A stretch of DNA of 64,000 bases, taken from positions 900,501 to 964,500 of the forward strand of contig JACVTC010000045.1 in NCBI GenBank assembly GCA_016946835.1, in the 5' to 3' direction. Below, piece by piece: positions 1 to 64,000 of the stretch. The first letter of the stretch is position 1. Each line of letters starts with the position of its first letter. The notes beneath the pieces were generated by a model. It was not told the DNA's origin. It did not search any database and saw only the letters and a list, made by a program, of their open reading frames with translations. The stretch comes from Neocallimastix lanati (nom. inval.). Lineage: Eukaryota > Neocallimastigomycota > Neocallimastigomycetes > Neocallimastigales > Neocallimastigaceae. A program made the position numbers and the translations under genes.

Positions 1-2673
1 TTCAGCCCTTCCATTTTGAGAAGGGTTATAAAGAACTGAAAACTGATGATGGATTCCATTTTCTTCACAGAAAATTTGAAATTTACTATTTTGAAATTCC
101 TTCCCATTATCAGACCGAATTGCTTTGATATTTATATTTAATGAATTATAAATTTTATTATACCAAATGATAAATTTGTTAAATACATCATTTTTATTTT
201 CAGTGAAGATGACCCATCCATATCTAGAGTAGTCATCTAAAATTGTAAGGAAATACTTATTGTTATTTATTGAAGGATTAACAGGTCCTACAAGATCTAG
301 ATGTATTAATTCTAAAATTTGTTTAGTCTTATTGGTAGATGGTTTAAATGACTTATTTTTTAATTTGGAATTAATACATACTGAGCATTTTAATTTTAGA
401 TTGATATTACTTAATTTGTTTTTTATTTTAGAAATATCATAATGACCTAGGCGTCTATGCCAAAGGTCTATTACTTGTTGGTTATTTGATACTGTATAAT
501 TGATTTCGTTATGTTTTGTTGAATTTAAATTTGTTTGGTGTTTGGAAGTGAAAATTTGATATGTATTTTTATCATTAGATAAAGATTTATAAATTCTATT
601 TCCATTATTATCATAAATTAATGCTTGTGGGGAGTTGTCATAATTATTGAATATTACTTTATAATTTTGAGAAATTAATTGATTGATTGAAATTAAGTTT
701 CTCTTAATATATTGTGAATAATAAACATTTTTTAAAATGAATTTGTTGTTGTTAATGAATCCTACAAAATCGCCACAAAATTCGGATAATACTTCTTTAC
801 CATTCGCTAGTAAAATTTTTGTTTTACATTTTTTAATGTTAGTAAGAAATTTTATGTCATTAATAGTACTGATTGATGCACCTGAATCTAAAATCCAAAC
901 TATGAAGTTATTATTATGTATATTACTATTTTCGTGATTTTTATTATTTATTCTTTCTAAACAATTAATTTCGATTGCATTGTCAGAGTTATAATCTTTA
1001 GAAAAATCTTCTAAGTAATCGTCTTTATAGTTGTTGTAATTACTCATTGAATATAAATGCTTGTTATTAATTTTACTTTTATTATATTTTTTGTTCAATT
1101 TTCTTCGAATTTTCATTGATTTATTTTCATTGTTTTGATTCAAGAGCTTATTTCTTTTATATTTATAACATTCCTTTTTGTAGTGGCCGTATTTTCCAAA
1201 TAAGAAACATTTTCCATTTTTTCTTCCTCTTATTTTTAAATGCTTATTATTTTGTTTATTTTTGGTTTCAGTTTGTAAATTAAAAATATTTTTTGTGTTT
1301 TCTTCTTGAAGTTTTCTTTCCTTGATGTTCGAGAAAAGAATATCTGGTATTATTCTTTTTACGAAATTGCAACATTTTATCCATTCATTATTGTACTTGA
1401 AAACATTTATCCACCTTAAATTTTCAGGTAAGGCTCTATTCAGAATCCCTACCTTTACACTATCACTCATGTCTGTATCGATGATTTCCAATTCATCGAT
1501 CATATTTTGAAGTGTTGCAAAGAAGATATGTATATTATCATCTGTGGTAAATTTCAATCTGTTTAATTTATTTCGTAATAGCATTTTTTGATGCTCTTCT
1601 CCTAAAGTAAAGGAATCTTGAAGGAAGTTCCACATTTCGAAGGCGGTCTTACTATGGCTTTTTATTATTTCTTTCGTTTTCTTTCCCAGGCTATTATTAA
1701 TTATCCATTTGACCATGATGTCATTCTTGATATCTGTTTGGGTTGTCCCAATATCGTAAACAAGAGAATTATTAAATTTATCTTTAATGTACTTATCTAA
1801 ATCTTCTTTAATATCCTTCTTTCTCAATTTTTTTACTTTTGGTAAACTAACATATTCATCTAAATTATTGATGATTAAGAGGTCCAATACGTTAGTTTTC
1901 CAATCTTGGAAGTTTTCAACCGTTAATTCGGTAACATGATTGAAATTCTCGGAGTAATTGAAAGAGATTCCTTTAGCGAAGAAATTACTTTCTGATTCGG
2001 GAATTTCGATGATTTGGCTTCTGGAGTTACTTCTTGAATTGTTTCTTCTCATTTTCTATTTTTTATTTTTACCTTCTTATTTTAATTAAAAGTATTTATG
2101 TTTTATTATTTTCTTAATTTATTTTTTATTGTTTTTCTTTAATTTGTCTTTTATATATTTTTTATTTCTTTAGTTAGATTTTATTTTATTAAATTAAATA
2201 ATGTAAATTGTAATTAATTTTGATTGGTTCTATTTTTAGTGACAATTTATTATTAATCTATTTATATAGATTTTTTAATGATTAATATTTAAAAAAATTT
2301 AATTTAAAGATATTAATAAACATTTTTTTAATATTGATGGAGGAATTAGTATAATTTTATTATTACTGAAACCTATCATTTTGATTCTTTTATTAAATAA
2401 TGTGAATGTGATTATGTTACTATTCCTTTTTTAATTAAGAATAAATTATTTTTATTAATGTTTATTATAAAGTATTGTATATATTTATATTACGAACAAT
2501 AGTATAAAGAGATTAATTTATTTATATTAAGTGTATTTAAAAATTTTTGTTATTGTTGTGAAAATGATTATATCATTAATTGTTCATATTTAATATATTA
2601 TTGTAATTTCATTTTAATTAAAATCTTTATTTTAATTATTTATTATATAATTGAATTTTTTATTATATTTTTC

Positions 2674-2905
2674 CCAGCTTATATAGCATAGCTGACATGT
2701 CATGTTCTTTTATTCTAAGCTTATATAGCATAGCTGACATGTTATGTTCTTTTATCCTCAGCTTATATAGCATAGCTGACATATTATGTTCTTTTATCCT
2801 CAGCTTATATAATATAGCTGATTTTTTGTTTCATTCTCAGCTTATATTCAATAGCTGATCTTTTATTTCATCCTCAGCTTATGTCTAATAGCTGACCTTT
2901 TGTTT
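2674..2905 (-). repeat. Six-copy hairpin tandem repeat in the leader of copia A
   Basis: Six head-to-tail copies, three of about 43 bp then shorter ones of about 37 bp. Each contains CAGCT, an AT spacer and AGCTGA, so every copy can fold into a short stem. The array lies between the gag start and the primer-binding site, the same position as a sequence-unrelated array in the element at 9379-15914. Confidence 0.8.
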
Positions 2906-3112
2906 ATTTTCAAATTCAATTATATTGATATTGGACTTCTTTGTACAATTATTTTAAATATTAAAGATTCCACTTTTATTTTAGTTTTATAATTTATAAA
3001 TATTTATATATATATATAAATAATTAAAAATTAATATTTAATAATAAATATATAAATTTCAAATTTATTTAATGTTAAATTTTTATTTTAAAAAAAAATA
3101 CTTAGCTTTTAT

Positions 3113-3147
3113 ATGGATTAATCGGTTGAGATTGAGACTCTTAATCT
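3113..3147 (-). other. Primer-binding site of copia A, tRNA-Lys(CUU) 5'-half-like
   Basis: The plus strand reads like the D-arm and anticodon arm of tRNA-Lys(CTT), ending in GAGACTCTTAATCT, with the anticodon-loop core CTCTTAA. Copia elements are known to prime from half-tRNAs. The minus-strand element would pair with it here. The same 13-base core borders the LTR at 15671. Confidence 0.6.
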
Positions 3148-3159
3148 GTCAAAAATATT

Positions 3160-4290
3160 ATGTTAAGAAACACTCAAATAAGTTATAATAAACACAATAA
3201 TAAATATATATGGATTAGTAGTTTTTAGAAAAATATTTTTTTATAACAGTATAAATTATTTTTATTCTTTTTTGTATAAGATATTTTTTTTATATAATAA
3301 TAATTCCATGATTTTTATACTTTTTATTTTAAATATTAATACAAGTAATTGGTCATTATTTATATTAAAGATAGATTAATTAAATTAATCATTATTTTGA
3401 CACATAAAATAAAGAACATAAATATTAAAGGAAAATTACTTAACTGATTCTTTACGTTGATTATTTATAAATCATATTTATTTTGAAAATGAATAATAAT
3501 AATTTTATAGAGAATATTAATAAAAATTAAACAACAATAAAAAATTAACTAAATTTTTGAAACTTTATAATATAAGAAATAATTTATATTATCTACTAAT
3601 AAGTTTAAATTTCATTATATAACTAGTTATATATTATAATAAAATTAGATATAAATGTAATTCAATTTTAATACGCAAGATTATAATTTATCAAGTACAC
3701 CAATACGTAATAATTTATGATTGAAGTTAATAGTTATATCTAAATCTATAAAGGAAAAATATATAAAAATAAGCTCTAATTTATAGAGCTGATTATAATT
3801 GAAAGTGATATAAATCCTAATAAATAAGTAGTATTAATTATTCACAAATTAAGATGTATAATAATATCCTTCAAGAGAAAGTTTTCCATCATATTAATGA
3901 TATATATGAGCCTTATATTTTAATAGACTTATTAGATACATCTAATATTAAATATAATAATATTAAATATATATATTTTGGAAAAAGTATTAGATTACAA
4001 ATATATTTAATAAACTTTTTTAATAATATTTTTCTAATTAAAAATTAATTATTTTATTTATAAAAAAAAAGTTTGGTTAAAAAAGATAAAAGGAAATAAT
4101 TTAGAGTTTAATAATACCAAATATATAATATTATAGAATAGTATAATTATATATATAAATTCACATGTATTCCATTTATTTATTATTGTTTCCTCAATCA
4201 CTTAACTTATAGAAGTAATTAAATTTCAAATTAATAAAAATGCATATGCTATATTTCTATCTAACACTATCAAAGTAAGACTTGAAGGGG
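3160..4290. other. AT-rich stretch without a recognisable gene
   Basis: Probably holds the 5' LTR of copia A at its left end, but its outer limit could not be set. The short open frames here (for example 3854-4048) are composed of I, N, Y, L and F and show no domain. The last bases, GAAGGGGAA, form a polypurine tract belonging to the LTR that follows. Confidence 0.5.
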
Positions 4291-4292
4291 AA

Positions 4293-4499
4293 TGTTAAAA
4301 ATATAAATATAAAGTTTTATATTCATAATAATTTAAGGAATAATGTTATGTATTTATAATATTCTCATACAATATGTAACCAATAATAATAATTAGCTGC
4401 GTATTCTATTAAATATAAATATCATAAAAATGAACAATATTATACAATTATACAATTCTTATATTTTCATATAATAAAAAGAGATACTTACTTTTAACA
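4293..4499 (+). repeat. LTR of a third copia family (3' LTR or relic)
   Basis: It starts TGTTAAAA and ends TTTTAACA, with the TG..CA ends usual for LTRs, and a polypurine tract (GAAGGGGAA) lies immediately before it, as expected for a 3' LTR on the plus strand. Diverged copies lie at 24537-24742 (minus), 45910-46119 (minus) and 62560-62765 (plus). They share an internal block with a TAAATATCATAAAAATG-like core. No flanking duplication is seen. Confidence 0.6.
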
Positions 4500-5600
4500 A
4501 AAAAAAAATTTGAACTATAGTAACACTATAGAAAATAAACTTAATATTTTTATATTATTTTAAACTGAATAAATAGTAACATTGGAGTTGTATAATTAAT
4601 AGTGTCATGTAATTTATACATGTTATTAATCTATTGAATATATTATACTTTTTATGTATGTATTATTTTGTTATATAATTAACTATAATATTATTTAAAT
4701 TCAAATAGCCATTATAAATTGAAAATGTAAGGGATTGACTTACTTTAAAGCTTTTATTAATTTATATTAATAATTTTTTAAATAATAAGTATATAAATAT
4801 ATTTGACGTATTACCGAGTATATAACTTCTTTCATTGTGGAACACATATTATTTGTTTTGATTTTAATTCAATAACAAAATCATTTCTGATTATTATTAT
4901 AAAACGCAATTCTTGGTGGATTCTATGCTCCCATCACAAAATTATGCCTAGGCCTAGTTTTCGACAAGAAATGCTATTCAAACGCTATTGGTACAAATTA
5001 ACCAAGATCCCAAGATCTTCAACACTGAAAGTACAGTATGATTGGCAAGAAGAGCCAATGTATTTAAAATAGAAGATCATAATAACTTTGAGATTGACAA
5101 TTCAAAACATAATCCAGAATAAGAATTCTTTGATATTTAAATTACTCAATTTTGGAGTTGAGGTTAATTGAGTATGAAATTTTTTCAGAATTCATTTATA
5201 AACTTTATTTTATAAAACTCTATAATATCACAATACTAAATAAAAATTGAAATCTAATTTTTTATTTTTTATTACCTTTATTTATTTTAGGCAAAAGATT
5301 TATTTTTTAATGAACCAAAATTTAATGATATTTATATACAAAATATATTTGATGTATCATACATATTTCAATATAATAAACACATATTTTCATATTTACT
5401 ATATAAAAGAGAGTTCTAAAAATAAAAAAATTTATAAGACTATATACATAAACTATAATATTATAATATATCTATTAATATACTTTATATAAAATTTAGT
5501 ATATTTTTGATATATAATAAATAAGATAAAAAGGATAAAAAAATAAAAAAAAATCTTTTATATTAAGTACGGTTTATATATTTAAAATTAAAGATTATTT
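4500..5600. other. AT-rich stretch with a GC-richer patch at 4800-5140
   Basis: Bases 4803-5072 form an open frame of 89 codons on the plus strand, clearly less AT-rich than its surroundings, ending in KVQYDWQEEPMYLK. No domain or family could be recognised and no splice-linked neighbour was found. It may be a decayed gene or transposon scrap. The rest is low-complexity A/T. Confidence 0.3.
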
Positions 5601-5607
5601 TTTTATA

Positions 5608-6523
5608 TTATTCTCCATCAGCAAAAATGTATAAATAATTACATTGGGGAAATTCTTTTACTAATTTATATCCAAGATTTGTTAGATACTCATGAACCTT
5701 CATTTTTTTTTTTGAAAAACTTTCTACAAATATAATCGGCTTGTATGTTTTAATTGTCACCTTTCCTCCTTGAAGTACCTCCAACTCATGTCCTTCAACA
5801 TCAATTTTTATAAAATCTATTGTATCTTCAACAATTTTTATATTATCTAATTTTTCTAATGAGAGATCTCCATTCAAATCCTGTTTTATTCGTGTACCTC
5901 CAATATTTCCCGGATTATAAAAAGAAATACTTCCCTTGATCTTTTCATTACTTAATCCAATATTGTATATTTTTACTTTTTCCGTAATGTTATTTATTTC
6001 AATATTCTTCTTCAATATATTAAATGTATCTTTTACTGGTTCAAAGGAATAAACCTTCTTAGTATTAGACTTTATGGCCCAATAAATGGAATGATTACCA
6101 ATATTTGCTCCTATATCAAAAATTACAGAATTTTTTTTTATATATGATTGTAACTTTTGCAGTATACCTATTTCAAAAAATGTTCTACCATCTACAATGA
6201 AACGTTGAATGTAATCAACAGGATAATTAGGGACATAAAATTTTGCTTCTCCAATGTCAATAATTTTTTCTGAAGAAAGACACCTCTTACAAAATTTTTT
6301 TGATTTTACCTTTTTTCCATTGCATTTTCTCTTGCAACGTAAAAATAATTTCTGTTCTATAATATTATTAATTAAAAATTTAATTTTATATTTTGTTACC
6401 AATTCTATTAATAAATATTAAGTTTTAATTAATTTTCATACCTTTAGATATAGCTATAGTTGAATTAATGAATAAAACGGTAATAATTAATGTAATAATT
6501 AAAAATTTATGATTTATGATCAT
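5608..6523 (-). CDS. FkbM-family SAM-dependent methyltransferase with N-terminal signal/anchor
   Basis: Two exons: 6523-6442 and 6404-5608, joined over a 37-base intron (GTATGA..TTAATAG, phase 1), giving 292 residues. Exon 1 supplies MIINHK then a hydrophobic run LIITLIITVLFI and STIA, a signal peptide or membrane anchor. The second exon carries the FkbM fold: motif I DIGANIGNHS (about 124-133), the acidic FEP (about 148-150) and FIKIDVEGHELEVL (about 225-238). The family methylates hydroxyls, often on sugars; the substrate here is unknown. Residues 51-69 hold four cysteines (C-x3-C-x10-C-x2-C) between anchor and domain, unusual for the family and possibly metal-binding or disulfide-bonded. 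The neighbour is a GT2 glycosyltransferase on the same strand 1.9 kb away, which supports a role in glycan modification. The start codon follows from the splice join; the second exon alone has no upstream ATG. Confidence 0.85.
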
Positions 6524-6529
6524 TTTTAA

Positions 6530-7290
6530 TAATTTATATAATAAATATAATATTATATAAATATTTTCTTTTAATAATTTTTTAAAAAACCTTTAAATTT
6601 TATTTTCATAAATTTATTATAATTAATTATTTGTAACTGTTTATAACTGTTAATATTGAATTTTATTTTAATTGATTCTATTCTAAAAATACATACAGAG
6701 GAAAAGAATTATTCTTTTAAATAAAAATATCAAATTGAAAGAATTATTATTTTAAATAAAAATATTTAAAATATATTCCTAGAATTATATAAATGAGGGT
6801 TAGGTTAGAGTTTTTAATTAAAAATTTGTTTTCATTTGATTAATGATTTTGACCATTCGTATTTATATTTAACAACAATATCCTTTAAAGAATGATATTT
6901 GAAAAATTTCCGATTTAATATGTGATTTTTTAATTTTTTATTATTATTTATTTTATATAAATCCTTTATCTTTTCATTTTATACCTGTGAATATTTCCGA
7001 TTTATTTATATTTTTATAATTTTTTAATTTTAATGTTTAATAATAATTATAATAAATACATATTTTAATAATTAAAAATAATAAGTTAATTATAAAAGGA
7101 TTATAAATTTATCATTATTTTTTATACGATAGTATTTAAATATATATATATCAATATATTTTGATCAAATATTTATTGATTAATTAGGACAATTATAAAT
7201 TGGGTATTTATTATTAACATAAATAATTACACATATTATATGTTGATGTTTAATTTGCTAAAAAAATTACGTAGTAGGGACTATTTTTTT
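6530..7290. other. AT-rich intergenic stretch, nothing recognised
   Basis: Low-complexity A/T sequence with poly-A and poly-T runs. A single GGGTTAGG at about 6797 looks telomere-like but is isolated. Confidence 0.5.
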
Positions 7291-7299
7291 GAACACTCA

Positions 7300-7790
7300 G
7301 ATACATTATAGTATTCAGATGCTACTATGGAAGTTTTTACACATTTCTGAAGTTTCGAATACCAACTTTTATGAGAATCTCCACTCATCTTTTTTTATGA
7401 TCCAAAAAAAGCAATGTAAGTAGTTTTATTTCTAAATTTTCTTCTCTGACATATAATCCTTAAAGAAATGTAAAATTTCATATATTCTTCTATGTTTACG
7501 AAATCCGAATTGTTCTTTTCTAATAAACTTTACCTTTAAGATTATAAGATTAATATTTAAAGAAATCTTATAAGCTTACTACGGATCAGCGTTTGATTTA
7601 ACAGTCTGAAAGAAATTATGATTTACTTCGTCAGAGGCATTTTTCTTGATAGCATATCTTATTGCATTTTCAGAGTTTTCATTCCTGGTTAGTTTGTGCT
7701 TGTACTCTCATATATAAATATTCGTTGAGTGCGAACCCTAGGCATAATTTCTGAAAATAGAATCCTAAATCATACCAAGAATGGTCTATT
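7300..7790 (-). pseudogene. LINE reverse transcriptase remnant
   Basis: The minus strand gives a degraded non-LTR RT segment. A stretch KEQFGFRKHRRIYE near 7510-7460 matches PEQFGFRNKEE of the LINE at 17180-21580, and the preceding AYKISLNINLIILKV corresponds to its NYRGIFLINNGIKLISKIV. Stops and frame changes are frequent, so this is an old fragment of a related but distinct LINE. The patch has visibly more G+C than its flanks. Confidence 0.55.
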
Positions 7791-7794
7791 TAAA

Positions 7795-8420
7795 TATTTT
7801 TAAAAAAGAAATACTTTTTTTTTGATTTTAATAATTTTTTAACGTCTTTATTATCCTTCATTGGAAAAATATTAAATATTTTTAGTTATTAAAACTATAT
7901 ATTATTATAAAAACAAAAAAAATAAATGCTAAAAAAATTAATTAATAGAAAGTGAAAAACTTACATTCTTTTTAAAAATTCTAATATCAATAAAAAGTCA
8001 TTCTTTTATAATTTAATTATTTATAATAATTATGTTTATTTATTTTAAATAATTAACAAAAATAAGACTTTTTGTTTATTATATAATATTAAATTATTAT
8101 TTATTTTAAAATAATTATATATCATTTTTTTATATTAAATTTTAAAATAATTTATAAATAATTTTTTTTTAAAACTCATTACATAATTAAATAATTTTTA
8201 CTTAAATTTAAAGAATTTATTCAAAAATTAACTTTAATATTAATTTATAATGAGATAATTTTTTAAATAATTATTATATATGATTATATTTATATAAATT
8301 ACATTTATATTATTATAATAATATAAATAACATTTATAATAAAAAAAAGAAGAGTAATACATTTAATTTTTAGTAATTATATATATATATTTTTTTAAGT
8401 AAATGATATAAAATAAATAA
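7795..8420. other. AT-rich intergenic stretch, nothing recognised
   Basis: Almost pure A/T, no open frame with a recognisable domain. Confidence 0.5.
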
Positions 8421-8421
8421 A

Positions 8422-9183
8422 TTAAAAATATTGTTTTCTTCTCTTTGAATGTTTATTTTTGATTTTAAAACTTTTTTGGGCAATTTTATTAAATCTTTTT
8501 AATTCTTTTTTTGATAAATTTCTAAGAGAACCTGTTCTTCTCTTGTAATAATAATATATTCCTTTATCAGGTAAGTTTAGAATTCTTGGATTATACTTAT
8601 TAGCTAGCACATTAAAGGCATAATCATTTCCAATTTTCAGCGTTTCATCATATCGAATATTATTTTCATTTAAGAACTTTTTCCTCCAAATGGAATCATA
8701 AATTGACCAATGCTTTTTATACTCTTCTTTATAATAAAATTCAGAAATATTAGTACTTAAAACAAGTTGACCCATAACAATATCATAATCATTAGACTTT
8801 TGAAGCAGATTTTCATAAAATCTTTTATCAATATAATCATCACTATCAACAAATCCAATAAATTCTCCTTTTGCATTCTCAATTCCTGCATTTCTTGCAG
8901 CGCTTGCACCTTTATTTTCTTCAAAATGAATAATTTTAACTCTATTATCAGTTATTTTATACTTTTCTAATATTTCCATGGAGTTATCCGTTGATCCATC
9001 ATCAACACATATTAATTCAAAATCTTTAAAAGTTTGATTCAATATTGAATTTATGCATCTGTCTAAGTATGACGCTGTATTAAATACAGGCACAACAATA
9101 GATAATGGTAAAGCATTAATATTCTTTACTAATATTTCTAAATATAAAGAAGTAATTAAAAATATTACAAATATTAAATTCAT
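8422..9183 (-). CDS. Family 2 (GT-A) glycosyltransferase with N-terminal membrane segment
   Basis: A single-exon gene of 253 residues. Residues 1-19 are hydrophobic (LIFVIFLITSLYLEILV), a probable anchor or signal. A GT2 domain follows: SIVVPVFN (28-35), the nucleotide-binding VDDGSTDNS (60-68), GASAARNAG (92-100) and the metal-binding FVDSDDYID (111-119). Later GNDYAF (185-190) sits where family members carry the catalytic acid region. The tail is strongly basic (KHSKRRKQ). At about 250 residues it resembles short bacterial capsule and LPS glycosyltransferases rather than fungal GT2 chitin or dolichol enzymes. The ATG at 9183 directly precedes the hydrophobic run. It shares strand with the FkbM gene. 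Donor and acceptor sugars are not predictable; UDP-Galf is a candidate because UGM lies 22 kb away. Confidence 0.88.
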   Translation of the reverse strand: MNLIFVIFLITSLYLEILVKNINALPLSIVVPVFNTASYLDRCINSILNQTFKDFELICVDDGSTDNSMEILEKYKITDNRVKIIHFEENKGASAARNAGIENAKGEFIGFVDSDDYIDKRFYENLLQKSNDYDIVMGQLVLSTNISEFYYKEEYKKHWSIYDSIWRKKFLNENNIRYDETLKIGNDYAFNVLANKYNPRILNLPDKGIYYYYKRRTGSLRNLSKKELKRFNKIAQKSFKIKNKHSKRRKQYF

Positions 9184-9378
9184 TTTTTTTTATCAAAAAA
9201 AATTTAAAATTTAACAGTATTTTTATTAAATATTTATATTATTTTTTATTTTAATTTAAAAATAAAATATTTTTTTTATATATATAAAATATTAAAATTT
9301 TTTAATAAATAATTTTATTTTAATTAATTAAATTTCCAAATTTCTAATAAAAAACAAATAAAATTTAATTTATCATTT

Positions 9379-9623
9379 TATTAAACACCAAAAACAAATA
9401 TTGAGAAAATTAGATATATTTTTAGAATAGCATTTCATATATAATACTTAATATTTAATTTTATTTATCTTTATTTTTTATAATTACAAAAGTGTATATA
9501 TTTTTTAACAAGGTTACATTTTATTTCTTTTATAATTTTATTTAAATATAATAATATTCTGATTGGGTAAAATATATTAAAGTCATTATTAAGTATTTAT
9601 TTTTTTTTTTTTATATTCTAACA
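9379..9623 (-). repeat. 3' LTR of copia B (245 bp)
   Basis: In element sense it starts TGTTAGAATAT and ends GGTGTTTAATA. It is repeated at 15671-15914 with no difference seen other than homopolymer length. Confidence 0.95.
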
Positions 9624-9676
9624 TTCCTCCTAAAATATGACTTTCCTAAAATGTCATATTTTTTATTTATATTATT

Positions 9677-12600
9677 TCAAATAAAATATAAATCATCAAT
9701 TTTTGTTAATAAGGAATTTCTAAATTTATCCATTAATGTCCCATTTAAATACTTCGTAAACCCATCAGCGAGATTGTTTTCAGATTTTATATATTTAAGA
9801 TAGATTTTATTTTCTTTGACTATTTCTCTTATGTAATGAACCCTAATGTCTACATGTTTAGTTTTTGGGTTGATAGTTTGATTTGTAGCGTTATAAATAG
9901 CTGCTTTATTGTCAACATTTACTTCAATATTTTTAATATTTAAGTTCAATTCTTCGAATAAATTTAAGTACCATATACATTGTTTACCGCATTCACTAAG
10001 ACTGTAATATTCGGACTCGGCTGTTGAAGTCGATATTGATTTTTTGTAACTTTGAACACCAGCTTGTTGGTGCACCACCAAATGTTATTAAGAATCCTGT
10101 TGTTGAACGTCTAGTTTCCAAGTCACCTCCGTAATCCGAATCGACATACGCTTTAACATTCGGATTATTTGTGAAATTTATTCCATATTTTTTAGTTCCT
10201 TTTAAATATCTTAATATTCTCATTACGTTATTCCAGTCTTCCATATTTGGTTCCTTTGCCCTTCTAGCTGCTTTTGATACTGAGAAGATAATGTCGGGTC
10301 TTGTACATATACTGAGTTATAATAAATTTCCTATTAATCTTCTATATTTTGTTTCATCTACTTTTACCTTCCTAAGATCTTCATTTTCAATTGGAGTCAT
10401 AATTCTAAGAGGTGTACAATTTTTCATATTAAACTTAGAAAGTAATTCATCTATATATCTGGGTTGATGTAAAAAGTAACCATTTTTATGTTTTATAAAT
10501 TTTATTCCAATAATATAATCAACTTTACCTATATCTTTCATTTTGAACTTTTTCTCAATTAATAATTTTACACTTTCTATTGTTTTCTTTGATCCTGATA
10601 TTAGAATATCATCCACATATATAGCTAACATACTTAAAAGTTTTCCTTTATTAAATTTAACGTACAGACAAGGTTCACTTATAAGTCTTTTATATCCAAT
10701 TTTTATTAGATAGCCGTTTAATTTATCATTCCACTTGGCACCACTTTGTTTCAGTCCATATATTGCCTTCTTCAATTTCCAAAATTTCTTATTGTAATCT
10801 TCATGTCCTTTAGGTGGTTTCATATACAAATCTTCATTTAATTCAGCATTTAAATAGGCGGCAGTTATATCTATTTGGTTTATTTCAAAATTGTTCTGAG
10901 TGGCAATTGCTGTAAAGATTCTTATTGAATCCTGTTTTAAGGTAGGTGCAAAGGTTTCTTTATAATCTATGCCGTATTCTTGCGTAAATCCCTTTGCTAC
11001 TAATCTTGATTTTCTTTTGATTATTTCTCCATTTGAGTTTCGTTTGAATTTGAAAATCCATCTTGATGATATTAAGTTTGCGTTCTTAGGTATTTTATCA
11101 ATTGTTTCATATACTTTTAGATTTCTCATATTGTCGAGTTCATTATCGACTGATTTTAACCATTCATTTTTATCATTTAAATTAAAGATATCATCATAAT
11201 TATTTGGTTCGCGTAATTCTTTTAATGATTTTTGTTTTTTGTTATTTGAATTTAATATGAAGTTTTCATTTCTATTTCTTTTTCCTAAATGTATGGAAGA
11301 TTCTATGTTAAATAATTTGTTTTTCGTTAAGTTATTAATGATTCGTTGTTCATTGTTGTTATCGTTATTATTGTTTGAATTATATCTGTCTATATTTGAA
11401 TTATTATGATTGTTTTTATTACTGACAGTGATCATATTGTCGTTTTCATTAATATTATTATTTATTTTGTTATTATTGCTGTTGGTAGTGTTGTTGTTGC
11501 TGTTTGTGTTATCGTTGTTATTAATTTTATTGTTACTTGTGTTATTGTTATTATTATTGTCGTTGTTGTTAATGTTATTATCTTGAGATTCTATATTATT
11601 ATTATAATCTTTATTTTGATTATTATTAATATTTTGGTGTTGTTATTATTGTTGTTTCTTCTTTTGTTATATGTTCTTTTATTTTTTATTTGAATGTTTT
11701 TACTTGGTATATTATTTTCATTTAATTGAGTATTATTGTCTAATATTTGAATATTATTTGACTTGTTGTTATTATATTGATAATACGGATTATTAATGTT
11801 AGTATTATTAAAGTCTTTGCCATGGTTTATATCATACGTGTTATCATAAAAGTAGGTATTATCATTCCTCCTTATTATATTATTGGGAATAAAATTTGAG
11901 ATGTCATTATCGCAATGAGATAAATGTGAATTTCCTGGTGTAAATTCAAAGAATTCAACATTTCGTGAAATTATAATTTTATTATTTGTTATATCAAGAA
12001 TTTTGTATGCTGTGGGATTATCAACATACCCCAAGAATATGCCAGGAGATGAGTTATTTTGAAATTTGGTACGGAATAGTTTTGGAACGTAATAAAAAAC
12101 TTTACATCCGAAGACACGTATGTTTGAATAGTCAACTTTGTTATTGGTTAAAAGTTCATATGGAATTTTATTATTTATCCCTTTATGAGGGATTCGATTA
12201 TGAATGTAGTTCGAAGTAGAGACGGCGTCTTCCCAAAATTGTAAGCTAAGTTTTGCGTCATTTAACATTGACTTTGCAGAATTGATTATAGTGCCGTTGA
12301 ATCGTTCAATCCTACCATTTTGTTGTGGGTGGTAGGGAACAGTAAATTGATGTTGTATTCCAAAGTCAATGCAAAATTGTTTGAAATTTTTGTTGTTAAA
12401 TTCGGTACCATTATCTGTACGGATATATTGAATTCTTTTGTTAAATTGATATTTTATTTTATTAAACCAATTAAGGAAGTGATAAAAAGATTCTGATTTA
12501 CTCTTCATAAAGAGAGTCCAAATCTTGAATGGTCATCCAAAATGGTTAAGATATATTTATTGTCATAGATAGAGTTTTGTATTGGACCTATAAGATCCAT

Positions 12601-14340
12601 GTGTATGAGTTGAAATATATTTTTGGCTCTATTATGTGATGATTTGAAGGGCTTATTTTTAAGTTTTGAATAACTACAAATAGGGCACTTTGAGTTTATG
12701 TTGATTTTTAAAATTTTATTTTTGATACTATTGATATTAAAATGGGCAAAACGACGATGCCATAAATTTAGTTTATCAATTGATTTTAAATGTGTATAAT
12801 TGATTTCAACCAAATTATTATTATGTTGGTTGTTTTGAAAATTTAATGGTTGAGTTGAAATCCAAAATTTAAATGTATTAGATTGGTTCGATTTAATTGA
12901 TAATATTCTTTGATTGTGTTCGTCATAAATTAGTGCATATGATTTATTATTAGTATTATTGAAAATTATTTTGTATCCTTGTTGTGTTAGATTTCCAATT
13001 GATAATAAATTTTTATTTATTTTTGGTGAGTAATAAACATTCTTAATGATTATTTTGTGATTATTAATGTATCCTATGAGATCTCCTTTAAATTTTGTTG
13101 ATATAACTTGATTATTAGCTAAATAAACTTTGTCATTGCACTTTTGAATATTATGTAATTTATTTAAATGACCAGTAATATTTATTGATGCACCGGAGTC
13201 CAATATCCAACACATCATTTCTTTTTGTTTATTTTCTTCGTTTTGTTTATTTACTTCGGCAAAATTAATATCAAGGTTTTCTTGAGAATTGTAATACTTG
13301 GTAAAAGCATCGGCATAGCTTGTATCGTACCTTTCTTTTCCCATGAAATTTGCATAATTTCTACGTTTATTAAATTTTCTTTTAAAATTATTTCTTCTTC
13401 TTTTGAAAATTTTTCTTCTTTTGTTATTATTTTTATCATCTCTTCTAATTTTACAGTCATAAAAGAAATGGCCCCATTTACCACAGTAATTACATCTACC
13501 ATTTTTGGTCTTTTTAGTAGATGTTTTTATTTTAGTAAGTTTTTTCTTATTTGTATTAATGTTAGTATTATTTTCTATTGAAAATATATTTTTAATATTT
13601 TGATTATTTGTTAAGGATTCTTTTAGGTTTGAAGAGATTATTTCAGGCAATACATCCTTAACATATTCACTGCATTTATTCCAATCATTTTTAAATTGAA
13701 ACACATTAATCCAACGGAGTTCTTCTGGGAGGCTTCTGTTAAGGATGCCTACTTTAACACTTGATTCAATGTCATTATCTATTTTCTCGAGTTCATCAAG
13801 TGTGTTCTGTAGTTCAGCAATAAATATATTAATGTCCACTTCTGGGTTATACTTCAAATTATCGAGTTTGGTTTTAAGTTCTAATTTACGCGTGTTGATG
13901 TTTTTGGTAAAAGATCTTTTTAGAATCTTCCACAATTCAAAGGCGGTTTTATTTGATCCTTGCACAATGTCTTGTGTTTTTTCTCCAATACTGTTTAGGA
14001 CGATCCATTTTGTTGTGATATCGTTATTGATATCAACTACATTGGTGTTTTTGTCATACACCAATGTGTCATCAAATTCATCTTCGATATACTCAGATAG
14101 GTCATCTTGTATATCTCTCTTCCTTAATTTCTTAACTTTTTCTTTGGTGATATAGCCAACTAGGTTGTTAATTGATAATAGATGAAGGATTTTGGTTCTC
14201 CATCTATTATAGTTTTCAGTATTTAATTCAACTACTCTGTTAAAATTTTCAGAGTAGTTAAATTTAATTGTTGGCCTGATGTCAATGGGTTCTTCAATGG
14301 TAATTACTTCATTTCTATTGTTTCTTCTTGTGTTAGCCAT
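9677..14340 (-). pseudogene. Copia B gag-pol coding region (about three breaks)
   Basis: It starts at the ATG at 14340 (MANTRRNNRNE). In order it encodes a gag region, a zinc knuckle CNYCGKWGHFFYDC near 13490, the protease motif WILDSGAS near 13200, the integrase zinc region (LWHRRFAHFN then CPICSYSK) near 12750-12660 and the integrase core near 12.6-11.9 kb. An Asn-rich spacer of AAT/AAC repeats follows near 11.8-11.4 kb, then the RT domain with YVDDILISG near 10600 and RNase H (SESEYYSLSE-like region and ENNLADGFTKYL) to 9677. The domain order pr-int-RT-RH is diagnostic of Ty1/copia. The region is carried in more than one frame and is treated as fossil. Confidence 0.9.
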
Positions 14341-14879
14341 TGTGGAGAATTTTAAATTAATTTATTTTTTAATAATTTATTAATATTTTATATTATGCGA
14401 ATATTTTTTTTTTTTTTAAAATTTTAAAGAATAATTGATGAGGGATATGTTGTATGTCTGGATTGTTTATTTATACATATTCAATATATTGATTAAAACC
14501 TTATTCTATTTTCATTAAATAAATGTAAATTGAAATATATATTGTTTAATATTTCCTTGATAATTTATAATGAACTTTAATAATATATATTTTTGATAAT
14601 TGGTTAAGTTATATTTATTACTTAATAAAAAAAAAGGTTATAAAATAATATATTTCAGAATTATGATTGGTTTCTATTTTTATCTTATTTTTTAATGTAA
14701 TATTTTTCATTATGCTATTTGAAATTAATTTAATTAAACATTTATATTATTGGTTTTTTATGTTTGAAAAAGGTATTTATACTTGATTTACATTTATTAA
14801 TATTGGAATTAAAAATATATATGTTTTTTTTTTTTTTTTTTTTTTTAATTTTATTATTAATAATTGACAATAATATTTT

Positions 14880-15270
14880 CAGTTCAAATTAATTATTTGA
14901 CTGACCATATGATTTTCAGTTCAAATTAATTATTTGACTGACCATATGATTTTCAGTTCAAATTAATTATTTGACTGACCATATGATTTTCAGTTCAAAT
15001 TAATTATTTGACTGACCATGTCATTTTTCAGTTCATATTATAATTTGACTGACTATACTATTTTTACAGTTCAAATTAATTATTTGACTGACCATATGAT
15101 TTTCAGTTCAAATTATAATTGACTGACTATTTTATTATTTTATTTTATTATTAATTTTTTTTTTTTTTTATTTTATTTCAATATAAAATTTTATTGATAA
15201 TACTAATTTTCAATTCAAATTATAATTGACTGACTATATTATTTTTTCAGTTCGAATTATAATTTGACTG
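14880..15270 (-). repeat. Nine-copy hairpin tandem repeat in the leader of copia B
   Basis: About nine copies of a 36-37-bp unit on the plus strand: CAGTTCAAAT, short AT spacer, ATTTGACTG, then ACCATATGATTTT. The two arms are near-complementary, so each unit forms a hairpin. The leader also holds two long T-runs, one of about 46 T at 15363-15408. Units recur on the plus strand at 62965-63215. Confidence 0.9.
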
Positions 15271-15360
15271 ACTATAATATATATGTATATTTTTATATAC
15301 AATGAATGAATAATGATATTATTAAATTGTATTAATCCCTCATTAATTTATTTATTTATT

Positions 15361-15415
<55 letters not shown>

Positions 15416-15634
15416 TTTTTGATAATATATTTTGATTTAATTATTATGAAAATAACAAAGTTAATTATGTAGATTCATAATTAATTAAATTATTTCTTTG
15501 ATAATTCAAAATTAGATGTTATTATTGATAAATATAAAAATGATTTTTAATATTAAAAATAAGAAAGCGTTAGTTCAATTTATTTATAAGATGAATATAT
15601 TTATATATTAATTATGTAAATTATAACTTAACTT

Positions 15635-15670
15635 ATGGTTAAGCTCAGTTGTAGACTGAGACTCTTAATC
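15635..15670 (-). other. Primer-binding site of copia B, tRNA-Lys(CUU) 5'-half
   Basis: The plus strand reads GGTTAAGCTCAGTTG (D-arm like), then GACTGAGACTCTTAATC, the anticodon arm of a lysine tRNA with anticodon CTT. It ends exactly where the LTR begins at 15671. This agrees with the half-tRNA priming known for copia-type elements. Confidence 0.7.
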
Positions 15671-15914
15671 TATTAAACACCAAAAACAAATATTGAGAAA
15701 ATTAGATATATTTTTAGAATAGCATTTCATATATAATACTTAATATTTAATTTTATTTATCTTTATTTTTTATAATTACAAAAGTGTATATATTTTTTAA
15801 CAAGGTTACATTTTATTTCTTTTATAATTTTATTTAAATATAATAATATTCTGATTGGGTAAAATATATTAAAGTCATTATTAAGTATTTATTTTTTTTT
15901 TTTATATTCTAACA
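15671..15914 (-). repeat. 5' LTR of copia B (244 bp)
   Basis: Same sequence as 9379-9623. Right end TCTAACA, followed by the target duplication CATTT. Confidence 0.95.
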
Positions 15915-15919
15915 CATTT

Positions 15920-17180
15920 TTAAAACAAAAAAAAAAATTTTATTAAATTTTACATATTTACGTTAATTAAAATTTTTAATAGAAGATTTTAAATAACGAT
16001 TAATATAAAATTTATTTTTATGAAACAGAAAAAATTTATTAAAATATTGTTTATTATTTTTATAATTAAAAAATAAATTGGAATGAATAAATTTTTTAAT
16101 ACATTTTTAGTGATGATCTTAGATTTTCTTCATTTTATTTCTATAAATTCAAATTGAGCAGAATAAAAATATAAAATATAAATTAAAAATTGTTTTATCA
16201 TTTCCAGAAATACCTTATTTATATATTACAAATATTATAATATAAAATATAAAAAATATAATTCTTATATTTTTAGATTTAAATAGTTTTTACTAAATGC
16301 TTCAAAATTTAATAAAAATATTACATAACTTGTTTTAATATTTTATAATTTTGGGTGTTGTTTTATTTCTAAAAAATCTTTTAACAATAAATAAATATAA
16401 ATAAAATTAAATGTAAAAATAAACAAATTAAAAATATATTCTTGAGAATTTTTTATGGTATATTATTAATGAAATGATATATTTATTATTTATTATTTAT
16501 AATTTTAAAAATTTTAAAACTTATATAATTGATAATATTAATTTATTTCTCTATTTTATATTATAATTTTTACATATCCATACATATATATATATTTTTA
16601 GGTTAATTTTACTTTTTATTGTTTATAATATTTTTAAAATTATTAAAAAAAATTTTAAGCTAGTATTATTTAATTACTAGTTGAACAATAACAAATTTTA
16701 ATTTATTTTTAATTTTATTTAATAATCTGTATATTGCAATATCAATGGCTTTTTGTATAAGTATATTATACAAAATATTGCTTATAATATGATTTATCAT
16801 AGAAGGAATTTAACAAATTTTAAACTATAATTTAAATTGTAATTTATAAAAATTTTTATATATAGAAATTTAGTAAAGATTTTATTAATAAAAAAATTAT
16901 TAATTAATTTCAATAATCTATAAATTACAATACTAATTATAAAATTTATTATATTATTAAATATTTTATTATAAAGCATATATATATAAATTTTTTTTTT
17001 TTTTTTAATTGTAGAAAAATTTGTTTCATCTTTGTTAATTAAATATTTGATAAAATACATATAATAAAACGAAAAAAAAGATAAAAAATAAACAAAAAAT
17101 AAAAACACAAAATAAAATAAAATAATAGTATAATATATTCTAGTTTCATTTAATTAATATCTGTAAGACTTCACAAGGGC
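15920..17180. other. AT-rich intergenic stretch, nothing recognised
   Basis: Near-pure A/T. The 103-codon open frame at 16797-17108 (minus) is F/I/Y/N/K only and lies in low-complexity sequence, so it is not called. Confidence 0.5.
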
Positions 17181-17224
17181 ATTTTTATACTGTAGTATAA
17201 TAATTAATTCTGACTTCGCAATGT

Positions 17225-20200
17225 TAATCATAATTTTAAGATATGAAATTATGATCTTCATAGGTTGCGCTACCCCTACTAGCCTGTCTTACTATTTCTT
17301 CAGCATTGACGTTCTTGGTAGTAGTAGTACGATTCGATTTAAACCTATTGAACAAAGACCATTACTGACCAATAGCAATAGGTATAATCGATTGATGAAG
17401 AGCCGCAATAACCACCAAGAATGGAGTATCAGAATAAGCACCTGATTTAATCTAGCACTTAAATAGATCCTTCCTTCCATTCCCTTGTACTGTTATTAAT
17501 ACTTGCCTCTTTTAAGGAAATTAAACACTTTTTCACACACACTAGAATTAACATACACATTATTTTTAATACTATTAGTAACATTACTAATAATACTATT
17601 ACTAAAATTACTATAACTATTATTACTATTACTATTACTACTAATACTATTATTGCTATTACTATTATTACTGTTGCTATTATCATTATTACTATTAGCA
17701 ATATCATTTGTTAGGTTGTCACGGTTAAAAGCATTATATAAAAATAAAATTTATCATTAACTTTATTACGAATATGATTGAAAAATGGACAATCAATTAA
17801 TCAATGCTTTATCCATCGTTTATTACTTTTACAACAGGGACAAAAGTTGGGACACATTTGATCTATTATTTTTGCAGCTTTAGCAATTCTAGCATTTAAT
17901 CTATATCCGCTTCGTGCTTTCAATAGCCAATAGAAACCATATGAAAGATCAGGATATTCATAACAAAGTTTAATAAAATTTGATGTTTCTTCGAATCTGT
18001 TTTTGTCATAAAATTCAGCTTTAATAGAATTGATTTTCATATCTCTTTTCCAATAAAAATCCTTGATTTTATTATCGTTATTACCTCTTTTCTCTAGTTT
18101 ACGTATAAGAATTCTACTTTCTTTCTTCCATGTATGTTTTCTAGATTTTGGAATATAATTAACTAAATAGGAAATAATACAATTTGAATCTTTCCATTTA
18201 TCAAAATATTTGACTTGAGACAAAGCACACTTAGCTGACAATGGAAGAATATTTAAATCTTTTGAAATAGAATATACATTAATAAAAGATTTGGCTTTTT
18301 GTAAATCTGCAATCCATCTTAATCCATTATTAATTAATTTCTGAGTATTATTTGTTCTCGCTTTATTTGAACCAAGTAAAGGTACATAGTAAGATACTTT
18401 ACTAAGTTCATAGGAGTTAATTATAATCTTCTTAAATGGAATAGGAATTTTGGAATTTGAAATAAATTTACTAACAGAAAAGAGAACTTTAGTAACTTTA
18501 GAGTTAAGTAATTTAATAATAGGGTTCAACGATAAGCTTTTATCAAATGGTATACCTAAATAGGTATAACATTTAATTAATAGGATTAGTTGACCAGCAA
18601 GATAATAAGTAGGATCTCTTTTATTTTGAAAAAGAGGTGTGTCTGGTCGAATCACCATCGTTGCACACCTGTTAATTCCAAAATTCATCATATTAAATTT
18701 GGTCCATTCATTTACTTTCTTAATCATTTTTTTTAACTTAGTTCTTGACGGTGCGCACTGAACAATATCATCTGTAAAGAGTCCACAGCAACATCTAGAT
18801 TCGCCTAAAGGAATTCCAAGTTCTGAAAAATTATTAAAAATATCATTAATAAAGAGATTGAAAAAAATTGGTGATAGTGGACAATCTTGTCTAACTCCTT
18901 TCATAATATTAAAAGATTCCGAATATTGATTATCAATTTTAATACTGGCATTGGAAGTCAAATATAAATTTTTTATAAATTGATAACATATACCTCTAAT
19001 ACATAAAGCATCTAATTTATATAAAATATTACCTATTGGAACAGAATCATATGCCTTTTTTAAATATAGAAAAACAAGGTAAGTTTCTTTATTATCATTT
19101 TTACGATTTTTACAAATTTCTCGAATGGAAATAAATAAACTAACATATTCTTCTTTATTACGAAATCCAAATTGCTCTGGCCTAATAAAATTATTTTTAA
19201 GTCCATATTCCGAAGTTCTTTTGGAGACTATTTTCGAAATGAGTTTTATACCATTGTTAATCAGAAAGATACCTCGATAATTATCACAATCAGATAGATC
19301 ATCTCCTTTTTTAGGAATAGATATAATACTTGCTACATTCCATGTGCAAGGAAATTCTCCATTCCAAATTCTAGAGTATATCTTCTGTAAACAATTTAAA
19401 CCAGAAGCAGAATTATTTACTGAATTTTCGTCATCCGGAGGAATTAAAGTTTTATTAAATTCAATAGGAATTCCATCCGGACCTGAAGCTTAATAATTTG
19501 GAGTAGCTAAAATTGCTTCTTTAATTTCTTCTATATGATGTCTTGATTTATATCCCATTCATTATGTCTCGTATACCTGATTGTACCATTAGAAAATTTA
19601 TTAGACCATTTGATTAATGCACTATTGATATCAGAATGGCTAGATACAAGTTTTTTATATTGATTATGCCATACTTCTAACTGTTCTTTAGTAATGGTAG
19701 CTAGTTTACCATTTTTATCCTTTACTGGAGAAAATGACATTTTTTTAAATTTATCTACTTTAGCTGTTATTTTAAGCCATTTCCAAGCTTTCTTTGGGTT
19801 ATGAGATTTCGTATATTCACATCCTGTATTGATCCAATGTTGGTATTCAGTTTTCCTATAAATATTACATATATCATGAATAATTTTGCACATTCTATTA
19901 TATTTTTCAATTAATTCTTAAAGTTCATCTAAATTATGATAGTACCTCTTCTTTTAATGACTTTGTGTAATTTCATTTTGAGTTTTTGTAAATTAAATAA
20001 TTTTGTGACATATGAAAAAAAAAATTTTCTTACCTCTGACATTGACGTGATATTAAATTCTTTAGAAATATTGAATGAAGTTGATATAAATTTCAAAGAA
20101 ATATCATCAATACTAATATTAGGATCTGGAACCACTTCCTCTAATACACCCAAATAGTTATAGTCAATAATTGATTCTTTTTCATTTATACATTTTAATC

Positions 20201-20925
20201 TATCCCATTTAACTGTCTTTTTAGGCAGAGAGAAAGAATTATCTGAATTAACTAATGAAAAACATTTACCTTTTATTAATAAAGGTTTATAATCCGAAAT
20301 GGGGGGAAAGTCAATAAAAGTATCATATGAAAGTAAATCAGACATATGATCATTGACAATATCATGATCTATATCAGATTCTCTATTACCTCTACTCCAA
20401 GAAATTGAGGAGCCCCATAAGTGAAGAATTTTCCAATTACTAAATTTAGAGAGCAAATTACCCAATTTCTCAGTAGGTAAATTAAAATACCAACCAACAT
20501 TGAAGGATGAGAAGAGTGACTATTTAACCAAGACAAAATTTCAATTCTAGCAGCTTTAGCATGAAGGCTATGGCCACTATGAGGTACGTACACATTACCA
20601 ATAGAACATTTAGTGAAATTCCAAAAATTATAAGTACACAAAGAAATAACATACTCATAAATGTTGTTTTCAAGAGAGGGTTAACAAGAATTATGAAACC
20701 CTATATAACGTCCTCTTTTTCCAGGAATTTCATTATTAGCTTTTTTGAAGAAATGTTTATAGTTTTTTAATGATACTCGACATGGATATTTACTGGTTGA
20801 ACCTGAACCATTTCCTGTTTCTTGAGAGCATACGAAAAGTGGTTTGTACATTGAAATAAAGAATTCAACACTGTCTTTTTTATCAAAGTTCCTTCCATTA
20901 GTATTCCAATTGACACATAGAGAAA
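17225..20925 (-). pseudogene. LINE 1 ORF2: endonuclease-reverse transcriptase, broken
   Basis: The N-terminal APE-like endonuclease begins near 20920 (CVNWNTNG, later FVCSQETGNGS) and continues GNVYVPHSGHS near 20590, SWSRGNRESDIDH near 20400 and the SDHxP-like ISDYKPL near 20295. A linker KDKNGKLATITKEQ lies near 19715. The RT follows with ASGPDGIPIEF near 19480, EQFGFR near 19170, LKKAYDSVP near 19050, GVRQDCPLSPIF near 18895 and the catalytic FTDDIV near 18775 (family norm FADD). YTYLGIPFD lies near 18560. The C-terminal knuckle CPNFCPCC..WIKH near 17830 is cut by a stop (TAA) just before the expected final cysteine, and open sequence continues with an Asn/Ser tract and a tail VNAEEIVRQASR near 17290. 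Breaks include a stop near 20680, a frame change near 20490, stops near 19917 and 19490, a frame change near 19530 and the stop near 17800. Confidence 0.85.
17560..17705. repeat. ATTACT/TATTACTA microsatellite
   Basis: Imperfect triplet- and hexamer-based run of TTACTATTA. In the minus-strand LINE frame it reads as an Asn/Ser tract, so it may be an in-frame expansion inside the C-terminal part of ORF2. Confidence 0.75.
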
Positions 20926-20984
20926 ATTATTTAACTGTATTATTATTAATTTGAGTGTTATTAATATGATTGGAATTATTATAA

Positions 20985-21170
20985 TTGATTGAATTTGAAT
21001 TTGAATTTGAAATAAACTTGAATCTGAATTTTAAAATAAATTTGAAATTGAACCTAAACTTGAATTTGAACTTGAATTTGAACTTGAACTTGTACTTGAA
21101 ATTGAACATGAATCTGTATTTGAACTTGAATTTGAATTTTGACTTGAACTTGTATTTGAAATTGAAGTAG
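20985..21170. repeat. TTGAAT/TTGAAC hexamer repeat
   Basis: About 30 imperfect copies of a hexamer (TTGAAT, TTGAAC, TTGTAT) between the ORF1-like piece and ORF2 of LINE 1. Its translated frames are artefacts of the repeat. Confidence 0.85.
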
Positions 21171-21207
21171 TGAATAAGTTGATATTATATGATGAATTCA
21201 CTTTTTC

Positions 21208-21540
21208 TTATAAAGTAAAATGTTTCCTTTTGAGAGAAGAAAAAGTATATTTATGATTCCTTTTGCTACAATTAATATCATTAATTGAAGCACGTTTGTA
21301 ACTATTAACAACATGTTCAATAATAAATGTTATTTCTTCTTCACTACCTACTATTTTAATTTTAAAGAATGCATCGTTAAAATTAACAATACTTTTAATT
21401 GATAAAACCTTAATATTTAATTCTTTCAGAGTTTTCTTTAAATGTCTTCTCATTTTGATTTCAGGCCAAGATCGAAGTCCGCAGATAAAGAGTAGTTTCG
21501 TATTCTCTATTTGAATACCGTGACACCTTGAACCTCTTAG
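21208..21540 (-). pseudogene. LINE 1 ORF1-like fragment
   Basis: A minus-strand frame is open from about 21540 to 21208. It reads GIQIENTKLLFICGLRSWPE, then MRRHLKKTLKELNIKVLSI and FKIKIVGSEEEITFIIEHVV. Alternation of basic and hydrophobic strands recalls small nucleic-acid-binding domains, but no finger motif is present and the family is not certain. A frame change close to the 5' end separates it from a possible ATG near 21580. Its position before the endonuclease is the only strong argument for ORF1. Confidence 0.45.
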
Positions 21541-22074
21541 AATGAAATTCTTATTTCATATATATTGTATTTCCATAATAATAATAAAAAACTAAAAATT
21601 AATAAACTAAAAAAAAATAAAAAATAAAGTCAGTTTTTATTATAAAGTCTTGAGTATAATGAGAATTGTAATAACTTTATATCATTTTGGAGTAAATAAT
21701 TTCGATAATTAGTGGTGAATGATTGAAAAATAATTTGATTTAGCACTTTTTTCAGTATATTATTTAATTTGAATATCATAAAGTATTTAATGACTAAGAT
21801 TGAATTAATGAAATATAATGGTACAAAATTAGTATAGAGTTAAATAAATTACTACACGATTTAGAGTGAATCAATCTCTTACAACGTGATACATGAAATA
21901 TATAGTTGAAATACATTTGAATACAATAGATTCTTACATGAGAATAGTAATACTATTTGATAATAGAAATACAATGAAAATGTATTACTTATTCTTGGGT
22001 GTAACTTATTTAACATGGTTCCAAAAATGCACCATTATATTCCGCAGTGAATGATCACTAGAAAAAAATTTACC

Positions 22075-22231
22075 AATAACATTACCATTGCGCATAATGT
22101 TATTAATTAACACAAAATATTAACTTTACTACTATTTTGCACCAGTACAGTGGATCTACTTTATAAGAGTAAAGTTAATTCACTTTGCAGGCGATTTATT
22201 ATAAATAAATCGAGTACACCCCTGCTCAGGG
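22075..22231. other. Cluster of four consecutive perfect hairpins
   Basis: Four stems in a row: 22075-22084 with 22095-22104 (10 bp); 22119-22129 with 22169-22179 (11 bp); 22192-22200 with 22204-22212 (9 bp, 3-base loop); 22220-22224 with 22227-22231 (CCCTG/CAGGG). G+C is higher than around it. On the minus strand, GCAGG near 22225 could instead pair with CCTGC near 22188, enclosing the third hairpin. No coding frame. It lies upstream of the minus-strand LINE and could be its structured leader, or an independent structured RNA. Confidence 0.6.
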
Positions 22232-22239
22232 ATATATGT

Positions 22240-22832
22240 TAATAAGTAATTAAAAATAATACTATTTATTAATATTACATTTAAAGTACTAAAAATATAC
22301 TATTAAATAATTTTTCATTGAAAATTAGAAATAATTTTTATTTTTTAATATATTAATTTTAATATTGTTAAAATTATTTAAATTTATAAATATAAATTTA
22401 ATTATATTATGAAAAATTTAAATCTTATTAAATATAAAAATTATTAAAATATTAAATTATTTGCTTATATTATGAACTTTATATAATAACTTTCTTTTAT
22501 GAATATTAATTTATAGAAAAATACAATTTATTTTATTATTAATTTAATAAAAAGTAATAATTTATTAATTTTTTAATAATTTATCATTTTCATTTTTATA
22601 TGTAAACTCTTTTAAAAAAGATAATTTGAAATTTTTTAATATATTTTGATATATATATTATTATTTTTATTCATTTTATTATTATTAATTTGAAATTTAT
22701 ATATAATATATGTCAAAAAAAAATAATATTAACTTTGACATCATTTTTTAATTTTTTTAATACATATTATATTATTTTAAAAAAAATATTTAATAATGAA
22801 GGTTAAATTAAATTATTATATTTAAATATTTT
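22240..22832. other. AT-rich intergenic stretch, 3' flank of GALE
   Basis: Low-complexity A/T; no gene, repeat family or clear terminator motif seen. Confidence 0.5.
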
Positions 22833-23963
22833 TTATTTTTTATATTGATCTAATAAATTTAATATATATTGTGAAGGATTATCATAACCATCTGGATTAG
22901 TAGATTGCCATCTCCAGGCATCAGCACACATTTGTTCAAGATTATATTGAGTAAACCATCCTAATTCCTTATTAGCTTTAGCCGAAGAAGTCACAAGACG
23001 ATCAGCATCACCTTTTCGACGTTCGGCGATCTTGTAAGGAACTTGTTTACCAGCAGTTTTATTCATAGCTTCAATAATTTCTAGTACAGAGTATCCAATG
23101 CCATTACCCATATTGTATATAAAAATACGATCGTTAACAGAAACTTTGCTATTCTTCCTATTAAGTTCATTGATTCTTAACTTTTCAAGAGCTGCTAAAT
23201 GACCATCAGCAAGATCTATTACATGAATATAATCTCTGATACAGGTACCATCTGGAGTATTATAATCATTCCCAAACACGTTTAAAAATTCACGTTTTCC
23301 TACCAAAGTTTGAGTAATATATGGAATAAGGTTATTTGGAATATCTTTTGGATTTTCACCAATTAAGCCAGTAGCGTCAGCCCCAATAGGATTGAAGTAT
23401 CGAAGGAAGCAAGCTTGACCATCTTCAAAAATCTTCATTTTTTCTGTAATGACATTTTCTGCCATTTGTTTTGATTTACCATATGGATTAATGGGATCAA
23501 TATTACAATCTTCAGTTAGAAGACCTTCATTTTTACCGTAACCATAAAGAGTAGCAGAAGAAGAAAAAACAATATTATGAACGTTATGTTCCATCATACA
23601 CTCTACTAGAATACGAGTGGCCTCAACATTATTTTGTATATATTCATCAGGAATCTCGAAGGATTCAGCTACAGATTTCAGTCCTGCAAAATGAATAACA
23701 GCCCAAAAATCATATTTATCAAATATTTTAGTTAAATTTTCCTTATCACGGACATCACATAAATAAAATGGGATTTTTCTTCCAGTGATAATTTCAACTC
23801 TTTTTACTGAATCTTCACATGAATTACATAAATTGTCAACAACAACCACATCATGTCTATTTCTACAAAGTTGTAAAATAGTATGTGAACCAATAAAGCC
23901 AGCACCACCAGTAACTAGAATGTATTTACCTTTGATTGGAGTAGAAACAAAAATTGAAGGCAT
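22833..23963 (-). CDS. galE: UDP-glucose 4-epimerase (GALE)
   Basis: A single-exon gene of 376 residues that interconverts UDP-glucose and UDP-galactose with bound NAD in the cytosol. The Rossmann motif GGAGFIGSH is at 19-27, the catalytic SSSATLYG at 134-141 and the Tyr-Lys pair in NPYGKSK at 159-165. RYFNPIGA (188-195) and a C-terminal GDADRLVTSS region are standard for the family. It lacks the C-terminal aldose mutarotase domain that makes yeast Gal10 about 700 residues long, so it is a stand-alone epimerase of normal length. It is divergent from the UGDH gene, whose start lies 1345 bp away. Its product feeds UGM (31348-32607). Codon use matches the window, and no intron is present. Confidence 0.95.
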   Translation of the reverse strand: MPSIFVSTPIKGKYILVTGGAGFIGSHTILQLCRNRHDVVVVDNLCNSCEDSVKRVEIITGRKIPFYLCDVRDKENLTKIFDKYDFWAVIHFAGLKSVAESFEIPDEYIQNNVEATRILVECMMEHNVHNIVFSSSATLYGYGKNEGLLTEDCNIDPINPYGKSKQMAENVITEKMKIFEDGQACFLRYFNPIGADATGLIGENPKDIPNNLIPYITQTLVGKREFLNVFGNDYNTPDGTCIRDYIHVIDLADGHLAALEKLRINELNRKNSKVSVNDRIFIYNMGNGIGYSVLEIIEAMNKTAGKQVPYKIAERRKGDADRLVTSSAKANKELGWFTQYNLEQMCADAWRWQSTNPDGYDNPSQYILNLLDQYKK

Positions 23964-25308
23964 TTTTTAATTTTATTATTTTAAATAAAATAAAACATAA
24001 AAAAATAAATTTGAAATAAATTTTTTAAACTCAAAATAAAAAAAAATAAAAAGTAATATATTTATTAATTATAATTTTTAATTTATAAATAAAACATTAT
24101 CGAAGTATTTAATATATATTTATACTTTATAAAATTTAATTAATTTATTGTTATTTTATTTAAATATTTTAATTAAACACATAATACAATATAGTAAATT
24201 TTTATAATTAATTTTTATAAATTTATAAATTTTTAATTATATTTGTTATTTAAAAAATTTATTATAATAAAATTTTAATTATTTTAATAATATCTATAAG
24301 TTTTATTAAAATTTTGAAAATTGAAAAATTTAATATTAAATTTTCTAATGAAATTTATTAATTAATACTATAAAATATTTTAAATATTAAAATTACATTA
24401 AAAGAAATAGATTTAAATATAATTTCATGTTTTATAATTAAAAAATTAAATTAGAATTTTGTTTAATAAATATTTAAATAAATATTAATAATAAATATTC
24501 AAAAATCAATTCAAAATTAAATAATTTAAAACTTAATGCGAAAAGTAGGAATATCTTTTTATTATGTAAAAATAAAGAATTATATAAAAATAATAATGTA
24601 CATTTTTATGATATTTATAGTTAACATAATTTGTGGCTTATTATTGGTCATATATTTTACATGAATATATTAATATATATAGCATTACTAAATAGATTAA
24701 TATAATTAATTATAAAACTTCATGTATATATTTCTAATATATAATTTCAAATTCAGAACTTAGTTATAATGTTTTTTTAATTAACAGTTTATTATTTTAA
24801 CTATTTAGATATTTGATCATCTGGAAATTCACAAATACTAAAATTATTATACTTTTACTAAAAATTTTAATTTGTAATTAATTTACTTATAAATTAATAA
24901 AAGTTTAGTTTTATAATAAAATTATATATATGAATAAATATATAATTAAAAAAATTAGTTAAAAATTATTATAATATATTTTAAATTTAAAAAAGAATAT
25001 ATAAAATATTAATAATTTTAATTATATTAATTTCAAAATTAATATACTTCTATAATATTTAAATAATATTTAAACTAATATAATGATTGAAAGATATTTA
25101 CATTATTTTATTTAAATATCTAATAAATAAATAAATTTTATAATTTTATAATTTAAACATTAAATTAAATACTTTAAAACTTTTAATTTAATTATAAAAA
25201 GAGTAATTTTTATTCATTTTGTAATATATTTTAAATTTAAAAAATATTATTTTATACTTTTTCAATTAAATATAAATTTTAAATTTATAATTTAAAATAT
25301 TAATTAAA
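23964..25308. other. Divergent intergenic region between GALE and UGDH
   Basis: AT-rich and must hold the promoters of both genes. The only structured part is the LTR relic at 24537-24742. No shared promoter element could be singled out. Confidence 0.4.
24537..24742 (-). repeat. Degenerate solo LTR of the 4293-4499 copia family
   Basis: On the minus strand the order TATTAGAAATATA, TTTAGTAATGC, TATGACCAATAATAAGCCACA, then TATAAATATCATAAAAATG matches the copies at 45910-46119 and 62560-62765. Ends are eroded and no target duplication is evident. Confidence 0.6.
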
Positions 25309-27645
25309 ATGCTTTTGGAATCATTATTTAATAATGAAAATGAATGTATAAATAAAACTAATGACAAAATAGGTCACTTTTCATTTAAAAAACTATTAAA
25401 TAGACCATTAAATATTTGCTACATTGGAGCAGGATATGTTGGAGGAACATCAAGTTCAGTAATGGCATATAAATGTCCAGAAAAAGAGGTTATCGTAACT
25501 GTTTGTGATGTCGACTCCAGAAAAATTGATTCATGGAATTCTGATAATGTAAATTTTTATTTATGTTATTCATATAATATTATTTTTTATTAAAAATTTA
25601 TTTTTAATATTATTAATGATATATTAATAAATAAAAAAAAATGATTTAAATATATAAATACGAAGCTTCCTATTTATGAACCTGGATTAGAAGAAATTGT
25701 GAGAGATAGAAGAGGAAAAAACTTATTTTTTACTAATGACTTAGATAAATCTATATATTCTGCTGATATTATATTTATTTCTGTTGGTACTCCAACTAAA
25801 AAGAGAGGAATTGGTGCTAATCAAGCAGCAGAACTTAGGTTTGTATAATATTGTAATTATTTTTTTATCATATTTTAGTTAATTTAATAATTATTTGTTT
25901 TCTTTTTAAATAAATTATTATAAATTTATTAATTTTATAGCTATATAGAGAGCGCTGCTAGGAAAATTGCATCTGTATCAAGAAATTCGAAAATTATTAT
26001 AGAAAAGTCAACTGTTCCTTGTAAAACAGCTGAACATATACGATCTATACTAGAGGCAAATAAAATGAAAAATAATTATTTAGGTAAGAAGCTAAATATA
26101 ATTTTAAGATATATAAATCCAATAAGAATAAATTGAAATGCATTCAGAAATTGTTATATTTATATATGTATATTTAAATATTTACTGAATTTAGATGATG
26201 GTAAATTACTTAAGGAATATGTCGAGAAGGACTATTCAAATAAATTAAGTATGTCACGTTCAAGTAGTAATGCTACTTTAAATGAAAATGATAGTGTATT
26301 TGAAGATAATGGAAATTCTAATAAAAATAATGACAAATCTATTCATTTTGAAATTTTATCCAATCCAGAATTTCTTGCAGAAGGAACTGCTGTGAATGAT
26401 ATTCTTAATCCTGACAGAATTTTAATAGGAGGATTACCAACAAAGAAAGGTTTAATAGCGCAAAAAATATTATGTAAACTTTATTCATATTGGATTCCTG
26501 AAGAAAAAATTATAAAAATGGGACTCTGGTCAGCTGAATTATCAAAATTAGTAAGTTACTATAATTATATAAAATTTAAAAAAATTTTAAATATTAGATT
26601 ATAATATAAATTTTTAAATATTTAATTTCATTTTAAAAAATTTAAAGACAGCAAATGCATTATTAGCTCAAAGAATTTCAAGTATTAATTCTTTAAGTTC
26701 ATTATGTGAAGAAGTTGGTGCTGATATCCAGGAAATATCATATGCTTGCGGTTTAGATTCCAGAATAGGACCCAAATTCCTTAACGCTAGTATTGGTATG
26801 GCAATTCTTTATTAAATAATAATTAACAAATAATAAATTGTATTATGTATATGTTCTAAACAAAAAACAATTATAATTTTACGATAGGATTTGGAGGAAG
26901 TTGTTTCCAGAAGGATGTTTTAAATTTAATTTATCTTTCAAATTACTTTAATCTTCCAGAAGTTGCTGATTATTGGAAGCAAGTAATTATAATGAATGAA
27001 TATAGAAAATCTAGATTTATAAAAAATATTTTTAATAAACTTTTCCATACTATTAATGGAAAAGTAATATCTATATTTGGTTTTTCTTTCAAAAAAAATA
27101 CTAAAGATACAAGGTATTAAATAATATATTTGAAAAGAATTTCATTTTTTAATATTTTTAATAAATAATTTTTTGATAAAATTTAATAGAGAATCACCTG
27201 CAATAGCAGTAGTACTGTCATTATTAAGAGAAGGTGCTATAATTAATATATATGATCCAAAAGTACCATTAGTACAAATTAAAAATGATATTAAAGAAAA
27301 TAGTGATAAAGAGGAATATAATGGTAATTTTAAAAATAAATAATACATTATAAAATAATATATAATTATTAATATTTATATTTATAATCCTTAAATAAAA
27401 AAAAAAAAAAAAAAGAATTTATTTCAAAAATTACAGTTTGCAATTCATGTTATGAAGCTTCCTATGGTGCAAATGCCATTGTAGTTTGTACTGAATGGGA
27501 TGAATTTGTATCTCTAGATTATAAAAGAATTTATAATCAGATGATAAAACCTGCTTTTGTGTTTGATGGTAGACTTATTTTAAATCATAAAGTATTAAAA
27601 AATATTGGTTTTCATGTGGAAACAATAGGAAAAAAGTTATCATAG
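25309..27645 (+). CDS. UDP-glucose 6-dehydrogenase (UGDH), 8 exons
   Basis: Exons 25309-25548, 25666-25838, 25941-26083, 26195-26550, 26648-26795, 26888-27113, 27190-27323 and 27437-27645 sum to 1629 bases, 542 residues, all with GT..AG introns of about 75-117 bases. It oxidises UDP-glucose to UDP-glucuronate with two NAD+. Motifs: NAD site IGAGYVGG near 37-44, NLPIYEPGL across the first junction, [19 protein letters not shown] at 239-251, and the catalytic GFGGSCF with Cys359. [13 protein letters not shown] spans the sixth junction. A Ser/Asn-rich insert at about 180-234 interrupts the usual join between the ATPase-like halves and accounts for much of the extra length (usual 460-490). The intron-rich structure contrasts with the intronless sugar genes around it and suggests a native eukaryotic gene. 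It supplies UXS (39761-40720). Confidence 0.93.
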
Positions 27646-28519
27646 AAATTATATTTTTTAAGAATTAATTACTAATTCTCTTTAAATTAATAATTAACTA
27701 TTTAATTATCTAAATATAATATTTTTTTGGAAATTAATTACTAAAATATATTTTTATTGATATATACTTTTTAAATATATATAAATAATTTTAATGAATA
27801 TCTATTTAAAAAAAATCTTCTTAATTTAATATACTTTAATTTAATATTTATTAATGATTTATAATTTTATATAATTAAATTAAAAATATATTTAAAAATA
27901 TAAAATATTATTAATACTTTAATTAAATATCAAAATAATTGTAATAAAAAAAATTAATTATTTTATATTAATATATATTACAATAAAGATTTTTAAAATT
28001 TTTCTCTTCATTATTTAAAAATAAAAATTATGATAAAATATTTTAAAATATTTTTTAAAGACAAAAAAATCTTTTTTATATTTTTTTATTTCTCTAAAAA
28101 TATTAATTATTAATTATAATTTTTATAAATCAATTGTAACGTTTTAATGATTTGTATAAATATTATTAATACTTAATTAATAAGGAAAATAAAGATAAAT
28201 TAATATTATATATTATATATTAATTAATAAAACATATTATTATTTTTTAAAAAATTTTACAATTCAAATAATAAAATATATTTATTTATAATTCTGATTT
28301 TCATTATTATCATATAATATTTAATATTAATTTGTTATTAATTTCAATATTTAAATATGTGTTAAGTTATTTAAAACAAAATTTACTTTTTTTTTATCAA
28401 AATCATATTATTTTATTTATTTAAATTTCAATATTAAAAACATAAAATATAAGAAACATAAATTTTGTATATAATATGTATAAATAAACAATAAATTATA
28501 AAAATTTAATAATAACAAT
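27646..28519. other. Convergent intergenic region, nothing recognised
   Basis: Shared 3' flank of UGDH (plus) and the nitroreductase gene (minus). Near-pure A/T. Confidence 0.5.
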
Positions 28520-30103
28520 TTATTTATGTTCCATAAAATAATCTTCAAATTCTCTTCTTGGACTTCTAGCAAATATAGATTTATCATCATAATATCCAGC
28601 ATAGAGAATAACAGCAATTCTTTCATTTGAGGGAATATCATTAATTTTTTTTAATTTTTCTTCTTGCTCCGAAGAATTATTAAATTGTATAAAGCAAGTT
28701 CCAATTCCAAGAGAATGAAAGGCGTTGACTAAATTAGTTGAAAATAATCCAGCATTAAAATATCCTTGATTTCTTTCACCCACTCCTCTTAAACCATTCA
28801 CATCAAATGTAATAATAAAAGTGTTTACGCCTTCCAAATATAAACCACTTTTTCCTATACTATAATCTATCACATTTTGTTTCATTTTACCCGTTGGGTA
28901 ATAATGTAATTTAATATATTGCCTGTTACATGCTGAAGGAGAATATTTCGCCATTTCTACTGCTTTTTTAATATCATCAAATTTTAATTTTAAATTTTTG
29001 TAATTTCTTGTTGAATGTCTTGACTTAATAAATTTTTTATAATCAATACTATAATCATTTTTTAACTCTTCCTTAGTTAATATATATGCTCCTGTTTTTT
29101 GTTCTTCAATATATCTATAATATTTTAAAAATCTCGATACTATTTTATATTCAGACCTTTTTATCCACTTATACTTTTCATAAATTTTTTTATATTCTCT
29201 TAATGCGTTAATTCCATTAATAAAATAAAAATGACGTTCATGATTATTATATTTCAATTCTGCTTTCAAGATTCTTATTATTGCTTTAATTTTTTCCTTT
29301 CCAAAAGGTCTTAATTTAAAATGGGATAATCCTTTCTCTAATGAATGTGTTTGAAAAATAAGAGAATATCCTAGTTTATTAAAAGTTTCATTTGAAACCA
29401 TATTATATTTGTTATAAAAATTTTTATCATAAAAATATTCTTTATCAAGAAAAGATAATTTGTTTTCTTCGTAGTTTCCCCCCCTCAGATTTAATAGTAA
29501 AGTTGAATTATTTTTTAAAAGCTCAGATTTTATTTCTTGTAATTCTTTTACATTAACATTAATACGATCTCGTAAAGAATTAATAATAAATTCTTTTTCA
29601 TTTATTTCTTTCTTATATTTATTAATAATATCTTCAAAATTTGTAATTTGTTTCATAAAAATATCAGATTTATGTTGAAATTCTTTATTTTTATTTTTTA
29701 AATCTTTTTGATATGATTTTAATTGATCATTTAATTCATTATTAATGCTTTTATTTAAAATAATATCATTCTCATATTTACTATTTTGATTTCGTAATAA
29801 AAAAATTTGATTTTGAAGTGTATTATTTTGTATTTGAATTTTTGAATATAACTGATCCTTTTCTATTATTAATTTATTTAAATGTCGTTTTATATTTTCT
29901 ATTTCTTTATTCTTTTCTTGCAATTCTTTTTCAAAAGGTTTTTTATATACTAAAAAAGATATTATTATAATATAAAATGTAACTTTTGTACTTAACAAAA
30001 CTATTCTTTTATATTTTTTAGAGGTTTCATTTAATTGTAAATCCTTCTCTTGAAGAACGTTTTTCATATTCACTTTTTTAATTTCATTAATTTTATTTTT
30101 CAT
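28520..30103 (-). CDS. Membrane-anchored coiled-coil protein with C-terminal nitroreductase domain
   Basis: A single exon of 527 residues. Residues 1-33 are basic and polar; 34-53 form a transmembrane segment (IVLLSTKVTFYIIIISFLVY). About 55-200 is a charged heptad-like coiled coil rich in K, E, N, L and I. About 240-285 holds HSLEKGLSHFKLRPFG, a block I associate with nitroreductase-like proteins of bacterial polysaccharide loci. The FMN-binding nitroreductase domain covers about 358-515: RHSTRNY (362-368) and YSPSACNRQ (387-395) are the typical FMN-phosphate contacts. Redox substrate unknown; a flavin partner for the neighbouring flavoenzyme UGM, which must be reduced to work, is possible but unproven. 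It is divergent from UGM with 1244 bp between starts. Being intronless and bacterial in type, it may be a transferred domain joined to a eukaryotic-style anchor. Confidence 0.8.
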   Translation of the reverse strand: MKNKINEIKKVNMKNVLQEKDLQLNETSKKYKRIVLLSTKVTFYIIIISFLVYKKPFEKELQEKNKEIENIKRHLNKLIIEKDQLYSKIQIQNNTLQNQIFLLRNQNSKYENDIILNKSINNELNDQLKSYQKDLKNKNKEFQHKSDIFMKQITNFEDIINKYKKEINEKEFIINSLRDRINVNVKELQEIKSELLKNNSTLLLNLRGGNYEENKLSFLDKEYFYDKNFYNKYNMVSNETFNKLGYSLIFQTHSLEKGLSHFKLRPFGKEKIKAIIRILKAELKYNNHERHFYFINGINALREYKKIYEKYKWIKRSEYKIVSRFLKYYRYIEEQKTGAYILTKEELKNDYSIDYKKFIKSRHSTRNYKNLKLKFDDIKKAVEMAKYSPSACNRQYIKLHYYPTGKMKQNVIDYSIGKSGLYLEGVNTFIITFDVNGLRGVGERNQGYFNAGLFSTNLVNAFHSLGIGTCFIQFNNSSEQEEKLKKINDIPSNERIAVILYAGYYDDKSIFARSPRREFEDYFMEHK

Positions 30104-31347
30104 TTTAATGACATATAAACTTTAAATAAAGAAATATCTTTTTATTAAAGTAAAATGTATATTTAAAAAAATAAATCAAATTAATAAAAAGTAAAAGTAA
30201 TATATTATAAAATATCTCTTAATTATATTATATTAATTTGGTTTTTTATTATTTCTTAATATTATTTAATTGATGAAGTTATATTTAAATAAAAAAGTAA
30301 TAATAATAATTTAATACTTTAATTTTAATTTTATTCTTTTTTATTTCAAATTTTATTTTACTTTAAATATGAAAATATAAAAATATTTTCTCTTTTATAA
30401 ATATTAATAAAAATAAAAATTATGATACTCTTTTAAGTTTTCATTTTTAATTTTTTATTTTATATTAATTTTTCTTTTACTTTTAATTTATAAAGTTTTT
30501 TGGTTATTTCTTAATAAGAAATAAAAATTTTTAATTAATATTTTATGTTTTTACAAAACTTTATTAAAAATATAACACCGCTTTTTAAGAGTTAGGAATA
30601 CTCAACATTATAGGATTTATTTATTCTTTTTTTTTATTTATTCATTATTAAAAATAATTAATATTTAATAAATAATAACTTTTTTCACCTATAATAAATT
30701 TTAAATTAATATTATTTATATATAATATTAAAAATAATATTTATTTAACATATTTTGAATGAGGAATTAAAAAAAAATTAACAAAAAATAAATGTAAAAT
30801 AATATATATAAAAATAGAATATTTTTAGTTCAATTTTATTTTTTATATAAAATTTTTGAAAAGCGTTAGGATTAATTTTCATTTTAGCACGGATTGATAT
30901 GTTTAATAGTATTTTTTATATTTTTACAAAAATCTAATTTAAAATAAATTTTTAACAGCATGTTATAGTTTTAAAATTTCAAATATTTTGTAGTAAAAAT
31001 AATAAATAAATATTTATATAGTATTATTTGAATTTATTTTAATACTTTAAAAAATTAATTCAAATATAAATCTATATGAATTTTTCAAATAGTAATATCT
31101 TATAATATACATTCCATTTTGTAATGATAAATAATATTATAATAAAATAAAATAAAGCTTTTATATTTTTAATAAAGTATTATTAAACTTAATAAAAATA
31201 AAATAAATTTTTAATCAATTTAATAAATTCTAACTAATTTAATAAATTCTAACCCCTATCCTAATCACATTTTTTTTTAAGTAAATAAAAAAATTTAATT
31301 ATATAAATTCTATTACTAAATTTAAATTTCTAATATAGTATTTAAAA
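30104..31347. other. Divergent intergenic region between nitroreductase and UGM genes
   Basis: AT-rich, no repeat family or gene recognised. It must contain both promoters. Confidence 0.5.
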
Positions 31348-32607
31348 ATGGAACAAAAACAAAAATTAAAAGTAAAGGAATCAAATTTGACATTTATAAA
31401 AAAAATAAAATTTAAAAAGACGCTCAATAATTTATTCATTATTATAGTTATTTTGATACTTTATTATATACTAAAGAGTAAAGTTGGAGCAAACTCTTCT
31501 AAATTAAAACATTATGATTATCTTATCGTTGGTTCAGGCCTTTATGGTTCTACATTTAATTATCTCGCTAAAAAAAAAGGAAAAAGGACTCTTATTTTAG
31601 AGAAACGTGATGTTGTTGGTGGTAATTTATATTGCGAAAAAATAGAAGGAATTTATGTACATAAGTACGGTCCACATATATTTCATACTGATAATATAAG
31701 AGTATGGAACTTCGTAAATAATATGACTCACTTTAATCCTTATATTCTACAAACGGTGGCACGAGTTGGTGATAAACTGTACAGCTTACCTTTTAATATG
31801 TATACATTTAACCAATTATGGGGAGTTACAACACCGGAGGAAGCAATAGCCAGGATTAATGATGATAAATATACTGGTGAAGTTCATAATTTAGAGGAAC
31901 AAGCATTATCTTTAGTAGGTAGAGATATTTATGAAAAATTAATTAAAGGATATACTGAAAAACAATGGGGAAGAGATTGTAAAAATTTACCTCCTTTTAT
32001 CATTAAAAGATTACCTACACGATATACATTTAATGGTAACTATTTTAATGATAGATATCAAGGTATTCCAGAAGGATGCTATAATGCTATGATAGATAAA
32101 TTGCTAGAAGATACAGAAATTATCACTGGTGTTGATTATAATACTAATAGAGAAAAGTATGAAAAAATGGCTAATAAAATTGTATACACTGGGAAAATTG
32201 ATGAATATTTTGGATACAAATACGGAAAATTGCAATATAGAACTGTAAGATGGGATACTGAGATAAAAGAAGTAGCAAATTTCCAAGGTACCGCCATTAT
32301 TAATCAGCCAGATAAAAATGTTAAATATACCAGAATAATTGAACATAAGCATTTTGAGCCATATAATGGAAAAATTCATCAACTAAATAAAACAGTAATA
32401 AGTAAAGAGTATAGTGAAGAATGGGATGAAACTAAAGAGGGGTATTATCCAGTAAATGATGGCAAAAATAATAATTTATATAAAAAATATAAAGAATTGG
32501 CTGAAAAAGAAAAAAATGTAATTTTTGGAGGAAGACTTGCGGAATACAAATATTATGATATGAAAGATATTATTGAGTCTGTTTTTAGTTACTGGGATAA
32601 TATTTAA
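31348..32607 (+). CDS. glf: UDP-galactopyranose mutase, bacterial type, with N-terminal membrane anchor
   Basis: A single exon of 419 residues. It converts UDP-galactopyranose to UDP-galactofuranose using reduced FAD. The FAD motif IVGSGLYGS is at 60-68 and ILEKRDVVGG at 83-92, followed by KYGPHIFHT (106-114). The family signature IKRLPTRYTFN is at 219-229 with NDRYQGIP at 234-241, including the conserved substrate arginine. FGGRLAEYKYYDM (393-405) closes the fold. The catalytic part is about 365 residues, the bacterial Glf length; fungal mutases known from Aspergillus are about 510 residues. Residues 1-27 are basic and 28-43 are a transmembrane helix (NLFIIIVILILYYIL), absent from ordinary cytosolic mutases. 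The start ATG precedes the anchor and is in frame without introns. Upstream enzyme GALE is at 22833-23963. Confidence 0.95.
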   Translation: MEQKQKLKVKESNLTFIKKIKFKKTLNNLFIIIVILILYYILKSKVGANSSKLKHYDYLIVGSGLYGSTFNYLAKKKGKRTLILEKRDVVGGNLYCEKIEGIYVHKYGPHIFHTDNIRVWNFVNNMTHFNPYILQTVARVGDKLYSLPFNMYTFNQLWGVTTPEEAIARINDDKYTGEVHNLEEQALSLVGRDIYEKLIKGYTEKQWGRDCKNLPPFIIKRLPTRYTFNGNYFNDRYQGIPEGCYNAMIDKLLEDTEIITGVDYNTNREKYEKMANKIVYTGKIDEYFGYKYGKLQYRTVRWDTEIKEVANFQGTAIINQPDKNVKYTRIIEHKHFEPYNGKIHQLNKTVISKEYSEEWDETKEGYYPVNDGKNNNLYKKYKELAEKEKNVIFGGRLAEYKYYDMKDIIESVFSYWDNI

Positions 32608-33830
32608 TTGAAAGTTGTTTAAAATTTTAGATTAATTATATATTATTTTCTACTGAAAATAAATTTATAATATGTATTTATTTATTAGAATTTAAATGTT
32701 AATTAGATACTTTTCATTCTTGATTAGAAAAGACATAATTTATTAAATATTTATATTAAAAAATTAAAATATTAATATTATAATAAATTATTTAAAATAA
32801 ATGAAATTTTAAATTCTTTAAAAGTATATTAAATAATTATTTTATTTTATTTTAATTTTTTTATTTTAAATTTTTATATATTAAATTTAAAAAAAAAAAA
32901 AAAATTTATTTGCAAAGTATTAAATATTTAAACAATATAATTAAATTTTACAAGATATATAAATATATAATATTTTTAATTTAATTGAAATAAAACTAGA
33001 TATTAGATAAAATTATCATTACCAATTATTAATCATTATTATTAATTATTAATCTAATAATAACAAATTATAAATTAAATATTATTAAAAATAAAATTGT
33101 TAATTTTTCTTTTAATTAATATTATTATTCATTATAAAAATATAGTTTAATACTTTATAATTTAGTATATTTTATTACAATTACCTTTATAGTATAAGCA
33201 TATCCGTAAAATTTGTTTGAACTGATGAATGTGAATATCTTTGAATAATATTTAATTAAAAAAATTAAATTAATAATTAGTATTTATTATAATATAAGTG
33301 AATAAAAAAATTTTAAAATAACAACCTAAATACGATTAAGTTGGTAATTTGATTATAATTAAAAACAGTTGAACTCGACAAAAATACTTCTGTTAATGAG
33401 CATTTTAAAAAAGAGAAAATGTAAATAAATAAAATATTTTTCATTTCTAATTAATAAATTTAAAACAGAGTATGAATACTAATTAAAAAAAAAAAATGTA
33501 AATATTAATTATTTTATATTAGATATTAATTACATAAAATGTATAATTTATATTAATAATTTTGTTATTATTTTATTTAATTTTAAAAATAAATTCAAAA
33601 TAATAATTACAGTAATTATAAAATATCTTTTAATATTAAGTCTAAATAATAATAACTTTTATTTTAAATTTAAAATACCTTAAAGTATTAATTATTCTAT
33701 TTAATTTCAATTAAAATAAAATATACTTTTATTTGATAAAACTTAAAACATTTCTATATTTCATATCTTATAATAAAATATTAATTGTCAAAAATATAAT
33801 AGGTGAAAAATTTCATATTTGGATTTAAAT
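32608..33830. other. AT-rich intergenic stretch, nothing recognised
   Basis: Low-complexity A/T downstream of UGM, up to the LTR relic. Confidence 0.5.
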
Positions 33831-33832
33831 AT

Positions 33833-34238
33833 ATATTATTAATTAAAGTTTAGTAATATAATTGATTATAGGATTTTTAGATCAAATTTTATTTGTTTTA
33901 TTTTAATTATTAAACTTTAATTAATATTATTTGTATTGATAAATTGATTTAAAAAAAAAGTATTTTTAATTTTAATTGGTAAGACAAATATTATTTATTA
34001 AAGTTTGAAATGTTTAATTCTGTTGGCTCTTGATTTATCAATTAATGTAATTTGTTATATTTAAAATTCAAATTTGAATTTTTATGATATTTGATTTTAT
34101 AAAATTGAAATTTTTATTACATTATATGTTATGATACGAAACTTTATTTAATAAAGTATTGATATTATTTAATTTATTAATAATTTTGATTTAATAAAAT
34201 TTTAATTATTACTTTTCTTTAATTTATTAATTTTTACT
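33833..34238. repeat. Long inverted repeat, partner at 63453-63860
   Basis: About 405 bp that match the reverse complement of 63453-63860 with only scattered differences. It lies in the distal part of the LTR-like block of relic D, so the pair are probably two copies of one LTR in opposite orientation, 29 kb apart. Confidence 0.75.
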
Positions 34239-34939
34239 GATTGATTTATTCCATAATTTTAATGTATTTAATGAAAGATGTATAACACGATTTATTTATA
34301 TTTTATTTAATAAAAATAAACTAGTTATTAATTTTTATTATTATTTTAATTAAATTTTACTTTTATATTAATATTATTTATAATTTCAAATTTACTTTAA
34401 TATTATTTAATTTTTTAAATACTAAAATTATAAAAATACAATTATAAAGTATGTGATATTAATATAGCATGTTATTTTATTATATGAAATTAAGATTTAT
34501 TATATTTTTTTATGAATTATTTGTAATTTTCTTATCGTATTTTGTTTACAGGTAAAATATGATCAGTAGAAATTATATTCGATACATTAATATTGTCATT
34601 TAACACTACCCCTCAAATCTAACTATCTGTAAAGATACATGATATTTGTCTCAATAGTTTTTCATTTCCGTAGGTAGTGAATTTCTGAATTTATCCATTA
34701 AGGAGTTACAAAAATACTTTGTAAATCCGCCTGCTAGATTTTCTTTAGAATTAATATTTTAAATTTATTTTATTTTCCTTAATAAGGTCCCTTACTTGAT
34801 GATATTTGCTTAGATTTGGGATAAACCGTCCCATAAAAGAAAGTTTCCTTCTTTCATCTAAATAGTACAGTCTTTTGTCCTAAAACTGTGTAAAGCTTCA
34901 TTCAAAGCAGATTACTATTTCTTTACTATTAGTTTGATC

Positions 34940-35240
34940 GATAGCTCCAGAGCCTTCTAGAGGAAGGGTTGGTACTGTGATACTAAGGACTCAGATTAAA
35001 GTTGTTCCAATAATATTTCCGGAGAGCCATTCTTTCAAAATTAACCTGAGACCTACTTTGCATGGCCAAATTTCTGGTAGTGTTAAATCCGGAGGGTTGC
35101 TATATAATCTCTGCCTGAATATATTTATGGAAAGAGTTTTTCTTATGGAATTTTCGGAGGGTTGCTTTATTACTAAAGTATGAGAATTAATGTTTGTGGC
35201 TCTCTCCCGGGTGGACTTATTTCCGGAAGGTTTATTATTC
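34940..35240 (-). repeat. Short copy of the 68-bp CCTCCGG array
   Basis: CCGGAGRGYY-type cores on the plus strand at about 35023, 35090, 35153 and 35224 recur every 63-71 bp. Read on the minus strand they match the units at 43684-44815, including the pieces TACCAGAAATTTGGCCA and CATAAGAAAAACTCTT. Four to five units remain. Confidence 0.75.
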
Positions 35241-35340
35241 CATTCAAAATAGATTTATTAATTATTTGGATAAATGAGTAATTCTTGTAGTCTTTTACAA
35301 AGTAATTATATATATAAGATTAATACTTTGTTGGGAGGGA

Positions 35341-36177
35341 TAATCATTATACATGTTTTCTTTCACCAAGGATAACAATTGTTCCTCTACACATAAGAGA
35401 TTGATAAATGTAAACAGAAAGATTTCTTTATTGTGTGAGCTTTTGATATTAATAGAAATGCTAATATTTAAATTGTTTATTAATTTATTTTTTAATTAAT
35501 ATAAAATTTATATAATAAATTTAAATTATATTATATATTACAATTATTTGTTTTAAAATTCCTAGAAGAATCTTAAAATTTTAAGATAAGAATCTCTTTA
35601 TTTTGAAAAAATATAATAAAATGATAATATTATAAATAGTAAAATTATAGCTATTTATTTGTTTATTAAATATTTTTTATATAAATTTATAAATAAATTC
35701 GAAATAACAATTGCATTAATTATAAAATATCTTTTAATGTTAACCATATATAATAATAACTTTTATCTTTGTAATTAAAATATTTTAAGTATTAATTACT
35801 TTATTTAATTTCAATTATAATAAAGTATACTTTAAAATAATTTATATTTTAAGTTTAAATATATTTAATTTTAAATATATTTTTAATTTTAAATATCAAT
35901 TCTTATTTTTATATTTAAAATTATACTAATATATATTTATTTTTAAAACTTAAAAAACAAAATCCTGTATTTTTATATTTAACATGGATTAATATAAAAA
36001 AAATTCTTGGAAACTTAAAAGTTTACTATAAATAATTTATTTATTAAATTTTCAATTTATATAAAACATGAAATATTAATTTATATAGTTTTATAATAGA
36101 TTTAATTTAATATTATTTTTTTTTTAATTTTTATGAATTAATCCAATAGAAAAAAACTTAAGATGTAGTAACACGGT
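35341..36177. other. AT-rich stretch, nothing recognised
   Basis: Low-complexity A/T between two copia relics. Confidence 0.45.
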
Positions 36178-38314
36178 TCCTTTAATAATAATCCGTATTA
36201 TCAATATAATAACAATAGGTCAAATAATATTCAAATATTAGACAATAATACTCAAATAAATGAAAATAATATACCAAGTAAAAACATTCAAATAAAAAAT
36301 AAAAGAACATATAACAAAAGAAGAAACAACAATATTAACAACACCAAAAATATTAATAATAATCAAAACAAAGATTATAATAATATAGAATCTCAAGATA
36401 ATAACATTAACAACAACGACAATAATAATAACAATAACACAAGCAACGATAACACAAACAGCAACAACAACACTACCAACAGCAATAATAACAAAATAAA
36501 TAATAATATTAATAAAAACGACAATATGATCACTGTCAGTAATAAAAACAATCATAATAATTCAAATATAGACAGATATAATTAAAACAATAATAACGAT
36601 AACAACAATGAACAACGAATCATTAATAACTTAACGAAAAACAAATTATTTAACATAGAATCTTCCATACATTTAGGAAAAAGAAATAGAAATGAAAACT
36701 TCATATTAAATTCAAATAACAAAAAACAAAAATCATTAAAAGAATTACGCGAACCAAATAATTATGATGATATCTTTAATTTAAATGATAAAAATGAATG
36801 GTTAAAATCAGTCGATAATGAACTCGACAATATGAAAAATCTAAAAGTATATGAAACAATTGATAAAATACCTAAGAACGCAAACTTAATATCATCAAGA
36901 TGGATTTTCAAATTCAAACGAAACTCAAATGGAGAAATAAAGTGGTGCTAAGTGGAATAATAAATTAAACGGCTATCTAATAAAAATTGTATATAAAAGA
37001 CTTATAAGTGAACCTTGTCTGTACGTTAAATTCAATAAAGGAAAACTTTTAAGTATGTTAGCTATATATGTGGATGATATTTTAATATCAGGATCAAAGA
37101 AAACAATAGAAAGTGTAAAATTATTAATTGAGAAAAAGTTCAAAATGAAAGATATAGGTAAAGTTGATTATATTATTGGAATAAAATTTATAAAACATAA
37201 AAATGGTTACTTTTTACATCAACCCAGATATATAGATGAATTACTTTCTAAGTTTAATATGAAAATATTAAACAAATTATGCACCTCTTAGAATTATGAC
37301 TCCAATTGAAAATGAAGATCTTAGGAAGGTAAAAGTAGATGAAACAAAATATAGAAGATTAATAGGAAATTTATTATAACTCAGTATATGTACAAGACCC
37401 GACATTATCTTCTCTGTATCAAAAGCAGCTAGAAGGGCAAAGGAACCAAATATGGAAGACTGGAATAACGTAATGAGAATATTAAGATATTTAAAAGGAA
37501 CTAAAAAATATGGAATAAATTTCACAAATAATCCGAATGTTAAAGCGTATGTCGATTCGGATTACGGAGGTGACTTGGAAACTAGACGTTCAACAACAGG
37601 ATTCTTAATAACATTTGGTGGTGCACCAACAAGTTGGTGTTCAAAGTTACAAAAATCAATATCAACTTCAACAGCCGAGTCCGAATATTACAGTCTTAGT
37701 GAATGCGGTAAACAATGTATATGGTACTTAAATTTATTCGAAGAATTGAACTTAAATATTAAAAATATTGAAGTAAATGTTGACAATAAAGCAGCTATTT
37801 ATAACGCTACAAATCAAACTATCAACCCAAAAACTAAACATGTAGACATTAGGGTTCATTACATAAGAGAAATAGTCAAAGAAAATAAAATCTATCTTAA
37901 ATATATAAAATCTGAAAACAATCTCGCTGATGGGTTTACGAAGTATTTAAATGGAACATTAATGGATAAATTTAGAAATTCCTTATTAACAAAAATTGAT
38001 GATTTATATTTTATTTGAAATAATATAAATAAAAAATATGACATTTTAGGAAAGTCATATTTTAGGAGGAATGTTAGAATATAAAAAAAAAAATAAATAC
38101 TTAATAATTGACTTTAATATATTTTACCCAATCAGAATATTATTATATTTAAATAAAATTATAAAAGAAATAAAATGTAACCTTGTTAAAAATATATACA
38201 CTTTTGTAATTATAAAAAATAAAGATAAATAAAATTAAATATTAAGTATTATATATAAAATGCTATTCTAAAAATATATCTAATTTTATCAATATTTGTT
38301 TTTGGTGTTTAATA
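36178..38314 (+). mobile_element. Copia relic C, 5'-truncated copy of family B
   Basis: Nearly identical at nucleotide level to copia B from the Asn-rich spacer through RT (YVDDILISG near 37070) and RNase H (ends 38018), in the opposite orientation. It keeps the polypurine tract GGAGGAA and a 3' LTR at 38072-38314. The 5' LTR, leader, gag, protease and integrase are missing, and part of the RT region is absent. It is broken in several places. Close similarity to copia B indicates a fairly recent origin. Confidence 0.92.
38072..38314 (+). repeat. 3' LTR of copia relic C
   Basis: 243 bp, TGTTAGAATAT to GGTGTTTAATA. It differs from the two LTRs of copia B at only a handful of positions. Confidence 0.92.
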
Positions 38315-39760
38315 GTATTTGTTTAAATATTAATTTAATTTTTTAAAATTATTAAATATAATAAGAAACTTAAAAAGTAGAAATTTTCAAAATACATGAT
38401 TTAAAATGGTTTAAAAATATATTTTAACTAAAATAAAATATTTAAATTAATTTTATTTTATTATTTGTTAATAATATTTTTATACTTTTATTTTTTAAAA
38501 AATAAAAAAGATTATTTAATAATTATATAAATTTAATTTGATATATGAAGAAATTTTCTGGTTTTAAATTTGGTATTGTCATTTATTGTATTATGATTAA
38601 TTTTTATATTACTAATAATGGTTTTTAAAATTATAAATGAAAATTGAAAAAATTAACCAGTAATTCTTTATAATATGTTAATTTTTTTAAATATAATTAT
38701 ATATATAAAAAAGAAAAATTAAATTCAACTCATTCATACTAACCACAATCCATATGTATCCTATAATTTTAAATTAAAAATAAATATTTATTTTATTACA
38801 TAAAAATAAAGTCAATTGTTTTAGTGTAAATGATAATCACCCAACATATACTTTATATAATAAATAAATAAATTCATTGATAAAAATGGTATCTAAACTT
38901 TAAAAATTAATACAATACTTAATTTTTTTTTATAAAATATTTAAAAATTATTTATTAATACTTTTTATTATATATAAATTTAAAATATAATTTTTATAAT
39001 TTATTAATTAAAAATTTATTATTATTATTTAAAAAATGATATTCTTAATTAAAGTATTTGAATTAGAATTATAATATATTTATTTATTTTTATAATTAAA
39101 TTACTTATAAATATATAATAATTTAACAGAAAAATTTTATTTTTTTTATAATTTTTTATTATGAAATAAAAATATTATTAAATAAATCATTATAAAGTTA
39201 TTTTAAAAATTTAAATATTATAAATGAATTTATATTTTATATTAATAAAGAATTTAAAATTCTAAATTTTCAAAATAGTATTACTTTTAACTCCTTTATT
39301 AAATTATTGATAAATCAGTTAAATAGTTAAAATTAATAAAAAAGTATATATATAATTAAAATTTAACAAAAAAAAATATTTGTTTTTAATATATTTTAAA
39401 TATTTTTAAATTTTATAAAGTAAAAAAATTTATTACATAAAATTAATGATTAATTTAATATTATTTATATATTATTTATGTAATTTTATTATTTTTTGTA
39501 CTCTCAGCATATATAAGTATCTAAAGAATAATCAATTAATATTAACTTTGCTTTTTTTTTAATTATTAAATTTTTTAAAATTAAATTAAAAAATTGTAAC
39601 TTATTAATAAATCCAAAACATGATAGAAACCAAAAATGAGAATTATTATTAAATTTTACAAAAAAATAATAATAATAATAATAAAGAAAATTGTATAATT
39701 AAATGTAATAAAAATATTAAATTTGATATAAATATTATTAAATTTTTTTTTATTCAAAAT
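38315..39760. other. AT-rich intergenic stretch, nothing recognised
   Basis: Near-pure A/T, with a short AAT microsatellite near 39665-39685. Confidence 0.5.
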
Positions 39761-40720
39761 TTATTTTTGGTCCATATCTTTTATTTTCTTGAAATAATTT
39801 ATAGTTTTTAGTAGTCCTTCTCTCAACTGGATGACTGGTTCCCATTTTAATTTTTCCTTTGCTAACGATATATCTGGTCTTCGTTTGCATGGGTCGTCCA
39901 TAGGTAATTCTTTATATATCATTTTACTTTTTGATTCTTTAATTAGTTCCAAAATTATTTCTGCTAATTCCTTTATTGTAAATTCATTTGGATTTCCTAA
40001 ATTAATAGGTCCATGAAAAGTGTCATCAGTATCCATCACTTTTATCATTGCTTCAATTAAATCATCAATGTATTGGAAACTTCTTGTTTGTGAGCCATCG
40101 CCATATATAGTTTCATCTTGGTCATTTAGAGCTTGATTCACAAAATTAGTTATAACTCTTCCATCATCTTTTGCCATGTAAGGACCATAGGTATTAAAAA
40201 TACGAATAATTTTTACTTTCACTCCAAATTGATTAATATAATTAAAGCATAAAGTTTCAGCACTTCTTTTTCCTTCGTCATAGCAACTTCTAATTCCAAA
40301 ACAATTCACGTGGCCTCTATATCCTTCCTTTTGAGGATGTTCTAATGGATCACCATAAACTTCTGATGTACTCGCTTGTAGCATTTTACAATTATTTTTT
40401 TTTGCTAAATTTAACATATTAGTTGTTCCAATAAAACATGTATTAATGGTAAATAATGGATCTTTTTGATAATGAGGTGGTGAAGCAGGACATGCTAGAT
40501 TATATATTTGGTCTAATTTTTCTTCAATAGTTAAAGGTTCTATAATATTATGATTGATAAACTTAAAATTTTGATTCGTCATTAAAGGTTTTATATTTCT
40601 TATTTGTCCTGTGTATAAATTGTCTACGCAAATTATTTTATTGCCATCATTTAATAATCTTCTACAAAGATTTGATCCTATAAATCCTGCACCTCCAGTT
40701 ATCAATATAGTTTTACCCAT
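39761..40720 (-). CDS. UXS: UDP-glucuronate decarboxylase / UDP-xylose synthase
   Basis: A single exon of 319 residues. It is an NAD-dependent SDR enzyme that decarboxylates UDP-glucuronate to UDP-xylose. The NAD site TGGAGFIGSN is at 8-17. The UXS-specific NLACPASPPHYQKDP is at 74-88, the catalytic STSEVYGDP at 117-125 and YDEGKR (Tyr147, Lys151) at 147-152. RIFNTYGP (173-180), GDGSQTRSFQYIDD and the end block RRPDISLAKEKLKWEP are family hallmarks and separate it from dTDP-glucose dehydratases. The short cytosolic form lacks the N-terminal Golgi anchor of animal UXS, so it resembles bacterial and soluble plant-type enzymes. It uses the product of the UGDH gene at 25309-27645. UDP-xylose is a glycan precursor and a known feedback inhibitor of UGDH. 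Confidence 0.93.
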   Translation of the reverse strand: MGKTILITGGAGFIGSNLCRRLLNDGNKIICVDNLYTGQIRNIKPLMTNQNFKFINHNIIEPLTIEEKLDQIYNLACPASPPHYQKDPLFTINTCFIGTTNMLNLAKKNNCKMLQASTSEVYGDPLEHPQKEGYRGHVNCFGIRSCYDEGKRSAETLCFNYINQFGVKVKIIRIFNTYGPYMAKDDGRVITNFVNQALNDQDETIYGDGSQTRSFQYIDDLIEAMIKVMDTDDTFHGPINLGNPNEFTIKELAEIILELIKESKSKMIYKELPMDDPCKRRPDISLAKEKLKWEPVIQLREGLLKTINYFKKIKDMDQK

Positions 40721-43640
40721 GTTAAAAAAATTATTTTTATATTTTATATAATATCAAGAAATAATTCCTATTTATATGTGAATTTTTATTATATATAAAG
40801 AAGCAATAATTAATTAATATTGCTCTTTAAAGAGTTTAATTAATTTTTAAAAATTAAATATATTTATTAAATATTTTTTTAATTCTATATTTTAGTTTTA
40901 AATTTAAATATATATATTTTAAATAATAAAATAAATTTTTATTAAATATAAAAATTAATATGTTATTTAATTTAAAATATTTTATGTTTAATTAATTTTT
41001 ATTAAAAAATATATAAAATAGTTCTATAAAAAAATTATAAACAGTTTAAAAATTTTTAAAAATAATTCATATAAATAAATATATTAACAATATTATTTGT
41101 ATAATTTAAATTATTTAAAATTAATATTGATAAATAAAAAAAAAAAATTTTATATATTTCATTTTTTATGTAATTTTTATCTTTATTTAAAAATATAACA
41201 TTGTTTAATGTAATTTTAAATTAAAAAAACTACAAAAAAAGAATTAATTATAAAAAATTAAGAAAACTTAAACTATACTAAAAAAATTTTTTATTTTAAA
41301 TTTTACTTTTCAATTTCAAATATTAAAAATAATTAATACATTTCCTGGTCATATAAAAATAATATTAATATATTATATTAATGTTATATAAAAATATTGT
41401 GCTGTTTTTATATTAATGATACTTTTTTATTTTTTTTATAATGTAAATAATACTTTTGATTTATTTTTTTAAATTATGCTTTTACTTTATTATTATTATT
41501 AAAAGAATAACAATTTATCCATATTTTAATATATCAACTATATCAATTTTAAAAATTTTAATAATAAATACTAGAGAAGAGTTTTTAAAATCTTAACAAT
41601 AACAGAAATTAATTCTATTTTAACAAATATTAACAATGTTGATTTAAATAATAAAACTTAATTACTTTAGTAATATTTTTTGTATTTAATAAAATAAAAA
41701 TTAATAAAATTTATTTATTTAAATAAGAAATTACTACCAATTATTGTTTGAAAATTAACTTAAATTGAAATATTATTTAATATAATAAATAAATTTTATT
41801 CATTGAAATAAAATATATTTTTTATTAATCAATAAAATAAATTATATATATAAATATTCGTATTTAGAAATATTATTTTTCTAAAATAAGAATAATATTT
41901 AAATAAAAAAAGTAAAACAAAAATTATTTATAATTAAATATTAAAGATGATGTTTAATTTATTTATAAAGTTTTGTTCAATTTTGTTCAATATAAGGGTT
42001 TAAATAAATATAATAAGTGGATCTTTTTTTTCTTGTTTTTGTTTATTTTATATTTTAAAAATAATATCAAATTTTGATGATTTCGATTAAAAATTATAAA
42101 ATAAATTAATTTACAAAGCAGATGAACAAATAAATTTATTTTAAGATTTAAAAATAAATAATCTTTTTATATTTATAAGCTAGAATTTTTTTAAAAGTTT
42201 TGTTTTTATAATTATTTAAACTGATAATTTCATAAATTTTAATTTTATTTTAAGGAGTGAATTACATATTTTATAATTCGAGAAGATAAACAAAGAAACC
42301 CAAATTTAAAATTTATGTTTAAAAAATAATTATTTAAGAATAAGATAATACAATTTAAAATTAAGATAATATAGAAAATTATTAAATTTATAGTTGAACA
42401 ATTCAATAAAATCTTTTATATAATATAAATTAAATTTTAAAATTTTAAATGTTTAATTTTATTATTCTTTATTTCTTTTAAAAACATAAATTGCAAATGA
42501 TCCTTTTTCGTATACTTTGCTTACATGCAATTGAATCTGAATTTCAATTATACAATTTAATATTCATTATCAAATTAGAATTTTTTATAAATTATTTTGA
42601 ATAATTAATATACTATGTTTTATAATAGAAAGAATTAATGGTATTTATATTTAATAAAAAATAATTAGAATATTAAAAGCTATTTAGAATTTTTTTTAAT
42701 TTATTTTCATTTTTTTTTTAAAAATAATAAAAAATTGATTACTAAACCTTATAAATAAGATAATTATTTAATGAATTTATATAATTAAAAAAAAATATTA
42801 TACTAAAACTATTATAAAAATATGTTATATTAATATTACATGTTTTATAAAGATTTTAAATTTAAAAAATTAATTAATTATTAGTAATCATTAAAGTTTC
42901 AAAGAAACTTTTTTTTGCATTAATATATTATAAATATAAAAATGTATGAATTTTTAAGCTTCAATAATAGATATATATTTGTAGAATTTCAAATATAAAA
43001 ATAGTTATTGATATTTTAAAATTAAAAATATATTAAAGCAAAAAAAAAAAAATGAATTTTTATAATAAACATAAATTCAATGAAGTAATTAATAATTAAT
43101 GATATTTGAAATATTAAAATAAAAATTATTATTATTACGTGTTAAATGATATTTTATAATTGTAATTATTATTTTGAATTCATTTTTAAATAGAAATAAC
43201 AAAATAACAACGTTATGAAAATAATTTATATAATTTTATATAATTAAATAATAATTAAAATCTAATATATAATAGTTTATATTTTTATTTTATTTTTATT
43301 TATATATTATTTTATTTTTTTTTTCATATTTATTTTTATATTTATTTTTATTTAATTTTTTTTTTAAATTTTATTTTATTTTTTTACATTATTTTTATTT
43401 TATTTAAATTTTATTTTTATTATATTTAATTTTTATTTTATGAATAATATAAAGTTTATTATGAAAACTTTTGAACTTTATATTTAGATTTATCTTTTAA
43501 ATTGTAATTATTTTATAAAAAAAGGGAGTTTTCTTTTTTTAGTATTCTAATTTTTTCATTTATTGGTTTCAATTAAATATGTAAAATTAATACTTAAAAT
43601 AAATAATTTTAAATAAATCTATATCTGATAACTAGAATTA
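40721..43640. other. Gene-poor AT desert
   Basis: Almost pure A/T over nearly 3 kb, including a TTTTA-type run near 43280-43440. No open frame with a recognisable domain on either strand, no LTR or LINE similarity noticed. Confidence 0.55.
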
Positions 43641-43683
43641 TTTGTTTATAAACATATAGCGGAACAAGGTTATAAGTATAAAG

Positions 43684-44815
43684 AAACCCTCCGGAAATTT
43701 TATAGGAAAAACTCTTGCTATGGAAATATAATGTCAGCCAGAAATGGTGAAGCATTCCTCCGGAATTGACACAAACAGGCTTAGGTAAATTATAAAATAC
43801 AACCCTCCGGAATATTTATAGGAAAAATTTATCTATGGAAATTAATTCTCAGGATTAGGAAAAAAGGAAACCCTACAGAAAATAATTAAAAAAAATTAGC
43901 TATAGAAGAAAAAGCCTCAGCCAGAGATAAGACTACTATCCTTCGGAATTATACTACCAGAAATTTGACAAAGAAAAATTATTAGGCTTTAAGTACAAAG
44001 AAACCCTACGGAATTTCCAAAGGAAAAACTTTTACCATGGAAAGAAATTCTCTACCAGTAGCAGTACTAAAACTCTCCGGATTTGACATTACCAAAAATT
44101 TTGCCATAGTAAAACAGAATCAGGTAAAATTTAAAAAACAACCCTCCGGATACTGTATAGTTTAGCTACAGAAATTAATTTTCAGGCTTAAGAAGAAGAG
44201 CAACCCTACGGAATATAATTAGTAAAAATCCAGGCATATAAGGAAAAACCTCAGCCAGAGATAAAATACAACCCTCCGGAATTATACTACCAGAAATTTG
44301 ACCAATAAAAATAAATCTAAGGCTCTAGGAAAAAAGCAACTATCCGGAAAATCATTACGAAACTCTTGCCAAAGAAAAGAAATCTTTAACCAGAGAAAAT
44401 ATATCAACCCTCCGGAACTTACCCTACCAGGAATTTTACTATAATAAAAAAAAGGTCAGGTAAATCTTATATCAAAACCCATTGTCAAAAATTTATCCAA
44501 AGAAATTAATTTTCAGGCTTAATAAATAGGTCAACCCTACGGAAATTTATTAAGAACAATCTAGCCATGGAACGAAAAACCTCAGCCAGAGATAAGACTA
44601 CAACCCTTCGGAACTATACTACCAGAAATTTGACCAACGAAAAATAATTCTCAGGCTTAAGGAAAAAAGCAACTTTCCATAGGAAAAACTCTTGCGAAAG
44701 AAAGAAATCCTTAACCAGAGTCAATATAACTACCCTCATGAATTAAGTCCACCATAGATTTAGCCATGGTAAAATAGTCTCAGGTAAATTACAAAGTACA
44801 ACCCTCAGTAAATTT
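43684..44815. repeat. 68-bp tandem array with ACCCTCCGGAA core, about 18 units
   Basis: Cores ACCCTCCGGAA, or CCCTACGG and CCCTTCGG variants, start near 43686, 43755, 43801, 43868, 43937, 44004, 44072, 44141, 44202, 44271, 44337, 44405, 44534, 44603 and on to about 44801, mostly 66-69 bp apart. Alternate units differ: one type carries AGGAAAAACTCTTGCCA, the other TATACTACCAGAAATTTG, so the higher-order period is about 136 bp. The array is by far the most GC-rich intergenic segment nearby. It has no coding frame. A shorter array in the opposite orientation is at 34940-35240 beside copia relic D. Confidence 0.85.
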
Positions 44816-44829
44816 TCTTCAAATTTTAA

Positions 44830-45905
44830 AAGAGTAGTTTTAAGTATAAAGATTTCATTGTTTATTTTTTGCAAAATTGAAATTAGTTTAATTTCAAAAT
44901 TTCAGTTGTTAGAATATGCTTTTTGGTTTATGACTTTAGAAACTATTTTAGAGATATTTTCAATTGTATTTATTAAAATTCTTATTTTTATAAAATTTTA
45001 AAATTTAAAATTTTCAAAATTTTAAAATCTTTCTCTCTAATATAAATTTATTATAATAAACTTTTAAATAAATAAACTGTATCTATTTGTAATAATAAAA
45101 TTATACAATTATTCATTTGTCCAAAGAAAATTATTTTGTAATTCATTTAACAACACTCTCTTTACCTTCTAATCTTCTGAACAATTAAATATTTGTTCAA
45201 TAACAAAGGAAAATAGTTTACTTTAGGATTTCAAATTTAAATCTCAATTTAAAGATTTCAAAATTTCAAAAGATGGATCTTAAAAAATTAAAAAATTTTA
45301 TCTGACTTGGAGTATATCCGACTAGGTAGCTCAGTTTTATTGGTTTCTGAAATAGTGAATAACGTCATTATGCTTTCATTACGATAGTCAATGGGACTCT
45401 TAATCTAAATCCCTATCTATATAATTAAATGAATATTAAATATAAATTTAAATACAATTAAAATAAATACCAATAGATATATAAATATAATATAAATAAA
45501 TTTATATATGATAATTAAATTTATTTGAATATACTAATAAATTTTTATTAATGAAATTTGTAGTAAATAAAAACAAAAAAAGATATGAAATGAAATTTAA
45601 AGTAAATAATGAAAAAAAAAAAGATATGGTTAAAAGAGTAGTATAAAGTATGATATTCATTAAATAGACTTGTTAGTAATCAATATATATAATATAAATA
45701 ATTAAGATATTAAAATAAATATAATATAAAATTAATCAAATAATTAAAATTTATACAAAGTTCTTATTTTTAAAAAATAATATTAAAGAAAACAATAATA
45801 TTTCATATTAATTATTAATATTTCTTTTTTATTAGTCATTTATATTCTTTAAAAATTTAAAGAGTATATCACTATAATTAAACTAATAAAAAAAAATAAT
45901 CTATT
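44830..45905. other. AT-rich stretch holding a tRNA-half-like sequence
   Basis: Apart from the tRNA-like patch at 45318-45406, nothing is recognised. Confidence 0.45.
45318..45406 (+). other. tRNA-Lys(CTT) 5'-half-like sequence, interrupted
   Basis: CCGACTAGGTAGCTCAG (acceptor and D-arm like) at 45318-45334, then some 58 bases of unrelated sequence, then GGGACTCTTAATCT (anticodon arm like) at 45393-45406. No variable loop, T-arm or 3' acceptor strand follows, so it is not a working tRNA gene. It may be the primer-site relic of a lost copia element. Confidence 0.4.
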
Positions 45906-45909
45906 ATTT

Positions 45910-46119
45910 TGTGAAAATTATAAATCTCCTTTTTTTATTATATAAGAATAAAGAATTGTATGTATGCATAATTTTATACTTTTTTATAGTATTTATAGTA
46001 AAAGTAATATGTGGCTTATTATTACTATTGGTCACATATCTTACACTAATATATTAATTCATATAACATTACTCCTTTAATTAATATAACTATAAATCTT
46101 TATATTTTTGTTTCTAACA
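45910..46119 (-). repeat. Solo LTR with 5-bp target duplication
   Basis: In element sense it starts TGTTAGAAACA and ends TTTTCACA (TG..CA). It is flanked by TATTT at 45905-45909 and at 46120-46124. It belongs to the family of 4293-4499. Intact duplication without internal sequence means the body was lost by LTR-LTR recombination. Confidence 0.8.
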
Positions 46120-46124
46120 TATTT

Positions 46125-47030
46125 ATTTGATATCAATTTATTTATAAATATTCAATTATAATTATTTAATAGGAAATTGTTAAATTTACCTATTAAATTT
46201 TACAATAATAATAAAATAATTGTTATTTTCTTTTATTGCATTTATTCAATAAAAAAAATTTTTTTATGTTCAAAACAATAAAAACGTTTTTTTTTTATAT
46301 AATAATTTATTTAAATTATAAATATTATAAAAGTTATTATTTTAAAGTATTTTTTTTTTATTATTATTAAAAAATATTCTTGCTAAGGCTAATTTTTAAA
46401 TAGAAAAATAAAACAAAATTTTATTATTAAAAAAAGAAATATAATAATAAATTTTAAGTTGTTTCTTTTTTATCTTTTTACTACTTTTTCTTGTAAAGTT
46501 TTTTATAAATACAAAATAAATATAATTTAATTATATTATATACATTTTTTTTAATTAATTATTATTATTTATTATTATTTATTATTATAAAGTATTAATG
46601 TATTATGATTAATTTTTTTTTTTTTAAATATTTTTTTATATATTATTTGTTGTTATTATTTGTGTCAATATTCATAAAATAAATTATTTTTTTCTTTTTG
46701 TATATTTCGTAGAATTAAAGTTTATTAAATAATAGCGTTAATGATATTCTGTAGATTAACAGTTTTATTATTTCTTTCATTCTAAAGTAAAATAAAAAAT
46801 AAAAATAAAAATAAAAAATAAATAGTTAATTATATGTTTCTTGTTCATTTAAAAAAAAAATAATAATAAATAAATAAATAAATAAAAGCTTTTATTTGTT
46901 ATTATATATTGAAAAAAAATTTTTTTCTTTATATACGATTATTCTTTTATTAAATAAAGAATAATTAATTATAAATAAAGGAAAAAAAAATAATTAAAAT
47001 TTATTTAATTAAAAAAAAAAAAGAAAATTT
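46125..47030. other. AT-rich intergenic stretch, 3' flank of the scaffoldin-like gene
   Basis: Low-complexity A/T; no gene seen. Confidence 0.5.
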
Positions 47031-47035
47031 AAAAT

Positions 47036-47449
47036 TCAATTACATGTTTGACAAGATTTCTTGATGTAATTATTACTGCACTTTTCATACTCCTCTACCA
47101 CATCAGTTAGTGACATATTTTGATGAGGAGGACATTGATTATTATTCAATACAGCAAAGGTTTCCTTATTCACATAGACATAGTTATTCTTTGTGAATTT
47201 GACTATCAATTAAAAATTAATAAAATTATGGAATTTATATAAAAAAAAATTATTAGTGATGGAATAATATTTTTTTTTTAAAAAATATTCAAGTGATATT
47301 ATTTTATGTCATTTTTTTTTTCTATTTTTTCTAAAACTATAAAATAAAATATAAATCCTCAAAAATAAAAACTACCAATTTATATTATCTTTTTTTCTTT
47401 TTAATTTATATAAATCTATACTTTTTTTTTTATTTGTTATTTCAAAAAT

Positions 47450-47492
<43 letters not shown>

Positions 47493-50400
47493 GTATTATA
47501 TTTAAAAGATAAAAATATATATTATGTAACTTACAGTTTTTATTAAGAGCTACTGAATTTCCATCAACTTTAACAATGGCATTTTCTCCATTTTGAATTC
47601 CAAATATATTACCCGCTTTATATTGTATTAAATAATTGCCTGACGCGTTGAAATCAATCAAAACTGGATAGGCTTTTCCATTTGAGTAATTAACACATAA
47701 GTTAAGTTTACCATTACCATCAATATAGAGTTTACCTATATTAGCTTCTGAACATTTATCACTAAGACTATTTACTGTACATTGTCCACTAGTTCCACAT
47801 TCATAAATTTCATCTTTAGAGTTGATATAGTATCCAGGAGAATCGAGCTTAAAACAGCTAAAGCCACTCTCCTTCTCGGTATCTTCTTTACAATAGTAAA
47901 GGGTTCCGTCATTGCTTCCTTTTTCTAAAATATAATCCGTAGCTTTGACATTGTAGTATTTGTTGTTTTCACAGTTTGCACCAGTATTTACTCTACATTC
48001 TTTCTCTGAAACACAAGGTTTACCACCGGTAACATTACAAGTAATGGTATAATTTTTATCCGTACCATCGAGTTTTTTATCGTTCCCTCCACTTTCGCTT
48101 ACACATCTATCGCTGTTACACTTTATAAGTTTCTGTATGTTGTCATCGCTACCGTCAATAAAGTATAATTCTTCGCTTTCAGTTAAATTAGTCGTAATAG
48201 ATTCACATTTTTCCTCATTACACGTAATGTATGATTTTGTATTACCTTCTCCATCAATACCACTATTATCAAGGTAGGCAACACCCTGCTTTTTATTAGA
48301 TTCCTTCGTCGAACAAATAATGACTTCATTATTACTCTCACTCTCACTACATTTAATCACATTGTTAAGGTTACCAGCATCCACATAATATCCACCACTG
48401 AGGTCATTGATCTTAGAACATGAAGTGGCAATGGTATCGGTACATTGAATTAATTGTGTATACGTTAATTCAGTTCCAACTTCTGGTATACCACTCAAAT
48501 AGTAACCTACGGAAATCTTATTGACAATCATACAGTTACCCGAGTCATCACATTTATAGAGATACTTCTCTTCACCATTCTCATACAAGTGGAAGGAAGA
48601 AATGACCTGTTCATATTTACTCTCGTTTTTGACGTAAATGATACCTATTGAACTGATACCCCATTCGGCTGCCTTATATTTTTTTCCTTCTTTTTCAATT
48701 AAAACGTCTTCTGTTTTGGATTCACACTTGCCATCCTCTGTCGATTCATAAATAATACCCCCACTGGAATAACAGTAGTAGCCACTATCAATATTACTAT
48801 TATTGCTGTCTTTACATGGACTATCTTTATCTGTAATTGCAGATTCACAACCCGAAGAAATGGCTATTTTTACACAATGACACAAAATATTTTAAATAAA
48901 TATAATATTAAAATTTTAGGAAAAAAAAATATATAAAATAAAAAAATAATATAAAAAATAATAATAATATAAAAATAAACAATAATATAAAAAAAATTAA
49001 TAATATAAAAAAAAATACAAAAAATAATAATAATATTAAAAAATAATAATATAAAAAAACAATAATAACATAAAAAAACAATAATAATTTAAAAAAAATA
49101 ATAACATAAAAAATTAATAATAATATAAAAAAATAATAACATAAAAAATTAATAATAATATAAAAAATAATAACATAAAAAATTAATAATAACATAAATA
49201 ATTAATAATATACATCAATTTGATTAAAAATCACCCTTCCTATATAATACACTTCCTAATTAATACTATTAATTATTTATATTAATTTAAAAAAATTTTT
49301 TTAAAAAATTAAAATATACCTGCTGAAGAAATACATCCTTTACCGGAGACACAAGTAATCGTTCGATTACTGTCACTTCCATCTTCAAAAGATCCATTTC
49401 CTTCATTGCTATCCTTGGCACAACCAGATGCCGTACAGGTAATAAGATATTTAATATCATCACCATAAATGAACTTCTTATCACTGGATAAATCAGTCGT
49501 GGTAAAGGTCGTGACAGTACAACCGGTACTATTACATGTAATAATACTTTTGGTATCTCCACTGGCATCTTCATATACATAGGCATGAGCATTGGTGGTG
49601 CTTCCTTCCTTGAGTTCACAGCCGTGGTCATTACTAACCTTAATGACTTTATTCGTTTCTTTGCCATCAATATAAAATAAGGGTTTACCTTCTTGTGCTT
49701 CTATTAATATGGGTGTACATTTTTGAGCACCACAGGTAATAACGTATTTATTGAGAGGACCAGTAGCTTTATTATCAATATAGGCATGACCAGGGATGAC
49801 ACTTCCAATTTCTACGGTACATCCATCCGCATCTGTACAGATAATAACTTTCGTTGATTCTAATTGACTTACAAAACTTAATTTAGATTCATTTTTAAGG
49901 TCACTTGTTATGTCATGGTATTCATAACGACCTTTAAATTGATAGATTAAACTTTTCTTCTTAGGATCGCCGGAATCGATAATGGTATTAGCATTTAAAC
50001 CTTGACCTTCAGCAACTGGATCATTATGGAAGTTAGCTTGGCTACATCCACTGGAATTACATTTTATCAAGACATTACTATGATTGATTCCTGCAAATTG
50101 ATTAAAGTAATAACTGTCTGTAATTGGTTTTGGCGCTGCAATCACCTTTACGAGATCTTTAGAAATGGAGAGGAAGACAATATCTTCTATGGCAGCTCCA
50201 TAATAGTTATTGGCTTCCGGAGCACTGAAGGCAATTGTTTTGACGTTATCATCCGTTGGAAGTGGAACAGTTCTCGAAGTAACAGTTCTCGAAGTATCTC
50301 CACTTAAAGCAGCTCCATCCGTGAAACATAATTTACTATCTGTACTGACATAATTACCAGTATCTTCAGGTGCACAATCTGATCCGCTCGTATCGACAAT

Positions 50401-53400
50401 TTCACATCCTTCATCCTTCCAACCATTACAATGAATCGTTTTTCCACCCATGATCGCATAACCCTTAAACAGTCCACATTCGGTAGGGGTACAATGGTAG
50501 GCCAATACATCGGTTCGGGTTTCGGTCAGTTCACTGAGAGCCTTACCCTTCGTATCAAAGAAGAGTAGTTGTCCATCCTCATCTACGGTTTTAACGGTAC
50601 ATCCACCGTTACTGGTTTCATAAATCTTTTTAGAGGTGGCATGCCAACAATATTGTCCCTCCCTTGCCCCATTGAAACAAGGGCTACTGGCAGAAATGGT
50701 TTCGGAACATGCGGTCAGGCTGTCATTTTCCATGAGAACGGCCGCGCCATCTGAAATCTTTAAGGTAATCTTTCCACCGGCAGCAACACCAGGGAATTTA
50801 TTTACTGGGACTCCTTTAATTGATTTGTAGATCGCCGTTCCATCGGATATTTTCTGAATTTCTATTCTATCAGTACCACAGGTAGAATCATAACAAATAT
50901 ATACAATGTTGTCTCCATAACCATAGCCATCAGACAATGAATCAATGTAAGCAATTCCAGGGTGTTTTTCCTTTAATTTTCCATCCTGTTTATCCTCTAT
51001 TTCTTCACAAAGCGTTCCATTACATTGAATGACTGGCTTTATATCATCTTCAAAATCATTATCATTTAAAAAGTATCCCTTGACTGTCTTACGTTGTAAA
51101 TGACAACCATCGTATTTACAGGTAATCACTCGCTTACTGAAGGTATCGAGGAAATGAGTAATATCTGTATTATAATATTCACCTATTCCAAAATCGTCGA
51201 TATAACATTCCGATAGAGCACTTTCACCAGTTCCTTCATCATTTTCGTAGTAATAATCTAAATCATCCTCATCACAGTAAATTAAGGCATCATATCCAGG
51301 TGCTTTTCCCTTTCCTTCACCATCATAAACGGTGGCGAAATTATAGTAATAACCTGGTTTAATATCTATTAAAATTTATATAAAAATAATTACAAAAGAA
51401 TAAAAATAAATGTAAATATATATTACGTATACAATTTATTATAAGAGTTAGATAAAAAAAAAATATTTTATAATATTATATATCAGAGATAAAAATTTTA
51501 TTTATTGATAAATTATAAATAAATAAATTAAAAAAAAAATGGACTTACTTCTGGCCAAGACGGCATAATTTTTATTGAATCTAATTAAAACTTTACCATC
51601 CTTCAAGGTATTTGGGAATGGCGTTTCTCCATTTTTGAAAAAGACTTGTCCCTCCTCTCCGAATGGAATACTAATTAGTTTAGTGTTATCATAGAGATAT
51701 TCATAGGTATTTTCATCTTCATCCACCACATTAATACACATTCTGAAGGTTTCTCCATCAAATTTATAGGATCCGGTGGCAGCAAGATTGATTGCATTTT
51801 TTACTTGCTCTGGAGTACTGCTTGTTGAACCTGAGCATAGATCATCATGACTTTTATCTTCATTGAGACGAATACATCCGATAGGATTTGATAGAGGTTC
51901 GAGGGAATTATCATTAGCATTAATATTATTACCCATATAACAATTGACAAACTCATTATTACTACCATACTTGATGAAACCACTACTTTGAAGACATTTC
52001 TCGTCCGAACAATCGTAGATAACAAAGAATGGAGTCAATTCCTCTGCATTATTTGGGGATACATTATCCAAGGTGGAGGTAACGTCCACAAATTTATTAA
52101 AACTACTCGTTCTCTGGAATATTTTTATACCAGTGGCCGCAGCACCAGTGGCATCCTTTCCAAACATTTTCTTACAACCACCACTACTTTCATATTTAAG
52201 GATGGTAGTACCATCGTTGTAAAGACAGAATCCATCTGTTTCGATGTAAGATTTCGATGTACAATCCTCATCTTCACACACTTTACATTTGTTATCACAA
52301 AGAGGAAGTTGTGGACCTTTTTAAATTTATAAATATAAAAAAAAGAAAATGTTAGCGGATACAATTCATATTTATTTACTTCAAAATTCATCAAACAAAA
52401 AATAAAAAAAAAAAACCATTATAATTTAAAATATTTCTTTTTTTAAAAAACTATATCAATAATATCATTTTAATTTTTATTGTTACAACTCCATAAAAAA
52501 AAAATCTATAATAAAATTAATCTACAACATTTCATCACTATTAGAATTACTTTCTTATTTCTATGAATTAAATTCTCCTTTCTTTATTCCATTTAAAAGT
52601 ATTATTATCATAATAAAAAAAATAATAAAACTCCATTATAAAATTATTATTATCAAAATATAAAAAAAAATAAAATTCCATGATAAAAATGTTATAATCG
52701 AAATAAAAAAAAAATAAAATAAAATAACATTTGTTTTCAATTTTATCCTCTTATTACTAATTCTTTACTGTGAAAAGTATTAATCATAATTTTATATTTT
52801 ATTTTTTTTCTATTCTATTCCATTATTATTTTCCTATTGAATTCATCAAAAACCTTATTCCATGAGAAAAAAAAATTTTTCTTTTATATATTCTCGATAA
52901 TAAAAATAATACTTACTGTGTTTGGCTAAGGCGACAACATTGGCTTCCGTTCGGAGAAGAGCAATATTGGAATAGGGGTCATTGGCAAAGGCTACATTGG
53001 TAGGAACAGGATCATCAAAGGTATACGGTCTCAAGACATAGTTATTTCCTGCAACAACATTGACCCATTTGGATTTGGTTTCGGTGGTAGCTTGGGTATC
53101 ACCTTTTTTACCACTGATTTCAATATGATCCAAGACACAGACCTGGAAAGTTTTTACATTACCACTCACCGTATATTTAATGTTTCCTTGGTCATTATGA
53201 TCTTCACACTTTGTACTAGCTGCAAGAGTGGTGATATCGGTTGTATCGTCTTCGGCAGATAGGTATACCTTTCCATTATTTTGAATGAAACCCGAGGTTC
53301 TTTTACACTCACCATAGGCACAATGGTAGATAGCTAAGTAGGGATCGTTAAGTGTTTCGGTAGTTACTAAAGTAGGTTCAAGAACATTTTTGACGTTAAA

Positions 53401-56400
53401 AATCTTAAAGCCTTCATCTTTCTGGGTAACTTTAACAATTTCACATTTATTATCTTCTAAACCTTTATAGATTTTACTATCACTTTTACCTATACAATAT
53501 TTATATTGTTTTAATTTTGAACCATCAGGTTGAGTACATTCACCATTACTTACTGTACATTTAGGTAAATCCACTATTTTATTAGTTTATCATATTAAAT
53601 TAATAAGAAAAAAAAATAATTATAAAATAATTTGAAAAAAAGTACATCAGTAATTATACCAATAAATATATAAGATATAAAATAAATTGAAAATATATAT
53701 TTAATATGAGTTTAAAATATTTCGAAAATATCACAAATAAATAAGAAATGATAACTTCATAAAATTATTAAAAAAAAAATTAAAATATAAAAACACTAAT
53801 TAAAGTCACCAAAAGTAAAGTATTTGAGTTTTTTTTTTTTTTTAATTTTAAAAAGTATTTTCAATTAAAAATTTTTCAATTTCAAGTATTATTGAATTAC
53901 CTTTCAGAGTAATAGATTTCACTTTGATATCAACAAGAATTTTTTGTCCACTTTTCATTCCAAATACATTGTTTACGCCATACTCTAGTAATTTTTCACC
54001 AGTAGCTGCAAAGGCTTCTGCTTTATCTAACGTTTTCCCTAAACAAATAGCAACATTACCATCACTCTTAAGACCTAACATTCCTACATTTGAAGCACTA
54101 CATTTATCCGTCGGTTTGGCATCTAATTTTCCGAAAATATTAGTTCCGTCAGTTCCCCTTCTCTTTAAAATATATTCATTGTTCGAGTTATCATAATATC
54201 CAACTTTAGTTAAATTGGTGACATCGCTGCAGCTTGCCACATCTGTTCCTGAACAATTTATTAAAGATTTATAAACCCAGTAAGGTCTAGTGGTAGAAAG
54301 AGTTGGAAAACCGCTAAGGTAATATATTCCTGCTGTGATACCACTATTAGTTTTGGTACATTCACCATCAGTACAAACATATAAGTATGAAGTTTTGGGA
54401 TCCAAGTAACTTGAGTTCACATATTGAGTACAGCCATCGCTATCACAATTATAGACATATTTGCCACCTTCTCCATTGCCATCAATTTTAGTGTTATCAT
54501 TTTTAAAGAAGTATACACCAGGATCTGTAATGGCTGTACATTTTGAATTATCAGTTGTATAAATTTTGCCATCAGTATAAATACAATAACTATTAGCAGC
54601 TATCTGGTTATTATCTGTTTTTTTACATGATGAACTTGAAGTAACACTTCCACATTGTTGTAAACCTATATTTTAGTATATTTATTAAAGTATTATTTTG
54701 TTTTGATTATTTTTTTTAAAAAAATACTTTATTAATAATTTTTCCAAAATAAAAATAAAAAAAAAAAATATTTATTTTTCATTATTCTCAAAATTTATTT
54801 TATTTTATTCAACATTTCGCTATATTAAGATTTTTATAATTATTGTTTTATAATATAATTTTTATTATTTCTCTTTTTTTTTTAATTTTAATTTTATTTA
54901 TTTTCGTTTTATTTCTTTTCTAAATATTATTTTGTTTAATTATTAAAAATTCATTTTCTTTTTTTTTTTTTTAAACAATATATTACCTTTAGAAGAGAAA
55001 CATCCCCCATCCTTAACACAAGTAATTGTATAGCCTTCAGAAGTACCATCAGCAAAGAAGGCTACATTAGTTTGGAGACCACTGGTATTTTTTATGGTAC
55101 ATTCAGCTGCTACTTGATTTTGAGCAGAACCTTTACCAACGCATTCAATATATTGTTTTGGATTAGCTGGATCAAGCAAATAGATTTTATTAGTAGATGT
55201 CACCAAATTTGCAGATTGATCCAATACAGTACAAGCTGTTCCATCACCTTTACATGTTATAAACTTTTTATTAGAAGTAGTGCCTGTCTCAGAGGCATCT
55301 ATATAGGCGTATCCTTTTCCTGAAATACCAGTGAAGGATTTACATTTACTGGAAGCTGCATTTTTATCACATGAAATGATATTACCAACGGTGCCGGTAT
55401 CAATATAATAGCCATCTGGATTTTCAACCAATGGACAACTTTCATCAGTACATAAATGTAAATTACCATCGGTATCCACATAATAATTTAATTTATCATC
55501 ATAATATTCGCCTTCATCTTTCATATCACAAGTCATTCCATCACAGAAATAAAGTTCATTAGGGTTCAAGGCCTTTGCATAGTATCCATAGGAAACTTCA
55601 TTTTCTGGAGTTTTTGTACAACTGTTTCCCAAACAAACAATCAAATCAGTAGCATCTTCATAATAATCACTGTCAGCATAATCAATAATTTCATATAAAC
55701 TATTCACCAAATAATTACCAGCAACTATTTTTATAAAAAAATTTATTTTTTAAAAATAGTTAGAAAAAGATGAAAAAAAGGAAAAATATAAATCGAAAAT
55801 TAAAAAATAATATAAAATAATAAAATAAAATAATTAAAAATAAAATGATGAAAAAAAAAATTAATTATTACTAAATTTAATTGAACAGTACATATTAATT
55901 TACAAAATAATAATATGATATGAATAAAAATAAAAAAGTCGAAGATGTAAATCATCAAAGTATAAATTGAATAAAAGGTAATGAAAACAGAAATATTATT
56001 TTATTAAAAGAAAATCTACCTGCATCTTCTTCCGTAATCACTTTCGCTAAATAGTTGTCGTCATTAGTTACAGAAATGATTTTTTTATTAGACAAAATAA
56101 AATATTTTGCTTCTTCTACAGAAGTAAATGAGGTTCCAGTGATACATAAATTCAAAGTATTTCCATCAATTTTAAAATTTCCTCTATCGGATTCACCACA
56201 AGAGGTGGCTTGAGTATAGGTAGACCATTTTGGATTACTAGTTTTTTCATATTTATATACATTAGTAGCTACAATAGCATAACCTTTATTTTTAGAACAG
56301 ATACCACTGTTACATTTGTAAATGTCATATTTATTTTTAAGATCATCAACGCTTTTAACCCCGCTTATATCACCATTAGCAGTAATTTTATTGCCTGTTT

Positions 56401-57070
56401 TTAATATTAAATTTGCTCCACTATCTATTAATATTTTAATTATTATACATAAAATATTAAAAATAAAAAGTTTTCATTAATCTTAGTTTGTAATGAATTT
56501 GAATATTTATTTTTTTGAAAAATATTATTTACATGAGAATTCGGAATATTCATCTTCTTCTACTTTTGTCAATTTATTTTCATTATAATAATAAATAATT
56601 TCGCCCACACCATCGTATGCTAAATCACAACTATTATCATCACATTCAAATAAATAGTAATTTTCAGAATTTAATGTAAAGCTTTTACAGGAATTTTCAG
56701 TGGAAATTAAAATTTGATTTCCCTTCTTACAGTATGTTTTTTCTTTAAATGTGTTATCACACTTACTTGATCCAATTGTGGCACTACTACAATCTGGTAA
56801 GTCTAAAATAATTTTAATTTAATTATTAAAAATATTATAAATTTTAAAAAGTATAATATATATACAATATTTTATTTTAAATTAATAATTAGTACTAATA
56901 ATTAAATTTTATTAAAAAATCTTCTTTATAATATATTAATCATTTTATTTAAACAAAATACCTGTTAATTCATCAGAAGCTCTTACAATAGAAATGTAAG
57001 TAATTATTAGTAAAAGCAGCAGTAATTTACTTTCATAATGAACACATTTAAATATATAAATTTCATCCAT
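47036..57070 (-). CDS. Large secreted cysteine-rich modular protein, scaffoldin-like, 10 exons
   Basis: Exons 57070-56962, 56802-56533, 56424-56020, 55724-54987, 54665-53901, 53573-52917, 52316-51549, 51365-49320, 48863-47535 and 47202-47036 sum to 7254 bases: 2417 residues and TGA. The frame stays open across all nine GT..AG introns, every one in phase 1. The signal peptide has hydrophobic LLLLLLIITYISIV at 16-29 and a probable cut after VRA (31). The mature protein is a chain of short cysteine repeats with GYY or GYAY followed 8-25 residues later by a pair of cysteines, for example GYYVDAGNLNNVIKC and HAYIDNKATG. Exons 3, 5, 6, 7 and 9 also end in a module like GKLYIDGNGKLNLCVN. No catalytic domain, dockerin or C-terminal anchor is seen. 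Composition and repeat style match what I recall of ScaA scaffoldins of anaerobic fungi, the non-catalytic proteins that hold dockerin-bearing enzymes. That name is inference; another cell-surface repeat protein is possible. The exon structure itself is well supported. Confidence 0.82.
48905..49205. repeat. ATAATAT low-complexity repeat inside intron 8
   Basis: Irregular AATAATATAAAAAA repeats fill most of the intron between 49319 and 48864 of the scaffoldin-like gene. The apparent 95-codon minus-strand frame here is only repeat. Confidence 0.8.
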
Positions 57071-57880
57071 TAAAATAAAAAGGCGATAAATATATATATA
57101 TTATATATTAAAATAAATATAATAAAATAATATATTTATTTAAGAAATATTTAATAATTTAGTAAAATATTAGTAAATCAATTATCCTTTATAATATCAT
57201 ATTATTATTTTTTTTATCTTTTCATTTAATATTGATTTAATATTCAATGATGAATTTTAAAAGTCTTGGTATAAATAAATTTGAATTCAACTTTAAACTT
57301 TAAACACTTATATATCATCATTGACTTCTAAACTCTTATTTTTACAATTAACTTTTTAACTACTTCTCTATTAATATTCAAATTATAATTAAATTTTATA
57401 CTTTTTTTTATTTTTTTAATTATCTAGTATGCACTTACCTAAAATTATTTTTATTTATCATTCTTTAATAGAAAATATAAATTTTATATATTTATAAATA
57501 AAAATAAAAACAAAAAAAAGACGATTATTCCTCAACAATAAATATTAATATTAGATTATATATGAATTAGGATAATATATAAAATGACAAAAGGAATAAT
57601 AAAAGAAGTAAAAAATAAAAGAAATGAACGACTTTTCTATATTTTTAAAAATAAATTACTTTATTTAAATTTATATAAGTTTTATCTTTTTTAAAGTTTT
57701 TTTTATATTTATTTATTTTATTCTTCTTTTTTATTTTTTAAGTTGGGATTAGAATACTTTTAAATAAAAAATAAAAATAATTTAATTAAAGATATTCATA
57801 ACCTCTTATAAGAAAAATTTTCATTAAAAAATAAATGATAAAGTTCAGTTAAGTAATAATAAACAAATTTGAATTTCTAT
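57071..57880. other. 5' flank of the scaffoldin-like gene
   Basis: AT-rich, must hold its promoter. No other gene recognised. Confidence 0.45.
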
Positions 57881-58905
57881 GAAGAGTTAAGGATAAATAC
57901 TATCTTATAATAATAAATAATTGATTAATAAATACAAAATAATAATAAAAGAATATTTATTAATAAATAATAAATAATAATAAAAGAATATTTACTAATA
58001 AATAATAAATAATAAATAATAATAAAAGAGTATTTATTAATAAATAATTGAATAATAAATAATTGAACAATAAATAATAAATAATTAAATAACAAATAAT
58101 AATATTAATTATATTAATAATATTAAATATTAAATATTAAATATTAAAGCATTATATTTTTAATAATAAATAAATACAAACTATTATTCACTTCTCAATA
58201 ATAATAATAATAATTAATAATAATAGTTAAATATTAAAGTATTATATTTATTATAATAAAAAATAAATATAAATATATAAATAGTAATGATGATGTAATT
58301 AATAATTTATATTTATAATAATAAAAATTTAAATTATTAATTGAATAATAAATAATAAATATTACATAATAAATAATAAATATTACATAATAATTTTTAA
58401 ATAACAAATAAGAAATAAGAAATAATAAATAATAAATAAAAAAAGAGTGTTTATTAATAAATAATAAATAATAAGAAATAAGAAATAATAAATAATAAAT
58501 AAAAAAAGAGTGTTTATTAATAAATAATAAATAATAAGTAATAAATAATTAATGGAAAGAGTATTTATTAAATAATAAATAATAAATAATAAAAAGAATA
58601 AATAGAATATTTATTAATAAATAATATAATAATAAGTAATTAAATAACAAATATGAAATAAGAAATAAGAAATCATTAAAAAAATAAAAAAAGTATTTAA
58701 TTATTAATAATAAATAATAAGTAATAAATAATAAATAATTGAAAAATAAATATTATATTATATATAATAATAAGTATATAATAAATATTTAAATAATAAA
58801 TAATTAAATAATAAATAACTAAATAATTAATAACTAAATAATAAATAATTAATAATAAGCAAAAATAATTTTACAAATTATAAATAATAAATAACTAATC
58901 GGATA
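57880..58905. repeat. AATAAATAATAA-type AT satellite
   Basis: About 1 kb of imperfect AATAAATAATAAATAA repeats. Two near-identical blocks of about 90 bp near 58400-58530 share AAAAAAGAGTGTTTATTAA. The array resumes on the other side of the GC-enriched island. Confidence 0.8.
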
Positions 58906-58919
58906 AACTTCAATAGGAA

Positions 58920-59470
58920 AAAAAATTTAGACACGTATAATGAGTATTCAACACCCATTATGACCATAACAGATATAACTGTTAAGTGTGATATACTGAC
59001 ATACTAGTACAGCATCACCCTTCCACAAGTCGTTATACGTCTGCCTGGGGTTGTTTTTCCTAACATTCCTATATATATCTCCTTTGACCATAAGCATCGG
59101 AATAGAAATCATTCACACCTCCAGTGGGTGTAATTTTTGATGTGTGGACATAATATCATAAGTGCCTATGATTAAGATGAAGTGTAGTACTGCAGGAGTT
59201 TGATCCAATCTGCTGCCAAAGGATACCACTGTGTGGTTTTATGATACCCAAGGATAAGAAAGCTTGAAGCATAATATATGTCGGAAATCGAATCAAGGAT
59301 TCTACAATAACATCAGAGGGAACCAACTACTAACTTCTAAATGACTCCATTATTCTTTTGTCTCTATACCCAAACATTATGATCGATTTGTGCTGTCAGA
59401 ACCACCCCGAGCCTCTATCAAAATTTCCTCTAACTTCACCCTATTCAGGCGTAGTTCACGTTCTTTCGAA
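58920..59470. other. GC-enriched island with serial hairpins, no long frame
   Basis: About 550 bp of ordinary base composition inside an AT satellite. Its left end has three successive stems: 58937-58945 with 58953-58961 (one mismatch), 58967-58972 with 58979-58984, and 58988-58992 with 59014-59018. A further ACACC/GGTGT stem lies near 59115-59140. The minus strand has a coding-like stretch ERELRLNRVKLEEILIEARG near 59465-59400 and other short pieces broken by stops. It could be a structured RNA gene, a non-autonomous transposon or a decayed gene. No known RNA or protein family was recognised. Confidence 0.45.
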
Positions 59471-59474
59471 TAAT

Positions 59475-59830
59475 ATATATATAACAATAAACAAATAATA
59501 TATAATAATATATAATTATATAATAAAATAATAAATTCAAATTAATAAATAATATATAATTGAATTATAGTATAATAAATAATAAATAATTAAATAATAA
59601 TTAAATAATAAATACTAATTAATAATTAAATAATAAATACTAAATAATATAATTAATAATTAGTATATAATAAATTATAAATTATAAATTATAAATAATA
59701 ATAATATAAGATATAGTAAATTATAATTAATAAAAAATAAATAAATAAATATTTTTATAATAAATATTTTATAAATAAATAATTAATGAATAAATATTAA
59801 AAAATAACATTTATATTAAAAATATTAATA
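59475..59830. repeat. AATAATAAATTATAA-type AT satellite, right part
   Basis: Continuation of the AT-only repeat that flanks the GC-enriched island. Confidence 0.7.
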
Positions 59831-61020
59831 CTTTTTAAAATGAACTTCATTTTTGCTATGACTTTTAATAACTTATTGTAAGCCATATATAAAATAAAAA
59901 ATTTAAAATAGTATTATTAAAAGTTTATTTCTTAAAAGTAGTAATTTTTTTTTTATTTCTTAATGATAATTATAATGGATTTATTATGACACATTTTTAC
60001 TTATTGGTAATAATAATAATAATGAAAATCCATAAAAATAGTGTAAATTGAGAATTATTATATGGAATTAAAAGCCTATAAAAAATAGATTTTTATTTTT
60101 CAGATGTCAATTTTTTCATTTAATAGAATTTAATTTATAAGATTGATAATAGATAAAACTAATGTATAAAGTTTGGTAAACAAAAGGCATAAATGAAGTA
60201 TCAAATATATAAACTATTGATAAAACAATCTATAAATATATAGATATAAATTTTTATAATAAAATATTTTTTTTGATATCAATTATTTAGTATTTATCAA
60301 ATAATAATCAAAATAAGTAAATGAATATTATTATAGATTGAATAATAGTTAAAAATCAATAAAATGTAAAGTAATAAAGAAAAAGTAAAATAGATATAGA
60401 TATATATTATTAATAATAAGATATAAAAAGAAAAAGAAATAGAACTCTTATTTAGTAACGATATATCATAAAAATTGTACTTTTTTTAAAAAAAAAAAAA
60501 AAAAAAAAGAATAATTATTTTTCATATTATAATAAAAATAATAAAAAAATATATTGTTATATTATTAATAAAGATAAAAGTAAAGATTAACATTACTTAC
60601 ATTACCGTTATCTCTATTTAAGTGAATTTAATTGTAAATATAATGAATAAAATAAATGTAATAAGTAGAACAATAGATATTATCATAATAGAAAAAGCAA
60701 AGGGATAATAAATATTTCAACAATATTAAAAATACAATAGATGACAATAGATGAGAATATTAAAAAAAATAATAATAATTAGATATAAACTTTAATATAG
60801 ATATAAGTCATTAATATAAAAATTTGAATATTTAGTAGATTCCAATACCTTAAAATTTGTTCAAAAAATATAATAAAAAAAATTTTTTTTTTTTTTAGAC
60901 TTAGAAAATAACTTTATTTAATTTATAATAATATTAAAATTATATGATTTAAATGAAAAATACAAAAATAAAATACATGAAATGAAATATTATGCATTAT
61001 ATAATTATAAAAGTGCGTTA
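59830..61020. other. AT-rich intergenic stretch, nothing recognised
   Basis: Low-complexity A/T with an A-run near 60488-60509 and a T-run near 60884-60897. Confidence 0.5.
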
Positions 61021-61024
61021 GAAG

Positions 61025-62550
61025 CAATAGTTTCTAACTTTTTCCCATTTCTCGATAATAACACTCCTCCCATTACAGCGAGTAATAATTTCAGGATTAG
61101 TGTTATCAACCGAATCTGTATCAGATCTTTCACAGGGAGATGAAAATTCCTGTCTTATTATTTCGACGTCGACACTCTTAGCAACACTAAATTCAACAGA
61201 ATACCAATTTCATCATCAATCTAAAAAAGATCAACAAATTAATGGTATTACGTTTGTTAGAAACTTCCTCAATCCCCACAAAATACGAAACAGTGGAGGA
61301 AGTTGAACTTTGTTTAAAAAATGTTATCATCTAATTATCTTTGTTCCCCATTATTAACTTTAATTTTTTCATATACTGAACGCCCCGCCAAGAAGAGCAC
61401 TCAATATAAAATAATAAATATTACCATTATAATCCTTTTTTGAATCTAAAGAAACATCCAAGGATTTTGGTTCAATTATCATTGCAAACTTCAAAAAGAG
61501 ATCCTCTAGAAAAGGTAAAAATTTATTTTTGTAATTTTCCAATTCTTTACAGGCAAAGATCCAGTGAGAAAAGCTAGGTACACTAGGCAACATTTTGAGC
61601 AATTTTCTGAGACTATTTTTCTTTTAATGGAAAAACTAATATCAAATTTAAAACCACACCTAATTCGAGAAATCCAAATAATTCCTGACTGATACTTAAG
61701 ATATTGAAATATTAAGTCTTTGATTTCTGAAATAAATCCAAAATCATTCTCCTTGTAATAATTGCTTTTTTTTTTTTTTATCTTTTTGAGGATTTGAAGA
61801 CATTTCTTTCCCAATAAAACTTTTTTTCATTTTACTTGTTTTATTACGAATTAATTTCTTATCCAAAGTCCTTGATTCTTTAGTCCATGAGTAATGTGAC
61901 ATAGAAGGAATATTATTAGTGAGATGATTAACAATATTTGATGAGCTTTTCCATTTTCTAAAGCAGCATAAATGAGATATAGTGCAGACAGTTGAAAGAG
62001 GAGGTATTCTCAATTCTCAAGTAGTATCATAGAGACTAACAAAAGAAATACGAGATTTAAATCCATAACTCCAATAAAGTTCTCTATTAATAATATTTTG
62101 AGCTTTAGAGCATCAGCTCTTATTTGAACCAAAGAGAAGATCATAATCTAAAACAAGACTAAGAATAAAGAAAATTAAAACATATTTCTTCAATGGAAGA
62201 GGAATATATTTATTTATAAGAAATCGAAAGTACGAATTTAATTTGACATTTAAATTACTGTTTAATTTGGATTGTATAGGTTTCAATGATAAAGATTCAT
62301 CAAAAGGAATACCAAGATAAGTATAAGTTATTCGTTTTGGGTAATTTGATACTACCAATAAAGAAAGATAGATCTTCGTAATTTATCAGTTTAATAAAAT
62401 TAATCGATTATGAAAATAATAAAGCTCCTGGTCCCGATTGTTTTCCGATTGAATTTTTTAAATTCTTTTTTTAGTGAATCTGATTTATCCGATAATCAAG
62501 ACGCTTCTTCGGATGGTCACTACTCATATTGGGCTAAATGTTTTCTTTTG
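61025..62550 (-). mobile_element. LINE 2 fragment with inverted 5' segment
   Basis: From 62360 to about 61025 the minus strand carries decayed ORF2 sequence. TYLGIPFDESLSLKPI (near 62310) and PPLSTVCTISH (near 62005) match the same region of LINE 1. A zinc-finger part with SFSHWIFACKE is near 61570, and a tail VDVEIIRQEFSSP (near 61160) parallels the VNAEEIVRQASR tail of LINE 1. Stops and frame changes are frequent. From 62385 to about 62550 the plus strand carries an RT segment further upstream in the element, NNKAPGPDCFPIEFFKFFF. The two parts are thus head to head, the arrangement known from twin priming of LINEs. A poly-T-like run near 61775 adds an in-element A/T insertion. Confidence 0.75.
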
Positions 62551-62559
62551 TTATTTTTA

Positions 62560-62765
62560 GTTAAAAATATAAGTATAAAATTTTAAAATTATATTAATTT
62601 AAGGAGAAATAATATATATTTTAATATATTCATGTAAATTATGTGACCATTAATAGCATAAAGTCACGTATTATGTTAACTATAAATATCATATAAATGT
62701 ACATTATTATTTTGAATATGATTCTAATATTTTTAATATAATAAAGATATTTTTATTTCTAAAAG
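62560..62765 (+). repeat. Degenerate LTR of the 4293-4499 copia family
   Basis: Starts GTTAAAAATATAAGTAT and contains TTATGTGACCATTAATAG and CTATAAATATCATATAAATG, matching the other family copies. The end is eroded. Confidence 0.6.
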
Positions 62766-62964
62766 ATATATTTTATATTTATTAATAAAATTATATAACT
62801 TCGAGCAAAGAAATAATATAATTAATTATAATCTTTATGATTAATTTTGTCATTTTCATAATAACAGAATTAAAATATATTATCAGAAATATTCTAAAAT
62901 AAATTTATGAAGGATTAATATGATTTAATAATATTATAATTCGATGTAAATAATATATATATGT

Positions 62965-63215
62965 TAAACTCAGTCAAATTATAACTTGAACTGAAAAAAA
63001 AAAAAAAAATAGTCAGTCAATTATAATTTGAACCGATAAATAACATAATCATTCAATTTTATCTTGAACTAAATAAAAAATAAATAAAATAAAATAAAAT
63101 AATTTTTCAATTATAATTTGAATTGAAAATTATATAATCAGTTAAATAATTAATTTGAACTGAAAAATTATATGGTCAGTCAAATAATTAATTTGAACTG
63201 AAAATACTATTGTTA
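62965..63215 (+). repeat. Leader hairpin repeats of copia family B, isolated copy
   Basis: Six to seven units of the type GTCAGTCAAATAATTAATTTGAACTGAAAA on the plus strand, the sense orientation of the array at 14880-15270. Units are more diverged than in copia B. Confidence 0.8.
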
Positions 63216-63287
63216 ATTAACAATCAAAATATAAATATTTACATCATACAGTAAATTAAAACTATCACACAAAAAAAAAAAAAAAAA

Positions 63288-63420
63288 CTTTAAAAGAATT
63301 ACATGAACCAAATAATTATTACAATATCTTTAATTTAAATGATAAAAACGAATAATTAAAATCAGTCGTTAAAGAACTCAACAATATATGAAACAATTGA
63401 TAAAATCCCTAAGAACGAAA
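63288..63420 (+). mobile_element. Copia family B scrap (N-terminal RT region)
   Basis: About 130 bp closely matching the stretch before the RT domain in copia B (around 11230-11090 there). Preceded by leader repeats of the same family in the same orientation, so most of the element between them is gone. Broken relic. Confidence 0.75.
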
Positions 63421-63452
63421 ACTTAAAAAAAATTTATAGCTGATTATATTAG

Positions 63453-63860
63453 AGTAAAAATTAATAAATCAAAGAAAAGTAATAATTAAAATTTTATTAA
63501 ATCAAAATTATTAATAAATTAAATAATATCAATACTTTATTAAATAAAGTTTCGTATTATAACATATAATGTAATAAAAATTTCAATTTTATAAAATCAA
63601 ATATACATAAAAATTCAAATGTGAATTTTAAATATAATAAATTACATTAATTAATAAATCAAGAGCCAACAGAATTAAACATTTCAAACTTTAATAAATA
63701 ATATTTGTCTTACCAATTAAAATTAAAAATACTTTTTTTTTAAATCAATTTATCAATACAAATAATATTAATTAAAGTTTTATAATTAAAATAAAACAAA
63801 TAAAATTTGATCTATTAATTGTATAATTAATTATATTACTAAACTTTAATTAATAATATC
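63453..63860 (+). repeat. LTR-like block of relic D family, inverted partner of 33833-34238
   Basis: Reverse complement of 33833-34238 with few differences. Similarity ends at about 63860 and 33833, which probably marks one true end of the LTR. Confidence 0.7.
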
Positions 63861-64000
63861 TATTTAAATTCTTTAACAAAGCAAATCAAATGTATCAAAT
63901 GCATGTTAGTGATTTAAAAAAAAAAAAAAGAACTTTAATGAAATATTTACTTGTTAATAATTGATATTTAGCATTTACAATATTCTTTGAAAGTATCATT

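Follow-up and report, generated by a model that had tools for sequence, protein, structure and literature searches.

Why genes for nucleotide-sugar synthesis and for glycan assembly lie side by side in the genome of an anaerobic gut fungus, Neocallimastix lanati (nom. inval.), is the question raised by this locus. The window, that is, the whole stretch of DNA analysed, comprises 64,000 nucleotides. The initial annotation had named seven genes in it and had proposed a transferred or assembled glycan pathway broken up by retrotransposon insertions.

The gene cluster and its surroundings

All seven genes were found within positions 5608-40720 by family profile matches and open frames. Five of them are single open frames, FkbM has one intron and UGDH has seven, in agreement with the claim that six of the seven contain at most one short intron. 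The features are as follows.

5608..6356, minus strand: FkbM methyltransferase, exon 2, stop included, Cys-rich linker at its start (TIGR01444, 3e-26)
6357-6441, minus strand: FkbM intron, 85 nt, splice site placed by the paralogue at C390:1171341
6442..6523, minus strand: FkbM exon 1, signal-peptide-like leader (hydropathy 2.53)
8422..9183, minus strand: GT2 glycosyltransferase with 26-residue hydrophobic leader (PF00535, 6.8e-40; single open frame)
9379..15903, minus strand: LTR retroelement inside the cluster, outside the pathway, with identical 233-nt terminal repeats
22833..23963, minus strand: GALE, UDP-glucose 4-epimerase, without leader (TIGR01179, 1.6e-119; single open frame)
25309..27645, plus strand: UGDH, UDP-glucose 6-dehydrogenase, 8 exons, eukaryotic type by sequence, without leader (PF03721, 1.5e-11, one exon)
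28520..30103, minus strand: nitroreductase-family protein, extended at the N terminus by a TM segment and a coiled coil (PF00881, 2.5e-15; single frame)
31348..32607, plus strand: UGM, UDP-galactopyranose mutase, bacterial type by profile match (TIGR00031, 1.6e-107; single open frame)
31348-31512, plus strand: UGM N-terminal anchor, a hydrophobic extension of about 55 residues
36172..38093, plus strand: LTR retroelement fragment in inverted orientation, similar to the element at 9.6-11.6 kb
39761..40720, minus strand: UXS-type decarboxylase, without leader (SDR, PF16363, 5.3e-54; single open frame)

The two identical repeats that bound 9379-15903 bear out the proposed interruption of the cluster by a retrotransposon. 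The fragment at 36172..38093 is 96-100% like the 9.6-11.6 kb element over most of its arms, and one arm is 77% like it. Giant repeat proteins are also encoded nearby.

The cluster is confirmed and is bigger than first described. The window sits in about 0.72 Mb of its contig (C390) that is rich in sugar-coat genes, a stretch roughly 20 times longer than the cluster in the window and holding 14 of the 40 GT2 matches and both UGM genes of the genome. Further genes outside the window are those for pyruvyl transferase, GT-D and HAD, along with broken MurB-like ones, and a second block about 210 kb away brings UGM, GT2, UGDH and FkbM together again. The linkage is repeated on contig C213 (UXS, UGDH, a nitroreductase fragment and GT2). 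Gene order is not the same between blocks; the nitroreductase on C213, the MurB-like gene and one copy of GT-D are broken; and GT2 matches also occur on C57, C760 and C113, apart from the other families searched. Nucleotide-sugar enzymes and glycosyltransferases are linked as in a Wzx/Wzy capsule locus, and visual inspection of the open frames in the stretches read revealed no flippase, polymerase or initiating transferase.

Linkage of the families is beyond chance. In a list of 73 loci from eight families, 67 pairs of loci from different families are at most 30 kb apart. In 2000 uniform placements, such pairs numbered 0.6 on average and never more than 4; this null takes no account of tandem and segmental duplication and hence demonstrates grouping of the genes and nothing more. 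The list was merged by hand, from 40 rows to 35 loci for GT2, 5 to 4 for FkbM, 7 to 3 for nitroreductase, 5 to 2 for UXS, 6 to 3 for pyruvyl transferase and 61 exon rows to 16 for UGDH; UGM (2) and GT-D (8) were kept as they were, and three nitroreductase rows outside C390 and C213, matching mainly coiled coil, were left out. Purifying selection acts on five pairs of duplicates, with dN/dS of 0.08-0.27.

Bacterial-type and eukaryotic members

UGM matched TIGR00031 over its full length with 359.8 bits, above the cut-off of 303.75. Its best solved relatives are the UGMs of E. coli (2.4e-126) and C. jejuni (4.7e-124), and Aspergillus UGM was absent among 60 structure matches at E <= 1. The predicted model (mean pLDDT 85.4) superimposed on 4mo2/1i8t with TM 0.93-0.94 and 52-53% identity, compared with 12-13% identity to A. 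fumigatus UGM among the matches listed. UGM is therefore nearer to bacterial than to eukaryotic UGM, both in sequence and in predicted fold. Residues R221 and R329 are invariant across 28 sequences and align to 1i8t; their counterparts in E. coli UGM are the active-site arginines R170 and R278. Genome-wide, PF03275 matched only two proteins, both of bacterial type. These grouped together in the phylogeny with support of 100/100; the pair has a stem of 1.29 and joins a long bacterial branch, and since the program warns of long branches, this join may be false. The tree gave no single resolved donor.

UGM, the nitroreductase and GT2 belong to the type found in bacterial polysaccharide loci, as FkbM probably does too; the FkbM paralogue at C390:1171341 has a matching exon and leader architecture. 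The best solved relative of GT2 is GalT1 (5hea, 1e-30). Bacterial relatives of the nitroreductase occur in polysaccharide loci, and the N-terminal extension is missing from three of them; a structure model made without an alignment was of no use (mean pLDDT 43.9). UGDH is clearly eukaryotic, with an intact model of 549 aa and 7 introns, one chosen out of 4 fitting splice variants. GALE scores similarly against eukaryotic and bacterial enzymes. The decarboxylase was identified as UXS because its best solved relative is UDP-glucuronate decarboxylase 1 (3.2e-107), and it leans towards the bacterial type. The bacterial-style character proposed for the set as a whole thus holds for UGM, the nitroreductase and GT2, and probably for FkbM; it is not upheld for UGDH or GALE. 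Likewise, of the proposed transferred pathway, the cluster and several members of polysaccharide-locus type stand, whereas the affinities of UGDH and GALE argue against one transferred four-enzyme operon, and no collinear donor locus was found.

Bacterial loci were compared by examining 80 UGM loci with flanks of 10 kb at most. Relatives of GT2 (window query) were present in 48, of UXS in 17, of GALE in 7, of pyruvyl transferase in 5 and of HAD in 4; relatives of the nitroreductase, FkbM, GT-D and the MurB-like gene were present in none. Searches of whole genomes, covering those of 50 of the 80 loci, gave a nitroreductase match in 21 (only one of full length) and an FkbM match in 6.

N-terminal leaders

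What is new here is the presence of bacterial-type capsule enzymes with N-terminal, putatively secretory leaders. All 17 bacterial-type proteins checked, from eight families, begin with a hydrophobic signal or anchor of hydropathy >=1.5, as scored by hydropathy alone with a threshold set after the values were known. Fourteen reach at least 2.0, and one GT2 lies exactly at the threshold (1.50). GALE (1.27), UXS (1.44) and UGDH fall below it, the first two not far under. Among A+T-rich random peptides, 33-34% pass 1.5 at 30 residues and 30% pass 2.0 at 58 residues. Arginine is absent from the first 30 residues in 15 of the 17 leaders and occurs once in the other two; usual presequences differ from such Arg-poor leaders.

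Both UGM copies carry a hydrophobic extension of about 55 residues, so that neither is a soluble, anchor-free form. Most bacterial UGM and GT2 relatives lack comparable leaders: no in-frame ATG lies more than 15 residues ahead of the core in 69 of 80 bacterial UGMs (8 have a farther upstream ATG) or more than 11 residues upstream in 42 of 48 bacterial GT2s (5 have a farther one). In the UGM and GT2 duplicate pairs, the leaders have drifted to as little as 74% identity compared with 89-91% in the cores, and their dN/dS (0.27-0.58) is above that of the cores; hydrophobicity is retained. On this sequence evidence, the capsule-type enzymes should have been shifted into the ER/Golgi lumen, with UDP-galactofuranose synthesis predicted there and not in the cytosol.

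Proposed pathway, alternatives and related systems

The explanation that we favour, with somewhat more confidence than doubt, is that bacterial enzymes were taken up, tagged with leaders and now form a lumenal glycan pathway acting on secreted glycoproteins; the direction of transfer, lumenal location, activities and protein acceptor are what we infer. UGM, the nitroreductase, GT2 and probably FkbM, together with the pyruvyl-transferase, GT-D, HAD and MurB-like genes outside the window, would have been acquired from bacteria, probably gut bacteria, and each fused to a signal peptide or type II membrane anchor, as a result of which the catalytic domains should work within the ER/Golgi. Cytosolic, leaderless GALE, UGDH and UXS would supply UDP-Gal, UDP-GlcA and UDP-Xyl; imported UDP-Gal would be converted to UDP-Galf in the lumen by anchored UGM; and lumenal GT2 and GT-D transferases would build onto secreted glycoproteins a glycan that is methylated by FkbM and modified by the pyruvyl transferase. 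The set was duplicated in blocks, which are spread across several contigs and about 0.7 Mb, and it is maintained by purifying selection while young retroelements enter between the genes. The arrangement is a hint that proteins secreted by the fungus bear an undescribed sugar coat. If correct, it would show how a multi-step bacterial surface pathway can be rebuilt gene by gene in a eukaryotic Golgi, and would give a lead on how fungal cellulosomes and the surfaces of rumen fungi are glycosylated.

Contamination was rejected, given a contig of 1.24 Mb around the window, introns in UGDH and FkbM, and retroelements interspersed among the genes. It is possible, if unlikely, that scattered, individually transferred genes and the fungus's own sugar genes share an address, and no pathway, in a duplication-prone, transposon-rich region, as the native UGDH, the similar scores of GALE, the dense retroelements, the variable gene order and the isolated GT2 matches on three other contigs would allow; yet families are found mixed at three or more sites, purifying selection acts on five pairs of duplicates, and every non-native family has leaders and is of polysaccharide-locus type.

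That the leaders target elsewhere, such as the hydrogenosome, or do not target at all, leaving the enzymes cytosolic as in other fungi, seems improbable. About a third of A+T-rich random leaders pass 1.5 and the leaders were judged by hydropathy, but their scarcity of arginine, recurrence in eight families and hydrophobicity retained despite drift speak against it. GT2, FkbM and nucleotide-sugar genes are also known from giant viruses, and this overlap and the long intron-poor stretch could suggest an integrated giant virus; this is very improbable, as UGDH has introns and no viral hallmark frame was recognised in 304 kb inspected by eye and in part scanned against Pfam. A capsid search gave no matches, with a control equally silent, and so is no proof of absence.

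The favoured lumenal pathway shares the UDP-Gal to UDP-Galf step with the Aspergillus Galf pathway (UGM, UDP-Galf transporter and GfsA), and excerpts of PMC7278926 describe UDP-Galf in eukaryotes as made in the cytosol and then transported into the Golgi. Aspergillus UGM is cytosolic and of another class, whereas the UGM described here is of bacterial type and anchored and would, if functional as proposed, contradict the prediction in PMC8092308 that Neocallimastigomycota are without a Galf precursor. According to portions of PMC11291939, xenologs exceed 1% of anaerobic fungal proteomes, and signal peptides are present in 33% of the xenologs of early-diverging fungi, against a background of 7.7%; those portions mention hydrolases, binding domains and unnamed glycosyltransferases, and not a linked capsule-type set. 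No capsule-type genes in anaerobic fungi were found among the literature listed, and glycan terms had no match in the available text of PMC10978972.

Among bacterial systems, the capsule locus on the Lactiplantibacillus plantarum plasmid pL11623-1 similarly unites, in 17 kb, genes for nitroreductase, pyruvyl transferase and GT2 with glf (UGM). It differs in having Wzz/CpsB/CpsD as well as a flippase and a polymerase, and neither of these last two was recognised in the fungal stretches read, whereas the fungal genes have secretory leaders and are spread over hundreds of kb. A Galf-containing O-glycan occurs on bacterial cellulosomes of C. thermocellum and B. cellulosolvens (excerpts of PMC7278926), and Galf on a secreted cellulose-degrading complex of the fungus would be a comparable arrangement. 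A more speculative and rather doubtful reading is that, with a bacterial mutase anchored in the secretory pathway, capsule- and SRRP-type enzymes O-glycosylate giant secreted scaffolds, paralleling cellulosomal Galf by gene transfer. UDP-Galf made within the secretory pathway would render a UDP-Galf transporter unnecessary, and the flippase step would be bypassed by moving the enzymes, not a sugar lipid, across the membrane.

The streptococcal SRRP glycosylation system resembles the fungal set in the relationship of GT2 to GalT1, and differs in that the fungal enzymes have added leaders. GalT1 and SP_1767 are both members of SRRP loci, and the GT-D gene at 871 kb matched the SP_1767 family (TIGR03728) at 4.8e-86 with 288.5 bits, slightly short of the cut-off of 290.75.

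Bacterial-type and eukaryotic-type enzymes

All seven genes claimed by the initial annotation (FkbM, GT2, GALE, UGDH, nitroreductase, UGM and UXS) are real, as judged by open frames and family matches. The complete UGDH gene has 8 exons (549 aa), and its best solved match was 3tdk, the human enzyme (552.7 bits), against 244.7 bits for 4a7p, the best of the next group. GALE scored nearly equally to several solved enzymes, including yeast GAL10 (338.7 bits) and the E. coli enzyme 1lrj (327.5), and may be of either eukaryotic or bacterial origin. UXS best matched UDP-glucuronate decarboxylase 1 (2b69, human; 362 bits), and its relatives in 9 of 50 bacterial genomes (E ≤ 1e-60, 52–64% identity) reached 436 bits, the two scores coming from separate searches rather than one comparison. 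Because of these bacterial relatives, UXS may have been transferred, like the bacterial-type members.

UGM matched the solved E. coli (2.4e-126) and C. jejuni (4.7e-124) UGMs, and no Aspergillus UGM was among its 60 matches at E ≤ 1. Its AlphaFold model (mean pLDDT 85.4, 28-row alignment) gave TM-scores of 0.93–0.94 (target length) and 52–53% identity with 4mo2 and 1i8t, and 12–13% identity with the A. fumigatus rows shown. R221 and R329, the counterparts in the alignment of the active-site arginines R170 and R278 in the E. coli enzyme, are invariant in 28 sequences. At the presumed substrate-specificity site, where C. jejuni N-acetyl mutase has Arg, this UGM has His, as does E. coli UGM, suggesting that UDP-Gal is the likelier substrate. 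The bacterial set comprised 80 of 594 matching stretches; these relatives, among the matches listed, were 54–61% identical and many were gut- or rumen-named. The UGM tree joined the two fungal copies (100/100, stem 1.29) and gave no reliable donor.

The nitroreductase has full-length relatives within bacterial polysaccharide loci: in Prevotellaceae HUN156 (26% identity) it adjoins a polysaccharide flippase, in Pseudorhodobacter it lies between a flippase and a pyruvyl transferase, in Paracoccus and Gemmobacter it is within genes annotated as pyruvyl transferase, and on an L. plantarum capsule plasmid it accompanies GT2 and glf. The family search matched GT2 to bacterial polysaccharide transferases, and its best solved structure was 5hea, GalT1. 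A bacterial origin is less sure for FkbM, whose bacterial relatives were 25–37% identical (one search, plus the best 10 of 26 in another). Further genes were found along the contig.

Island genes on contig C390 outside the window
C390 860.9–862.0 kb, minus strand (L009:400-1460, L numbers being stretches of C390): broken MurB-like gene, PRK13905 4.7e-36 on the open piece
C390 866 kb: pyruvyl transferase
C390 871 kb: GT-D
C390 998 kb: GT-D, frame broken by a stop codon
C390 1128 kb: HAD protein; 4 of the 80 bacterial UGM loci contain a relative

Nitroreductase, FkbM, GT-D and the MurB-like gene were absent from all 80 bacterial UGM loci among the matches listed; the set is therefore not accounted for by one donor locus. 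The MurB-like gene is of the UDP-N-acetylmuramate dehydrogenase type, with a signal-like leader, which is odd in a fungus.

N-terminal leaders

The strongest new fact is that the bacterial-type proteins carry leaders, i.e. N-terminal hydrophobic signals or anchors. Exon 1 of FkbM is signal-like in both copies, GT2 has a hydrophobic core within the 25–27 residues preceding the core strand (six copies measured), UGM starts with an anchor some 55 residues long, and the nitroreductase carries a TM segment plus a coiled coil, both missing in three bacterial relatives. Leaders are also present on GT-D, HAD and the MurB-like gene, and that of the pyruvyl transferase rests on an upstream exon of our own gene model. 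Among 48 bacterial GT2 genes near UGM, an ATG lay more than 11 residues upstream in 5 and not in 42 (one without any), and among the 80 bacterial UGMs listed, an in-frame ATG lay more than 15 residues upstream in 8 and not in 69 (three without any).

By hydropathy, a crude leader test with a threshold chosen post hoc from values already known, all 17 proteins of 8 families reached at least 1.5 (one exactly 1.5) and 14 reached at least 2.0; the leaderless UXS, GALE and UGDH gave 1.44, 1.27 and -0.15. The chance of a 30-residue leader passing was 0.05 with island codons and 0.33–0.34 in stop-free A+T-rich DNA, the latter amounting to about 2 in 10,000 across 8 independent families; under the same two models, leaders as long as those of UGM and the nitroreductase would reach 2.0 with a chance of 0.025 or 0.30. 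Among stop-free GT2 matches, 25 of 33 started at query residues 1–9 and so included the leader, the others starting at 13 (one), 26–29 (six, on contigs C57, C760, C113 and C114) and 162 (one). Leaders change faster than cores (leader dN/dS 0.27–0.58).

A Cys-rich, K-x-C-K-x-C-like stretch, perhaps a shuffled linker, is common to FkbM and GT-D at the leader-enzyme junction (window 5608-6356; L010:660-1811; L016:3676-4836).

A putative lumenal pathway

The simplest account of these sequences would be that the bacterial enzymes became lumenal via leaders and that GALE, UGDH and UXS, without leaders, provide donors from the cytosol. In described eukaryotes, according to PMC7278926, UDP-Galf is formed in the cytosol and then transported, an arrangement from which the predicted lumenal UGM would differ. 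The anchored nitroreductase as a source of reducing power for UGM is a guess. No flippase or polymerase was recognised by eye in the stretches read, which would favour a protein acceptor over a lipid-linked polymer, and the SRRP-like transferases GT2 (GalT1-like) and GT-D fit this too. PMC8092308 predicts Galf to be absent from Neocallimastigomycota; we infer that a search based on eukaryotic-class UGM would miss the bacterial type found here.

Giant Cys/Tyr repeat proteins lie nearby.

Giant Cys/Tyr repeat proteins
Window 47437-56473, minus strand
C390:975764-994645 (L014–L016): open frame of 6294 aa, rich in Thr/Ser over one stretch and hydrophobic at its end

In size and layout they resemble anaerobic-fungus scaffoldins, described in PMC8262932 as repeat-rich and >500 kDa, and scaffoldin-like genes of this kind are numerous (PMC10978972). 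A link of the island enzymes to cellulosome glycosylation would thus be only the boldest reading.

Extent and duplication of the island

The window occupies C390:900501-964500 in a genome of 199 Mb and 762 contigs, presumably that of an anaerobic gut fungus to judge by its A+T content, size and gene style. In searches of this genome, C390, with 0.62% of the assembly, held 14 of 40 GT2 matches, 2 of 2 UGM, 2 of 5 FkbM, 2 of 7 nitroreductase, 3 of 6 pyruvyl transferase and 2 of 8 GT-D matches, as well as 3 of the 16 UGDH loci left after merging. No nitroreductase match off C390 was full length. The C390 matches span about 495 to 1213 kb; a uniform-placement null for this clustering leaves duplication out of account. 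Matches elsewhere were mainly on contigs C90, C114, C379, C511, C213 and C710. A second set of UGM, three GT2, UGDH and FkbM lies at C390:1144-1172 kb, with 80–87% DNA identity to the window over gene and flank in four shared families, and C213 has a second set of UXS, UGDH and GT2 with a nitroreductase fragment full of stops (70–85% over gene and flank). Gene order is partly changed between duplicate blocks, and three genes or gene copies in the island are broken. Five duplicate pairs had dS of 0.30–0.42 and dN/dS of 0.08–0.27; judged from such comparisons, the copies are old and retained. The control of a giant-virus capsid search was silent, so its result carries no weight on absence.

The second full-length nitroreductase (C390:692421-696836) is 85% identical, and about 2 kb away is a pyruvyl transferase, likewise a neighbour of nitroreductase in bacterial loci. 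GT2 matches at C526:7971 and C586:7923 score the same as two on C390, and these contigs are perhaps alternative haplotypes. Between GT2 and GALE, at window 9379-15903, lies an LTR retroelement that is a young insertion, because its 233-nt terminal repeats are identical.
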